NCBI GenBank assembly: GCA_034509925.1
Contig: CM067529.1
Location: 9,365,501-9,429,500 of the forward strand
Source: Hirudinaria manillensis
Taxonomy: Eukaryota; Annelida; Clitellata; Hirudinida; Hirudinidae
DNA: 64,000 nt
Direction: 5' to 3'
Shown: in pieces, positions 1-64,000 of the stretch
Layout of the letters: each line of letters starts with the position of its first letter
Numbering within the stretch: position 1 is the stretch's first letter
Translations under genes and position numbers: made by a program
Notes under the pieces: generated by a model
What the model was told of the DNA's origin: nothing
The model's database searches: none
The model's input: only the letters and a program-made list of their open reading frames with translations

Positions 1-114
1 TTAATGTTTTTATTCTAGCGCATTTAAAATATAAAAAAAATTATTATCGAGATTTTTCAGTCTTTTTTTCGTATTTTTTCTTTTCTGCTTCTGTCGCGAT
101 GGCTGCCGATTTGC

Positions 115-717
115 TTACGCGTACGGATGATATCTGAATTCTTTGAGAACGGAATTCATCATTTTGAATTCATTTCTCTTTTTGCAATGGAATCCATTGA
201 TTATCGAATCCTTGCATGTCGTTCCAGGCAGATTCTCTTCCTGCAAATCTAAATTTCGAACTCCGTGGCATAAGGCGTCGATTTTTTTGGCGGAATCTGT
301 TCGAATTGACTCGATAGCCTGATCGGCCATTCTGGCTAGCTCCTCGGCGAAAGAAGCCAAGAAGGCTTCTGTCTCGTGGTCTGGCCTGCTTTTCGGCAGT
401 GAATTGGGTCGCTCCTTGAGCAACTTTTTGTCTTCGATATACTGTCGAAGATGCGAATTTAATCTAAACGTGCCATTTTGTTTTTCTTTGTCAAGAATCA
501 GTTTACTCTCGACTAAGTGATTCTTGACTCCTTCCGTTTTAGATCGTTTTCTCAGGTCATATTTAAACGGCTGTTGTTTTGGCTTATCGATTCCGTACTG
601 ACTACCGCCGTACGTCGTTTTATGGTAGGAAATGTTATTCCTGAGAATCGAACTTTTCGAATGTCCAACCATTTTCGTATTAGTTGGTTGGAAAGCAATG
701 GCAGTTGTTCGAGTCAT
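115..717 (-). CDS. Array gene copy 1, long form, 200 aa
   Basis: Leftmost complete copy. It differs from the consensus long protein at residue 51, which is Phe instead of Trp. Its leader carries the AAGGTCAGC allele on the plus strand that is otherwise typical of short units. The family is described at copy 3 (2047-2649). Confidence 0.8.
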   Translation of the reverse strand: MTRTTAIAFQPTNTKMVGHSKSSILRNNISYHKTTYGGSQYGIDKPKQQPFKYDLRKRSKTEGVKNHLVESKLILDKEKQNGTFRLNSHLRQYIEDKKLLKERPNSLPKSRPDHETEAFLASFAEELARMADQAIESIRTDSAKKIDALCHGVRNLDLQEENLPGTTCKDSIINGFHCKKRNEFKMMNSVLKEFRYHPYA

Positions 718-928
718 AATATCAATTCACGGCCTTATCACGAGGAGAGACACCCGCACGAACGAAGGTCAGCGAAGAAATGACAAGCCTAGTCGATGCG
801 CCTACTTATATAGATTCTCTAGCGGCCCGTCGCTAAGCAACGGCGGCATGCAGCGCACGTGACGGCCACCGGGCGGAGTCACGCACTTAAATTTCTATGC
901 GATACGTAATTATTTGTCCATTATACAT

Positions 929-981
929 TTTATTTGATAATTTTAATTCAAGTACCGTTGTTATTTTTTAATGTTTTTATT
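929..981 (-). terminator. Array polyadenylation signals (representative unit)
   Basis: Two AATAAA hexamers on the minus strand, at 976-981 and 929-934, lie about 100 and 150 nt downstream of the stop codon at 1082. The same pair follows each copy. Their presence implies polyadenylated RNA polymerase II transcripts. A base next to the second signal is one of the array's recurring markers (ACATTTT or AAATTTT on the plus strand). Confidence 0.6.
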
Positions 982-1081
982 CTAGCGCATTTAAAATGTA
1001 AAAAAAATTATTATCGAGATTTTTCAGTCTTTTTTTCGTATTTTTTCTTTTCTGCTTCTGTCGCGATGGCTGCCGATTTGC

Positions 1082-1684
1082 TTACGCGTACGGATGATAT
1101 CTGAATTCTTTGAGAACGGAATTCATCATTTTGAATTCATTTCTCTTTTTGCAATGGAATCCATTGATTATCGAATCCTTGCATGTAGTTCCAGGCAGAT
1201 TCTCTTCCTGCAAATCTAAATTTCGAACTCCGTGGCATAAGGCGTCGATTTTTTTGACGGAATCTGTTCGAATTGACTCGATAGCCTGATCGGCCATTCT
1301 GGCTAGCTCCTCGGCGAAAGAAGCCAAGAAGGCTTCTGTCTCGTGGTCTGGCCTGCTTTTCGGCAGTGAATTGGGTCGCTCCTTGAGCAACTTTTTGTCT
1401 TCGATATACTGTCGAAGATGCGAATTTAATCTAAACGTGCCATTTTGTTTTTCTTTGTCAAGAATCAGTTTACTCTCGACTAAGTGATTCTTGACTCCTT
1501 CCGTTTTAGATCGTTTTCTCAGGTCATATTTCCACGGCTGTTGTTTTGGCTTATCGATTCCGTACTGACTACCGCCGTACGTCGTTTTATGGTAGGAAAT
1601 GTTATTCCTGAGAATCGAACTTTTCGAATGTCCAACCATTTTCGTATTAGTTGGTTGGAAAGCAATGGCAGTTGTTCGAGTCAT
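1082..1684 (-). CDS. Array gene copy 2, long form, Val143 variant
   Basis: Consensus apart from Val instead of Ala at residue 143. It also carries the silent ACT codon at Thr166 (consensus ACG). These two markers recur together in copies 21, 30, 36 and 37. Confidence 0.8.
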   Translation of the reverse strand: MTRTTAIAFQPTNTKMVGHSKSSILRNNISYHKTTYGGSQYGIDKPKQQPWKYDLRKRSKTEGVKNHLVESKLILDKEKQNGTFRLNSHLRQYIEDKKLLKERPNSLPKSRPDHETEAFLASFAEELARMADQAIESIRTDSVKKIDALCHGVRNLDLQEENLPGTTCKDSIINGFHCKKRNEFKMMNSVLKEFRYHPYA

Positions 1685-1764
1685 AATATCAATTCACGGC
1701 CTTATCACGAGGAGAGACACCCGCACGAACGAAGCTCAGCGAAGAAATGACAAGCCTAGTCGAT

Positions 1765-1852
1765 GCGCCTACTTATATAGATTCTCTAGCGGCCCGTCGC
1801 TAAGCAACGGCGGCATGCAGCGCACGTGACGGCCACCGGGCGGAGTCACGCA
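1765..1852 (-). promoter_or_regulatory. Array promoter (representative unit)
   Basis: Minus-strand core promoter of the gene at 1082-1684, repeated at the same offset before every copy of both forms. TATATAAG lies at 1772-1779, about 90 bp before the ATG, so transcription should start near 1,750. Upstream are an imperfect inverted repeat GTTGCTTAGCGAC (1796-1808; half-sites GTTGC/GCGAC, resembling an RFX X-box), an E-box CACGTG (1823-1828) and a TGACTCCGCCC stretch that looks like a GC box. The block is GC-rich inside AT-rich DNA. One marker base pair just upstream of the TATA box varies between copies (AGAGAATC or AGAGATTC). Factor names are inferred from motif shape only. Confidence 0.7.
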
Positions 1853-2046
1853 CTTAAATTTCTATGCGATACGTAATTATTTGTCCATTATACATTTTAT
1901 TTGATAATTTTAATTCAAGTACCGTTGTTATTTTTTAATGTTTTTATTCTAGCGCATTTAAAATATAAAAAAAATTATTATCGAGATTTTTCAGTCTTTT
2001 TTTCGTATTTTTCTTTCTGCTTCTGTCGCGATGGCTGCCGATTTGC

Positions 2047-2649
2047 TTACGCGTACGGATGATATCTGAATTCTTTGAGAACGGAATTCATCATTTTGAA
2101 TTCATTTCTCTTTTTGCAATGGAATCCATTGATTATCGAATCCTTGCATGTCGTTCCAGGCAGATTCTCTTCCTGCAAATCTAAATTTCGAACTCCGTGG
2201 CATAAGGCGTCGATTTTTTTGGCGGAATCTGTTCGAATTGACTCGATAGCCTGATCGGCCATTCTGGCTAGCTCCTCGGCGAAAGAAGCCAAGAAGGCTT
2301 CTGTCTCGTGGTCTGGCCTGCTTTTCGGCAGTGAATTGGGTCGCTCCTTGAGCAACTTTTTGTCTTCGATATACTGTCGAAGATGCGAATTTAATCTAAA
2401 CGTGCCATTTTGTTTTTCTTTGTCAAGAATCAGTTTACTCTCGACTAAGTGATTCTTGACTCCTTCCGTTTTAGATCGTTTTCTCAGGTCATATTTCCAC
2501 GGCTGTTGTTTTGGCTTATCGATTCCGTACTGACTACCGCCGTACGTCGTTTTATGGTAGGAAATGTTATTCCTGAGAATCGAACTTTTCGAATGTCCAA
2601 CCATTTTCGTATTAGTTGGTTGGAAAGCAATGGCAGTTGTTCGAGTCAT
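2047..2649 (-). CDS. Array gene copy 3, reference long form, unknown basic protein
   Basis: I do not recognise this 200-residue family. The ATG is the first in frame and follows the common leader. The product is basic: by my count about 36 Lys/Arg against 24 Asp/Glu. It has no signal peptide, no membrane segment and no histone-fold pattern. Visible parts are an N-terminal segment shared with the short form (1-22), a basic stretch with KYDLRKRSK (52-60), a Lys/Glu-rich middle (65-110), a likely amphipathic helix EAFLASFAEELAR (117-129), and a conserved C-terminal block with NLPGTTCKDSIINGF (162-176), CKK (178-180) and LKEFRYHPYA at the end. Cysteines sit at 150, 168 and 178. Twenty-two of 33 long copies encode exactly this sequence. 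TATA promoters and 38 of 40 open frames argue for expression. A nuclear or nucleic-acid role is only a guess from the charge. Confidence 0.82.
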   Translation of the reverse strand: MTRTTAIAFQPTNTKMVGHSKSSILRNNISYHKTTYGGSQYGIDKPKQQPWKYDLRKRSKTEGVKNHLVESKLILDKEKQNGTFRLNSHLRQYIEDKKLLKERPNSLPKSRPDHETEAFLASFAEELARMADQAIESIRTDSAKKIDALCHGVRNLDLQEENLPGTTCKDSIINGFHCKKRNEFKMMNSVLKEFRYHPYA

Positions 2650-3007
2650 AATATCAATTCACGGCCTTATCACGAGGAGAGACACCCGCACGAACGAAGC
2701 TCAGCGAAGAAATGACAAGCCTAGTCGATGCGCCTACTTATATAGATTCTCTAGCGGCCCGTCGCTAAGCAACGGCGGCATGCAGCGCACGTGACGGCCA
2801 CCGGGCGGAGTCACGCACTTAAATTTCTATGCGATACGTAATTCCATTATACATTTTATTTGATAATTTTAATTCAAGTACCGTTGTTATTTTTTAATGT
2901 TTTTATTCTAGCGCATTTAAAATATAAAAAAAATTATTATCGAGATTTTGCAGTCTTTTTTTCGTATTTTTCATTTTCTGCTTCTGTCGCGATGGCTGCC
3001 GATTTGC

Positions 3008-3409
3008 TTACGCGTACGGATGATATCTGAATTCTTTGAGAACCTTAATCCTTATTTTCAAATTATTTTTCTTTTTGCAAGGGAATCCATTGATTATCGA
3101 ATCCTTGCATGCCGTTCCAGGCAGATTCTGTTCTTTCATAACTGAGGTTCGAATATCTTTGCTTAAGACATTTATCGAGGAATCTATACATATTGGGGTC
3201 ACAGTCGCTTTGGACGTCTTTGCCAACTCTTCGTTGAAATCAAGCAGGAACGCTTTTAGCTTCGGATCGAGCTGGCGCATTTTAGATTTCTTCCGCTTTT
3301 GACATCTCCTTGCCTGATTTTTATTACTAGGAACTAGATCTTTCGAATGTTCAACCATTGTCTTGTTTATGTTAGTTGGTTGGGAAGCAACAGCAGTTAT
3401 TCGAGTCAT
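3008..3409 (-). CDS. Array gene copy 4, short form, 133 aa
   Basis: Consensus short protein. The unit to its right, copy 5, is also short, and the two encode identical proteins. The spacer between copies 3 and 4 lacks the ATTTGT found in other spacers, giving the smallest long-unit period (961 bp). Confidence 0.8.
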   Translation of the reverse strand: MTRITAVASQPTNINKTMVEHSKDLVPSNKNQARRCQKRKKSKMRQLDPKLKAFLLDFNEELAKTSKATVTPICIDSSINVLSKDIRTSVMKEQNLPGTACKDSIINGFPCKKKNNLKIRIKVLKEFRYHPYA

Positions 3410-3757
3410 AATATTAGGAGTAGAGACACCCGCACGAACGAAGGTCAGCGAAGAAATGACAAGCCTAGTCGATGCGCCTACTTATATAGATTCTCTAGCG
3501 GCCCGTCGCTAAGCAACGGCGGCATGCAGCGCACGTGACGGCCACCGGGCGGAGTCACGCACTTAAATTTCTATGCGATACGTAATTATTTGTCCATTAT
3601 ACATTTTATTTGATAATTTTAATTCAAGTACCGTTGTTATTTTTTAATGTTTTTATTCTAGCGCATTTAAAAAATAAAAAAAATTATTATCGAGATTTTT
3701 CAGTCTTTTTTTCGTATTTTTCATTTTCTGCTTCTGTCGCGATGGCTGCCGATTTGC

Positions 3758-4159
3758 TTACGCGTACGGATGATATCTGAATTCTTTGAGAACCTTAATC
3801 CTTATTTTCAAATTATTTTTCTTTTTGCAAGGGAATCCATTGATTATCGAATCCTTGCATGCCGTTCCAGGCAGATTCTGTTCTTTCATAACTGAGGTTC
3901 GAATATCTTTGCTTAAGACATTTATCGAGGAATCTATACATATTGGGGTCACAGTCGCTTTGGACGTCTTTGCCAACTCTTCGTTGAAATCAAGCAGGAA
4001 CGCTTTTAGCTTCGGATCGAGCTGGCGCATTTTAGATTTCTTCCGCTTTTGACATCTCCTTGCCTGATTTTTATTACTAGGAACTAGATCTTTCGAATGT
4101 TCAACCATTGTCTTGTTTATGTTAGTTGGTTGGGAAGCAACAGCAGTTATTCGAGTCAT
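3758..4159 (-). CDS. Array gene copy 5, reference short form, unknown basic protein
   Basis: This is a 133-residue paralogue of the long form. Residues 1-23 match the long N-terminus, with a two-codon insertion (PTNINKTMV against PTNTKMV). Residues 52-64 (KAFLLDFNEELAK) match the long-form helix, and 94-133 match its C-terminal block. The long form's 24-116 is replaced by an unrelated basic stretch of about 26 residues, including RRCQKRKKSK (34-43). Length differences between the forms keep the reading frame, which supports coding. Promoter and 3' flank are the same as in long units, so both forms should be expressed together. Function unknown. Confidence 0.8.
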   Translation of the reverse strand: MTRITAVASQPTNINKTMVEHSKDLVPSNKNQARRCQKRKKSKMRQLDPKLKAFLLDFNEELAKTSKATVTPICIDSSINVLSKDIRTSVMKEQNLPGTACKDSIINGFPCKKKNNLKIRIKVLKEFRYHPYA

Positions 4160-4506
4160 AATATTAGGAGTAGAGACACCCGCACGAACGAAGGTCAGCG
4201 AAGAAATGACAAGCCTAGTCGATGCGCCTACTTATATAGATTCTCTAGCGGCCCGTCGCTAAGCAACGGCGGCATGCAGCGCACGTGACGGCCACCGGGC
4301 GGAGTCACGCACTTAAATTTCTATGCGATACGTAATTATTTGTCCATTATACATTTTATTTGATAATTTTAATTCAAGTACCGTTGTTATTTTTTAATGT
4401 TTTTATTCTAGCGCATTTAAAATATAAAAAAAATTATTATCGAGATTTTTCAGTCTTTTTTTCGTATTTTTCCTTTCTGCTTCTGTCGCGATGGCTGCCG
4501 ATTTGC

Positions 4507-5109
4507 TTACGCGTACGGATGATATCTGAATTCTTTGAGAACGGAATTCATCATTTTGAATTCATTTCTCTTTTTGCAATGGAATCCATTGATTATCGAA
4601 TCCTTGCATGTCGTTCCAGGCAGATTCTCTTCCTGCAAATCTAAATTTCGAACTCCGTGGCATAAGGCGTCGATTTTTTTGGCGGAATCTGTTCGAATTG
4701 ACTCGATAGCCTGATCGGCCATTCTGGCTAGCTCCTCGGCGAAAGAAGCCAAGAAGGCTTCTGTCTCGTGGTCTGGCCTGCTTTTCGGCAGTGAATTGGG
4801 TCGCTCCTTGAGCAACTTTTTGTCTTCGATATACTGTCGAAGATGCGAATTTAATCTAAACGTGCCATTTTGTTTTTCTTTGTCAAGAATCAGTTTACTC
4901 TCGACTAAGTGATTCTTGACTCCTTCCGTTTTAGATCGTTTTCTCAGGTCATATTTCCACGGCTGTTGTTTTGGCTTATCGATTCCGTACTGACTACCGC
5001 CGTACGTCGTTTTATGGTAGGAAATGTTATTCCTGAGAATCGAACTTTTCGAATGTCCAACCATTTTCGTATTAGTTGGTTGGAAAGCAATGGCAGTTGT
5101 TCGAGTCAT
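4507..5109 (-). CDS. Array gene copy 6, long form, consensus
   Basis: Consensus protein, lying between short copies 5 and 7. Its 3' flank has a TTTTTCCTTTCTGC T-run variant shared with copies 28 and 29, which also follow short units. This suggests a duplicated short-long block. Confidence 0.8.
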   Translation of the reverse strand: MTRTTAIAFQPTNTKMVGHSKSSILRNNISYHKTTYGGSQYGIDKPKQQPWKYDLRKRSKTEGVKNHLVESKLILDKEKQNGTFRLNSHLRQYIEDKKLLKERPNSLPKSRPDHETEAFLASFAEELARMADQAIESIRTDSAKKIDALCHGVRNLDLQEENLPGTTCKDSIINGFHCKKRNEFKMMNSVLKEFRYHPYA

Positions 5110-5473
5110 AATATCAATTCACGGCCTTATCACGAGGAGAGACACCCGCACGAACGAAGCTCAGCGAAGAAATGACAAGCCTAGTCGATGCGCCTACTTA
5201 TATAGATTCTCTAGCGGCCCGTCGCTAAGCAACGGCGGCATGCAGCGCACGTGACGGCCACCGGGCGGAGTCACGCACTTAAATTTCTATGCGATACGTA
5301 ATTATTTGTCCATTATAAATTTTATTTGATAATTTTAATTCAAGTACCGTTGTTATTTTTTAATGTTTTTATTCTAGCGCATTTAAAATATAAAAAAAAT
5401 TATTATCGAGATTTTTCAGTCTTTTTTTCGTATTTTTTCTTTTCTGCTTCTGTCGCGATGGCTGCCGATTTGC

Positions 5474-5875
5474 TTACGCGTACGGATGATATCTGAATTC
5501 TTTGAGAACCTTAATCCTTATTTTCAAATTATTTTTCTTTTTGCAAGGGAATCCATTGATTATCGAATCCTTGCATGCCGTTCCAGGCAGATTCTGTTCT
5601 TTCATAACTGAGGTTCGAATATATTTGCTTAAGACATTTATCGAGGAATCTATACATATTGGGGTCACAGTCGCTTTGGACGTCTTTGCCAACTCTTCGT
5701 TGAAATCAAGCAGGAACGCTTTTAGCTTCGGATCGAGCTGGCGCATTTTAGATTTCTTCCGCTTTTGACATCTCCTTGCCTGATTTTTATTACTAGGAAC
5801 TAGATCTTTCGAATGTTCAACCATTGTCTTGTTTATGTTAGTTGGTTGGGAAGCAACAGCAGTTATTCGAGTCAT
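5474..5875 (-). CDS. Array gene copy 7, short form, Tyr85 variant
   Basis: Short protein with Asp85 replaced by Tyr, otherwise consensus. It is isolated between long copies 6 and 8. Confidence 0.8.
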   Translation of the reverse strand: MTRITAVASQPTNINKTMVEHSKDLVPSNKNQARRCQKRKKSKMRQLDPKLKAFLLDFNEELAKTSKATVTPICIDSSINVLSKYIRTSVMKEQNLPGTACKDSIINGFPCKKKNNLKIRIKVLKEFRYHPYA

Positions 5876-6224
5876 AATATTAGGAGTAGAGACACCCGCA
5901 CGAACGAAGGTCAGCGAAGAAATGACAAGCCTAGTCGATGCGCCTACTTATATAGATTCTCTAGCGGCCCGTCGCTAAGCAACGGCGGCATGCAGCGCAC
6001 GTGACGGCCACCGGGCGGAGTCACGCACTTAAATTTCTATGCGATACGTAATTATTTGTCCATTATACATTTTATTTGATAATTTTAATTCAAGTACCGT
6101 TGTTATTTTTTAATGTTTTTATTCTAGCGCATTTAAAATATAAAAAAAAATTATTATCGAGATTTTGCAGTCTTTTTTTCGTATTTTTCATTTTCTGCTT
6201 CTGTCGCGATGGCTGCCGATTTGC

Positions 6225-6827
6225 TTACGCGTACGGATGATATCTGAATTCTTTGAGAACCTTAATCCTTATTTTCAAATTATTTTTCTTTTTGCAATGG
6301 AATCCATTGATTATCGAATCCTTGCATGTCGTTCCAGGCAGATTCTCTTCCTGCAAATCTAAATTTCGAACTCCGTGGCATAAGGCGTCGATTTTTTTGG
6401 CGGAATCTGTTCGAATTGACTCGATAGCCTGATCGGCCATTCTGGCTAGCTCCTCGGCGAAAGAAGCCAAGAAGGCTTCTGTCTCGTGGTCTGGCCTGCT
6501 TTTCGGCAGTGAATTGGGTCGCTCCTTGAGCAACTTTTTGTCTTCGATATACTGTCGAAGATGCGAATTTAATCTAAACGTGCCATTTTGTTTTTCTTTG
6601 TCAAGAATCAGTTTACTCTCGACTAAGTGATTCTTGACTCCTTCCGTTTTAGATCGTTTTCTCAGGTCATATTTCCACGGCTGTTGTTTTGGCTTATCGA
6701 TTCCGTACTGACTACCGCCGTACGTCGTTTTATGGTAGGAAATGTTATTCCTGAGAATCGAACTTTTCGAATGTCCAACCATTTTCGTATTAGTTGGTTG
6801 GAAAGCAATGGCAGTTGTTCGAGTCAT
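6225..6827 (-). CDS. Array gene copy 8, long/short chimera
   Basis: The protein is long-form up to about residue 180. Residues 181-189 are then KNNLKIRIK, the short-form sequence, instead of RNEFKMMNS. The 3' flank (TTTTTCATTTTCTGC on the plus strand) is also short-type, so the exchange point lies within the last 30 codons. It has the rarer AGAGATTC allele upstream of the TATA box. Confidence 0.8.
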   Translation of the reverse strand: MTRTTAIAFQPTNTKMVGHSKSSILRNNISYHKTTYGGSQYGIDKPKQQPWKYDLRKRSKTEGVKNHLVESKLILDKEKQNGTFRLNSHLRQYIEDKKLLKERPNSLPKSRPDHETEAFLASFAEELARMADQAIESIRTDSAKKIDALCHGVRNLDLQEENLPGTTCKDSIINGFHCKKKNNLKIRIKVLKEFRYHPYA

Positions 6828-7191
6828 AATATCAATTCACGGCCTTATCACGAGGAGAGACACCCGCACGAACGAAGCTCAGCGAAGAAATGACAAGCCT
6901 AGTCGATGCGCCTACTTATATAGAATCTCTAGCGGCCCGTCGCTAAGCAACGGCGGCATGCAGCGCACGTGACGGCCACCGGGCGGAGTCACGCACTTAA
7001 ATTTCTATGCGATACGTAATTATTTGTCCATTATACATTTTATTTGATAATTTTAATTCAAGTACCGTTGTTATTTTTTAATGTTTTTATTCTAGCGCAT
7101 TTAAAATATAAAAAAAATTATTATCGAGATTTTTCAGTCTTTTTTTCGTATTTTTTCTTTTCTGCTTCTGTCGCGATGGCTGCCGATTTGC

Positions 7192-7794
7192 TTACGCGTA
7201 CGGATGATATCTGAATTCTTTGAGAACGGAATTCATCATTTTGAATTCATTTCTCTTTTTGCAATGGAATCCATTGATTATCGAATCCTTGCATGTCGTT
7301 CCAGGCAGATTCTCTTCCTGCAAATCTAAATTTCGAACTCCGTGGCATAAGGCGTCGATTTTTTTGGCGGAATCTGTTCGAATTGACTCGATAGCCTGAT
7401 CGGCCATTCTGGCTAGCTCCTCGGCGAAAGAAGCCAAGAAGGCTTCTGTCTCGTGGTCTGGCCTGCTTTTCGGCAGTGAATTGGGTCGCTCCTTGAGCAA
7501 CTTTTTGTCTTCGATATACTGTCGAAGATGCGAATTTAATCTAAACGTGCCATTTTGTTTTTCTTTGTCAAGAATCAGTTTACTCTCGACTAAGTGATTC
7601 TTGACTCCTTCCGTTTTAGATCGTTTTCTCAGGTCATATTTCCACGGCTGTTGTTTTGGCTTATCGATTCCGTACTGACTACCGCCGTACGTCGTTTTAT
7701 GGTAGGAAATGTTATTCCTGAGAATCGAACTTTTCGAATGTCCAACCATTTTCGTATTAGTTGGTTGGAAAGCAATGGCAGTTGTTCGAGTCAT
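7192..7794 (-). CDS. Array gene copy 9, long form, consensus
   Basis: Consensus protein with Thr166 as ACG. Right-hand spacer has the ACATTTT marker. Confidence 0.8.
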   Translation of the reverse strand: MTRTTAIAFQPTNTKMVGHSKSSILRNNISYHKTTYGGSQYGIDKPKQQPWKYDLRKRSKTEGVKNHLVESKLILDKEKQNGTFRLNSHLRQYIEDKKLLKERPNSLPKSRPDHETEAFLASFAEELARMADQAIESIRTDSAKKIDALCHGVRNLDLQEENLPGTTCKDSIINGFHCKKRNEFKMMNSVLKEFRYHPYA

Positions 7795-8158
7795 AATATC
7801 AATTCACGGCCTTATCACGAGGAGAGACACCCGCACGAACGAAGCTCAGCGAAGAAATGACAAGCCTAGTCGATGCGCCTACTTATATAGATTCTCTAGC
7901 GGCCCGTCGCTAAGCAACGGCGGCATGCAGCGCACGTGACGGCCACCGGGCGGAGTCACGCACTTAAATTTCTATGCGATACGTAATTATTTGTCCATTA
8001 TACATTTTATTTGATAATTTTAATTCAAGTACCGTTGTTATTTTTTAATGTTTTTATTCTAGCGCATTTAAAATATAAAAAAAATTATTATCGAGATTTT
8101 TCAGTCTTTTTTTCGTATTTTTTCTTTTCTGCTTCTGTCGCGATGGCTGCCGATTTGC

Positions 8159-8761
8159 TTACGCGTACGGATGATATCTGAATTCTTTGAGAACGGAATT
8201 CATCATTTTGAATTCATTTCTTTTTTTGCAATGGAATCCATTGATTATCGAATCCTTGCATGTCGTTCCAGGCAGATTCTCTTCCTGCAAATCTAAATTT
8301 CGAACTCCGTGGCATAAGGCGTCGATTTTTTTGGCGGAATCTGTTCGAATTGACTCGATAGCCTGATCGGCCATTCTGGCTAGCTCCTCGGCGAAAGAAG
8401 CCAAGAAGGCTTCTGTCTCGTGGTCTGGCCTGCTTTTCGGCAGTGAATTGGGTCGCTCCTTGAGCAACTTTTTGTCTTCGATATACTGTCGAAGATGCGA
8501 ATTTAATCTAAACGTGCCATTTTGTTTTTCTTTGTCAAGAATCAGTTTACTCTCGACTAAGTGATTCTTGACTCCTTCCGTTTTAGATCGTTTTCTCAGG
8601 TCATATTTCCACGGCTGTTGTTTTGGCTTATCGATTCCGTACTGACTACCGCCGTACGTCGTTTTATGGTAGGAAATGTTATTCCTGAGAATCGAACTTT
8701 TCGAATGTCCAACCATTTTCGTATTAGTTGGTTGGAAAGCAATGGCAGTTGTTCGAGTCAT
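8159..8761 (-). CDS. Array gene copy 10, long form, consensus
   Basis: Consensus protein. It shares a silent Lys180 codon change (AAA instead of AAG) with copy 12 only. Confidence 0.8.
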   Translation of the reverse strand: MTRTTAIAFQPTNTKMVGHSKSSILRNNISYHKTTYGGSQYGIDKPKQQPWKYDLRKRSKTEGVKNHLVESKLILDKEKQNGTFRLNSHLRQYIEDKKLLKERPNSLPKSRPDHETEAFLASFAEELARMADQAIESIRTDSAKKIDALCHGVRNLDLQEENLPGTTCKDSIINGFHCKKRNEFKMMNSVLKEFRYHPYA

Positions 8762-9123
8762 AATATCAATTCACGGCCTTATCACGAGGAGAGACACCCG
8801 CACGAACGAAGCTCAGCGAAGAAATGACAAGCCTAGTCGATGCGCCTACTTATATAGATTCTCTAGCGGCCCGTCGCTAAGCAACGGCGGCATGCAGCGC
8901 ACGTGACGGCCACCGGGCGGAGTCACGCACTTAAATTTCTATGCGATACGTAATTATTTGTCCATTATAAATTTTATTTGATAATTTTAATTCAAGTACC
9001 GTTGTTATTTTTTAATGTTTTTATTCTAGCGCATTTAAAATATAAAAAAAATTATTATCGAGATTTTTCAGTCTTTTTTTCGTATTTTTCTTTCTGCTTC
9101 TGTCGCGATGGCTGCCGATTTGC

Positions 9124-9726
9124 TTACGCGTACGGATGATATCTGAATTCTTTGAGAACGGAATTCATCATTTTGAATTCATTTCTCTTTTTGCAATGGA
9201 ATCCATTGATTATCGAATCCTTGCATGTCGTTCCAGGCAGATTCTCTTCCTGCAAATCTAAATTTCGAACTCCGTGGCATAAGGCGTCGATTTTTTTGGC
9301 GGAATCTGTTCGAATTGACTCGATAGCCTGATCGGCCATTCTGGCTAGCTCCTCGGCGAAAGAAGCCAAGAAGGCTTCTGTCTCGTGGTCTGGCCTGCTT
9401 TTCGGCAGTGAATTGGGTCGCTCCTTGAGCAACTTTTTGTCTTCGATATACTGTCGAAGATGCGAATTTAATCTAAACGTGCCATTTTGTTTTTCTTTGT
9501 CAAGAATCAGTTTACTCTCGACTAAGTGATTCTTGACTCCTTCCGTTTTAGATCGTTTTCTCAGGTCATATTTCCACGGCTGTTGTTTTGGCTTATCGAT
9601 TCCGTACTGACTACCGCCGTACGTCGTTTTATGGTAGGAAATGTTATTCCTGAGAATCGAACTTTTCGAATGTCCAACCATTTTCGTATTAGTTGGTTGG
9701 AAAGCAATGGCAGTTGTTCGAGTCAT
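9124..9726 (-). CDS. Array gene copy 11, long form, consensus
   Basis: Consensus protein. Its 3' flank has the 2-bp-shorter T-run also seen after copy 3, giving a 965-bp spacing from copy 10. Confidence 0.8.
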   Translation of the reverse strand: MTRTTAIAFQPTNTKMVGHSKSSILRNNISYHKTTYGGSQYGIDKPKQQPWKYDLRKRSKTEGVKNHLVESKLILDKEKQNGTFRLNSHLRQYIEDKKLLKERPNSLPKSRPDHETEAFLASFAEELARMADQAIESIRTDSAKKIDALCHGVRNLDLQEENLPGTTCKDSIINGFHCKKRNEFKMMNSVLKEFRYHPYA

Positions 9727-10090
9727 AATATCAATTCACGGCCTTATCACGAGGAGAGACACCCGCACGAACGAAGCTCAGCGAAGAAATGACAAGCCTA
9801 GTCGATGCGCCTACTTATATAGATTCTCTAGCGGCCCGTCGCTAAGCAACGGCGGCATGCAGCGCACGTGACGGCCACCGGGCGGAGTCACGCACTTAAA
9901 TTTCTATGCGATACGTAATTATTTGTCCATTATAAATTTTATTTGATAATTTTAATTCAAGTACCGTTGTTATTTTTTAATGTTTTTATTCTAGCGCATT
10001 TAAAATATAAAAAAAATTATTATCGAGATTTTTCAGTCTTTTTTTCGTATTTTTTCTTTTCTGCTTCTGTCGCGATGGCTGCCGATTTGC

Positions 10091-10693
10091 TTACGCGTAC
10101 GGATGATATCTGAATTCTTTGAGAACGGAATTCATCATTTTGAATTCATTTCTTTTTTTGCAATGGAATCCATTGATTATCGAATCCTTGCATGTCGTTC
10201 CAGGCAGATTCTCTTCCTGCAAATCTAAATTTCGAACTCCGTGGCATAAGGCGTCGATTTTTTTGGCGGAATCTGTTCGAATTGACTCGATAGCCTGATC
10301 GGCCATTCTGGCTAGCTCCTCGGCGAAAGAAGCCAAGAAGGCTTCTGTCTCGTGGTCTGGCCTGCTTTTCGGCAGTGAATTGGGTCGCTCCTTGAGCAAC
10401 TTTTTGTCTTCGATATACTGTCGAAGATGCGAATTTAATCTAAACGTGCCATTTTGTTTTTCTTTGTCAAGAATCAGTTTACTCTCGACTAAGTGATTCT
10501 TGACTCCTTCCGTTTTAGATCGTTTTCTCAGGTCATATTTCCACGGCTGTTGTTTTGGCTTATCGATTCCGTACTGACTACCGCCGTACGTCGTTTTATG
10601 GTAGGAAATGTTATTCCTGAGAATCGAACTTTTCGAATGTCCAACCATTTTCGTATTAGTTGGTTGGAAAGCAATGGCAGTTGTTCGAGTCAT
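10091..10693 (-). CDS. Array gene copy 12, long form, consensus
   Basis: Consensus protein with the silent Lys180 AAA codon shared with copy 10. The pair around copy 11 suggests a two-unit duplication. Confidence 0.8.
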   Translation of the reverse strand: MTRTTAIAFQPTNTKMVGHSKSSILRNNISYHKTTYGGSQYGIDKPKQQPWKYDLRKRSKTEGVKNHLVESKLILDKEKQNGTFRLNSHLRQYIEDKKLLKERPNSLPKSRPDHETEAFLASFAEELARMADQAIESIRTDSAKKIDALCHGVRNLDLQEENLPGTTCKDSIINGFHCKKRNEFKMMNSVLKEFRYHPYA

Positions 10694-11057
10694 AATATCA
10701 ATTCACGGCCTTATCACGAGGAGAGACACCCGCACGAACGAAGCTCAGCGAAGAAATGACAAGCCTAGTCGATGCGCCTACTTATATAGATTCTCTAGCG
10801 GCCCGTCGCTAAGCAACGGCGGCATGCAGCGCACGTGACGGCCACCGGGCGGAGTCACGCACTTAAATTTCTATGCGATACGTAATTATTTGTCCATTAT
10901 ACATTTTATTTGATAATTTTAATTCAAGTACCGTTGTTATTTTTTAATGTTTTTATTCTAGCGCATTTAAAATATAAAAAAAATTATTATCGAGATTTTT
11001 CAGTCTTTTTTTCGTATTTTTTCTTTTCTGCTTCTGTCGCGATGGCTGCCGATTTGC

Positions 11058-11660
11058 TTACGCGTACGGATGATATCTGAATTCTTTGAGAACGGAATTC
11101 ATCATTTTGAATTCATTTCTCTTTTTGCAATGGAATCCATTGATTATCGAATCCTTGCATGTCGTTCCAGGCAGATTCTCTTCCTGCAAATCTAAATTTC
11201 GAACTCCGTGGCATAAGGCGTCGATTTTTTTGGCGGAATCTGTTCGAATTGACTCGATAGCCTGATCGGCCATTCTGGCTAGCTCCTCGGCGAAAGAAGC
11301 CAAGAAGGCTTCTGTCTCGTGGTCTGGCCTGCTTTTCGGCAGTGAATTGGGTCGCTCCTTGAGCAACTTTTTGTCTTCGATATACTGTCGAAGATGCGAA
11401 TTTAATCTAAACGTGCCATTTTGTTTTTCTTTGTCAAGAATCAGTTTACTCTCGACTAAGTGATTCTTGACTCCTTCCGTTTTAGATCGTTTTCTCAGGT
11501 CATATTTCCACGGCTGTTGTTTTGGCTTATCGATTCCGTACTGACTACCGCCGTACGTCGTTTTATGGTAGGAAATGTTATTCCTGAGAATCGAACTTTT
11601 CGAATGTCCAACCATTTTCGTATTAGTTGGTTGGAAAGCAATGGCAGTTGTTCGAGTCAT
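11058..11660 (-). CDS. Array gene copy 13, long form, consensus
   Basis: Consensus protein. Right-hand spacer carries the AAATTTT marker that dominates from here to copy 19. Confidence 0.8.
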   Translation of the reverse strand: MTRTTAIAFQPTNTKMVGHSKSSILRNNISYHKTTYGGSQYGIDKPKQQPWKYDLRKRSKTEGVKNHLVESKLILDKEKQNGTFRLNSHLRQYIEDKKLLKERPNSLPKSRPDHETEAFLASFAEELARMADQAIESIRTDSAKKIDALCHGVRNLDLQEENLPGTTCKDSIINGFHCKKRNEFKMMNSVLKEFRYHPYA

Positions 11661-12024
11661 AATATCAATTCACGGCCTTATCACGAGGAGAGACACCCGC
11701 ACGAACGAAGCTCAGCGAAGAAATGACAAGCCTAGTCGATGCGCCTACTTATATAGATTCTCTAGCGGCCCGTCGCTAAGCAACGGCGGCATGCAGCGCA
11801 CGTGACGGCCACCGGGCGGAGTCACGCACTTAAATTTCTATGCGATACGTAATTATTTGTCCATTATAAATTTTATTTGATAATTTTAATTCAAGTACCG
11901 TTGTTATTTTTTAATGTTTTTATTCTAGCGCATTTAAAATATAAAAAAAATTATTATCGAGATTTTTCAGTCTTTTTTTCGTATTTTTTCTTTTCTGCTT
12001 CTGTCGCGATGGCTGCCGATTTGC

Positions 12025-12426
12025 TTACGCGTACGGATGATATCTGAATTCTTTGAGAACCTTAATCCTTATTTTCAAATTATTTTTCTTTTTGCAAGGG
12101 AATCCATTGATTATCGAATCCTTGCATGCCGTTCCAGGCAGATTCTGTTCTTTCATAACTGAGGTTCGAATATCTTTGTTTAAGACATTTATCGAGGAAT
12201 CTATACATATTGGGGTCACAGTCGCTTTGGACGTCTTTGCCAACTCTTCGTTGAAATCAAGCAGGAACGCTTTTAGCTTCGGATCGAGCTGGCGCATTTT
12301 AGATTTCTTCCGCTTTTGACATCTCCTTGCCTGATTTTTATTACTAGGAACTAGATCTTTCGAATGTTCAACCATTGTCTTGTTTATGTTATTTGGTTTG
12401 GAAGCAACAGCAGTTATTCGAGTCAT
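12025..12426 (-). CDS. Array gene copy 14, short form, three substitutions
   Basis: Short protein with Gln10Lys, Thr12Asn and Ser83Asn. Isolated between long units, and more diverged than copies 4, 5 and 27. Confidence 0.8.
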   Translation of the reverse strand: MTRITAVASKPNNINKTMVEHSKDLVPSNKNQARRCQKRKKSKMRQLDPKLKAFLLDFNEELAKTSKATVTPICIDSSINVLNKDIRTSVMKEQNLPGTACKDSIINGFPCKKKNNLKIRIKVLKEFRYHPYA

Positions 12427-12774
12427 AATATTAGGAGTAGAGACACCCGCACGAACGAAGGTCAGCGAAGAAATGACAAGCCTAGTCGATGCGCCTACTT
12501 ATATAGATTCTCTAGCGGCCCGTCGCTAAGCAACGGCGGCATGCAGCGCACGTGACGGCCACCGGGCGGAGTCACGCACTTAAATTTCTATGCGATACGT
12601 AATTATTTGTCCATTATAAATTTTATTTGATAATTTTAATTCAAGTACCGTTGTTATTTTTTAATGTTTTTATTCTAGCGCATTTAAAATATAAAAAAAA
12701 TTATTATCGAGATTTTTCAGTCTTTTTTTCGTATTTTTTCTTTTCTGCTTCTGTCGCGATGGCTGCCGATTTGC

Positions 12775-13377
12775 TTACGCGTACGGATGATATCTGAATT
12801 CTTTGAGAACCTTAATCCTTATTTTCAAATTATTTCTCTTTTTGCAATGGAATCCATTGATTATCGAATCCTTGCATGTCGTTCCAGGCAGATTCTCTTC
12901 CTGCAAATCTAAATTTCGAACTCCGTGGCATAAGGCGTCGATTTTTTTGGCGGAATCTGTTCGAATTGACTCGATAGCCTGATCGGCCATTCTGGCTAGC
13001 TCCTCGGCGAAAGAAGCCAAGAAGGCTTCTGTCTCGTGGTCTGGCCTGCTTTTCGGCAGTGAATTGGGTCGCTCCTTGAGCAACTTTTTGTCTTCGATAT
13101 ACTGTCGAAGATGCGAATTTAATCTAAACGTGCCATTTTGTTTTTCTTTGTCAAGAATCAGTTTACTCTCGACTAAGTGATTCTTGACTCCTTCCGTTTT
13201 AGATCGTTTTCTCAGGTCATATTTCCACGGCTGTTGTTTTGGCTTATCGATTCCGTACTGACTACCGCCGTACGTCGTTTTATGGTAGGAAATGTTATTC
13301 CTGAGAATCGAACTTTTCGAATGTCCAACCATTTTCGTATTAGTTGGTTGGAAAGCAATGGCAGTTGTTCGAGTCAT
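12775..13377 (-). CDS. Array gene copy 15, long/short chimera
   Basis: Long form to residue 181 (Arg, long-type), then NNLKIRIK as in the short form. The switch point is one codon later than in copy 8, so the two chimeras arose or were trimmed separately. Short copy 14 lies immediately to its left. Confidence 0.8.
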   Translation of the reverse strand: MTRTTAIAFQPTNTKMVGHSKSSILRNNISYHKTTYGGSQYGIDKPKQQPWKYDLRKRSKTEGVKNHLVESKLILDKEKQNGTFRLNSHLRQYIEDKKLLKERPNSLPKSRPDHETEAFLASFAEELARMADQAIESIRTDSAKKIDALCHGVRNLDLQEENLPGTTCKDSIINGFHCKKRNNLKIRIKVLKEFRYHPYA

Positions 13378-13742
13378 AATATCAATTCACGGCCTTATCA
13401 CGAGGAGAGACACCCGCACGAACGAAGCTCAGCGAAGAAATGACAAGCCTAGTCGATGCGCCTACTTATATAGATTCTCTAGCGGCCCGTCGCTAAGCAA
13501 CGGCGGCATGCAGCGCACGTGACGGCCACCGGGCGGAGTCACGCACTTAAATTTCTATGCGATACGTAATTATTTGTCCATTATAAATTTTATTTGATAA
13601 TTTTAATTCAAGTACCGTTGTTATTTTTTAATGTTTTTATTCTAGCGCATTTAAAATATAAAAAAAAATTATTATCGAGATTTTTCAGTCTTTTTTTCGT
13701 ATTTTTTCTTTTCTGCTTCTGTCGCGATGGCTGCCGATTTGC

Positions 13743-14345
13743 TTACGCGTACGGATGATATCTGAATTCTTTGAGAACGGAATTCATCATTTTGAATTCA
13801 TTTCTCTTTTTGCAATGGAATCCATTGATTATCGAATCCTTGCATGTCGTTCCAGGCAGATTCTCTTCCTGCAAATCTAAATTTCGAACTCCGTGGCATA
13901 AGGCGTCGATTTTTTTGGCGGAATCTGTTCGAATTGACTCGATAGCCTGATCGGCCATTCTGGCTAGCTCCTCGGCGAAAGAAGCCAAGAAGGCTTCTGT
14001 CTCGTGGTCTGGCCTGCTTTTCGGCAGTGAATTGGGTCGCTCCTTGAGCAACTTTTTGTCTTCGATATACTGTCGAAGATGCGAATTTAATCTAAACGTG
14101 CCATTTTGTTTTTCTTTGTCAAGAATCAGTTTACTCTCGACTAAGTGATTCTTGACTCCTTCCGTTTTAGATCGTTTTCTCAGGTCATATTTCCACGGCT
14201 GTTGTTTTGGCTTATCGATTCCGTACTGACTACCGCCGTACGTCGTTTTATGGTAGGAAATGTTATTCCTGAGAATCGAACTTTTCGAATGTCCAACCAT
14301 TTTCGTATTAGTTGGTTGGAAAGCAATGGCAGTTGTTCGAGTCAT
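13743..14345 (-). CDS. Array gene copy 16, long form, consensus
   Basis: Consensus protein. Spacing from copy 15 is 968 bp because of one extra A in an A-run of the spacer. Confidence 0.8.
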   Translation of the reverse strand: MTRTTAIAFQPTNTKMVGHSKSSILRNNISYHKTTYGGSQYGIDKPKQQPWKYDLRKRSKTEGVKNHLVESKLILDKEKQNGTFRLNSHLRQYIEDKKLLKERPNSLPKSRPDHETEAFLASFAEELARMADQAIESIRTDSAKKIDALCHGVRNLDLQEENLPGTTCKDSIINGFHCKKRNEFKMMNSVLKEFRYHPYA

Positions 14346-14709
14346 AATATCAATTCACGGCCTTATCACGAGGAGAGACACCCGCACGAACGAAGCTCAG
14401 CGAAGAAATGACAAGCCTAGTCGATGCGCCTACTTATATAGATTCTCTAGCGGCCCGTCGCTAAGCAACGGCGGCATGCAGCGCACGTGACGGCCACCGG
14501 GCGGAGTCACGCACTTAAATTTCTATGCGATACGTAATTATTTGTCCATTATAAATTTTATTTGATAATTTTAATTCAAGTACCGTTGTTATTTTTTAAT
14601 GTTTTTATTCTAGCGCATTTAAAATATAAAAAAAATTATTATCGAGATTTTTCAGTCTTTTTTTCGTATTTTTTCTTTTCTGCTTCTGTCGCGATGGCTG
14701 CCGATTTGC

Positions 14710-15312
14710 TTACGCGTACGGATGATATCTGAATTCTTTGAGAACGGAATTCATCATTTTGAATTCATTTCTCTTTTTGCAATGGAATCCATTGATTATC
14801 GAATCCTTGCATGTCGTTCCAGGCAGATTCTCTTCCTGCAAATCTAAATTTCGAACTCCGTGGCATAAGGCGTCGATTTTTTTGGCGGAATCTGTTCGAA
14901 TTGACTCGATAGCCTGATCGGCCATTCTGGCTAGCTCCTCGGCGAAAGAAGCCAAGAAGGCTTCTGTCTCGTGGTCTGGCCTGCTTTTCGGCAGTGAATT
15001 GGGTCGCTCCTTGAGCAACTTTTTGTCTTCGATATACTGTCGAAGATGCGAATTTAATCTAAACGTGCCATTTTGTTTTTCTTTGTCAAGAATCAGTTTA
15101 CTCTCGACTAAGTGATTCTTGACTCCTTCCGTTTTAGATCGTTTTCTCAGGTCATATTTCCACGGCTGTTGTTTTGGCTTATCGATTCCGTACTGACTAC
15201 CGCCGTACGTCGTTTTATGGTAGGAAATGTTATTCCTGAGAATCGAACTTTTCGAATGTCCAACCATTTTCGTATTAGTTGGTTGGAAAGCAATGGCAGT
15301 TGTTCGAGTCAT
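14710..15312 (-). CDS. Array gene copy 17, long form, consensus
   Basis: Consensus protein. First of three adjacent copies (17-19) sharing the AGAGATTC allele upstream of the TATA box. Confidence 0.8.
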   Translation of the reverse strand: MTRTTAIAFQPTNTKMVGHSKSSILRNNISYHKTTYGGSQYGIDKPKQQPWKYDLRKRSKTEGVKNHLVESKLILDKEKQNGTFRLNSHLRQYIEDKKLLKERPNSLPKSRPDHETEAFLASFAEELARMADQAIESIRTDSAKKIDALCHGVRNLDLQEENLPGTTCKDSIINGFHCKKRNEFKMMNSVLKEFRYHPYA

Positions 15313-15676
15313 AATATCAATTCACGGCCTTATCACGAGGAGAGACACCCGCACGAACGAAGCTCAGCGAAGAAATGACAAGCCTAGTCGATGCGCCTAC
15401 TTATATAGAATCTCTAGCGGCCCGTCGCTAAGCAACGGCGGCATGCAGCGCACGTGACGGCCACCGGGCGGAGTCACGCACTTAAATTTCTATGCGATAC
15501 GTAATTATTTGTCCATTATAAATTTTATTTGATAATTTTAATTCAAGTACCGTTGTTATTTTTTAATGTTTTTATTCTAGCGCATTTAAAATATAAAAAA
15601 AATTATTATCGAGATTTTTCAGTCTTTTTTTCGTATTTTTTCTTTTCTGCTTCTGTCGCGATGGCTGCCGATTTGC

Positions 15677-16279
15677 TTACGCGTACGGATGATATCTGAA
15701 TTCTTTGAGAACGGAATTCATCATTTTGAATTCATTTCTCTTTTTGCAATGGAATCCATTGATTATCGAATCCTTGCATGTCGTTCCAGGCAGATTCTCT
15801 TCCTGCAAATCTAAATTTCGAACTCCGTGGCATAAGGCGTCGATTTTTTTGGCGGAATCTGTTCGAATTGACTCGATAGCCTGATCGGCCATTCTGGCTA
15901 GCTCCTCGGCGAAAGAAGCCAAGAAGGCTTCTGTCTCGTGGTCTGGCCTGCTTTTCGGCAGTGAATTGGGTCGCTCCTTGAGCAACTTTTTGTCTTCGAT
16001 ATACTGTCGAAGATGCGAATTTAATCTAAACGTGCCATTTTGTTTTTCTTTGTCAAGAATCAGTTTACTCTCGACTAAGTGATTCTTGACTCCTTCCGTT
16101 TTAGATCGTTTTCTCAGGTCATATTTCCACGGCTGTTGTTTTGGCTTATCGATTCCGTACTGACTACCGCCGTACGTCGTTTTATGGTAGGAAATGTTAT
16201 TCCTGAGAATCGAACTTTTCGAATGTCCAACCATTTTCGTATTAGTTGGTTGGAAAGCAATGGCAGTTGTTCGAGTCAT
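15677..16279 (-). CDS. Array gene copy 18, long form, consensus
   Basis: Consensus protein with the AGAGATTC promoter allele, like its two neighbours. Confidence 0.8.
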   Translation of the reverse strand: MTRTTAIAFQPTNTKMVGHSKSSILRNNISYHKTTYGGSQYGIDKPKQQPWKYDLRKRSKTEGVKNHLVESKLILDKEKQNGTFRLNSHLRQYIEDKKLLKERPNSLPKSRPDHETEAFLASFAEELARMADQAIESIRTDSAKKIDALCHGVRNLDLQEENLPGTTCKDSIINGFHCKKRNEFKMMNSVLKEFRYHPYA

Positions 16280-16643
16280 AATATCAATTCACGGCCTTAT
16301 CACGAGGAGAGACACCCGCACGAACGAAGCTCAGCGAAGAAATGACAAGCCTAGTCGATGCGCCTACTTATATAGAATCTCTAGCGGCCCGTCGCTAAGC
16401 AACGGCGGCATGCAGCGCACGTGACGGCCACCGGGCGGAGTCACGCACTTAAATTTCTATGCGATACGTAATTATTTGTCCATTATAAATTTTATTTGAT
16501 AATTTTAATTCAAGTACCGTTGTTATTTTTTAATGTTTTTATTCTAGCGCATTTAAAATATAAAAAAAATTATTATCGAGATTTTTCAGTCTTTTTTTCG
16601 TATTTTTTCTTTTCTGCTTCTGTCGCGATGGCTGCCGATTTGC

Positions 16644-17246
16644 TTACGCGTACGGATGATATCTGAATTCTTTGAGAACGGAATTCATCATTTTGAATTC
16701 ATTTCTCTTTTTGCAATGGAATCCATTGATTATCGAATCCTTGCATGTCGTTCCAGGCAGATTCTCTTCCTGCAAATCTAAATTTCGAACTCCGTGGCAT
16801 AAGGCGTCGATTTTTTTGGCGGAATCTGTTCGAATTGACTCGATAGCCTGATCGGCCATTCTGGCTAGCTCCTCGGCGAAAGAAGCCAAGAAGGCTTCTG
16901 TCTCGTGGTCTGGCCTGCTTTTCGGCAGTGAATTGGGTCGCTCCTTGAGCAACTTTTTGTCTTCGATATACTGTCGAAGATGCGAATTTAATCTAAACGT
17001 GCCATTTTGTTTTTCTTTGTCAAGAATCAGTTTACTCTCGACTAAGTGATTCTTGACTCCTTCCGTTTTAGATCGTTTTCTCAGGTCATATTTCCACGGC
17101 TGTTGTTTTGGCTTATCGATTCCGTACTGACTACCGCCGTACGTCGTTTTATGGTAGGAAATGTTATTCCTGAGAATCGAACTTTTCGAATGTCCAACCA
17201 TTTTCGTATTAGTTGGTTGGAAAGCAATGGCAGTTGTTCGAGTCAT
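16644..17246 (-). CDS. Array gene copy 19, long form, consensus
   Basis: Consensus protein with the AGAGATTC promoter allele. Its leader has the AAGGTCAGC allele, otherwise seen in copy 1 and the short units, which points to a small conversion tract. Confidence 0.8.
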   Translation of the reverse strand: MTRTTAIAFQPTNTKMVGHSKSSILRNNISYHKTTYGGSQYGIDKPKQQPWKYDLRKRSKTEGVKNHLVESKLILDKEKQNGTFRLNSHLRQYIEDKKLLKERPNSLPKSRPDHETEAFLASFAEELARMADQAIESIRTDSAKKIDALCHGVRNLDLQEENLPGTTCKDSIINGFHCKKRNEFKMMNSVLKEFRYHPYA

Positions 17247-17610
17247 AATATCAATTCACGGCCTTATCACGAGGAGAGACACCCGCACGAACGAAGGTCA
17301 GCGAAGAAATGACAAGCCTAGTCGATGCGCCTACTTATATAGAATCTCTAGCGGCCCGTCGCTAAGCAACGGCGGCATGCAGCGCACGTGACGGCCACCG
17401 GGCGGAGTCACGCACTTAAATTTCTATGCGATACGTAATTATTTGTCCATTATAAATTTTATTTGATAATTTTAATTCAAGTACCGTTGTTATTTTTTAA
17501 TGTTTTTATTCTAGCGCATTTAAAATATAAAAAAAATTATTATCGAGATTTTTCAGTCTTTTTTTCGTATTTTTTCTTTTCTGCTTCTGTCGCGATGGCT
17601 GCCGATTTGC

Positions 17611-18213
17611 TTACGCGTACGGATGATATCTGAATTCTTTGAGAACGGAATTCATCATTTTGAATTCATTTCTCTTTTTGCAATGGAATCCATTGATTAT
17701 CGAATCCTTGCATGTAGTTCCAGGCAGATTCTCTTCCTGCAAATCTAAATTTCGAACTCCGTGGCATAAGGCGTCGATTTTTTTGGCGGAATCTGTTCGA
17801 ATTGACTCGATAGCCTGATCGGCCATTCTGGCTAGCTCCTCGGCGAAAGAAGCCAAGAAGGCTTCTGTCTCGTGGTCTGGCCTGCTTTTCGGCAGTGAAT
17901 TGGGTCGCTCCTTGAGCAACTTTTTGTCTTCGATATACTGTCGAAGATGCGAATTTAATCTAAACGTGCCATTTTGTTTTTCTTTGTCAAGAATCAGTTT
18001 ACTCTCGACTAAGTGATTCTTGACTCCTTCCGTTTTAGATCGTTTTCTCAGGTCATATTTCCACGGCTGTTGTTTTGGCTTATCGATTCCGTACTGACTA
18101 CCGCCGTACGTCGTTTTATGGTAGGAAATGTTATTCCTGAGAATCGAACTTTTCGAATGTCCAACCATTTTCGTATTAGTTGGTTGGAAAGCAATGGCAG
18201 TTGTTCGAGTCAT
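17611..18213 (-). CDS. Array gene copy 20, long form, consensus
   Basis: Consensus protein with silent ACT at Thr166 but Ala143, so the two markers are not always linked. Confidence 0.8.
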   Translation of the reverse strand: MTRTTAIAFQPTNTKMVGHSKSSILRNNISYHKTTYGGSQYGIDKPKQQPWKYDLRKRSKTEGVKNHLVESKLILDKEKQNGTFRLNSHLRQYIEDKKLLKERPNSLPKSRPDHETEAFLASFAEELARMADQAIESIRTDSAKKIDALCHGVRNLDLQEENLPGTTCKDSIINGFHCKKRNEFKMMNSVLKEFRYHPYA

Positions 18214-18577
18214 AATATCAATTCACGGCCTTATCACGAGGAGAGACACCCGCACGAACGAAGCTCAGCGAAGAAATGACAAGCCTAGTCGATGCGCCTA
18301 CTTATATAGATTCTCTAGCGGCCCGTCGCTAAGCAACGGCGGCATGCAGCGCACGTGACGGCCACCGGGCGGAGTCACGCACTTAAATTTCTATGCGATA
18401 CGTAATTATTTGTCCATTATACATTTTATTTGATAATTTTAATTCAAGTACCGTTGTTATTTTTTAATGTTTTTATTCTAGCGCATTTAAAATATAAAAA
18501 AAATTATTATCGAGATTTTTCAGTCTTTTTTTCGTATTTTTTCTTTTCTGCTTCTGTCGCGATGGCTGCCGATTTGC

Positions 18578-19180
18578 TTACGCGTACGGATGATATCTGA
18601 ATTCTTTGAGAACGGAATTCATCATTTTGAATTCATTTCTCTTTTTGCAATGGAATCCATTGATTATCGAATCCTTGCATGTAGTTCCAGGCAGATTCTC
18701 TTCCTGCAAATCTAAATTTCGAACTCCGTGGCATAAGGCGTCGATTTTTTTGACGGAATCTGTTCGAATTGACTCGATAGCCTGATCGGCCATTCTGGCT
18801 AGCTCCTCGGCGAAAGAAGCCAAGAAGGCTTCTGTCTCGTGGTCTGGCCTGCTTTTCGGCAGTGAATTGGGTCGCTCCTTGAGCAACTTTTTGTCTTCGA
18901 TATACTGTCGAAGATGCGAATTTAATCTAAACGTGCCATTTTGTTTTTCTTTGTCAAGAATCAGTTTACTCTCGACTAAGTGATTCTTGACTCCTTCCGT
19001 TTTAGATCGTTTTCTCAGGTCATATTTCCACGGCTGTTGTTTTGGCTTATCGATTCCGTACTGACTACCGCCGTACGTCGTTTTATGGTAGGAAATGTTA
19101 TTCCTGAGAATCGAACTTTTCGAATGTCCAACCATTTTCGTATTAGTTGGTTGGAAAGCAATGGCAGTTGTTCGAGTCAT
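18578..19180 (-). CDS. Array gene copy 21, long form, Val143 variant
   Basis: Val143 together with the silent ACT at Thr166, as in copy 2. Confidence 0.8.
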   Translation of the reverse strand: MTRTTAIAFQPTNTKMVGHSKSSILRNNISYHKTTYGGSQYGIDKPKQQPWKYDLRKRSKTEGVKNHLVESKLILDKEKQNGTFRLNSHLRQYIEDKKLLKERPNSLPKSRPDHETEAFLASFAEELARMADQAIESIRTDSVKKIDALCHGVRNLDLQEENLPGTTCKDSIINGFHCKKRNEFKMMNSVLKEFRYHPYA

Positions 19181-19544
19181 AATATCAATTCACGGCCTTA
19201 TCACGAGGAGAGACACCCGCACGAACGAAGCTCAGCGAAGAAATGACAAGCCTAGTCGATGCGCCTACTTATATAGATTCTCTAGCGGCCCGTCGCTAAG
19301 CAACGGCGGCATGCAGCGCACGTGACGGCCACCGGGCGGAGTCACGCACTTAAATTTCTATGCGATACGTAATTATTTGTCCATTATAAATTTTATTTGA
19401 TAATTTTAATTCAAGTACCGTTGTTATTTTTTAATGTTTTTATTCTAGCGCATTTAAAATATAAAAAAAATTATTATCGAGATTTTTCAGTCTTTTTTTC
19501 GTATTTTTTCTTTTCTGCTTCTGTCGCGATGGCTGCCGATTTGC

Positions 19545-20147
19545 TTACGCGTACGGATGATATCTGAATTCTTTGAGAACGGAATTCATCATTTTGAATT
19601 CATTTCTCTTTTTGCAATGGAATCCATTGATTATCGAATCCTTGCATGTCGTTCCAGGCAGATTCTCTTCCTGCAAATCTAAATTTCGAACTCCGTGGCA
19701 TAAGGCGTCGATTTTTTTGGCGGAATCTGTTCGAATTGACTCGATAGCCTGATCGGCCATTCTGGCTAGCTCCTCGGCGAAAGAAGCCAAGAAGGCTTCT
19801 GTCTCGTGGTCTGGCCTGCTTTTCGGCAGTGAATTGGGTCGCTCCTTGAGCAACTTTTTGTCTTCGATATACTGTCGAAGATGCGAATTTAATCTAAACG
19901 TGCCATTTTGTTTTTCTTTGTCAAGAATCAGTTTACTCTCGACTAAGTGATTCTTGACTCCTTCCGTTTTAGATCGTTTTCTCAGGTCATATTTCCACGG
20001 CTGTTGTTTTGGCTTATCGATTCCGTACTGACTACCGCCGTACGTCGTTTTATGGTAGGAAATGTTATTCCTGAGAATCGAACTTTTCGAATGTCCAACC
20101 ATTTTCGTATTAGTTGGTTGGAAAGCAATGGCAGTTGTTCGAGTCAT
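19545..20147 (-). CDS. Array gene copy 22, long form, consensus
   Basis: Consensus protein. It pairs the AGAGATTC promoter allele with the ACATTTT spacer marker, a combination shared with copies 8 and 32. Confidence 0.8.
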   Translation of the reverse strand: MTRTTAIAFQPTNTKMVGHSKSSILRNNISYHKTTYGGSQYGIDKPKQQPWKYDLRKRSKTEGVKNHLVESKLILDKEKQNGTFRLNSHLRQYIEDKKLLKERPNSLPKSRPDHETEAFLASFAEELARMADQAIESIRTDSAKKIDALCHGVRNLDLQEENLPGTTCKDSIINGFHCKKRNEFKMMNSVLKEFRYHPYA

Positions 20148-20511
20148 AATATCAATTCACGGCCTTATCACGAGGAGAGACACCCGCACGAACGAAGCTC
20201 AGCGAAGAAATGACAAGCCTAGTCGATGCGCCTACTTATATAGAATCTCTAGCGGCCCGTCGCTAAGCAACGGCGGCATGCAGCGCACGTGACGGCCACC
20301 GGGCGGAGTCACGCACTTAAATTTCTATGCGATACGTAATTATTTGTCCATTATACATTTTATTTGATAATTTTAATTCAAGTACCGTTGTTATTTTTTA
20401 ATGTTTTTATTCTAGCGCATTTAAAATATAAAAAAAATTATTATCGAGATTTTTCAGTCTTTTTTTCGTATTTTTTCTTTTCTGCTTCTGTCGCGATGGC
20501 TGCCGATTTGC

Positions 20512-21114
20512 TTACGCGTACGGATGATATCTGAATTCTTTGAGAACGGAATTCATCATTTTGAATTCATTTCTCTTTTTGCAATGGAATCCATTGATTA
20601 TCGAATCCTTGCATGTAGTTCCAGGCAGATTCTCTTCCTGCAAATCTAAATTTCGAACTCCGTGGCATAAGGCGTCGATTTTTTTGGCGGAATCTGTTCG
20701 AATTGACTCGATAGCCTGATCGGCCATTCTGGCTAGCTCCTCGGCGAAAGAAGCCAAGAAGGCTTCTGTCTCGTGGTCTGGCCTGCTTTTCGGCAGTGAA
20801 TTGGGTCGCTCCTTGAGCAATTTTTTGTCTTCGATATACTGTCGAAGATCCGAATTTAATCTAAACGTGCCATTTTGTTTTTTTTTGTCAAGAATCAGTT
20901 TACTCTCGACTAAGTGATTCTTGACTCCTTCCGTTTTAGATCGTTTTCTCAGGTCATATTTCCACGGCTGTTGTTTTGGCTTATCGATTCCGTACTGACT
21001 ACCGCCGTACGTCGTTTTATGGTAGGAAATGTTATTCCTGAGAATCGAACTTTTCGAATGTCCAACCATTTTCGTATTAGTTGGTTGGAAAGCAATGGCA
21101 GTTGTTCGAGTCAT
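20512..21114 (-). CDS. Array gene copy 23, long form, two substitutions
   Basis: Glu78Lys and His89Asp, with further silent changes nearby. The changes cluster within about 70 bp, which may mark mutation in one unit before homogenisation. Thr166 is ACT. Confidence 0.8.
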   Translation of the reverse strand: MTRTTAIAFQPTNTKMVGHSKSSILRNNISYHKTTYGGSQYGIDKPKQQPWKYDLRKRSKTEGVKNHLVESKLILDKKKQNGTFRLNSDLRQYIEDKKLLKERPNSLPKSRPDHETEAFLASFAEELARMADQAIESIRTDSAKKIDALCHGVRNLDLQEENLPGTTCKDSIINGFHCKKRNEFKMMNSVLKEFRYHPYA

Positions 21115-21478
21115 AATATCAATTCACGGCCTTATCACGAGGAGAGACACCCGCACGAACGAAGCTCAGCGAAGAAATGACAAGCCTAGTCGATGCGCCT
21201 ACTTATATAGATTCTCTAGCGGCCCGTCGCTAAGCAACGGCGGCATGCAGCGCACGTGACGGCCACCGGGCGGAGTCACGCACTTAAATTTCTATGCGAT
21301 ACGTAATTATTTGTCCATTATAAATTTTATTTGATAATTTTAATTCAAGTACCGTTGTTATTTTTTAATGTTTTTATTCTAGCGCATTTAAAATATAAAA
21401 AAAATTATTATCGAGATTTTTCAGTCTTTTTTTCGTATTTTTTCTTTTCTGCTTCTGTCGCGATGGCTGCCGATTTGC

Positions 21479-22081
21479 TTACGCGTACGGATGATATCTG
21501 AATTCTTTGAGAACCTTAATCCTTATTTTCAAATTATTTTTCTTTTTGCAAGGGAATCCATTGATTATCGAATCCTTGCATGCCGTTCCAGGCAGATTCT
21601 CTTCCTGCAAATCTAAATTTCGAACTCCGTGGCATAAGGCGTCGATTTTTTTGGCGGAATCTGTTCGAATTGACTCGATAGCCTGATCGGCCATTCTGGC
21701 TAGCTCCTCGGCGAAAGAAGCCAAGAAGGCTTCTGTCTCGTGGTCTGGCCTGCTTTTCGGCAGTGAATTGGGTCGCTCCTTGAGCAACTTTTTGTCTTCG
21801 ATATACTGTCGAAGATGCGAATTTAATCTAAACGTGCCATTTTGTTTTTCTTTGTCAAGAATCAGTTTACTCTCGACTAAGTGATTCTTGACTCCTTCCG
21901 TTTTAGATCGTTTTCTCAGGTCATATTTCCACGGCTGTTGTTTTGGCTTATCGATTCCGTACTGACTACCGCCGTACGTCGTTTTATGGTAGGAAATGTT
22001 ATTCCTGAGAATCGAACTTTTCGAATGTCCAACCATTTTCGTATTAGTTGGTTGGAAAGCAATGGCAGTTGTTCGAGTCAT
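21479..22081 (-). CDS. Array gene copy 24, long/short chimera
   Basis: The longest short-type tail of the three chimeras. Thr167Ala and His177Pro, and then KNNLKIRIK (181-189), are all short-form residues. The exchange point lies near codon 164, just inside the conserved NLPGT block, where both forms are identical in DNA. Confidence 0.8.
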   Translation of the reverse strand: MTRTTAIAFQPTNTKMVGHSKSSILRNNISYHKTTYGGSQYGIDKPKQQPWKYDLRKRSKTEGVKNHLVESKLILDKEKQNGTFRLNSHLRQYIEDKKLLKERPNSLPKSRPDHETEAFLASFAEELARMADQAIESIRTDSAKKIDALCHGVRNLDLQEENLPGTACKDSIINGFPCKKKNNLKIRIKVLKEFRYHPYA

Positions 22082-22445
22082 AATATCAATTCACGGCCTT
22101 ATCACGAGGAGAGACACCCGCACGAACGAAGCTCAGCGAAGAAATGACAAGCCTAGTCGATGCGCCTACTTATATAGATTCTCTAGCGGCCCGTCGCTAA
22201 GCAACGGCGGCATGCAGCGCACGTGACGGCCACCGGGCGGAGTCACGCACTTAAATTTCTATGCGATACGTAATTATTTGTCCATTATAAATTTTATTTG
22301 ATAATTTTAATTCAAGTACCGTTGTTATTTTTTAATGTTTTTATTCTAGCGCATTTAAAATATAAAAAAAATTATTATCGAGATTTTTCAGTCTTTTTTT
22401 CGTATTTTTTCTTTTCTGCTTCTGTCGCGATGGCTGCCGATTTGC

Positions 22446-23048
22446 TTACGCGTACGGATGATATCTGAATTCTTTGAGAACGGAATTCATCATTTTGAAT
22501 TCATTTCTCTTTTTGCAATGGAATCCATTGATTATCGAATCCTTGCATGTCGTTCCAGGCAGATTCTCTTCCTGCAAATCTAAATTTCGAACTCCGTGGC
22601 ATAAGGCGTCGATTTTTTTGGCGGAATCTGTTCGAATTGACTCGATAGCCTGATCGGCCATTCTGGCTAGCTCCTCGGCGAAAGAAGCCAAGAAGGCTTC
22701 TGTCTCGTGGTCTGGCCTGCTTTTCGGCAGTGAATTGGGTCGCTCCTTGAGCAACTTTTTGTCTTCGATATACTGTCGAAGATGCGAATTTAATCTAAAC
22801 GTGCCATTTTGTTTTTCTTTGTCAAGAATCAGTTTACTCTCGACTAAGTGATTCTTGACTCCTTCCGTTTTAGATCGTTTTCTCAGGTCATATTTCCACG
22901 GCTGTTGTTTTGGCTTATCGATTCCGTACTGACTACCGCCGTACGTCGTTTTATGGTAGGAAATGTTATTCCTGAGAATCGAACTTTTCGAATGTCCAAC
23001 CATTTTCGTATTAGTTGGTTGGAAAGCAATGGCAGTTGTTCGAGTCAT
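22446..23048 (-). CDS. Array gene copy 25, long form, consensus
   Basis: Consensus protein. The inverted repeat in its promoter has one change (GTCAC instead of GTCGC on the plus strand), the only such variant seen in the array. Confidence 0.8.
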   Translation of the reverse strand: MTRTTAIAFQPTNTKMVGHSKSSILRNNISYHKTTYGGSQYGIDKPKQQPWKYDLRKRSKTEGVKNHLVESKLILDKEKQNGTFRLNSHLRQYIEDKKLLKERPNSLPKSRPDHETEAFLASFAEELARMADQAIESIRTDSAKKIDALCHGVRNLDLQEENLPGTTCKDSIINGFHCKKRNEFKMMNSVLKEFRYHPYA

Positions 23049-23412
23049 AATATCAATTCACGGTCTTATCACGAGGAGAGACACCCGCACGAACGAAGCT
23101 CAGCGAAGAAATGACAAGCCTAGTCGATGCGCCTACTTATATAGATTCTCTAGCGGCCCGTCACTAAGCAACGGCGGCATGCAGCGCACGTGACGGCCAC
23201 CGGGCGGAGTCACGCACTTAAATTTCTATGCGATACGTAATTATTTGTCCATTATAAATTTTATTTGATAATTTTAATTCAAGTACCGTTGTTATTTTTT
23301 AATGTTTTTATTCTAGAGCTTTTAAAATATAAAAAAAATTATTATCGAGATTTTTCAGTCTTTTTTTCGTATTTTTTCTTTTCTGCTTCTGTCGCGATGG
23401 CTGCCGATTTGC

Positions 23413-23814
23413 TTACGCGTACGGATGATATCTGAATTCTTTGAGAACCTTAATCCTTATTTTCAAATTATTTTTCTTTTTGCAATGGAATCCATTGATT
23501 ATCGAATCCTTGCATGCCGTTCCAGGCAGATTCTGTTCTATCATAACTGAGGTTCGATTATCTTTGCTTAAGACATTTATCGAGGAATCTGTACATATTG
23601 GGGTCACAGTCGCTTTGGACGTCTTTGCCAACTCTTCGTTGAAATCAAGCAGGAACGCTTTTAGCTTCGGATCGAGCTGGCGCATTTTAGATTTCTTCCG
23701 CTTTTGACATCTCCTTGCCTGATTTTTATTACTAGGAACTAGATTTTTCGAATGTTCAACCATTGTCTTGTTTATGTTAGTTGGTTGGGAAGCAATAGCA
23801 GTTATTCGAGTCAT
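23413..23814 (-). CDS. Array gene copy 26, short form, six substitutions
   Basis: Most diverged intact short copy: Val7Ile, Asp24Asn, Ile75Thr, Ile86Asn, Lys92Ile and Pro110His, the last matching the long form. It shares an AGAGCTTTTAAAAT spacer variant with the right-edge copy 40. Confidence 0.8.
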   Translation of the reverse strand: MTRITAIASQPTNINKTMVEHSKNLVPSNKNQARRCQKRKKSKMRQLDPKLKAFLLDFNEELAKTSKATVTPICTDSSINVLSKDNRTSVMIEQNLPGTACKDSIINGFHCKKKNNLKIRIKVLKEFRYHPYA

Positions 23815-24161
23815 AATATTAGGAGTAGAGGCACCCGCACGAACGAAGGTCAGCGAAGAAATGACAAGCCTAGTCGATGCGCCTACTTATATAGATTCTC
23901 TAGCGGCCCGTCGCTAAGCAACGGCGGCATGCAGCGCACGTGACGGCCACCGGGCGGAGTCACGCACTTAAATTTCTATGCGATACGTAATTATTTGTCC
24001 ATTATACATTTTATTTGATAATTTTAATTCAAGTACCGTTGTTATTTTTTAATGTTTTTATTCTAGCGCATTTAAAATATAAAAAAAATTATTATCGAGA
24101 TTTTCAGTCTTTTTTTCGTATTTTTCATTTTCTGCTTCTGTCGCGATGGCTGCCGATTTGC

Positions 24162-24563
24162 TTACGCGTACGGATGATATCTGAATTCTTTGAGAACCTT
24201 AATCCTTATTTTCAAATTATTTTTCTTTTTGCAAGGGAATCCATTGATTATCGAATCCTTGCATGCCGTTCCAGGCAGATTCTGTTCTTTCATAACTGAG
24301 GTTCGAATATCTTTGCTTAAGACATTTATCGAGGAATCTATACATATTGGGGTCACAGTCGCTTTGGACGTCTTTGCCAACTCTTCGTTGAAATCAAGCA
24401 GGAACGCTTTTAGCTTCGGATCGAGCTGGCGCATTTTAGATTTCTTCCGCTTTTGACATCTCCTTGCCTGATTTTTATTACTAGGAACTAGATCTTTCGA
24501 ATGTTCAACCATTGTCTTGTTTATGTTAGTTGGTTGGGAAGCAACAGCAGTTATTCGAGTCAT
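24162..24563 (-). CDS. Array gene copy 27, short form, consensus
   Basis: Identical in protein to copies 4 and 5, and adjacent to short copy 26. Last short copy before a run of twelve long units. Confidence 0.8.
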   Translation of the reverse strand: MTRITAVASQPTNINKTMVEHSKDLVPSNKNQARRCQKRKKSKMRQLDPKLKAFLLDFNEELAKTSKATVTPICIDSSINVLSKDIRTSVMKEQNLPGTACKDSIINGFPCKKKNNLKIRIKVLKEFRYHPYA

Positions 24564-24911
24564 AATATTAGGAGTAGAGACACCCGCACGAACGAAGGTC
24601 AGCGAAGAAATGACAAGCCTAGTCGATGCGCCTACTTATATAGATTCTCTAGCGGCCCGTCGCTAAGCAACGGCGGCATGCAGCGCACGTGACGGCCACC
24701 GGGCGGAGTCACGCACTTAAATTTCTATGCGATACGTAATTATTTGTCCATTATACATTTTATTTGATAATTTTAATTCAAGTACCGTTGTTATTTTTTA
24801 ATGTTTTTATTCTAGCGCATTTAAAATATAAAAAAAATTATTATCGAGATTTTTCAGTCTTTTTTTCGTATTTTTTCCTTTCTGCTTCTGTCGCGATGGC
24901 TGCCGATTTGC

Positions 24912-25514
24912 TTACGCGTACGGATGATATCTGAATTCTTTGAGAACGGAATTCATCATTTTGAATTCATTTCTCTTTTTGCAATGGAATCCATTGATTA
25001 TCGAATCCTTGCATGTCGTTCCAGGCAGATTCTCTTCCTGCAAATCTAAATTTCGAACTCCGTGGCATAAGGCGTCGATTTTTTTGGCGGAATCTGTTCG
25101 AATTGACTCGATAGCCTGATCGGCCATTCTGGCTAGCTCCTCGGCGAAAGAAGCCAAGAAGGCTTCTGTCTCGTGGTCTGGCCTGCTTTTCGGCAGTGAA
25201 TTGGGTCGCTCCTTGAGCAACTTTTTGTCTTCGATATACTGTCGAAGATGCGAATTTAATCTAAACGTGCCATTTTGTTTTTCTTTGTCAAGAATCAGTT
25301 TACTCTCGACTAAGTGATTCTTGACTCCTTCCGTTTTAGATCGTTTTCTCAGGTCATATTTCCACGGCTGTTGTTTTGGCTTATCGATTCCGTACTGACT
25401 ACCGCCGTACGTCGTTTTATGGTAGGAAATGTTATTCCTGAGAATCGAACTTTTCGAATGTCCAACCATTTTCGTATTAGTTGGTTGGAAAGCAATGGCA
25501 GTTGTTCGAGTCAT
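24912..25514 (-). CDS. Array gene copy 28, long form, consensus
   Basis: Consensus protein following short copy 27. The 3' flank has the CCTTTCTGC variant also seen at copies 6 and 29. Confidence 0.8.
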   Translation of the reverse strand: MTRTTAIAFQPTNTKMVGHSKSSILRNNISYHKTTYGGSQYGIDKPKQQPWKYDLRKRSKTEGVKNHLVESKLILDKEKQNGTFRLNSHLRQYIEDKKLLKERPNSLPKSRPDHETEAFLASFAEELARMADQAIESIRTDSAKKIDALCHGVRNLDLQEENLPGTTCKDSIINGFHCKKRNEFKMMNSVLKEFRYHPYA

Positions 25515-25877
25515 AATATCAATTCACGGCCTTATCACGAGGAGAGACACCCGCACGAACGAAGCTCAGCGAAGAAATGACAAGCCTAGTCGATGCGCCT
25601 ACTTATATAGATTCTCTAGCGGCCCGTCGCTAAGCAACGGCGGCATGCAGCGCACGTGACGGCCACCGGGCGGAGTCACGCACTTAAATTTCTATGCGAT
25701 ACGTAATTATTTGTCCATTATAAATTTTATTTGATAATTTTAATTCAAGTACCGTTGTTATTTTTTAATGTTTTTATTCTAGCGCATTTAAAATATAAAA
25801 AAAATTATTATCGAGATTTTTCAGTCTTTTTTTCGTATTTTTCCTTTCTGCTTCTGTCGCGATGGCTGCCGATTTGC

Positions 25878-26479
25878 TTACGCGTACGGATGATATCTGA
25901 ATTCTTTGAGAACGGAATTCATCATTTTGAATTCATTTCTCTTTTTGCAATGGAATCCATTGATTATCGAATCCTTGCATGTCGTTCCAGGCAGATTCTC
26001 TTCCTGCAAATCTAAATTTCGAACTCCGTGGCATATGGCGTCGATTTTTTGGCGGAATCTGTTCGAATTGACTCGATAGCCTGATCGGCCATTCTGGCTA
26101 GCTCCTCGGCGAAAGAAGCCAAGAAGGCTTCTGTCTCGTGGTCTGGCCTGCTTTTCGGCAGTGAATTGGGTCGCTCCTTGAGCAACTTTTTGTCTTCGAT
26201 ATACTGTCGAAGATGCGAATTTAATCTAAACGTGCCATTTTGTTTTTCTTTGTCAAGAATCAGTTTACTCTCGACTAAGTGATTCTTGACTCCTTCCGTT
26301 TTAGATCGTTTTCTCAGGTCATATTTCCACGGCTGTTGTTTTGGCTTATCGATTCCGTACTGACTACCGCCGTACGTCGTTTTATGGTAGGAAATGTTAT
26401 TCCTGAGAATCGAACTTTTCGAATGTCCAACCATTTTCGTATTAGTTGGTTGGAAAGCAATGGCAGTTGTTCGAGTCAT
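25878..26479 (-). pseudogene. Array gene copy 29, long form, frameshifted
   Basis: One T is missing from a seven-T run near 26,043-26,050 (plus strand). This shifts the frame after residue 144 and ends the protein at about 155 residues, stop at 26012. The full homologous span is 602 bp instead of 603. Promoter and upstream sequence are intact, so the transcript would encode a protein lacking the conserved C-terminal block. A sequencing error in a homopolymer is possible, although a nearby A-to-T change (CATATGGCG) also marks this copy. Confidence 0.75.
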
Positions 26480-26844
26480 AATATCAATTCACGGCCTTAT
26501 CACGAGGAGAGACACCCGCACGAACGAAGCTCAGCGAAGAAATGACAAGCCTAGTCGATGCGCCTACTTATATAGATTCTCTAGCGGCCCGTCGCTAAGC
26601 AACGGCGGCATGCAGCGCACGTGACGGCCACCGGGCGGAGTCACGCACTTAAATTTCTATGCGATACGTAATTATTTGTCCATTATACATTTTATTTGAT
26701 AATTTTAATTCAAGTACCGTTGTTATTTTTTAATGTTTTTATTCTAGCGCATTTTAAAATATAAAAAAAATTATTATCGAGATTTTTCAGTCTTTTTTTC
26801 GTATTTTTTCTTTTCTGCTTCTGTCGCGATGGCTGCCGATTTGC

Positions 26845-27447
26845 TTACGCGTACGGATGATATCTGAATTCTTTGAGAACGGAATTCATCATTTTGAATT
26901 CATTTCTCTTTTTGCAATGGAATCCATTGATTATCGAATCCTTGCATGTAGTTCCAGGCAGATTCTCTTCCTGCAAATCTAAATTTCGAACTCCGTGGCA
27001 TAAGGCGTCGATTTTTTTGACGGAATCTGTTCGAATTGACTCGATAGCCTGATCGGCCATTCTGGCTAGCTCCTCGGCGAAAGAAGCCAAGAAGGCTTCT
27101 GTCTCGTGGTCTGGCCTGCTTTTCGGCAGTGAATTGGGTCGCTCCTTGAGCAACTTTTTGTCTTCGATATACTGTCGAAGATGCGAATTTAATCTAAACG
27201 TGCCATTTTGTTTTTCTTTGTCAAGAATCAGTTTACTCTCGACTAAGTGATTCTTGACTCCTTCCGTTTTAGATCGTTTTCTCAGGTCATATTTCCACGG
27301 CTGTTGTTTTGGCTTATCGATTCCGTACTGACTACCGCCGTACGTCGTTTTATGGTAGGAAATGTTATTCCTGAGAATCGAACTTTTCGAATGTCCAACC
27401 ATTTTCGTATTAGTTGGTTGGAAAGCAATGGCAGTTGTTCGAGTCAT
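26845..27447 (-). CDS. Array gene copy 30, long form, Val143 variant
   Basis: Val143 and silent ACT at Thr166. Its promoter has a change at the TATA box edge (ACCTATATAG instead of ACTTATATAG on the plus strand) and another in the leader (CTATTCG). Confidence 0.8.
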   Translation of the reverse strand: MTRTTAIAFQPTNTKMVGHSKSSILRNNISYHKTTYGGSQYGIDKPKQQPWKYDLRKRSKTEGVKNHLVESKLILDKEKQNGTFRLNSHLRQYIEDKKLLKERPNSLPKSRPDHETEAFLASFAEELARMADQAIESIRTDSVKKIDALCHGVRNLDLQEENLPGTTCKDSIINGFHCKKRNEFKMMNSVLKEFRYHPYA

Positions 27448-27811
27448 AATATCAATTCACGGCCTTATCACGAGGAGAGACACCCGCACGAACGAAGCTC
27501 AGCGAAGAAATGACAAGCCTATTCGATGCGCCTACCTATATAGATTCTCTAGCGGCCCGTCGCTAAGCAACGGCGGCATGCAGCGCACGTGACGGCCACC
27601 GGGCGGAGTCACGCACTTAAATTTCTATGCGATACGTAATTATTTGTCCATTATAAATTTTATTTGATAATTTTAATTCAAGTACCGTTGTTATTTTTTA
27701 ATGTTTTTATTCTAGCGCATTTAAAATATAAAAAAAATTATTATCGAGATTTTTCAGTCTTTTTTTCGTATTTTTTCTTTTCTGCTTCTGTCGCGATGGC
27801 TGCCGATTTGC

Positions 27812-28414
27812 TTACGCGTACGGATGATATCTGAATTCTTTGAGAACGGAATTCATCATTTTGAATTCATTTCTCTTTTTGCAATGGAATCCATTGATTA
27901 TCGAATCCTTGCATGTAGTTCCAGGCAGATTCTCTTCCTGCAAATCTAAATTTCGAACTCCGTGGCATAAGGCGTCGATTTTTTTGGCGGAATCTGTTCG
28001 AATTGACTCGATAGCCTGATCGGCCATTCTGGCTAGCTCCTCGGCGAAAGAAGCCAAGAAGGCTTCTGTCTCGTGGTCTGGCCTGCTTTTCGGCAGTGAA
28101 TTGGGTCGCTCCTTGAGCAACTTTTTGTCTTCGATATACTGTCGAAGATGCGAATTTAATCTAAACGTGCCATTTTGTTTTTCTTTGTCAAGAATCAGTT
28201 TACTCTCGACTAAGTGATTCTTGACTCCTTCCGTTTTAGATCGTTTTCTCAGGTCATATTTCCACGGCTGTTGTTTTGGCTTATCGATTCCGTACTGACT
28301 ACCGCCGTACGTCGTTTTATGGTAGGAAATGTTATTCCTGAGAATCGAACTTTTCGAATGTCCAACCATTTTCGTATTAGTTGGTTGGAAAGCAATGGCA
28401 GTTGTTCGAGTCAT
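27812..28414 (-). CDS. Array gene copy 31, long form, consensus
   Basis: Consensus protein with Ala143 but the silent ACT at Thr166. Confidence 0.8.
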   Translation of the reverse strand: MTRTTAIAFQPTNTKMVGHSKSSILRNNISYHKTTYGGSQYGIDKPKQQPWKYDLRKRSKTEGVKNHLVESKLILDKEKQNGTFRLNSHLRQYIEDKKLLKERPNSLPKSRPDHETEAFLASFAEELARMADQAIESIRTDSAKKIDALCHGVRNLDLQEENLPGTTCKDSIINGFHCKKRNEFKMMNSVLKEFRYHPYA

Positions 28415-28778
28415 AATATCAATTCACGGCCTTATCACGAGGAGAGACACCCGCACGAACGAAGCTCAGCGAAGAAATGACAAGCCTAGTCGATGCGCCT
28501 ACTTATATAGATTCTCTAGCGGCCCGTCGCTAAGCAACGGCGGCATGCAGCGCACGTGACGGCCACCGGGCGGAGTCACGCACTTAAATTTCTATGCGAT
28601 ACGTAATTATTTGTCCATTATAAATTTTATTTGATAATTTTAATTCAAGTACCGTTGTTATTTTTTAATGTTTTTATTCTAGCGCATTTAAAATATAAAA
28701 AAAATTATTATCGAGATTTTTCAGTCTTTTTTTCGTATTTTTTCTTTTCTGCTTCTGTCGCGATGGCTGCCGATTTGC

Positions 28779-29381
28779 TTACGCGTACGGATGATATCTG
28801 AATTCTTTGAGAACGGAATTCATCATTTTGAATTCATTTCTCTTTTTGCAATGGAATCCATTGATTATCGAATCCTTGCATGTCGTTCCAGGCAGATTCT
28901 CTTCCTGCAAATCTAAATTTCGAACTCCGTGGCATAAGGCGTCGATTTTTTTGGCGGAATCTGTTCGAATTGACTCGATAGCCTGATCGGCCATTCTGGC
29001 TAGCTCCTCGGCGAAAGAAGCCAAGAAGGCTTCTGTCTCGTGGTCTGGCCTGCTTTTCGGCAGTGAATTGGGTCGCTCCTTGAGCAACTTTTTGTCTTCG
29101 ATATACTGTCGAAGATGCGAATTTAATCTAAACGTGCCATTTTGTTTTTCTTTGTCAAGAATCAGTTTACTCTCGACTAAGTGATTCTTGACTCCTTCCG
29201 TTTTAGATCGTTTTCTCAGGTCATATTTCCACGGCTGTTGTTTTGGCTTATCGATTCCGTACTGACTACCGCCGTACGTCGTTTTATGGTAGGAAATGTT
29301 ATTCCTGAGAATCGAACTTTTCGAATGTCCAACCATTTTCGTATTAGTTGGTTGGAAAGCAATGGCAGTTGTTCGAGTCAT
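28779..29381 (-). CDS. Array gene copy 32, long form, consensus
   Basis: Consensus protein. Its markers (ACG at Thr166, AGAGATTC promoter allele, ACATTTT spacer) match copy 22. Confidence 0.8.
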   Translation of the reverse strand: MTRTTAIAFQPTNTKMVGHSKSSILRNNISYHKTTYGGSQYGIDKPKQQPWKYDLRKRSKTEGVKNHLVESKLILDKEKQNGTFRLNSHLRQYIEDKKLLKERPNSLPKSRPDHETEAFLASFAEELARMADQAIESIRTDSAKKIDALCHGVRNLDLQEENLPGTTCKDSIINGFHCKKRNEFKMMNSVLKEFRYHPYA

Positions 29382-29745
29382 AATATCAATTCACGGCCTT
29401 ATCACGAGGAGAGACACCCGCACGAACGAAGCTCAGCGAAGAAATGACAAGCCTAGTCGATGCGCCTACTTATATAGAATCTCTAGCGGCCCGTCGCTAA
29501 GCAACGGCGGCATGCAGCGCACGTGACGGCCACCGGGCGGAGTCACGCACTTAAATTTCTATGCGATACGTAATTATTTGTCCATTATACATTTTATTTG
29601 ATAATTTTAATTCAAGTACCGTTGTTATTTTTTAATGTTTTTATTCTAGCGCATTTAAAATATAAAAAAAATTATTATCGAGATTTTTCAGTCTTTTTTT
29701 CGTATTTTTTCTTTTCTGCTTCTGTCGCGATGGCTGCCGATTTGC

Positions 29746-30348
29746 TTACGCGTACGGATGATATCTGAATTCTTTGAGAACGGAATTCATCATTTTGAAT
29801 TCATTTCTCTTTTTGCAATGGAATCCATTGATTATCGAATCCTTGCATGTAGTTCCAGGCAGATTCTCTTCCTGCAAATCTAAATTTCGAACTCCGTGGC
29901 ATAAGGCGTCGATTTTTTTGGCGGAATCTGTTCGAATTGACTCGATAGCCTGATCGGCCATTCTGGCTAGCTCCTCGGCGAAAGAAGCCAAGAAGGCTTC
30001 TGTCTCGTGGTCTGGCCTGCTTTTCGGCAGTGAATTGGGTCGCTCCTTGAGCAACTTTTTGTCTTCGATATACTGTCGAAGATGCGAATTTAATCTAAAC
30101 GTGCCATTTTGTTTTTCTTTGTCAAGAATCAGTTTACTCTCGACTAAGTGATTCTTGACTCCTTCCGTTTTAGATCGTTTTCTCAGGTCATATTTCCACG
30201 GCTGTTGTTTTGGCTTATCGATTCCGTACTGACTACCGCCGTACGTCGTTTTATGGTAGGAAATGTTATTCCTGAGAATCGAACTTTTCGAATGTCCAAC
30301 CATTTTCGTATTAGTTGGTTGGAAAGCAATGGCAGTTGTTCGAGTCAT
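29746..30348 (-). CDS. Array gene copy 33, long form, consensus
   Basis: Consensus protein with ACT at Thr166. Its place after copy 32 mirrors copy 23 after copy 22. Confidence 0.8.
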   Translation of the reverse strand: MTRTTAIAFQPTNTKMVGHSKSSILRNNISYHKTTYGGSQYGIDKPKQQPWKYDLRKRSKTEGVKNHLVESKLILDKEKQNGTFRLNSHLRQYIEDKKLLKERPNSLPKSRPDHETEAFLASFAEELARMADQAIESIRTDSAKKIDALCHGVRNLDLQEENLPGTTCKDSIINGFHCKKRNEFKMMNSVLKEFRYHPYA

Positions 30349-30712
30349 AATATCAATTCACGGCCTTATCACGAGGAGAGACACCCGCACGAACGAAGCT
30401 CAGCGAAGAAATGACAAGCCTAGTCGATGCGCCTACTTATATAGATTCTCTAGCGGCCCGTCGCTAAGCAACGGCGGCATGCAGCGCACGTGACGGCCAC
30501 CGGGCGGAGTCACGCACTTAAATTTCTATGCGATACGTAATTATTTGTCCATTATAAATTTTATTTGATAATTTTAATTCAAGTACCGTTGTTATTTTTT
30601 AATGTTTTTATTCTAGCGCATTTAAAATATAAAAAAAATTATTATCGAGATTTTTCAGTCTTTTTTTCGTATTTTTTCTTTTCTGCTTCTGTCGCGATGG
30701 CTGCCGATTTGC

Positions 30713-31315
30713 TTACGCGTACGGATGATATCTGAATTCTTTGAGAACGGAATTCATCATTTTGAATTCATTTCTCTTTTTGCAATGGAATCCATTGATT
30801 ATCGAATCCTTGCATGTCGTTCCAGGCAGATTCTCTTCCTGCAAATCTAAATTTCGAACTCCGTGGCATAAGGCGTCGATTTTTTTGGCGGAATCTGTTC
30901 GAATTGACTCGATAGCCTGATCGGCCATTCTGGCTAGCTCCTCGGCGAAAGAAGCCAAGAAGGCTTCTGTCTCGTGGTCTGGCCTGCTTTTCGGCAGTGA
31001 ATTGGGTCGCTCCTTGAGCAACTTTTTGTCTTCGATATACTGTCGAAGATGCGAATTTAATCTAAACGTGCCATTTTGTTTTTCTTTGTCAAGAATCAGT
31101 TTACTCTCGACTAAGTGATTCTTGACTCCTTCCGTTTTAGATCGTTTTCTCAGGTCATATTTCCACGGCTGTTGTTTTGGCTTATCGATTCCGTACTGAC
31201 TACCGCCGTACGTCGTTTTATGGTAGGAAATGTTATTCCTGAGAATCGAACTTTTCGAATGTCCAACCATTTTCGTATTAGTTGGTTGGAAAGCAATGGC
31301 AGTTGTTCGAGTCAT
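30713..31315 (-). CDS. Array gene copy 34, long form, consensus
   Basis: Consensus protein with the AGAGATTC promoter allele and AAATTTT spacer. Confidence 0.8.
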   Translation of the reverse strand: MTRTTAIAFQPTNTKMVGHSKSSILRNNISYHKTTYGGSQYGIDKPKQQPWKYDLRKRSKTEGVKNHLVESKLILDKEKQNGTFRLNSHLRQYIEDKKLLKERPNSLPKSRPDHETEAFLASFAEELARMADQAIESIRTDSAKKIDALCHGVRNLDLQEENLPGTTCKDSIINGFHCKKRNEFKMMNSVLKEFRYHPYA

Positions 31316-31679
31316 AATATCAATTCACGGCCTTATCACGAGGAGAGACACCCGCACGAACGAAGCTCAGCGAAGAAATGACAAGCCTAGTCGATGCGCC
31401 TACTTATATAGAATCTCTAGCGGCCCGTCGCTAAGCAACGGCGGCATGCAGCGCACGTGACGGCCACCGGGCGGAGTCACGCACTTAAATTTCTATGCGA
31501 TACGTAATTATTTGTCCATTATAAATTTTATTTGATAATTTTAATTCAAGTACCGTTGTTATTTTTTAATGTTTTTATTCTAGCGCATTTAAAATATAAA
31601 AAAAATTATTATCGAGATTTTTCAGTCTTTTTTTCGTATTTTTTCTTTTCTGCTTCTGTCGCGATGGCTGCCGATTTGC

Positions 31680-32282
31680 TTACGCGTACGGATGATATCT
31701 GAATTCTTTGAGAACGGAATTCATCATTTTGAATTCATTTCTCTTTTTGCAATGGAATCCATTGATTATCGAATCCTTGCATGTCGTTCCAGGCAGATTC
31801 TCTTCCTGCAAATCTAAATTTCGAACTCCGTGGCATAAGGCGTCGATTTTTTTGGCGGAATCTGTTCGAATTGACTCGATAGCCTGATCGGCCATTCTGG
31901 CTAGCTCCTCGGCGAAAGAAGCCAAGAAGGCTTCTGTCTCGTGGTCTGGCCTGCTTTTCGGCAGTGAATTGGGTCGCTCCTTGAGCAACTTTTTGTCTTC
32001 GATATACTGTCGAAGATGCGAATTTAATCTAAACGTGCCATTTTGTTTTTCTTTGTCAAGAATCAGTTTACTCTCGACTAAGTGATTCTTGACTCCTTCC
32101 GTTTTAGATCGTTTTCTCAGGTCATATTTCCACGGCTGTTGTTTTGGCTTATCGATTCCGTACTGACTACCGCCGTACGTCGTTTTATGGTAGGAAATGT
32201 TATTCCTGAGAATCGAACTTTTCGAATGTCCAACCATTTTCGTATTAGTTGGTTGGAAAGCAATGGCAGTTGTTCGAGTCAT
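31680..32282 (-). CDS. Array gene copy 35, long form, consensus
   Basis: Consensus protein with consensus markers throughout. Confidence 0.8.
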   Translation of the reverse strand: MTRTTAIAFQPTNTKMVGHSKSSILRNNISYHKTTYGGSQYGIDKPKQQPWKYDLRKRSKTEGVKNHLVESKLILDKEKQNGTFRLNSHLRQYIEDKKLLKERPNSLPKSRPDHETEAFLASFAEELARMADQAIESIRTDSAKKIDALCHGVRNLDLQEENLPGTTCKDSIINGFHCKKRNEFKMMNSVLKEFRYHPYA

Positions 32283-32646
32283 AATATCAATTCACGGCCT
32301 TATCACGAGGAGAGACACCCGCACGAACGAAGCTCAGCGAAGAAATGACAAGCCTAGTCGATGCGCCTACTTATATAGATTCTCTAGCGGCCCGTCGCTA
32401 AGCAACGGCGGCATGCAGCGCACGTGACGGCCACCGGGCGGAGTCACGCACTTAAATTTCTATGCGATACGTAATTATTTGTCCATTATAAATTTTATTT
32501 GATAATTTTAATTCAAGTACCGTTGTTATTTTTTAATGTTTTTATTCTAGCGCATTTAAAATATAAAAAAAATTATTATCGAGATTTTTCAGTCTTTTTT
32601 TCGTATTTTTTCTTTTCTGCTTCTGTCGCGATGGCTGCCGATTTGC

Positions 32647-33249
32647 TTACGCGTACGGATGATATCTGAATTCTTTGAGAACGGAATTCATCATTTTGAA
32701 TTCATTTCTCTTTTTGCAATGGAATCCATTGATTATCGAATCCTTGCATGTAGTTCCAGGCAGATTCTCTTCCTGCAAATCTAAATTTCGAACTCCGTGG
32801 CATAAGGCGTCGATTTTTTTGACGGAATCTGTTCGAATTGACTCGATAGCCTGATCGGCCATTCTGGCTAGCTCCTCGGCGAAAGAAGCCAAGAAGGCTT
32901 CTGTCTCGTGGTCTGGCCTGCTTTTCGGCAGTGAATTGGGTCGCTCCTTGAGCAACTTTTTGTCTTCGATATACTGTCGAAGATGCGAATTTAATCTAAA
33001 CGTGCCATTTTGTTTTTCTTTGTCAAGAATCAGTTTACTCTCGACTAAGTGATTCTTGACTCCTTCCGTTTTAGATCGTTTTCTCAGGTCATATTTCCAC
33101 GGCTGTTGTTTTGGCTTATCGATTCCGTACTGACTACCGCCGTACGTCGTTTTATGGTAGGAAATGTTATTCCTGAGAATCGAACTTTTCGAATGTCCAA
33201 CCATTTTCGTATTAGTTGGTTGGAAAGCAATGGCAGTTGTTCGAGTCAT
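32647..33249 (-). CDS. Array gene copy 36, long form, Val143 variant
   Basis: Val143 with silent ACT at Thr166. Adjacent copy 37 has the same variants, a likely local duplication. Confidence 0.8.
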   Translation of the reverse strand: MTRTTAIAFQPTNTKMVGHSKSSILRNNISYHKTTYGGSQYGIDKPKQQPWKYDLRKRSKTEGVKNHLVESKLILDKEKQNGTFRLNSHLRQYIEDKKLLKERPNSLPKSRPDHETEAFLASFAEELARMADQAIESIRTDSVKKIDALCHGVRNLDLQEENLPGTTCKDSIINGFHCKKRNEFKMMNSVLKEFRYHPYA

Positions 33250-33613
33250 AATATCAATTCACGGCCTTATCACGAGGAGAGACACCCGCACGAACGAAGC
33301 TCAGCGAAGAAATGACAAGCCTAGTCGATGCGCCTACTTATATAGATTCTCTAGCGGCCCGTCGCTAAGCAACGGCGGCATGCAGCGCACGTGACGGCCA
33401 CCGGGCGGAGTCACGCACTTAAATTTCTATGCGATACGTAATTATTTGTCCATTATAAATTTTATTTGATAATTTTAATTCAAGTACCGTTGTTATTTTT
33501 TAATGTTTTTATTCTAGCGCATTTAAAATATAAAAAAAATTATTATCGAGATTTTTCAGTCTTTTTTTCGTATTTTTTCTTTTCTGCTTCTGTCGCGATG
33601 GCTGCCGATTTGC

Positions 33614-34216
33614 TTACGCGTACGGATGATATCTGAATTCTTTGAGAACGGAATTCATCATTTTGAATTCATTTCTCTTTTTGCAATGGAATCCATTGAT
33701 TATCGAATCCTTGCATGTAGTTCCAGGCAGATTCTCTTCCTGCAAATCTAAATTTCGAACTCCGTGGCATAAGGCGTCGATTTTTTTGACGGAATCTGTT
33801 CGAATTGACTCGATAGCCTGATCGGCCATTCTGGCTAGCTCCTCGGCGAAAGAAGCCAAGAAGGCTTCTGTCTCGTGGTCTGGCCTGCTTTTCGGCAGTG
33901 AATTGGGTCGCTCCTTGAGCAACTTTTTGTCTTCGATATACTGTCGAAGATGCGAATTTAATCTAAACGTGCCATTTTGTTTTTCTTTGTCAAGAATCAG
34001 TTTACTCTCGACTAAGTGATTCTTGACTCCTTCCGTTTTAGATCGTTTTCTCAGGTCATATTTCCACGGCTGTTGTTTTGGCTTATCGATTCCGTACTGA
34101 CTACCGCCGTACGTCGTTTTATGGTAGGAAATGTTATTCCTGAGAATCGAACTTTTCGAATGTCCAACCATTTTCGTATTAGTTGGTTGGAAAGCAATGG
34201 CAGTTGTTCGAGTCAT
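33614..34216 (-). CDS. Array gene copy 37, long form, Val143 variant
   Basis: Same protein as copy 36, but with the AGAGATTC allele upstream of the TATA box. Confidence 0.8.
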   Translation of the reverse strand: MTRTTAIAFQPTNTKMVGHSKSSILRNNISYHKTTYGGSQYGIDKPKQQPWKYDLRKRSKTEGVKNHLVESKLILDKEKQNGTFRLNSHLRQYIEDKKLLKERPNSLPKSRPDHETEAFLASFAEELARMADQAIESIRTDSVKKIDALCHGVRNLDLQEENLPGTTCKDSIINGFHCKKRNEFKMMNSVLKEFRYHPYA

Positions 34217-34580
34217 AATATCAATTCACGGCCTTATCACGAGGAGAGACACCCGCACGAACGAAGCTCAGCGAAGAAATGACAAGCCTAGTCGATGCGC
34301 CTACTTATATAGAATCTCTAGCGGCCCGTCGCTAAGCAACGGCGGCATGCAGCGCACGTGACGGCCACCGGGCGGAGTCACGCACTTAAATTTCTATGCG
34401 ATACGTAATTATTTGTCCATTATAAATTTTATTTGATAATTTTAATTCAAGTACCGTTGTTATTTTTTAATGTTTTTATTCTAGCGCATTTAAAATATAA
34501 AAAAAATTATTATCGAGATTTTTCAGTCTTTTTTTCGTATTTTTTCTTTTCTGCTTCTGTCGCGATGGCTGCCGATTTGC

Positions 34581-35183
34581 TTACGCGTACGGATGATATC
34601 TGAATTCTTTGAGAACGGAATTCATCATTTTGAATTCATTTCTCTTTTTGCAATGGAATCCATTGATTATCGAATCCTTGCATGTAGTTCCAGGCAGATT
34701 CTCTTCCTGCAAATCTAAATTTCGAACTCCGTGGCATAAGGCGTCGATTTTTTTGGCGGAATCTGTTCGAATTGACTCGATAGCCTGATCGGCCATTCTG
34801 GCTAGCTCCTCGGCGAAAGAAGCCAAGAAGGCTTCTGTCTCGTGGTCTGGCCTGCTTTTCGGCAGTGAATTGGGTCGCTCCTTGAGCAACTTTTTGTCTT
34901 CGATATACTGTCGAAGATGCGAATTTAATCTAAACGTGCCATTTTGTTTTTCTTTGTCAAGAATCAGTTTACTCTCGACTAAGTGATTCTTGACTCCTTC
35001 CGTTTTAGATCGTTTTCTCAGGTCATATTTCCACGGCTGTTGTTTTGGCTTATCGATTCCGTACTGACTACCGCCGTACGTCGTTTTATGGTAGGAAATG
35101 TTATTCCTGAGAATCGAACTTTTCGAATGTCCAACCATTTTCGTATTAGTTGGTTGGAAAGCAATGGCAGTTGTTCGAGTCAT
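34581..35183 (-). CDS. Array gene copy 38, long form, consensus
   Basis: Consensus protein with ACT at Thr166 and the AGAGATTC promoter allele. Confidence 0.8.
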   Translation of the reverse strand: MTRTTAIAFQPTNTKMVGHSKSSILRNNISYHKTTYGGSQYGIDKPKQQPWKYDLRKRSKTEGVKNHLVESKLILDKEKQNGTFRLNSHLRQYIEDKKLLKERPNSLPKSRPDHETEAFLASFAEELARMADQAIESIRTDSAKKIDALCHGVRNLDLQEENLPGTTCKDSIINGFHCKKRNEFKMMNSVLKEFRYHPYA

Positions 35184-35547
35184 AATATCAATTCACGGCC
35201 TTATCACGAGGAGAGACACCCGCACGAACGAAGCTCAGCGAAGAAATGACAAGCCTAGTCGATGCGCCTACTTATATAGAATCTCTAGCGGCCCGTCGCT
35301 AAGCAACGGCGGCATGCAGCGCACGTGACGGCCACCGGGCGGAGTCACGCACTTAAATTTCTATGCGATACGTAATTATTTGTCCATTATAAATTTTATT
35401 TGATAATTTTAATTCAAGTACCGTTGTTATTTTTTAATGTTTTTATTCTAGCGCATTTAAAATATAAAAAAAATTATTATCGAGATTTTTCAGTCTTTTT
35501 TTCGTATTTTTTCTTTTCTGCTTCTGTCGCGATGGCTGCCGATTTGC

Positions 35548-36150
35548 TTACGCGTACGGATGATATCTGAATTCTTTGAGAACGGAATTCATCATTTTGA
35601 ATTCATTTCTCTTTTTGCAATGGAATCCATTGATTATCGAATCCTTGCATGTAGTTCCAGGCAGATTCTCTTCCTGCAAATCTAAATTTCGAACTCCGTG
35701 GCATAAGGCGTCGATTTTTTTGGCGGAATCTGTTCGAATTGACTCGATAGCCTGATCGGCCATTCTGGCTAGCTCCTCGGCGAAAGAAGCCAAGAAGGCT
35801 TCTGTCTCGTGGTCTGGCCTGCTTTTCGGCAGTGAATTGGGTCGCTCCTTGAGCAACTTTTTGTCTTCGATATACTGTCGAAGATGCGAATTTAATCTAA
35901 ACGTGCCATTTTGTTTTTCTTTGTCAAGAATCAGTTTACTCTCGACTAAGTGATTCTTGACTCCTTCCGTTTTAGATCGTTTTCTCAGGTCATATTTCCA
36001 CGGCTGTTGTTTTGGCTTATCGATTCCGTACTGACTACCGCCGTACGTCGTTTTATGGTAGGAAATGTTATTCCTGAGAATCGAACTTTTCGAATGTCCA
36101 ACCATTTTCGTATTAGTTGGTTGGAAAGCAATGGCAGTTGTTCGAGTCAT
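35548..36150 (-). CDS. Array gene copy 39, long form, consensus
   Basis: Consensus protein, the last intact copy before the right border. Its leader has a private A-to-T change (ACGATGCTCAG on the plus strand). Confidence 0.8.
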   Translation of the reverse strand: MTRTTAIAFQPTNTKMVGHSKSSILRNNISYHKTTYGGSQYGIDKPKQQPWKYDLRKRSKTEGVKNHLVESKLILDKEKQNGTFRLNSHLRQYIEDKKLLKERPNSLPKSRPDHETEAFLASFAEELARMADQAIESIRTDSAKKIDALCHGVRNLDLQEENLPGTTCKDSIINGFHCKKRNEFKMMNSVLKEFRYHPYA

Positions 36151-36514
36151 AATATCAATTCACGGCCTTATCACGAGGAGAGACACCCGCACGAACGATG
36201 CTCAGCGAAGAAATGACAAGCCTAGTCGATGCGCCTACTTATATAGATTCTCTAGCGGCCCGTCGCTAAGCAACGGCGGCATGCAGCGCACGTGACGGCC
36301 ACCGGGCGGAGTCACGCACTTAAATTTCTATGCGATACGTAATTATTTGTCCATTATAAATTTTATTTGATAATTTTAATTCAAGTACCGTTGTTATTTT
36401 TTAATGTTTTTATTCTAGAGCTTTTAAAATATAAAAAAAATTATTATCGAGATTTTTCAGTCTTTTTTTCGTATTTTTCATTTTCTGCTTCTGTCGCGAT
36501 GGCTGCCGATTTGC

Positions 36515-36916
36515 TTACGCGTACGGATGATATCTGAATTCTTTGAGAACCTTAATCCTTATTTTCAAATTATTTTTCTTTTTGCAAGGGAATCCATTGA
36601 TTATCGAATCCTTTCATGCCGTTCCAGGCAGATTCTGTTCTTTCATAACTGAGGTTCGAATATCTTTGCTTAAGACATTTATCGAGGAATCTATACGTAT
36701 TGGGGTCACAGTCGCTTTGGACGTCTTTGCCAACTCTTCGTTGAAATCAAGCAGGAACGCTTTTAGCTTCGGATCGAGCTGGCGCATTTTAGATTTCTTC
36801 CGCTTTTGACATCTCCTTGCCTGATTTTTATTACTAGGAACTAGATCTTTCGAATGTTCAACCATTGTCTTTTTTATGTTAGTTGGTTGGGAAGCAATAG
36901 CAGTTATTCGAGTCAT
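36515..36916 (-). pseudogene. Array gene copy 40, short form, nonsense codon
   Basis: Rightmost copy. A TGC-to-TGA change converts Cys101 to a stop, leaving 100 residues (stop at 36614) and removing the conserved C-terminal block. It also has Val7Ile, Asn15Lys and Cys74Arg. Decay at an array edge is expected, because edge units take little part in homogenisation. The promoter still looks intact, so a truncated product remains possible. Confidence 0.75.
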
Positions 36917-37080
36917 AATATTAGGAGTAAGGACACCCGCACGAACGAAGGTCAGCGAAGAAATGACAAGCCTAGTCGATGCGCCTACTTATATAGATTC
37001 TCTAGCGGCCCGTCGCTAAGCAACGGCGGCATGCAGCGCACGTGACGGCCACCGGGCGGAGTCACGCACTTAAATTTCTA

Positions 37081-37377
37081 TGCGATACTGTCCCTTATAA
37101 ATTTTATTTGATAATTTTAATTCAAGTATAATTGTTATTTTTTGATGTTTTTATTCTAGCGCATTTAAAATATAAAAAAAATATTATTTTTCAGTTTTTT
37201 TTTTTTCGTATTTTTCCTTTTCTGCTTCTTCTAATCAACGATTTCATTTCCTCTTTGACCGTAGATTTAATCAGTCCGGGCATCTCCTCTGTGATCGTCT
37301 CCCTTATAGACCTCAAAAACTTTGCCTTTATTTTATCAGCCAAATTATCAACTGTAGCCTCATCAGTTATGTATTAG
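37081..37377 (-). other. Divergent relic unit at the array border with a different frame
   Basis: Plus-strand bases 37,081 to about 37,227 resemble the array's spacer and 3' flank, but with many changes. From 37,228 the sequence no longer matches either unit form. On the minus strand a frame stays open from about 37,370 to a TAA near 37,160, without an ATG at its start. It reads as a Lys/Glu-rich likely helix including NLADKIKAKF, ITEEMPGLIK and KEEMKSLIRRSRKGK, then runs through sequence that is 3' UTR in the normal units. This may be the end of a third, older gene form or a coincidental frame. I see no promoter for it. Confidence 0.45.
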
Positions 37378-37618
37378 CAGTTAAATAAATGCAAATCAAA
37401 ACGAAAGATCTTGGCAGAACAATTTCATTCGCCAAACAAATTTTGTTTGTTTCTCAAAGAAAACTTTTTATATAATGGAAAATATTTTATTAATAAAATG
37501 AGATAGGATTCTATTTTCTAACGGTAGGCAAAAAATGATTAATAACTCTAAACGATTTTTTTCAAGCTCTTCCATGCAGTTCTTTCCAAGATTTTCCCAT
37601 CTGTTTTGGCAACTTCTT
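37378..37618. other. Spacer between the array and the helicase gene
   Basis: AT-rich, no ORF. It contains a minus-strand AATAAA at 37,486-37,491, about 130 nt past the helicase stop codon, which is the likely polyadenylation signal for that gene. Confidence 0.6.
37486..37491 (-). terminator. Polyadenylation signal of the helicase gene
   Basis: AATAAA on the minus strand, about 130 nt after the stop codon at 37619. Confidence 0.55.
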
Positions 37619-39925
37619 TCAAGATCTATCATCCAAGCCCTTAGCTTTATAGTAGGCAGGTGCTACCTCAAGTAGCCATGAATTCTCAACTTCAACAACG
37701 TGCCTCATATATTCCTTGGAGGTCAAGACAAGATCATTGTAAATGACCCACTTCGAACGGTTTTCCGTTAGACAACTGTTAGGATGAACTTCAGCAGCTT
37801 GTTGGTGTTTGATTGTTCTGTAATTGCGATCTTTGCTGAAGCGAGCTAGGTGATAGAAAAACCCGGAAGTAATTGCTTTACGGATCGCAATCGTGTCGCT
37901 TGAACTGGAAAGTTCAATTTCCATTCTTTCCAGCAACCTTTCAAGCTGATCTCTAATATCTCTAGCTCTATTCATGGACCTGAACTGGATATAATTTTCA
38001 TAACACCACTGTGTTGAATATCCTGATTCAACCCAGGCATTGTACACATTTAGCAGCATCAGATGATCTCCTAAAGGTTTTGGTTGAGGAATGAAATTCT
38101 GATGAGCTGTGTCGGCATGGATCTTCTTGTCTTTTGGTCTGTAGAAGACAGAGTTGCTCACGCTCAACATCGCAGCAATGGTTAAGATCTCTTCACTGCA
38201 CTTGTATTTTTCGCTTGCGATAATCATCTTCGATGTCATGGGATCAATTGGAAACTCAGCCATCTTTATTCCAATATATGTCAATGCACCATCTTTGTTG
38301 AGAGCTCCTAAAGCATAAAGATGCTCCAATGCTGGTATCATTGCTTCATATGGTGGTGAATCCATATATTCAAAGTTAATAAGATTATGGACTCCCAAAC
38401 ACTTGAGTAGCAAGATTACATTGGCAAGGTTAGTTCGCTGAATTTCAGGCATTGTGTTGTCTTCCAAGTCTTCCAAATATGTATATGACGTGTAAAGTCT
38501 GAAACACTTCCCAGCAGCAATTCTTCCTGCCCTACCTGCTCTTTGGTTTGCCATGGCCTTTGAAATGGGAGTGACCAAAAGTGATTCGACTCCAGTCCTG
38601 GGATTGTAATAGTTCTGCTTGTAAAATCCACAATCAATAACATACATGATGCCATCAATTGTCAATGATGACTCTGCAATGTTAGTGGCCAGTATCACTT
38701 TTCTTGCCCCAGGAGGTGTCGGTTCAAAAATCTTTGCTTGCATATCCGTGGGGAGATTTGCATAAACTTGAATTATTATCAGTTCTTTTAATTTTGTGGC
38801 CATTTTTTTCATCCTCCCCAAAATGGCGTCATTGGCTTCTTCAATTTCCTCCTGACCTGTGAGGAAAACAAGAACATCCCCAAGAGGTTGTGTCACATGA
38901 ATTTGAAGTACACTGGTAACAGCTGCGGCTATGAAGTCATTTTCAGGAGCTTTTGCATAATATATATCGACTGGGTATCTTCTGCCAGGAATTCTAAAAA
39001 TTGGGGCATTATCAAAAAAAGTTGAAAATTTATCGGCATCCAAGGTGGCACTGGAGATCAAGACCTTCAAGTCTTTTCTAAATCTGGCAATATCTTTCAC
39101 CAAACCAAATAGAATGTCCGTGTGAAGTGTCCGTTCATGAGCTTCATCGATTATAATGACACTATATCCTGCCAGGTCAGGTTCACTCAAAAACTCTCGC
39201 AAGAGCATTTCATCAGTCATGTATTTAATGATGGTTCTCTCAGATGAGCAATCTTCAAATCTGATGCTGTATCCAACCTCATTACACAACTTGACTCTCA
39301 TTTCTTGTGAAACTCTGGCAGCAACTGACATGGCGGCCATTCTACAGGGTTGAGTGCAGCCAATCTTTCTACCACTTGCTGTGTAACCTGCTTCGTGCAG
39401 GTATTGAGGCAACTGTGTGGTTTTGCCAGAACCGGTTTCACCCTCGATTATTAAAATTTGGTGAGCTTCAATTGCTTTTAATAGATCATCCTTGATGGCA
39501 TAAATTGGCAAACTATTTCTTGTGTCTTCAATGACCAGATGATTTGATGCTGTTGGATCTCGGTTTTTAATTCCAAACAATTGCTCAAGATTTTCAAACC
39601 CAGGCGTTTCTAGTGATTTAATGAATTCCACTTCAGCATCTAAAATGTAATCATTGACTTTTACAAAATTTGGTCCTTGTGCTTCTTGAATCCTAGCCGG
39701 TTTGACCTCAACACCATTGTGTGGAACCTTTGACCAAAGTTGATTTGCAAATTTTTTGGTATTTTCATTAATATCAACTTCTCCAAATTCTTTCAAATAG
39801 TTAATAAAAGATTTGGGAGAGTTTGCTTTTTTAGCTAGTATGATAAAGTAGTCGACAAGACATTTCTCAGTGGAACCAAAGATCTTGGTAAGCTCGTCAG
39901 TCACCCATGCAGTTATGTCTGCCAT
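37619..39925 (-). CDS. DEAH-box RNA helicase, DHX16/Prp2-like, short and intronless
   Basis: The single-exon 768-residue product has all core DEAH/RHA helicase motifs: [10 protein letters not shown] (162-170), Ia TQPCRMAA (191-198), II DEAH (260-263), III SAT (292-294), [11 protein letters not shown] (413-422) and [10 protein letters not shown] (461-468). The winged-helix, ratchet and OB-type regions follow. DHX16/Prp2 drives spliceosome activation before the first splicing step, using ATP to remodel the complex in the nucleus. The N-terminus (about 1-80: [29 protein letters not shown]) matches the DHX16-specific N-terminal domain, so this is not a generic DEAH protein. Animal DHX16 is about 1,040 residues. 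Here the charged linker between the N-terminal domain and the core is nearly absent, and the protein ends at [11 protein letters not shown] without the usual basic tail. Residue 194 is Cys where the family has Arg. Lack of introns suggests a retrocopy, but the frame is fully open. Confidence 0.88.
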
Positions 39926-40418
39926 CTTTTGATAATATTAAATAATACTAAATTGCAATGGCTATTAGGAGTTGTTACTTTATTGATATTTACGATGTTT
40001 ACCTACCTATCGTCCTTACACTTCAAAGATCATGAATAGACCATTATTTATTATTTTATTCGATTTTCTTTTTAATTATTTTTTTAATTTTATAATAATA
40101 TTCTAATTAATTGTTTTTATTTAAATATTAACATCAACGAAATATTTTATATTTAAGTCACTGATTTAAAAGTGTTAAAGTTATGGCTTCGGTCACATGT
40201 TATTTAGAAGTATGTATATTTTGAAAATATGGTTTGCAGTTTAATTGTACTTTTATCGTGTTTCGTACTTTAATTTTAATCGGTGGCAATTTTTTATTTA
40301 TATTATAATGCACAAGACATGCTTCGACGGATTTCCGGTCTTCGCGCTTCTCGAACCACGTCGTAGATATAGATCAGTCAACGGCATTAAATGTGCGATA
40401 TTTTAGCTGTTCCGTTCT
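39926..40418. other. AT-rich upstream region of the helicase gene
   Basis: No ORF of note. It should hold the helicase promoter, but I see no clear TATA box at a useful distance. It is strongly AT-rich from 40,060 to 40,310. Confidence 0.5.
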
Positions 40419-41023
40419 CTATAAGTATATCTCGCTTTCATGCCACTTGTCGGGATCGAGCAAAAATGGCATAGTAACGAGGGTTTGTAAAAACGTCTTT
40501 ATTTTATCCCAGTATCCCAGTCTAAAGCTCTCAAAATCGTTGGCTGTCGCATCTTCTTTCGGCGGATCTCGTTGTCCAGCCGATCGCACGATTGCATCAC
40601 ACCAAACGTGCGAATCCACAGCTCCAGCTTCGCCCTGCGCTATCTTGAACGTGATGCCGTGGCGCTTCTTGAAATTGTCCGGCCAACCGTCGCTCGCCTT
40701 GAGGTCTGGGGTATGCATCAGCTCGGCCAGTTTTGTCGCCTTCTCCTTGATCAGATTGTCGCTGACAGGCAGATTCTGTCCTCTTGCTTGCCACATGAGC
40801 ATTCCTCCACCGAGCTTCGGGTAGTAAGCCTGTGAACTTCAGCTTTGATTGCAGCCTCGATTGCATTCTTTTTGCTGAGAATGGCTTAAACGATGATTTT
40901 CTTAGCTTCAAAGCCCCATTTCTTGTTAATCTCCCTGTCCAGCTTGGAATGATTCGGCTCCTTCTCGGCATCGATGATCTCCTTCTTCTCCTTCAGCTTA
41001 AAATCGGATCGCTTGCGTTTCTG
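40419..41023 (-). pseudogene. CENP-B/pogo-type transposase N-terminus, broken
   Basis: Minus-strand homology begins with KRKRSDFKLKEKKEI (from about 41,020) and continues through HSKLDREINKKWGFEAKK, which looks like the first helix-turn-helix of CENP-B/Tigger/pogo transposases. An in-frame TAA at 40,886-40,888 interrupts it. Then come ILSKKNAIEAAI and a one-base deletion near 40,805. The next frame (40,419-40,802) is the CENPB-type second helix-turn-helix, with MLMWQARGQNLPVSDNLIKE and SDGWPDNFKKRHGI. The frame ends before any DDE catalytic domain. In the family this part binds the transposon ends. Two disabling changes and the missing catalytic part indicate a dead transposon fragment, unless the open 127-residue piece has been co-opted. 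Confidence 0.72.
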
Positions 41024-41039
41024 AGCTGATATTTGCTAA

Positions 41040-41488
41040 TCTTCACTCCAACTCGCGTTTCTCACAAAAATCTCGACATTCAATCTCATTCCTATTTATA
41101 CTCCCATTCAACTTTGCCCACTCTACCAATCAAATTTCATGGAATGTTCCATCACCTTCCTTAATCCCTCACCAACAAGTCCTGGGAATGCATTAACCTG
41201 ATCAAGTCTTAAAGGTACAAGGTAATGTCTTTTAATTACTTCCCCGACTCGGAATATGTCCTTAACTTCATTATCTTTATTCCTATTATTACGTCATCGG
41301 ATGACAATCATTTAATGCCTTGACTATTTATTATTTGTATTCAATTTGTAAAATTAAATGCTGATTATTTGGTTGACAAATTTTCCAAAATGTGTGTTAC
41401 TGGACAATAATAATACTTGTGATAAGCTTGAATCAATTTTCAGAACTTGTAGCTTCTTTATATCTGTTTCGGGCGACATGGATGTTGC
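41040..41488. other. Spacer with the likely 3' UTR of the PAN gene
   Basis: No gene seen. A minus-strand AATAAA lies at 41,327-41,332, about 160 nt beyond the stop codon at 41489. Confidence 0.5.
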
Positions 41489-42692
41489 TCAAAGGCAGCT
41501 TCTGTCAAGGCCGAGAGTTACTGACAACTCGTCGTGGCTAAATCCGTTGCTAGATTGGATTGTCATCTTCGACACCGAACACGAATTGTCGTATTTAACT
41601 GCTGTGCAGCCTTGAGTTTCCTGGCAATAATCCATGCAAGATGCTCTTGTGGGCTTGTCCACTTTTTCAAAGTTTTTAATGAAGTCCTTCAGAGGCCTCC
41701 AGCACATATCTACAAAACGAACGATTTCAAAAGAAAATACTGCTCTTAATATTTCTGCTTAGAACATAGACAAACCTATGCTTATAAATTGTAAAACCAG
41801 GGAATTTATAAAACAGAAAACAAATGCAAAGTTATGATCTACATAGTTACATAGAAATTATGCATTTGATGGCCTTGCCTCTGTTTTCAATTTGAACATT
41901 TGTGTAATAATTAAGGCACTCTCTATTGAGAACGAAGCAAAGTGAAGATTCTTGATCAGTGAAGTTTTTCTTATCTATTGGCGACTTCAAAGTTTGGATT
42001 GAACAGGGTGTCTCGGAGTCCAAGACAAAATTGGCCAGCTGACAACCATCCGCCTTGATGCAAGAATTCAAACAATCTCTCAGGCTCGTGGATTTGACAT
42101 TCGTCAAACTTTTGTAGAATGTTTTAGGTATCTTCGCCCAACAAATTTCTGAAAGAAAATAATTTTGACTTGTCTTTTGATTCCATTATCATCTTGAAAT
42201 CGTGAAATGTTGAAGAGGCAATAATTGAAACACTAATCTTCAAGCGACATTCATTGTTACTCTAAATACTGATTTTCAGGATCACGAATTTTTATCAAAC
42301 CTGGCCCATATGGAGTAATGTGAGGTTCGAGACACATTCTGTCCATCAAATAAATTGTGCTACCATCCTTTGGCACAAATTTGGCATTTGTCGTGCGTAG
42401 CTTCACAAAACAAGGTTGCAGCACGTCTTTAACCCACATGATGGCATCGCATGACTTTAGAGTTAGACAGTATCTCAGGCACGATTCCAGGATTGTATGA
42501 GGAGCAGGTTCGAAGTCCAGAGAGGAATAGTTGCCCTTCCTTTCCCAGCATGGAAAATCTGCACCGAAAGTTAAGTATAACAAGGAAATTGGGAATATTA
42601 GTAAAAACCCATGGCGTACCCTTTGGTTTTTTCGCTGTCCCTCCACCAAGCAAAAGAAATGTCAGCGGAAGAATGAATTGAAGACGGACCAT
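41489..42692 (-). CDS. Secreted protein with three PAN/Apple domains, four exons
   Basis: My spliced model is 42692-42620, 42558-42301, 42148-41879 and 41709-41489, giving about 273 residues in one frame. Exon 1 is a signal peptide (MVRLQFILPLTFLLLGGG) from the ATG at 42692. Each later exon encodes one PAN/Apple module of about 75-90 residues. Each opens with C-W (PCWERKG, ICWAKIP, MCWRPLK), has a CxxxC pair followed by a third Cys (such as CLRYCLTLKSC), and ends in a D/N-R-x-C motif (DRMCL, NRECL, DRSCL). PAN modules are disulfide-bonded folds that bind protein or carbohydrate outside the cell. All introns are phase 1, typical of shuffled extracellular modules. The second donor could instead lie at 42,285, adding five residues. 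The third intron appears to use a GC donor. I cannot name an orthologue. Confidence 0.78.
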
Positions 42693-45600
42693 CTCAATAA
42701 TTTCACAACATGAACAAAAATTCCTCAAGATTCAAACTATATTTAACAGAATGCGTGCAGCTCGCTTGAGAATATCGATAATGGTGCATTTATAACGATG
42801 TTTTCCTGTCCAGAAAGCAACATGTTTTCACATGATGTTATCGATTACGATTGTACTTATTAACAACATAATCCATGATTACAGAAAAATTATATTTATA
42901 AGTAGGAATTTTGAATTGAAATCCTGCAGGGATATTTTCAAGTCTTGCTTGTCTTGGTTGATGAAAATCATTTTAATCCAGGTCTTAAAATACATTGAAT
43001 CAGATATCGAATCTGAACAACCGGTGTTCATGGCACGCATCAACATCTGCTTCACGTGTTTACGACTTCGAGGAGCACGAAACGTCGACAGCGTCTGCTT
43101 CATTTCCATTTAATAGATTAATTATGGAAAAGAATCAATGTATAGACTTTTCTAGGCTTCAAAGGAAATGTAATTGATAAGATCTTTTTTATAATAAACT
43201 AATATACGGGAAATAGGAGCAGTTTTTAAATATCGTATGCATAAACATAGTCATCAACACTATCGAAAATCTTATCAAATGTCACTCAAATGTTCTGCGG
43301 CTCAAACCTTTTGCATGAATTCATGTCTTGGTCTCTCTGCAACTTACTTTGCATGGTTCGTTATTCTTTTAAAATAACTTCAATGCGTAAGCCAATCGGA
43401 CCATGAAATAAAGGCCAAGTGAAGTCTGTATGGAATACCAGCTTAGTTTTGGTACACTGTAATCGGCCTAAAGGTTGGAGTCAGAAATTTCAACTTCCGA
43501 TTTCTTCACGTTCTCCTGAAGCTGTTTCGCGAATTCCAGTTAGAGAAATAATATTCTATGCTAATATTTTTCACATGTTCTCCGAAACACGGTGATTTTA
43601 TAATTTCTATATTCTATATTCAAATTTACTTTATGTCGATGGATGGAGAATGGTGATGAAAGACGGAGAGGGTATAAAGAAATCATTGTGGGTCTAGTTG
43701 GAGAATGGACAATGCTGATGGTTGATGATAGGGGCAAAAGTTCCCTTCGCGCGCACACCATGGTCAGCCGTTGTCATTGATCAAGAATTGATTTCAAGTA
43801 AAAGAGTTGAAAACAGACTTCAGAATAGGCCAATCTGCTTGAGGGAAGAACAGGAATGGATAATCATAATGGACTGTACAATATAGAAGACTGGAGAAGA
43901 ATCAAGGCTGCATCCAATGAGATTGGCCACCAGTTGCTTTTGATCTATCGAATATGAAAATATCTGTTTTTGTCGATAGTGATTTGAAAATTACGGATTT
44001 ATTATAAAGGACATTTAAGAAGCATTATTCCATGATTCCACCATGGTTAACAACCCTTTCAACAGGAGAGTCTGAAGTTGGAAACACTTAGAGTTCTAGC
44101 TTTGGCATAAATGTTCAATAAATTTTTCTCTATTATTATGTATTTGATTCTTTTAAAATAAAGTGCGCTATGGTCGAGTAAAAAATTTCCTTTTCTTTAT
44201 GAATAAATGAATGTGTTGGCCATTACGTGGGGCCCCTGTACCACTACCCAAGGCTCCAGTATCACAGTCGACAAAGTACTTAAGCTGAACTTATACATCA
44301 GCAACCATTACTATAGCAGTATTGTTTATCAGACTAGCATTGAAGTAATTGTGAACACTAAGTGGAGTCTTAAGTCTAATTGAAAATTATTTCAGGAAGA
44401 TCAAGCTTTGCTATTCAAGTCAGGTGTACAATTTCTGTTTCTTCTGGACAAGTTCTGTCATGTGTGTTTTTTTTTAATCTGTTGAGTTCGGCTAGGCAAT
44501 CATCTTAGCAATCCATCAGCCATGTTGGCAACGTTCAGACGAATATTCAGTAAAAAACAATTATTGGCAAAATTATACATGATTAGATGTGTGTTTACCT
44601 GAGAAACTAGAAAATATGTATATTTTTATTTCATAAATATCGAATAACCAAAAAATAACAACGGATTTTCTAATTTGAATAAACAACTCATAAATAGTAA
44701 AAAGAAAACAATATTCAATGCAAACAATATCTTGCATCTCTAAACACGTATATCGGATATAAAATAATATCAGACATTTTCGATGAGAGTATATGACGTA
44801 TTTCAGTTTGTTTCGACAGGGGGAAAGTGTTGGCTTTGTTCTCTCCTTCTCAGATTGGAGACAGTCGCCTCCATTTCAATCATTCTTGTCAGGAAGCTAA
44901 ATAGGAATAAGAACCAGCTCAATTGCAAATTCATAAAATAGCTTCAAGTATTGAATCGAATTAAATAAATAAGTGTTGATTAAATAAATTGGGATGAACT
45001 GCTAAGTGAAAGTATCAAATGGACGAATATTATAATTTACTTGGTTCACAAATCATCGCTAAAATTAGTAAAATTAGTTTCCCTGTATTCTGAGACCATT
45101 TATAGGTCAGTGTGGAATTTCCGACAACGAAAGTCCAGATTCTTCAAAAAGAAATGGCTTTTTAAACTTCGAAATGGCGATTTAGTTTGATCAGCCAATG
45201 TTTTTAAATTTCAAATTTGTTGAATTTATTAATGCATTTGAACGGTGATGCATTGAAGTAGCTGAAAATAGCTTTTATTTTCTTTCGTGAAACAGTTAGA
45301 AAACTTTACAAGATTATCTCTAAATATAAAATATAAATTTAAAAAAAAAATACAAATCTAAAATAAATCTAATTCGGGAGGCAGATATGTTAACAAAATT
45401 GAGATCCCAGATTATGATTGAAATCCATTTTATAAGCGGGCTGATGACAACATTGATTCACAGCATCGGTAATTGCATGCAAAGTAAAGGTTTGCCGCCC
45501 GTATTGTTATTCCTTTGGATAATATGAATTTCTTAAACGTTCTTTATATATTTATTTTAAAAGATTTTCTGTAGCAAAAATTATTTATAAAAATATTTTC

Positions 45601-46098
45601 AACATTTCTACAACATATGTCTCATATTCAAAAACTTGAGTAACCGAAATTCGATGTGGTATAAATTTATACAAAAAGCACTCTTCATAAACTATTTTTA
45701 AATAAGCTTAAATATAACTTAAAAATGAAATCAACTTGTGACCTATTTTATTAAAGTTTTATTGGTCCCTGGATCTTGGCGACTTACCTCATTGGTTGGC
45801 CAAATCAAAGATTTTCTATTGTGTGGGTTCTCTTTGAAGTGCTCGCATCAAAGCGCGAAGTTGTGTTTAAATTTCTTTGACATCGGGCATTTAAGTCATT
45901 TAATACCGTATAACCGATAAAAAAAGCGAATGGTTTTTAATCGATTACTCGATTGTTTGTTTACTTTCTAAATTAACGGATTGATTTTTCGTTCCACCGT
46001 TCAAAGTTCATGTATTTTAAATGGCAGTACACATGTTGACGAGAATATAGTGAAAGTAAAGAAAGTTGTCTCTAAATCCTCCTAAAATACGTTTGACC
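42693..46098. other. 3.4-kb intergenic region without recognisable genes
   Basis: AT-rich. Only short frames of 60 to 90 codons lie here, and none shows domain features or credible splice partners. Isolated AATAAA hexamers occur near 44,117 and 44,158. I saw no tRNA or other RNA gene, but could not run a structure search. The last 100 bp should hold the TCF promoter. Confidence 0.5.
46000..46006 (+). promoter_or_regulatory. Possible TCF/LEF binding site upstream of the TCF gene
   Basis: TTCAAAG fits the (A/T)(A/T)CAAAG core recognised by TCF/LEF HMG boxes and lies about 93 bp before the TCF start codon. Autoregulation is plausible, but a 7-bp match occurs often by chance in AT-rich DNA. Confidence 0.25.
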
Positions 46099-48025
46099 AT
46101 GACTTCTGAAGAAAACACGCCATATGCCGATGACGAAATAAGAACTTACGACGATGAAGGAGACGAAAAGGATGAGATAAAAAAATCCGAGAATTTGAGC
46201 GAAGATAAGAAACAACTCGTAGGAGATAGTGATGAAGAGGTATTAGAAACTTGGTTAAATCTTGAAATTGCACTTTCTTGACTGGAAGCTTTCAATTATA
46301 GAACGGAACTTCTGCAGTTAAGGATGGATCAACTGAAAACCCATTCTTACCAGCAGGTAAGCTGCAAAATATGCTTGAAATTGCTTGGTCACATTCAGTT
46401 TAAGGTTTTGTCAACAATGTACAGCTACTTGTAGTGGTAAATATATTTAGCCAATATGTCAGTTAAATGTTTCTTACTTCAGGCCCAGATGCATTCCAAT
46501 TTCAGCAGTTTTATTCATCATTTCTATATCCTGGTTTACATCTAGTAAGAATCTGTTGCATTTTTGTCATTTTTTGATGATTTAGGCACATTAATAATAA
46601 TTTTTCTTAAAATGGAGAAATAGTACGGACGTGCATAATAAGATCTGAATACATGCTAGCAATGGTTGCATGCAATGACATGGAAGGCTGCTTGCATGAT
46701 TCACAAGAATAACAATTATTGCCTGCTCTTTGATTTGAGTACATGTCATAATCATGGTGCAATTAGATTGATCCATGAGCAAAACACACAGAGGCATTCA
46801 ACTGACTCCAATCTTCTCTGTGATCATCTTGCATGATTGCAGGCTGTCATTTGTTTGCTTTCTTCTATGTTTCTTCGTTGCATTCTTCCAGGCCAGATTT
46901 CCGTACATGTATTCCAAGGATAAGTTGCCTCTTCCGCCAGCCATGCCCATGGGTACGAAAGCGTTTTTAATTCAAATTTTAAATCTGTCAGTTAGTAATA
47001 GACTAATTTCTCCAGGTTACCCTTCAGGATTTGCACCGCTACCTCCAACAGCTCACCCTGGTCTCTTTCCATTTTATTCTCCAGAAATGTGCAGATGGTT
47101 AGTTACATGAGTCTTTGAAGTTAATGAAAAAATCAAAATATAATTAAAATAAAAATGTATTCGTGATTTTCAAGGTTTCCAGCATTTCCTGCCGGTCTGC
47201 CCAGGAGTCCGTTGCTACCCGGTTCACCTGCACCAACATTTATGCCCATTTCGGGTCTCGCTTCACCATCTAGTCATAACAGCCCCAAAATTCCATCTCA
47301 CATGATGGACAGTTGTGATGGATCCATGAGGTGAAGTTTTCCCATGGAAATTTAAAAATATTTAATGACTTGTGTTTGTTTAACATTCTGAACGTTGGTT
47401 CATCTCATGCAGGGGTCACCTTTTTAATCATCACAACGGACTTCTTACCACAGAATCACACTTCTTCCAAAATACATCTTTCAGCCAGCAAAAAGCATCT
47501 CCTAAAAAACCGACGATAAAGAAGCCGTTAAATGCTTTCATGCTTTTCATGAAAGAAATGAGACCCTCGGTGATTGCTGAAAATCACATGAAGGAATCTG
47601 CAGCCATAAACCAACTGCTGGGAAGAAAAGTAAATGAGATTTAAAATGGAAATAATATTAAGTAGAAGCTAATAAGTGAATATTTATTTTAGTGGCATGA
47701 AATAGGTAGAAAGGAACAGCAGAAATATTATGACATGGCCAAAAAAGAGAAGGAGTTGCATGCCCAAAAGCACCCGGGATGGTCCGCAAGGGACAACTAT
47801 GCCATGAACTCTAAAAAGAAGAAGAAGCACAAACTCGAACACGTGGATGGTAACGCGTCCTCGGGTTGGTTGAAGTCGTGAGTAGACTGCAGACGACGTT
47901 CTCGATTTTAGGGAGTTTGAATGCTTTCAGGTTCTGAGTCGTCAAGGATGGGTAGAATGAAGAGCGTCCAGAAACCGTGCAAATCCCTTGATGCCCTGTC
48001 GGTTTTTCTTGTTTTCTTTTGTTGA
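46099..48025 (+). CDS. TCF/LEF transcription factor, nine exons
   Basis: My model is 46099-46239, 46302-46356, 46483-46544, 46892-46952, 47016-47097, 47175-47330, 47413-47629, 47693-47849 and 47931-48025, giving 341 residues with all phases matching. The ATG starts MTSEENTPY. The acidic [14 protein letters not shown] stretch (about residues 10-23) and the downstream [11 protein letters not shown] are the beta-catenin-binding region. A Pro-rich linker contains [20 protein letters not shown] and [11 protein letters not shown]. The HMG box (about 220-290; [42 protein letters not shown]) is followed by the basic tail KKKKKHK. In the family this protein binds Wnt target genes in the nucleus and recruits beta-catenin or Groucho. 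Introns are 62 to 347 bp. I see no C-clamp after the HMG box. The last exon is uncertain: it may splice at 48,002 to an exon at 48,072. Alternatively, exon 8 may read on to the TGA at about 47,882. Confidence 0.88.
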
Positions 48026-48389
48026 CTAATGAAATCTGTGATTGTAACTGTGCTTCAAATTTGTTTTGCAGAATGTCAGAGCCAGCTCCAACATGACCCC
48101 TTGTTTCATAGGATGTATTTTAGTTTTTCATAGAACCATTTCTACATTTGTGCCTTCAATGGCTTTTGTTAAATATTTTCACTTGCCTATTTTTTTTTTC
48201 TTATTTATGATCTCATTGTTTGCGAGGAAAGCTGATGTACTTCTTAAGTCATATTTTATGGAAATATTGAGTATCACCGATTGTTTTCTAGTCAATGTCC
48301 ATCATGGATACTGCATATTAAACATGATAGTATGTTATTTGTAAGGCATGCTAGTCTAAGCATAAGCGTAAATTTATCTTTCTGGTCTA

Positions 48390-48395
48390 AATAAA
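48390..48395 (+). terminator. Likely polyadenylation signal of the TCF gene
   Basis: AATAAA about 365 nt after the modelled stop codon. Another lies near 48,470. Confidence 0.5.
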
Positions 48396-51028
48396 CTCAT
48401 AAAAGATCTTTGTTGTCTTTCCTTTGGGACAAAACTTTTCATCAACTTTTGATCTAATGATGCTATCTCAATAAAAAATAACTAATAGGTCTCGATTGAT
48501 GTGTGGTCGTGCCTTCTAATTCCCAGATTTCTAGGCGGTTCTCGAGGGACCACAGATGAATTGCATGCTTCCGATATGGCGAGGTTGATGATAGTTGAAG
48601 CATTGAAGACCGCCAATTAGGCTACCTCGAATGCTGCTAATGAATTACACTCTTTCTTGTAAACAGTGGTGTCGAATTTTGCGCGAATTGCTGGTGGTGA
48701 AAGTACATTGGAATAATGAAAATTTGCAAACCTTTTGGTTCATTGAAACTTCGTTTATTCAGAACCCAGCATTTCCTCCGATAAATCATCAGCCGAGCAT
48801 ATTCAGAGAAAGCGTTCAAAGTATCGCTGAAAAATAAACTGAAGCGATCGAATGGAGTTAGAAATTTAGACGAGTGTGAGAACGTATAACTTAATAATTT
48901 AAAGATTATATCTGTACCGGTCTCGCAGTCATCTGCTCACATTCCAAACCCAGTTTCATGAATGTTTGGACTTTTTAAGTTAATAGGTTTGAATGTTTAA
49001 GGTTATGCCGACGACATAATTAATTTGGAAACTTGTGGGTTGTTAAACCAGTTCTTTTTTTAGACAATAAATATATTCGTCGCGACGTTATGAAAGCTTG
49101 ACACAGAATTTAGGCGGAGGTTTTGCATGACCTCTTAAACATATTTTAACTTAAAAAAATCTTGTCTTTTAGCCAATCTTTCGTTGCTTTACATACACCT
49201 GTTTACAGGACCACACTTGAAAACCGCAACAGCAGCTTAATTGTTTTAACCACCACCCACAAAGAGAGTTTGCAAAAGGTGGTTTTCTCTTTTGCAGTCC
49301 TGTCCAAGAACAAGATTATTGTTTTGCCCGGCACTTACAGATTAAAATTACTGAACAATTTTACTTGCTTTAATACTTGCTCGAACAGTATTGGTAATAT
49401 TATGTGGTAAGTGATTCATTTGTTCCGAATTTTTCTTTAAACTCGGTAGAGGAACAAGATGATGGCCAAAGACAAAGTGATTGGGTAGGAACAGCTGCTT
49501 CACTTCCTGTGGCGAATCAAAGAGCAGATTTAATCCGTAAATCAAGTAATTACATGCATTCTCTCGATTTTGCCCGAATTGAAAACTTTCTCTTGCTCTA
49601 AAAGATTTTCGAATATTGCCAGTTATTTCAAAATTCTTGGCTTCAAGCTTGTAAGTTTATTCTTTTGAGATTCGATGTGGCTCACTTAAGTTCTAAAAAT
49701 CTGATAAAGACAGGATTTTCTTGTAAAATGTAAACCATTGGTATTGAACTTGGTATTCCCAAGAACAAATGCAATCAGAGTAGTAAATAAAAGATTAGAG
49801 TTCCTGTTGCTCAGTCAACAGGAGTGTAACTAAATGAAATCTGTTGCAAGTGTATAGAAGCGAGTGTATCATCCTCAAGTCCCACGATTTCTTAATAGCA
49901 GTTATGAGGGGTGTCTGCTGTGCAAATTCTAATGAATTCATTCAAGATAGTCACTCGCACTGTGCAGCTTGCATGGCAATGAAATAGTAATCGATGTTTG
50001 TATATTTATGCAGCAGTAATAATACATCTGCTGGGAACTATGTAAGATCTCAGTATTTAAAAAATCATAATAACTAACCATTGCGTGTTGATTAATAACC
50101 AAGGCAATACAATTTCAAAATTGACAGCTTAAATAAATACTCCAAAATCCACATCCCATTGAAATGCTTCGATTAAGATACATTAAAATTAGAAGTTAGC
50201 TAAAGTGAATAATTGAACCAAACATGTAAAATAAGGTATAATTTCTCACAGCCTAGAATTCCTTCATATCATTCAGAAGACCTCTAACATCTTAATTACC
50301 TTAATTAAAATGCTTCAAAACAAATTGAACAACGAAGATAGAAGACCAGTTGTTTAGGAAAGTAATTTTTACTTGCCCAGAAACACATCATAACATGGAA
50401 TGACTTGCGGTCAGAGCAAATAATAAACAATACATTACATTGGATGGCAATAAGGACAAAACTCAATATCAGCCTAGCAAACACAGATGTGATGGTGAGG
50501 CACACAATCATGGGAGAACCTTGCATGCTTTTGATTGGTGTGATGAAGGGAATAAATATTGTTTGCCACACAGGACAGACAAAAAATGCTAAGTTTTAGA
50601 AATGATTAATGAATGCAGATATTAGGATACGACGAATACAAAAACAACATGTACATCCCGCACACTTTCGACCAGAAGCTAATAAAGAAGCTTCAAAAAA
50701 GTTTGAAAGAATACTGAAATAATGCATAATATACAACCACATGTAGTAGCAGGATTATACCTCAAAGCCCTTTTAGATTTGAGGATCACAGGCCTCAAAG
50801 ATTTTACTGGAAAATCCATATCCAAGAGATTTTAAAACTGTTGAATGAAAAAACCTGTCATCATCAGGGACCTGTTTTTCAATTTTTCTGCTCTCAGAAG
50901 AGCATCTTGGATCACCATTTGTCACTCGAAGGTGGGTTCTATTACGTCAAAGGATTCCCAGTTTAGGTGTTGAATCTCATGAAATTCATAAATTACAAAG
51001 TAATGAAACGCTCTCAGTCTCGCCGACG
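48396..51028. other. 2.6-kb intergenic region without recognisable genes
   Basis: Only short frames with no domain features. Its right part should contain the 3' UTR of the minus-strand LRR-Ig gene, although I found no clear minus-strand AATAAA in the first 800 bp. Confidence 0.45.
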
Positions 51029-53551
51029 TCAACTCAACCCTCTTTCTTTTGCAAGTAATATATCAAATCCATTTCTAGGTCTCTCCAGAGTGCTGTTAAG
51101 AGGGGTCGTCATGACACCGCTGTTGGACCTATGGCGACGAGAGTGAGACCCGTTACTAGAGTAGGATCTCAGGAAAGCATTTTTCTTGTCCAGCAAGTAC
51201 TTCCTACGCCTGTGTCTCTTCCGCATGATCACGACGGCCAAAACTCCGATCAATAAGGTCGCCAGAAGGCACAATATGCCAATGGCCACAAAAATGGCAA
51301 CCCTGTTCTCAAAACTACTCATCAAATTCTTTGAGGGTTCATCCGTTATGTTCCTATGAAAAGTAGGCTCCTCAGAACTTAATAATTCAGGGGTTGTCAA
51401 AGGTTGAAACATTTTCGTGGTTATATCAGGAGTGGATGTCTGAACTGGATGAGTTTTGGTGAATGGCAGGATGAATTTTGGCTTTGTCGGCTGAGATGTT
51501 GTTGTCTTTGGTGTTGTAGTAGTTGATGGGTGAGTAGTGGTAGTTGTTGTAGTAGTGCTAGTAGTAGTTGATGTTGTTGTTGTTGTTGTTATTGTTGGAA
51601 TTGTTGATGGTTCTGAAGTTTGGGATAAAGTTGAACTGACAGTAGATGTTTCGGTTTTGAAAGTAAAAACAGGGGCCATAGGGGCATCTGTGAAATTGAA
51701 TTCAGTTTCCACCTTTGGTGAGGTAGGAACCGAGACCTCGGAGGTTGAATTTTCCAAAATGCGTTTGGTGGAAATTGGTAGATTCGTTTCTTCAAAATCA
51801 TCCTTGAACGATGAACTTGGTTGGGTTGAAACACGTGGAAGCGCTGAGGTTTCATCAAATGAAGGAATGGGAACCTCCACTTCATCGGGTCTGAGAACTT
51901 TCAGATACGTCCTGCCGACCGATCTTCCCAACTGATTTTCGGCCGAACATTCGTACCACCCCTCGTGCTCGCTTTTCTTCAGCGAACTGAGTTTCATGTA
52001 TGAAATCATGGTGTATCTCGTCCGATTTGCAGAAGGAGTGTTGCTCTGCTTCGATCCAAACGGGGAAGTCCAAGTGAGGGTCGGAGGCGGATCTGCTTCG
52101 GCCCTGCACTGAAACATGACGTCGTTGGTTCCCTCGGGAAACGTGATGTTTTGAGTTATGTTGAAAATGTTCGGTTCTCTACATTTGAAATCCATTAAAG
52201 TCATGTTTTTTATGGGTCTTGCAACTGGGCTGGCGCACATAAAATCATTGATTACCACGTTGGAGCGCAAAAACCTTTCGGTCCTTGTCCAGTTTATGAA
52301 CCACATCATCTCACAGTTGCAATGCAGAGGGTTCGATGACATGTTGATCGAGCGAACGTTTTCAAAAATGCTTGCATACATGTCTGGAAAAGTTTGGAAG
52401 TTATTATGACTAAGATCTAGTACTGAAAGACCTCCTAACTCAGAAGTAATCATAGGGTCAAGGCGTTCAAAGGCACAGCCACTCAAGTTGAGCCTTTGCA
52501 ATGGATTGAGAGATGATCCAAGATCAAGTGACAGCTCACTGAGATCTGAATTTTGGCTCAGATCCAAGGTGTGAAGAAAGGGCATCTTGATAGCTTGGCC
52601 ATCCATCAAATATAAATTATTACGACTCAAATCAAGAATTTTAAGATGGGTGAAGAATTTAAGAAAAGCAATGTCCTTGGTCTGAAGTCCAACGTTGCTG
52701 AGATAAAGCTCCTCACAAGTTCTTCCGAGATGGGGGTTGACCTTCAAAGTCTTGATGTAAAGAGGATTGTCACTCAAATCCAAATTAAGAGCAACTACCT
52801 CCTCCATAAATTTTAGGTCATTTACGTGCGATCCTCTCAGGTTCAAGGCCTTCATTTGTAGACCTTTGAAGAAGAAATCTTCAAACTTGAGTTCGCCTTC
52901 GTTACCGTCGATGAAAATTGAAATTTCATATTTGCTTCGCTTAAGATTCTCCATAAATTCAGAAAGCGACGTCGGGTCGAAAAAATTAAATCTGTTTCCT
53001 CCGAGCTTCAATGTTTTTACGTTGCTAAAAAAACCGACGAGATCACGTGACAACTTTGTCAGCCGATTAAATGACAAATCGAGAACATCAATATCCAGTT
53101 TCCTAAAGCTCGTTGCTCGATGCCAGACCTCCTCCGATTGAAGCGAGTTGTGGCTCAAATTAACATTTTTTAGACTGTAAAGACCCGATAACAGACCGGG
53201 ATGCAGGCTCGTCAGGGCGTTGAAAGATAAGTCCAATGTCTCCAAGTTGTTCAGTCTCTGGAAAGAGGTGGGTTCTATGTGCGACAGTTGGTTGTAAGAC
53301 AAATTCAAGTGTCGAAGAACCGCAACGGAAGGTAGCGACGTGATGTTACCCAACTGGTTTCCGCTCAAATCTAAAAACCTGACCGCAGGAGGAACTTCGG
53401 GAATGGCATGCAAGTTTGCTCCTCTGCAGTTCATGGAATCCTTAAAACAATGACAAGAAACGTCGCACTGGTCATCAGAACTGGGTCTTGCAGTGGACGT
53501 AGAGAATAACAAAATGAGTAAACAGAACGACTTCGTCCTTTCTGTAGCCAT
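51029..53551 (-). CDS. LRR-Ig single-pass membrane receptor-like protein, 840 aa
   Basis: Layout by residue: signal peptide 1-21; LRR N-terminal cap 29-55 (CDVSCHC); about a dozen leucine-rich repeats 56-408 with the LDLSxNxL pattern; LRR C-terminal cap 409-458 (NPLHCNCEMMWF); one Ig C2-type domain about 465-553 with the Cys482-Cys535 pair, Trp494 and GWYECSAEN; Ser/Thr/Pro-rich stalk 554-747 with long Thr runs, likely O-glycosylated; transmembrane helix 751-776; and a basic 64-residue tail starting RKRHRRRK. The architecture is that of the LRR-Ig cell-surface families (Kekkon, LINGO, AMIGO and related), used in adhesion and in modulating receptor signalling. I cannot assign it to one of them. 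The repeats at 190-280 are irregular. The whole coding region is one exon, and a splice acceptor at about 53,615 indicates a non-coding first exon upstream. Confidence 0.88.
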   Translation of the reverse strand: MATERTKSFCLLILLFSTSTARPSSDDQCDVSCHCFKDSMNCRGANLHAIPEVPPAVRFLDLSGNQLGNITSLPSVAVLRHLNLSYNQLSHIEPTSFQRLNNLETLDLSFNALTSLHPGLLSGLYSLKNVNLSHNSLQSEEVWHRATSFRKLDIDVLDLSFNRLTKLSRDLVGFFSNVKTLKLGGNRFNFFDPTSLSEFMENLKRSKYEISIFIDGNEGELKFEDFFFKGLQMKALNLRGSHVNDLKFMEEVVALNLDLSDNPLYIKTLKVNPHLGRTCEELYLSNVGLQTKDIAFLKFFTHLKILDLSRNNLYLMDGQAIKMPFLHTLDLSQNSDLSELSLDLGSSLNPLQRLNLSGCAFERLDPMITSELGGLSVLDLSHNNFQTFPDMYASIFENVRSINMSSNPLHCNCEMMWFINWTRTERFLRSNVVINDFMCASPVARPIKNMTLMDFKCREPNIFNITQNITFPEGTNDVMFQCRAEADPPPTLTWTSPFGSKQSNTPSANRTRYTMISYMKLSSLKKSEHEGWYECSAENQLGRSVGRTYLKVLRPDEVEVPIPSFDETSALPRVSTQPSSSFKDDFEETNLPISTKRILENSTSEVSVPTSPKVETEFNFTDAPMAPVFTFKTETSTVSSTLSQTSEPSTIPTITTTTTTSTTTSTTTTTTTTHPSTTTTPKTTTSQPTKPKFILPFTKTHPVQTSTPDITTKMFQPLTTPELLSSEEPTFHRNITDEPSKNLMSSFENRVAIFVAIGILCLLATLLIGVLAVVIMRKRHRRRKYLLDKKNAFLRSYSSNGSHSRRHRSNSGVMTTPLNSTLERPRNGFDILLAKERGLS

Positions 53552-53613
53552 AATGCGTTATTCTAACAGTTGATGTTTCCTTTCAATGCATCATTCTTTC
53601 TTGTAAAAATTCC

Positions 53614-53624
53614 TCTGTGAAGAA
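53614..53624 (-). other. Splice acceptor of a 5' UTR intron of the LRR-Ig gene
   Basis: On the minus strand, CTAAT followed by a pyrimidine-rich run and TTCTTCACAG precedes an exon starting at 53614, 63 nt before the ATG. The site is close to consensus, so a separate non-coding first exon and the promoter should lie further right. I could not place them. Confidence 0.55.
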
Positions 53625-54900
53625 AAATGAAAAACATTAGATCAGACAAACTTTATAAATAAACCTAGCCGTCCCTCTAAGAGTTAGTGTTTTCTTAAGA
53701 AAAATCTTCATTTTTAATCTCAGAACATCCCGACAGCGTTCAACCTTCAAACAAAATGAACATCTCCACGAAATCCAGCAGCATTTCTCTGCCATGGGAG
53801 GACGGATTTTCCTCAAAACGAAACTTAATAGTTTCTAAAAATAATACCTCTTTAGAGATTCTCCAAGAGCAGAATTACTCTTAATTTTCCTCGTGAGTGA
53901 GCAACTTCAGGTGGAAAACGCCTCCAAATCCACACAATCCAATCTTAACAGGCTGCATCGATCCAGCAATCAGGAATGTTGTGGTAGGATAAAACACAAA
54001 CACTCCGGCTTTTTTTTAAGCAGAGGCAAAGCCTACACACTGGCGGTATAATTAGACATTATGCTCATACATCGCACGAGCATTACATTATACCCGAGTC
54101 ATTCATAAATCCAACTGTCTGATCGATTAGAATTGTGAGTTCGTCCGAGACAGCGACAAAGCTGAGCATTACTCATTAAGGCGATGACGAAGACAGATTT
54201 CAATGTCCCTGGACGAAATATGTCTGCGACGAACAGAGAGAGGCCAGATTTAAATTGCCTCCTTCTTTTGTTCTCCTTTCAGTGGCATCTCAGCGACGTA
54301 GCATTCCGCCAAACGCGGCCAACTTCCCTCGAAAGTATTCTCAGCGACAAAGAGTTCCGATAACCGCAGGGAAATGGCCAAAATGTCGAGTGTCGCAAAC
54401 CAGCTGAACCTGAGCCGACTTTCGCCGACAGTCGAGTGAGACATGAGGATGAAAACCATCAAATAAAAAAGCGTTTTGAACTCCGCTTAGGAATTCAAAG
54501 CACTCTCTATGACTGGTCCACATTCACACGTCCTTAAGAGATGGATCCATTACCATATCGGCTGCAACGGGCCAAAATGATTCTCATCTTTTTCTTTTTA
54601 TTTTTGCTTTCCAGCAATTTGCTGCAATCTCCCGGAGTTATGCAACATCACGTGCATGGAAACATCACGTACTTGGCAACTACGATGAGGACACCCACAC
54701 AAACATTTAATCTCGTGCAGCTAAAATTCTTTTTAACAATTGTGCATGCGCGATTTGTGTTAAAAGCATCGTGTTTGTGTTTATAATTAAATACATGTTA
54801 ATTGATAAGTTAGCTGTTTAAGCTATTCGTGTCTTGATTTCAGCAAAAAGACAGAAAAATTACGAAAAATAGTTGCAAGAACAACAATCTAAAAAACATC

Positions 54901-54929
54901 ACCACCATCACCACCATCATCATCATCAT
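54901..54929 (+). repeat. (ACC/ATC)n microsatellite
   Basis: About 29 bp of ACC and ATC triplets. Confidence 0.85.
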
Positions 54930-55149
54930 AATTGCATCAAAAACAAAACGTTTGAACAAATTAGATCAAAGTACCTCGGTTGGTAAATCACAATTTCAAG
55001 AAGAAAGTGAACGATTATTTTATATTTTCAAAAGAATTTTCAAAATAAACTTCAAAACATCACCAAAATTCTCCTCGCCAAAATAAAAACGAAGTGAGGG
55101 GCCTCGCATTCTTGACGACTCATATATTGGGTCTCTCTCCCTTCTATCA

Positions 55150-55162
55150 TCTCTCTTTCTTC

Positions 55163-55202
<40 letters not shown>
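55150..55202 (+). repeat. (CT)n microsatellite
   Basis: About 50 bp of nearly pure CT dinucleotides with TT interruptions, which is polypurine on the other strand. Confidence 0.9.
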
Positions 55203-55999
55203 ATCGCCGATGAATTGGTATTTGCCTGTTCATAACCTCCTGTGTCATCGGAATTTCCTGGTCATTTTGAATGTCCGACGTCTGATTCAGATGGACGGAC
55301 TGAATGATGATTGGTGAATGAATGGACTACTGGATGAGTAGAAGGACTGGATGAACTCCGTCCCTTACCCCATTTGGCTCGTAAGGCCGTTGAAATAACT
55401 TGGAATCCCAGGAAATTTCTAGGAGTCCGACCGAGAAGGAGTTGGAAAATAACTTGCGATAGCAGAATATCTTCAGAATATCTTCAGAGATAAAAAGTGA
55501 AGAGGCCAAAAACGCGAACATCTCAGTGATGTATTTCTTATCAGAGCCTCAATTGCTCAAGAAATTAGAATCTCTCCCACGTTCGAGGCACAAAGAAAAA
55601 TTTAAACGAGCCACGAAAGTAATGGACACGTGCGTGTGTATTTTGAGGCCACATAATATTCGGAAGCCTCTATTCGTGTACAAACACGGCGTACGAAACG
55701 CCGTGTGCACATGTGTTCTTGATTTGTACTGCGCTCACCTCGCGTCTTCCCCGAGGAGGGAAAAGTTGAGTTGCATTCCAAGTTTGGTTGGATGGTCTGT
55801 TGGTTGGTTGCACGGTCATTCCTCCTCGTTGTTCTTAAAAACATAACGAGTCAGAGAGGGAGAGGAGGATGATTGAGAAGATGACGAATTTTAAAAGTGG
55901 ATTCGCACGCAACGCTCGATAAAGGAGTTGTGACTAATTGCCTGTTGAGGTGTGCTATCACCGCTGGTCACAGTACCTGTGAACTGTATCATCACTGTA

Positions 56000-56038
56000 A
56001 CCATCATCGTCGTCATCGTCACCATCATCATCATCACG
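56000..56038 (+). repeat. (CAT/CGT)n trinucleotide tract
   Basis: Imperfect CAT, CGT and CAC triplets over about 40 bp. Confidence 0.7.
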
Positions 56039-56290
56039 CTCAATCCCCCGAGTTTGAATCCAGTATTTAAAAAGAATAACAATAAATTCAAAGAAAAAAA
56101 AACAATCGAAGAGGTTTTTATTTTCATTTCTTTTTTTTCTTTTTGCTCAACTTAAAAAAGTTCCTCTAATTGCGAGCCACTTGAACAGGTGGTGAAATGT
56201 CCATCACATCGTCACATCGTCACATCATCACATTCACTCATCTGGTGATCAATTAACATTCGGCTTCCATTAAATCATGTCAAATGCTGC

Positions 56291-56330
56291 TGATGACGAC
56301 GACGACGATGACGATGGTATTGACGATGAT
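56291..56330 (+). repeat. (GAC/GAT)n trinucleotide tract
   Basis: Imperfect GAC and GAT triplets over about 40 bp. Confidence 0.75.
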
Positions 56331-56517
56331 TACGAGTGATGTTATTAATATGATGTAATGTTTATTTAATAGTTATCATTTTCATTATCATTTTACTAAT
56401 CCAAATTTAGATTCATATGATTGCAATTGCAATGATAACGTTACAAACACTTGAACCCGGTTATCAGCTTTCAAATGTTATTGAAGAGCACATTAAATTG
56501 TTTTAATATTGTTTTTA

Positions 56518-56705
56518 TGTTATTAATGATATTATTACAAGCTAATTATAGTAATAATGACATTATTATTTTGATATTTTCATGTTATTAATGATGTTAT
56601 TACAAGCTAATTATAGTAATAATGACATTATTATTTTGATATTTTCATGTTATTAATGATATTATTACAATCTATTATAGTAATAATGACATTATTACTT
56701 TGTAT
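56518..56705 (+). repeat. 65-bp AT-rich tandem repeat, about 2.9 copies
   Basis: Copies start at 56,518, 56,583 and 56,648. The first two are almost identical, while the third is shortened and more diverged. Each contains the perfect inverted repeat TAATAATG-A-CATTATTA (56,552-56,568 in copy 1), able to form a short hairpin. Confidence 0.85.
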
Positions 56706-56840
56706 TATCGTAATATAAAACGTTGTTTTAAATTCATAATATGAAATTACATGGAATTAATGATTAATTAATTTTTCGTAGGCCTTAAAACGTAGTTATT
56801 ACGTTACGTAAACAATTGTTAATCAAAGCAATCGCCATTC

Positions 56841-56873
56841 ATCGTCGTCGTCGTCGTCGTCTTCTTCGTCGTC
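56841..56873 (+). repeat. (TCG)n microsatellite
   Basis: About 33 bp of TCG triplets with a TCT interruption. Confidence 0.85.
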
Positions 56874-57034
56874 ATAACATTGGCGCTTCAATTGGAATGT
56901 TTTCCAGACAATCAAGTCATTATTATCTATCATTAAATGGTTTTATTGAAATTATTTTAAACATTATTTGCCTACCGGTCAACAACTTAACGAAAATTCC
57001 AAATTTAAAATAAAACCTATAAAAAAATAAATTA

Positions 57035-57093
57035 GTGGATGAATGGATGGATGGATGGATGGATGGAAAGAAGGAAGGAAGGAAGGAAGGAAG
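57035..57093 (+). repeat. (TGGA)n-(GGAA)n compound microsatellite
   Basis: A TGGA tract of about 30 bp passes directly into a GGAA tract of about 28 bp. Confidence 0.9.
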
Positions 57094-59675
57094 TGATGCT
57101 CAGAGACAAGAGAGATGCTCAGGAGAGATGGTGACTCACACTTGTGCATAGTCGTTGATTCGAAAAAAAAGCGACATTTTATAAATAATGATTATTTATT
57201 GTTTGTTTGTAAATTGTCGAAAATGTTTCAAAATTACATCCAAGTAAACTGCACACACAACGACAAGGTATTAATTCGTAGCACCTGGATAGGTTTTATC
57301 CAGAACCGTATCTTCAGATTCAATTTCTTTAAATTTCAAAGCCTGTCATTTGAGCGCCACTTTCCAGCCATCGTCTGCTACAATTACTTCAGCTTGGAGC
57401 ACTTTAGTCCGCAAGAATTGGAGAAGATGAAGCAATATTTTTGAGTATCGTGTTCCACCTCCATCGTAAGCTCAGGAGATCCGCCGATGATTCTGATCTC
57501 CGTAACAAGCCATGGGCACCGCTCCTGGCCTTCTGAACCTCCTAAACGAATGAGACTGAATAATAATAATAATTTTGTGGGCAATAATATTTGGATTGAA
57601 GTAAAAATTTCGCATCTCCCGAGTTTTTTACGTACATAGCTCAGTTCGGATTTCAATTTTCCAACAACCAGCTCAGGGAGAGATGTTCATGACGATGATG
57701 ATGACGACAACGAGGATGATGATGAATGAGGTTGAACGAAGAGAAGAAGACGATGGTGATGAGATCCAGATAAAAGATATTTAAAGTCATTCATCCGTGT
57801 AGAGGTGTTTATTTTTCCTTTTAAAGTCGATTTATGAGAAATATAACGACAGCTGCTTGCAACCTGGGTTGGCCAGGAGATCTATTTTTAGAAAACCCGT
57901 GTGTCGGTGTGATGTTGTGCAGCGTCAGGTGTTGTTTAAGTTATCGTTGTTTTTGAAATATTTTCGAGGTCGATCGGTTGCTGCTGCTTCTCCGAAATTT
58001 AAGACAAGAACTAAAGCTAATTAATTTAAAATAATCGACATTATCGGCAATTTTAATGTTAAATCTATTAAAAATCATTAAAATCATTGAAATTATGATA
58101 AATTTAAAAAACAAAATAAATATATATTAAACGTAGAATCCGTCATGAATCGCAGAAAAAGTAAACTGCACAAGGTTCTAAGTCTTTCCTCGTGACGCCA
58201 CAAGACTCGACGAGACGATTATTGATTTCCATGGAAGGCTTTGTGTAAGATGTCCTTCTATGTAAAAATATCTGAAATAACTTCCACTTGAATGCCTTTG
58301 ATGGACGGTTTAAGTGGTGAGTTGATAATTTTCTCGCTAATGACCTCATTCAACCTCGGTTATTACTTCTGATGATAGAAGCTGACTCATGCCTCTAAGC
58401 CTCTCAACAAGTTCATAAAACATGGCGGAAATATTATTTCGGATTTCGAGAAGGATATATTATTCAGAATATTTAAAAGAAGAAAAAAAAATAATAAAAA
58501 TGGCTGAAAATGAATTTTAATTAAACCGGGTTTAATTGGCACTTGCAGTTTTGGTTCAATTAAGAACGAAATTGATAATGGTTATCGGCAATTCGACCTG
58601 ATCGACTGCAAATGAAAACCATTCACCTGCCTCTACTCGGAGCGTCGTCGTTTCGTTGCCTTGGAAACTGCGAATAAAATGGCTAATTGAGGAAAATCGA
58701 TTGCAAATGGCCGATGACAACGAGTTTAATGGAAGTGAGAATGTGATCAAGAAATAATGAAGGCAATGAATGCACACTAATGAGCGACGGGCCTTTCTAA
58801 TTACTTTAAGTGATCGTTATGTCACGAATGTTATGTCACACTTAAGTTATTCTCTGTTATTCTAGAGAATGTTGTAACGAGTTAATAAAATATTCGTCTA
58901 CACGGCTGCAATTACTTCGAGTGTATTTACTTTACCAAAACAAACAAATTGACGACAATCATCAACGATCCCCGATCTTCCCAGCAACTTTGCGCGAAAC
59001 TAATGAGTCGTGCACATTGCCAGGCGTTTTAATTTTTCATTTATTTTTAGGTTCTGAGCGTATTTTCATGATTCATTCCTTCGGTTTGCCTTCAGATTGA
59101 TGGTTTCCTCGAGATCATCTCTATAAATCGTCCATCGAAATGTTCAAATGCGAGTTATCAGAACTTGGTTCAACTCAATTCGAACTTGAGTGCGGTGACA
59201 CACACCTGAACGACATAAAACAATGAATAATAATGAATCAACGAGGAGATACAGCGATGGCTTAATGTTCTTTTAAACGATTTGCAATAACTATTCGATT
59301 TTAATCATTCGATTAAGATAGAAAGTTTAATATGAATTATTTACTAATAAATTCGTGCCCGCATTTTGCATCCAAGTTGATTTATCGATATCTGTCCATT
59401 TATAAATAACACGAAGAACAAAAGCAAAAGTCTATTTTTGCAATAGTTCTTCTAGCCTTAAAAGAGATCAGAACTATTTTGCAATTCACTAAGCTGTTCG
59501 AACAAAGTCTCAAACTCGAAGCTCAAAAGTGGCAACAACAATCCTTTTGATATCATCGGTAAACATGAAATAATCAATTTTTTAATAATAAAAATATATT
59601 TTCCAAGTATCAAAGTTGCTTTTATTATTAAATTTTGACTTCTAGTTCACTTTTAAAAATTTCTTGCATTGCGGA

Positions 59676-61455
59676 ATGGCTGTTTTTCGTCCTCTCCGAG
59701 CAAGTTATTTGGCCTCACAATGGCAGATTTCTGTAAAAAGAATGCTAGGCTTTAAGCGAGCTTTAAAAACTGACGATGAGGAACTGAGGTATTTAATTCC
59801 TTTTGCACGATTAGCATCTTCTGACATTTGTCAGGCAGACTTTAAGCTTCACTCACCTTTTTTTTTAAGGATCATGTATATTTGCATCTTATTTAAGATG
59901 ACGTATTTGAACTAAAAACCACGTGTTACGGGTTCAATAAGTAATTGTGTATATTTCAATTCAGCAGCTGACAATTTTATTTGTGATATAATGGTATGGA
60001 GGAAAGCACTGAGATAATTCTTATGATTTGAAATGATTTTCAGATTAAAGCCAAAACCCCTTTCTACTCATATGCAAGTGTTTGTAGAAAAACCTGTACT
60101 GGACAAAGAAATACACAAAAATTTTAATTTTTTCCACCTCCTTCAAGGACAGCTTGAAATCATTTTGTACAAAAAAATTGAGACTTTATTGGTATAATAT
60201 TTATTATTATAATAAGCTTGTAATTATAATGACGATGATGATGATAACAATGTTACTATTATCAATGCCTTTGCATTAGATGGCATTGCTTATTTCTCTT
60301 AGAAATCTTTGGAAAATGGTGATCTCGTGGTGAACGAATTTGATAAAATTGCTACAAGGATTGGTCTTCACAAACTCACAGCAGATGAAATTGGTCGATT
60401 TTTTCCTCAGCCTTCTTCCTTTTATCCATATGTGAGTTGTTCTATGCAGTTGCGTAAGTATTTGTTGACGTTTGTATGTGATTGACAATCAAAGAAACTT
60501 TGTTTTCAAGCTCACCTATGATCAAGAAAACAAACGAATAGATGTTTACGTCTCTAATAAAGAGGTCTTGTCTCGAAAAAGGAGTACATCTCTCTTTGGA
60601 ATTTTTACAAAACACGACAGATATGACAAAGCGGTCGTTCTGATAAGTGACCCAATAGATAAAAAAGTGATTTTGAAAAGTTTTGTGAATTTACCAGCAA
60701 ATGATACACCAGCTGTCCTGCCAGGATGTGGGTTAAATTTGTGATTTGAATTTCACGATTCATTTACGACGGTGTTGATTGTAGCCAGAATTCGAGGCAG
60801 TGTGCCTTACAAATTGCTCCTCTCCTCTTTGGTCGGCCTGTCTCTCGGGAGCGCGATGTCGGCCGCGGTTTCCAAAATCCTGTATTTGCCCTCGGATGCC
60901 CTCGTCAATTTGTCCGCCGCTTCGATTCTTGCCTGTGCCTACGTTTGGGGGAAGTGGAAGGACAGTCAGATTTCACTTCTCATGGACAAGCGTTCGACCC
61001 TGGACGAGTGCGGATTCGTCGACGGGAGCGTCTCGATCCGACTGGCAAAGAATGAAGTCGTCTCAAAGCTCTTTCTTGAAATTTTGACAGTTTATTCCTT
61101 TCTTCTGAGAGAAAGAGATGATAGCATGGAGAAAGGAGATACCTGTGAGTTTGTTGGTGCATTTTGAGTGCATTCGAATTTTATCGTGTTCAAAGGATTC
61201 ATTCTTGTAGCCGGGCAGCTGATCGTGGACGCTTATTTCTTGAGGAAGTTCAACAAATGGACATTGGAGGAGCTGGATTTTAAGCCTTCAAAATGCTTTT
61301 CCTTTGATGAAATTATCCAGTTGTTGGCAGAACTTGGAATGGTGGAAAAGGGCAAACAGCCAAACCTTCTCTGCGTCACTCCGTTCAGAGAACTTTTGTC
61401 CAAACTTCAGAACAAGGAAGCATCTTTTTCAGATAGATTCGATCTGCAATATTGA
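59676..61455 (+). CDS. Unrecognised 403-aa membrane protein, possibly mitochondrial, six exons
   Basis: My model is 59676-59788, 60044-60191, 60303-60431, 60511-60727, 60785-61144 and 61211-61455. All phases match, giving 403 residues. Introns are 57 to 255 bp, and three of the five donors read GTGAGT or GTGGGT. The N-terminus (MAVFRPLRASYLASQWQISV) is rich in Arg and hydroxyl residues and lacks early acids, like a mitochondrial presequence. Residues about 60-202 are soluble. Two hydrophobic segments follow, close together (about 213-231, LLLSSLVGLSLGSAMSAAV, and 241-257), then a soluble C-terminal 145 residues ending in DRFDLQY. This layout occurs in mitochondrial inner-membrane proteins, but I recognise no family. 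The acceptor at 60,510 (TTTTCAAG) is the weakest point of the model. ATTAAA at 61,723 and 61,732 could serve for polyadenylation. Confidence 0.72.
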
Positions 61456-62226
61456 TTTTGCATTGCAATCTCAGATCGCGTGTTATCATGAGTACTTTAA
61501 CATTTTTTTACTTTTTATTTCATGAATCTTTTCCTATTTTATTTTGAATTGCCGAATTACTTTCTCGAAATATTTTTTGTTCGGATGTGTTTTTGCTAAT
61601 TGGGTTTATTGCAGTGGGAAATGACGTGCCGCAGATGGGGATAATTGGAGTGATTTGTGGGGAGTATGTTCTGTTTTTCATGCTACATAAACTCGGGACT
61701 CTTTGTCCTAGCGTGATATAATATTAAATCCATTAAATAAGCTCGGCATAATTTTGACAGACCGACTTGGTAATTACTGGTTTGAATTTTTATTTGCTCG
61801 CTGGATTATTTTCCTTGGTTACGTAATCACGTGCAGGAAGTCCGTTACACCTAAAGTTAGGTTTGAAGTCCGCCTTAGCGTCTTGGATCCGAAATTGAGT
61901 TTAATAATCGGTTTCACTTTTCGCTTGGGGTTAAGTTATTCACGGGATTGCGTGCGCATGTTAATGATTCTCTCGAGTCTTGAAGAAATGTTTCGTGCGG
62001 ATTAAATCTTACGAGGCAGGGGGTGATGTCTCGTTCGAGACTAGGGAACGAACGATCGTAGCCGGACAAAAGGAACGTCGGATTAGCGACAGGCTAAATA
62101 CTATGCACAGGCTGGTATATTTGGTTCATAACCCGTTCGGATCCTAACCCTAACCTATTTCATATCTCTGGAAATTCGTGTCATTTATCCAGGTTGAAGG
62201 AATTCGATTGTGGTATTTGCTGTATC

Positions 62227-62249
62227 GTCATCATCATCATCATCATCGA
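62227..62249 (+). repeat. (TCA)n microsatellite
   Basis: Seven TCA triplets. Confidence 0.85.
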
Positions 62250-62860
62250 CGAAATCGTTTGATGAGGCACGAGGTTCGAGGCATTGCAGACGATTATTAT
62301 ATAATAATTGTTAATAATTACGCAAAAATTAGGCATAGTTGGAAAGCGTTTATTGAATAACGTAGAGTTTTTGATCAAATAATTGCTTGAAGGAAGAAGG
62401 AATGATTATCATCATTAAAAATGCCGTCTTACGTGTAATGCACCTTATTTGATTTAGACATGAATACATAATTAGATGAATACACAATCATATGAATGTA
62501 TAATCATATGAATGCATAATTATCATGGGAATGATCGTCTCCTAACAATAAGAATTCGGATTTGATTTGAGTTTGTTTTCTGCTTAGAACCGAACTTGTG
62601 CACCGGAAGCAGACGGGTCTCGTCAGTCGCAAGAATAATTTAATTATAATAATAATTATTATTATTAAAACAAATTAAATAATTTAAATTAATAATTTAT
62701 TGTGTAATCACTTCATTTTATTATCACATCACAGTTTATTAAATTATTAGGTACATTTTATTGGGTTATTAAATCGGAACTCCATAATAATATTATGTGG
62801 TGATAATAGTATATGTTAACAATAATATGTGTATATATAATAAAATTATGCGCTAATATA

Positions 62861-62950
62861 ATGATAATAATAATGATGATGCTGATGATAATAATAATAA
62901 TAATAATAATAATGTGGTGATAATAATTTGTGGTAATAATAATATAATAA
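62861..62950 (+). repeat. (ATA/ATG)n trinucleotide tract
   Basis: About 90 bp dominated by AAT triplets with ATG interruptions. Confidence 0.85.
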
Positions 62951-64000
62951 TAAGCATAATAATAACTTGTGGCGATTTGACTCGAATGTCATTGAAACGA
63001 GCAAACATGGCCCAGGTTGAGGAAGTAGTCATTATAGTCATTAATTATATACACCCAGATTTCAATGTTTCTCCCACAACATCTGTCAAAGCGGAACACG
63101 TGCTACATCCACCAATGGCGGGCGTGGTTTAATCACTTTCGGCCTTTTGTCAAGAGGTTGAAATTAATCAAACGACAATAATAATGTGGGTTAAATAGCA
63201 CGATTCGACATACTACTTATTTGTGTGAATATCAAAAATTAAATCCTAATATTTCTCAAAATTAATTTAATCCAGTATTAAAGATTTTGGTTTTTGGATG
63301 GCCGTCTTTGAAGTTCTGAAAATTGGAAAATGGATCAACAAATCAATCGGACAAGGCATTCTTTACGTGGCTTTATTCTAAAAATCATCCTTGACTACGA
63401 ATTAACTTTATTACAATTACAAAATAATATTACTGATAACAATGCAAAGTCCGAGTTGTTGATCAAACCTAGCGATTACTACTTAATATAGTTAATAATT
63501 ATTACTAGTAAGTGATGAGTAATTTTGATAGTTAAAGTGAAATTTAATTGTGTTTTGATAATAAATCGCGGGCAATTCGACGATTATTACGAAGAAAATT
63601 AATCCCAGAAAAAGCAGACGACACATTATGGCAATTAAGGCACGAGGCTCGAGTGGCTCCGATTGGTCAACATTTCAGTCACGTGACCACGGCCGTCTGC
63701 GAATCGTTACGAGGATGTGGGAGATATTTTTGGATGTGACCTTATGAATCAAAGCTTATGAAATGATGCTTTGAACTTCGACAATTTGTTTTCACAATCC
63801 AGTTTCTCTTCAGTTTTTAAAGTCAAAGAGTTTCCTCCCAAAGACATTTCTGAAAACTCTTTCTTGTAATTATTAAGTTTTTACCATTTTATAAATGGCA
63901 TAAGAATTATTTATTGAAATAAACATTTATTATTGATGAAGTAAAATTTTAGAAATGCAAAATAATAAGATATATTGTAATATATGCCAATTACTAAATG

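What the first reader, a model, noticed from the sequence alone, without database searches (positions are those of the whole stretch)
1..37227. Forty-plus tandem copies of an unrecognised protein-coding gene
The sequence shows at least 40 same-strand units, each with TATA promoter, open frame and polyadenylation signals. Thirty-eight of 40 frames are intact, and 22 of 33 long copies encode an identical 200-residue protein. Arrays of this kind are known for histone, rRNA and 5S genes, where high dosage is needed, and for some selfish or germline amplified genes. This protein matches none of these that I know. Inference: it is either needed in bulk at one stage or kept by a selfish or conflict-driven process.
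Basis: partly seen in the sequence, partly recalled or inferred. Interest (0 to 1): 0.9.

Follow-up and report, generated by a model that had tools for sequence, protein, structure and literature searches.

The report
Histone-like arrays of nuclear-regulator genes
In an annelid genome, probably a leech's, the reported gene array is one of at least six tandem arrays, mostly of genes for nuclear gene-control proteins, most of them with a similar strong promoter, so it looks like a set of genes built to make a burst of proteins together at one stage of life.

Summary
The window has 40 same-strand units (33 long, 7 short); 38 of 40 frames are intact and 22 of 33 long proteins are identical. The array is larger than the window: 76 units, 68 intact. 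It abuts an intronless C2H2 zinc-finger array (at least 45 full-length copies), and an Elongin A-like array (28 units) lies about 60 kb further on. Searches by promoter motif and protein found three more: RBBP6/Mpe1-like (31 full-length copies), a small C2H2 protein (28, of which 25 without stops) and a second Elongin A-like array (10). Units examined from five of the six have TATA and TCATT start sites 20-21 bp apart. The host is an annelid, probably a leech. The window's protein matches no searched family and evolves fast; its frame looks constrained (dN/dS 0.55, 95% 0.35-0.83), though short-copy variants are nearly all non-synonymous. Best reading: a dosage battery, most likely for early embryos; the stage is inferred, no RNA was available. 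Nearest known case: primate ELOA3.

The parts
1..37227 (-). Array A inside the window: 40 tandem units (33 long, 7 short); continues about 30 kb left of the window to C4:9335.2 kb (76 units in all)
2047..2649 (-). Representative long frame, 200 aa, commonest protein (22 of 33 in the window, 31 of 47 in the whole array)
3008..3409 (-). Representative short frame, 133 aa, shares N-terminus, EELA region and C-terminal LKEFRYHPYA with the long form
2709..2715 (-). TCATTTC start-site element of the representative long unit, 21 bp after TATATAAG
2737..2744 (-). TATATAAG of the same unit
2761..2773 (-). GTTGCTTAGCGAC, a GTTGC-N3-GCRAC palindrome (X-box-like; label recalled), GTTGCGCGGCAAC in the diverged paralogues
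26012..26479 (-). Broken long copy (frameshift, 155 aa)
36614..36916 (-). Broken short copy (stop, 100 aa), right-hand edge unit
6225..6827 (-). Long copy whose 3' end has the short form's sequence (NNLKIRIKV), i.e. exchange between the two forms; also 12775-13377 and 21479-22081

Best explanation
Array A is one member of a dosage battery: at least six tandem arrays of short, intronless genes in an annelid (probably leech) genome. Shown: the proteins with recognisable domains are of nuclear-regulator types (a seven-finger C2H2 protein, two Elongin A-like proteins, an RBBP6/Mpe1-like DWNN-knuckle-RING protein, a smaller C2H2 protein). Arrays A and B are joined, C is about 60 kb away, copies in A are homogenised, and units examined from five of the six arrays have TATA and TCATT start sites 20-21 bp apart. 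Promoters of D, E and the single-copy B paralogues carry CTCATTTGCATATSAAT exactly 12 bp before TATA; B itself has the element inverted and 48 bp away. Inferred: a POU-type factor and/or the histone H2B programme switches several of them on together, copy number and intronless structure let few nuclei make much mRNA fast, and unequal exchange and gene conversion keep copies alike. Most likely time: early zygotic transcription in cleavage embryos. Array A's own protein (basic, pI 9.6-10.1) is presumably a nuclear accessory of the same programme; its biochemical activity is unknown.
For: Array extent and integrity. Adjacent zinc-finger array: 45 full-length matches (lower bound), 47 promoters, Pfam zf-C2H2 with 7 stretches; A/B junction unit. 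Elongin A-like arrays: 27 of 28 C4 units match positions 1-206 of a 216-aa query at 97%, 10 on C13 at about 41%; PF06881 at 41.8 and 52.2 bits against a cut-off of 29.8. RBBP6/Mpe1-like array: 31 full-length copies, PF08783 69.4 bits, PDB hits to RBBP6 and Mpe1. E array: 28 full-length, 25 without stops, lower bound. Pattern TATATAAGNAGG-N17-TCATTT: 130 sites genome-wide against 3 for the reversed control; of the 100 listed, 47 lie in B, 51 in A, 2 elsewhere. Octamer element: 148 sites with up to one mismatch against 1 for the control; of 77 exact sites, 39 lie in array B, 33 in array D (31 of these 121-122 bp before a full-length D frame), 1 at a D outlier, 2 at B paralogues, 2 elsewhere. 12-bp spacing in 7 of 7 D, E and B-paralogue promoters held. 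Coding constraint: A long versus far copy dN/dS 0.55 (0.35-0.83), no stop by chance in 0.2% of trials; C versus C13 0.36 (0.18-0.58); B against its paralogues pN/pS 0.43-0.44. Host. A laboratory leech transcribes zygotically in the first cell cycle (PMC10970458, whole text).
Against: No RNA, protein or stage data were available. The arrays were found by adjacency, by protein or by the promoter element itself (D and E by the octamer), and the genome was not surveyed for arrays without it, so the likeness of promoters is partly ascertainment. A and C promoters have no octamer (0 in the 66.9-kb A array; none in the 3.6 kb of C tested, with two promoters), and the 4 kb held of the C13 array shows neither octamer nor a TATA-TCATT pair, so there is no single shared switch. 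TATA-start spacing of about 30 bp is generic. A's constraint is weak: the L-S dN/dS interval includes 1 (0.40-1.12), codon positions differ almost equally, variants among 24 short copies are 27 non-synonymous to 1 synonymous (13 to 0 without one scrambled copy; about 3.7 to 1 expected from site numbers), and two far copies give 1.3 on six differences. Synonymous sites between B and its paralogues are saturated. Two exact octamer sites have no TATA or array beside them, and two sampled one-mismatch sites are not array promoters. No other annelid genome could be compared.
Confidence: 0.52

Rival explanations
1. Male-germline battery: the arrays are expressed in spermatogenesis, where retrogene-derived, intronless, amplified nuclear genes are common (recalled).
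For: Intronless, amplified, fast-evolving basic protein. An X-box-like site in A could fit cilia or sperm (label recalled).
Against: Octamer-TATA promoters of the H2B type fit S-phase or cleavage better (the H2B comparison is recalled). Not decisive.
Confidence: 0.22
2. Conflict-driven amplification: array A and its neighbours are drivers and suppressors or selfish loci whose copy number escalates, as in Stellate-type systems.
For: High copy number, dN/dS 0.55-0.67 for A, an excess of non-synonymous variants among short copies (27 to 1; 13 to 0 without one copy), chimaeric copies, neighbouring zinc-finger array.
Against: Array B (pN/pS 0.43-0.44 with third positions most variable) and array C (dN/dS 0.36 against C13) look constrained. 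Arrays of several unrelated families on four contigs are hard to explain by one conflict. Leeches are hermaphrodites (PMC10970458), which removes sex-ratio drive but not gamete competition.
Confidence: 0.15
3. Array A is a non-coding satellite with a fortuitous open frame.
For: Substitutions are nearly equal at the three codon positions (71, 63, 67 for L-F), and short-copy variants show no synonymous excess.
Against: L-F dN/dS is below 1 (share of bootstraps at 1 or more: 0.0005), 201 random substitutions leave no stop in only 0.2% of trials, whole frames and promoters are kept in the four diverged paralogues, and the neighbouring arrays encode known domains.
Confidence: 0.04
4. Neutral amplification: ordinary unequal crossing-over at recombination-prone sites, with no need for dosage.
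For: Homogenised arrays with junctions and chimaeras.
Against: Frames kept in 68 of 76 A units, and in 45 B, 27 of 28 C and 31 D matches, and similar promoters in five arrays, with the ascertainment caveat given above.
Confidence: 0.07

Closest known systems
Primate ELOA3 (Elongin A3) tandem array (PMC10664989)
   Same: Intronless Elongin A retrogenes in a homogenised tandem array, variable copy number (abstract, outline and passages seen); arrays C and C13 here are the same protein class.
   Different: Presumably an independent origin, in an annelid; here Elongin A-like arrays occur in one genome with zinc-finger, RBBP6-like and orphan-gene arrays, most with similar promoters. Array A's protein shows no Elongin A match in Pfam.
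Replication-dependent histone gene arrays
   Same: High-copy, intronless, short TATA units. The element CTCATTTGCATA next to TATA resembles the vertebrate H2B promoter box (recalled; none of the 10 papers listed holds it).
   Different: Proteins are not histones, units carry one gene, no histone stem-loop consensus was found in the 10 stretches tested, and AATAAA/ATTAAA signals are present.
Vertebrate zygotic-genome-activation arrays (DUX4/Dux, Zscan4, miR-430, zebrafish znf clusters)
   Same: Tandem arrays including zinc-finger and retrogene regulators; POU factors drive activation in vertebrates (recalled; PMC12376486, PMC10417697 and PMC11620358 seen only as search listings with abstract starts).
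   Different: No homeobox domain above cut-off in the array proteins scanned here; expression stage untested; different phylum and genes.
Drosophila Stellate / Su(Ste) arrays
   Same: Tandem, homogenised protein-coding repeats (recalled).
   Different: Array A shows no casein-kinase beta match in Pfam; no test of drive or silencing was possible.

Membership tests
Histone-type gene array | Encodes a core or linker histone | tested here: not met
   Pfam lists no histone domain for the A, B, C, C13, D or E proteins scanned
Histone-type gene array | 3' stem-loop instead of poly(A) signal | tested here: not met
   No match to the stem-loop consensus (recalled) in 10 stretches tested; AATAAA/ATTAAA in all 10 and after the stop in 75 of 76 A units
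Histone-type gene array | Octamer plus TATA promoter of H2B type | tested here: inconclusive
   CTCATTTGCATATSAAT-N12-TATAWAAG in D, E and B paralogues, 7 of 7 promoters held; absent from A and C; the H2B comparison is recalled and the genome's own H2B promoters were not examined
Elongin A (arrays C and C13, not array A) | Elongin_A domain PF06881 above curated cut-off | tested here: met
   41.8 and 52.2 bits against 29.8
Elongin A (arrays C and C13, not array A) | Binds Elongin B/C and stimulates RNA polymerase II elongation | not testable with these tools
   needs biochemistry
RBBP6/Mpe1 (array D) | DWNN, zinc knuckle and RING in that order | tested here: met
   PF08783 69.4 and PF13696 31.7 bits above cut-off; RING PF13920 18.2 bits is below its Pfam cut-off (27), but the RBBP6 RING in PDB (3ztg) matches at 1.1e-10
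ELOA3-like array | Intronless Elongin A genes, tandem, homogenised | tested here: met
   27 of 28 C4 units match the query at the same 97% over positions 1-206, about 1.52-kb spacing; one unit's 342-aa frame read whole
Stellate-type conflict array (array A) | Casein kinase II beta homology | tested here: not met
   no such Pfam hit for A
Zygotic-genome-activation array | Expressed at zygotic genome activation | not testable with these tools
   no transcript data for this genome
Any named family (array A protein) | Credible match in Pfam, NCBIfam, PHROGs or PDB | tested here: not met
   best Pfam 15.8 bits (bZIP_1, cut-off 27.6); NCBIfam NF040661 19.3 bits (cut-off 50, E 0.0011); PHROG E 0.059; PDB best E 0.76, profile E 0.38

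The most novel reading that the evidence does not exclude
A second histone-like regulon: this lineage has put non-histone regulators of transcription, elongation and mRNA 3'-end processing, and an orphan protein, into high-copy tandem arrays behind strong TATA promoters, several with an H2B-type octamer, so that the early zygote can burst-produce the machinery that starts its own genome, convergent with vertebrate cleavage-stage arrays.
Probability: 0.38. Interest if true: 0.92.

Novelty: new variant of a known kind. Interest (0 to 1): 0.82.

Why it matters
High-copy protein-coding arrays outside histones are mostly studied one at a time. Here several unrelated genes of nuclear-regulator type were amplified in one genome and most share a promoter style, which makes the dosage explanation testable. 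If they fire together in the early embryo, it would show that vertebrate-like zygotic-activation arrays, including an Elongin A array like primate ELOA3, evolved independently in annelids. Leech embryos are experimentally tractable.

Tried and rejected
Host first guessed as an insect; rejected by TTAGGG repeats (2,805 overlapping exact 24-mer matches, 0 in the reversed control; the first 100 listed, all on contig C1, include runs near both its ends) and by the mitochondrial gene order. Viral origin: no relative of the array A protein in viral contigs (four stretches matched a peptide pattern, none confirmed). A cilia/RFX reading of A's palindrome was considered but not pursued as more than a label. 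A THAP domain in the E protein was considered; Pfam gives none at E 0.01, so it is called only a C2H2 protein. Gap lengths in the codon alignments are multiples of three by construction and are not used. The dN/dS of 0.16-0.17 for B rests on a capped, saturated dS and is replaced by pN/pS. In one search the promoter picker chose a wrong TATA for B, so its B rows are not used. Papers: among the titles and abstract starts listed by searches (one search listed none) I saw no report of these arrays in a leech; supplements and most subscription journals were not available.
Full report
What was claimed and what is there. The window is C4:9365501-9429500 of a 148.4-Mb genome in 23 contigs. Anchoring on the promoter gives 40 units in the window, all on the minus strand: 33 long, 7 short, 38 of 40 with a complete frame, 22 of 33 long proteins identical. 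39 of 40 have TATATAAG, 40 a TCATTT[CT] start site and 40 a poly(A) signal after the stop (the anchor itself contains most of the TATA). The array goes on to the left for 30 kb: 76 units in all, 68 of 76 intact (44 long of 200 aa, 24 short of 133 aa), 31 of 47 long units identical in protein. Long and short forms exchange sequence: three long copies in the window carry a short-type 3' end, and three units outside it have a short start and a long-sized body, which breaks the frame at 64 aa.

Is A coding? Four diverged copies (182-186 aa, about 36-39% identity) lie 560 kb away. Between long form and far copy, dN/dS is 0.55 (bootstrap 95% 0.35-0.83); between short form and far copy 0.54 (0.24-0.93); between long and short 0.67 (0.40-1.12). 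Placing the observed 201 long-far substitutions at random leaves no stop in 0.2% of trials. Against this, the three codon positions differ almost equally (71, 63, 67), and variants within the array are 16 non-synonymous to 7 synonymous among 44 long copies and 27 to 1 among 24 short ones (13 to 0 without one scrambled copy), where site numbers predict about 3.7 to 1. I conclude a real but fast-evolving, weakly constrained protein, basic (pI 9.6 and 10.1), with no credible match in Pfam, NCBIfam, PHROGs or PDB. The 170-bp promoters of array and far copies are 67.6% identical, against 62% for the coding DNA and 60% for the 3' flank; unrelated promoters compared the same way (L-C, F-C) give 49% and 42.5%. 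The longest identical blocks lie at TATA and the start site, with shorter ones at the GC-box and CACGTG.

The neighbours. Directly left of A lies array B: about 1,020-bp units of an intronless C2H2 protein of 227 aa, 45 full-length matches (a lower bound) and 47 promoters between C4:9287 and 9335 kb, same strand. The leftmost A unit is fused to a B unit. To the right, after about 60 kb that include a DEAH-box helicase (DHX15-like by recall) and an LRR-Ig gene, comes array C on the plus strand: 28 units about 1.52 kb apart; one unit read whole encodes a 342-aa Elongin A-like protein. One C copy sits beside the far A cluster. A second Elongin A-like array of 10 lies on C13.

The promoters. TATATAAGNAGG-N17-TCATTT, up to one mismatch, occurs 130 times genome-wide (reversed control 3); of the 100 listed, 47 are in B, 51 in A, 2 elsewhere, and 30 were not listed. 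C has TATATAAA and TCATTTC 20 bp apart. B and its two single-copy paralogues on C5 share the element CTCATTTGCATATGAAT, in opposite orientations. Used as a probe with one mismatch, it gave 148 sites (control 1), of which 100 were listed. Of the 77 exact ones, 39 are in B, 33 in one array on C12 (31 of them 121-122 bp before a full-length frame), 1 before a related copy about 270 kb from that array, 2 at the C5 paralogues, and 2 have no TATA or array nearby. Two sampled one-mismatch sites were not array promoters.

The probe thus found new arrays. D, on C12: 31 full-length copies of an intronless RBBP6/Mpe1-like protein (DWNN, zinc knuckle, RING) in about 1,494-bp units, plus one 92% copy elsewhere on C12, edge fragments and C7 relatives. 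E, on C5: 28 full-length copies (25 without stops) of a C2H2 protein of about 205 aa in two blocks, plus partial copies. In D, E and both B paralogues, 7 of 7 promoters held, the element stands exactly 12 bp before TATA, with different spacer sequence; in B it is inverted and 48 bp away. From memory, CTCATTTGCATA beside TATA is the vertebrate histone H2B box; none of the papers listed holds it. A has no octamer in 66.9 kb; the C and C13 stretches held have none, and the C13 stretch lacks the TATA-TCATT pair. No histone stem-loop consensus was found. D and E were found by this element and the genome was not surveyed without it, so promoter likeness is partly ascertainment.

Host. Contig C23 carries COX1 (Pfam) with the invertebrate code; the order cox1-cox2-atp8-cox3-nad6-cob is my reading of its translations, and I recall it as the annelid order; part of the contig is withheld. 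TTAGGG repeats occur near both ends of contig C1. 148 Mb is close to published leech assemblies of 157-204 Mb (PMC10087013 passages; PMC12820476 passages) and small for an annelid (recalled). I call it an annelid, probably a leech; the species is unknown.

How it most likely works. Inferred: high copy number, no introns and strong TATA/start-site promoters let a few nuclei make much mRNA in a short time. The products named by domain would act on transcription (C2H2), elongation (Elongin A) and 3'-end processing or ubiquitination (RBBP6/Mpe1), by homology. In the laboratory leech Helobdella austinensis, zygotic transcription starts in the first cell cycle, with histone, zinc-finger and hypothetical genes among the upregulated candidates (PMC10970458, whole text); whether the present species does the same is unknown. 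Early zygotic expression is therefore my leading stage, then male germline. The step from promoter to stage is untested.

Known or new. The nearest published case is primate ELOA3, intronless Elongin A retrogenes in a homogenised array (PMC10664989, abstract, outline and passages); its authors also raise embryonic expression. A set of several unrelated nuclear-type genes arrayed in one genome, most with similar promoters, did not appear among the papers listed by my searches, which cover open PMC papers only.

Noticed in passing
window 40419-40971 (-): Piece of a Tc5-type transposase DNA-binding domain (PF03221) between the array and the unique genes.
   Followed up: no
window 37619-39925 (-) and 51029-53551 (-): Two long intronless frames: a DEAH-box helicase (768 aa, DHX15-like by recall) and an LRR-Ig protein (840 aa).
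   Followed up: partly
C9:3026446-3027786 (L057): A COX1 match with 9 TGA and the same score as on the mitochondrial contig: a nuclear copy or an assembly duplication.
   Followed up: no
L016 1-1300 (C4:9955.5-9956.8 kb): The last far A paralogue's 3' flank runs into an Elongin A-type (array C) 3' flank, so units of different arrays were once neighbours.
   Followed up: partly
L047 (C4:9273.5-9283.5 kb): Partial or decayed zinc-finger copies, two with stops, at the left edge of array B.
   Followed up: partly
L068 1-300 (C1:1754051-1754750): A CTCATTTGCATATTAAT site upstream of what may be an ordinary first exon with a GTTGC-type palindrome; possibly another use of the octamer element.
   Followed up: no
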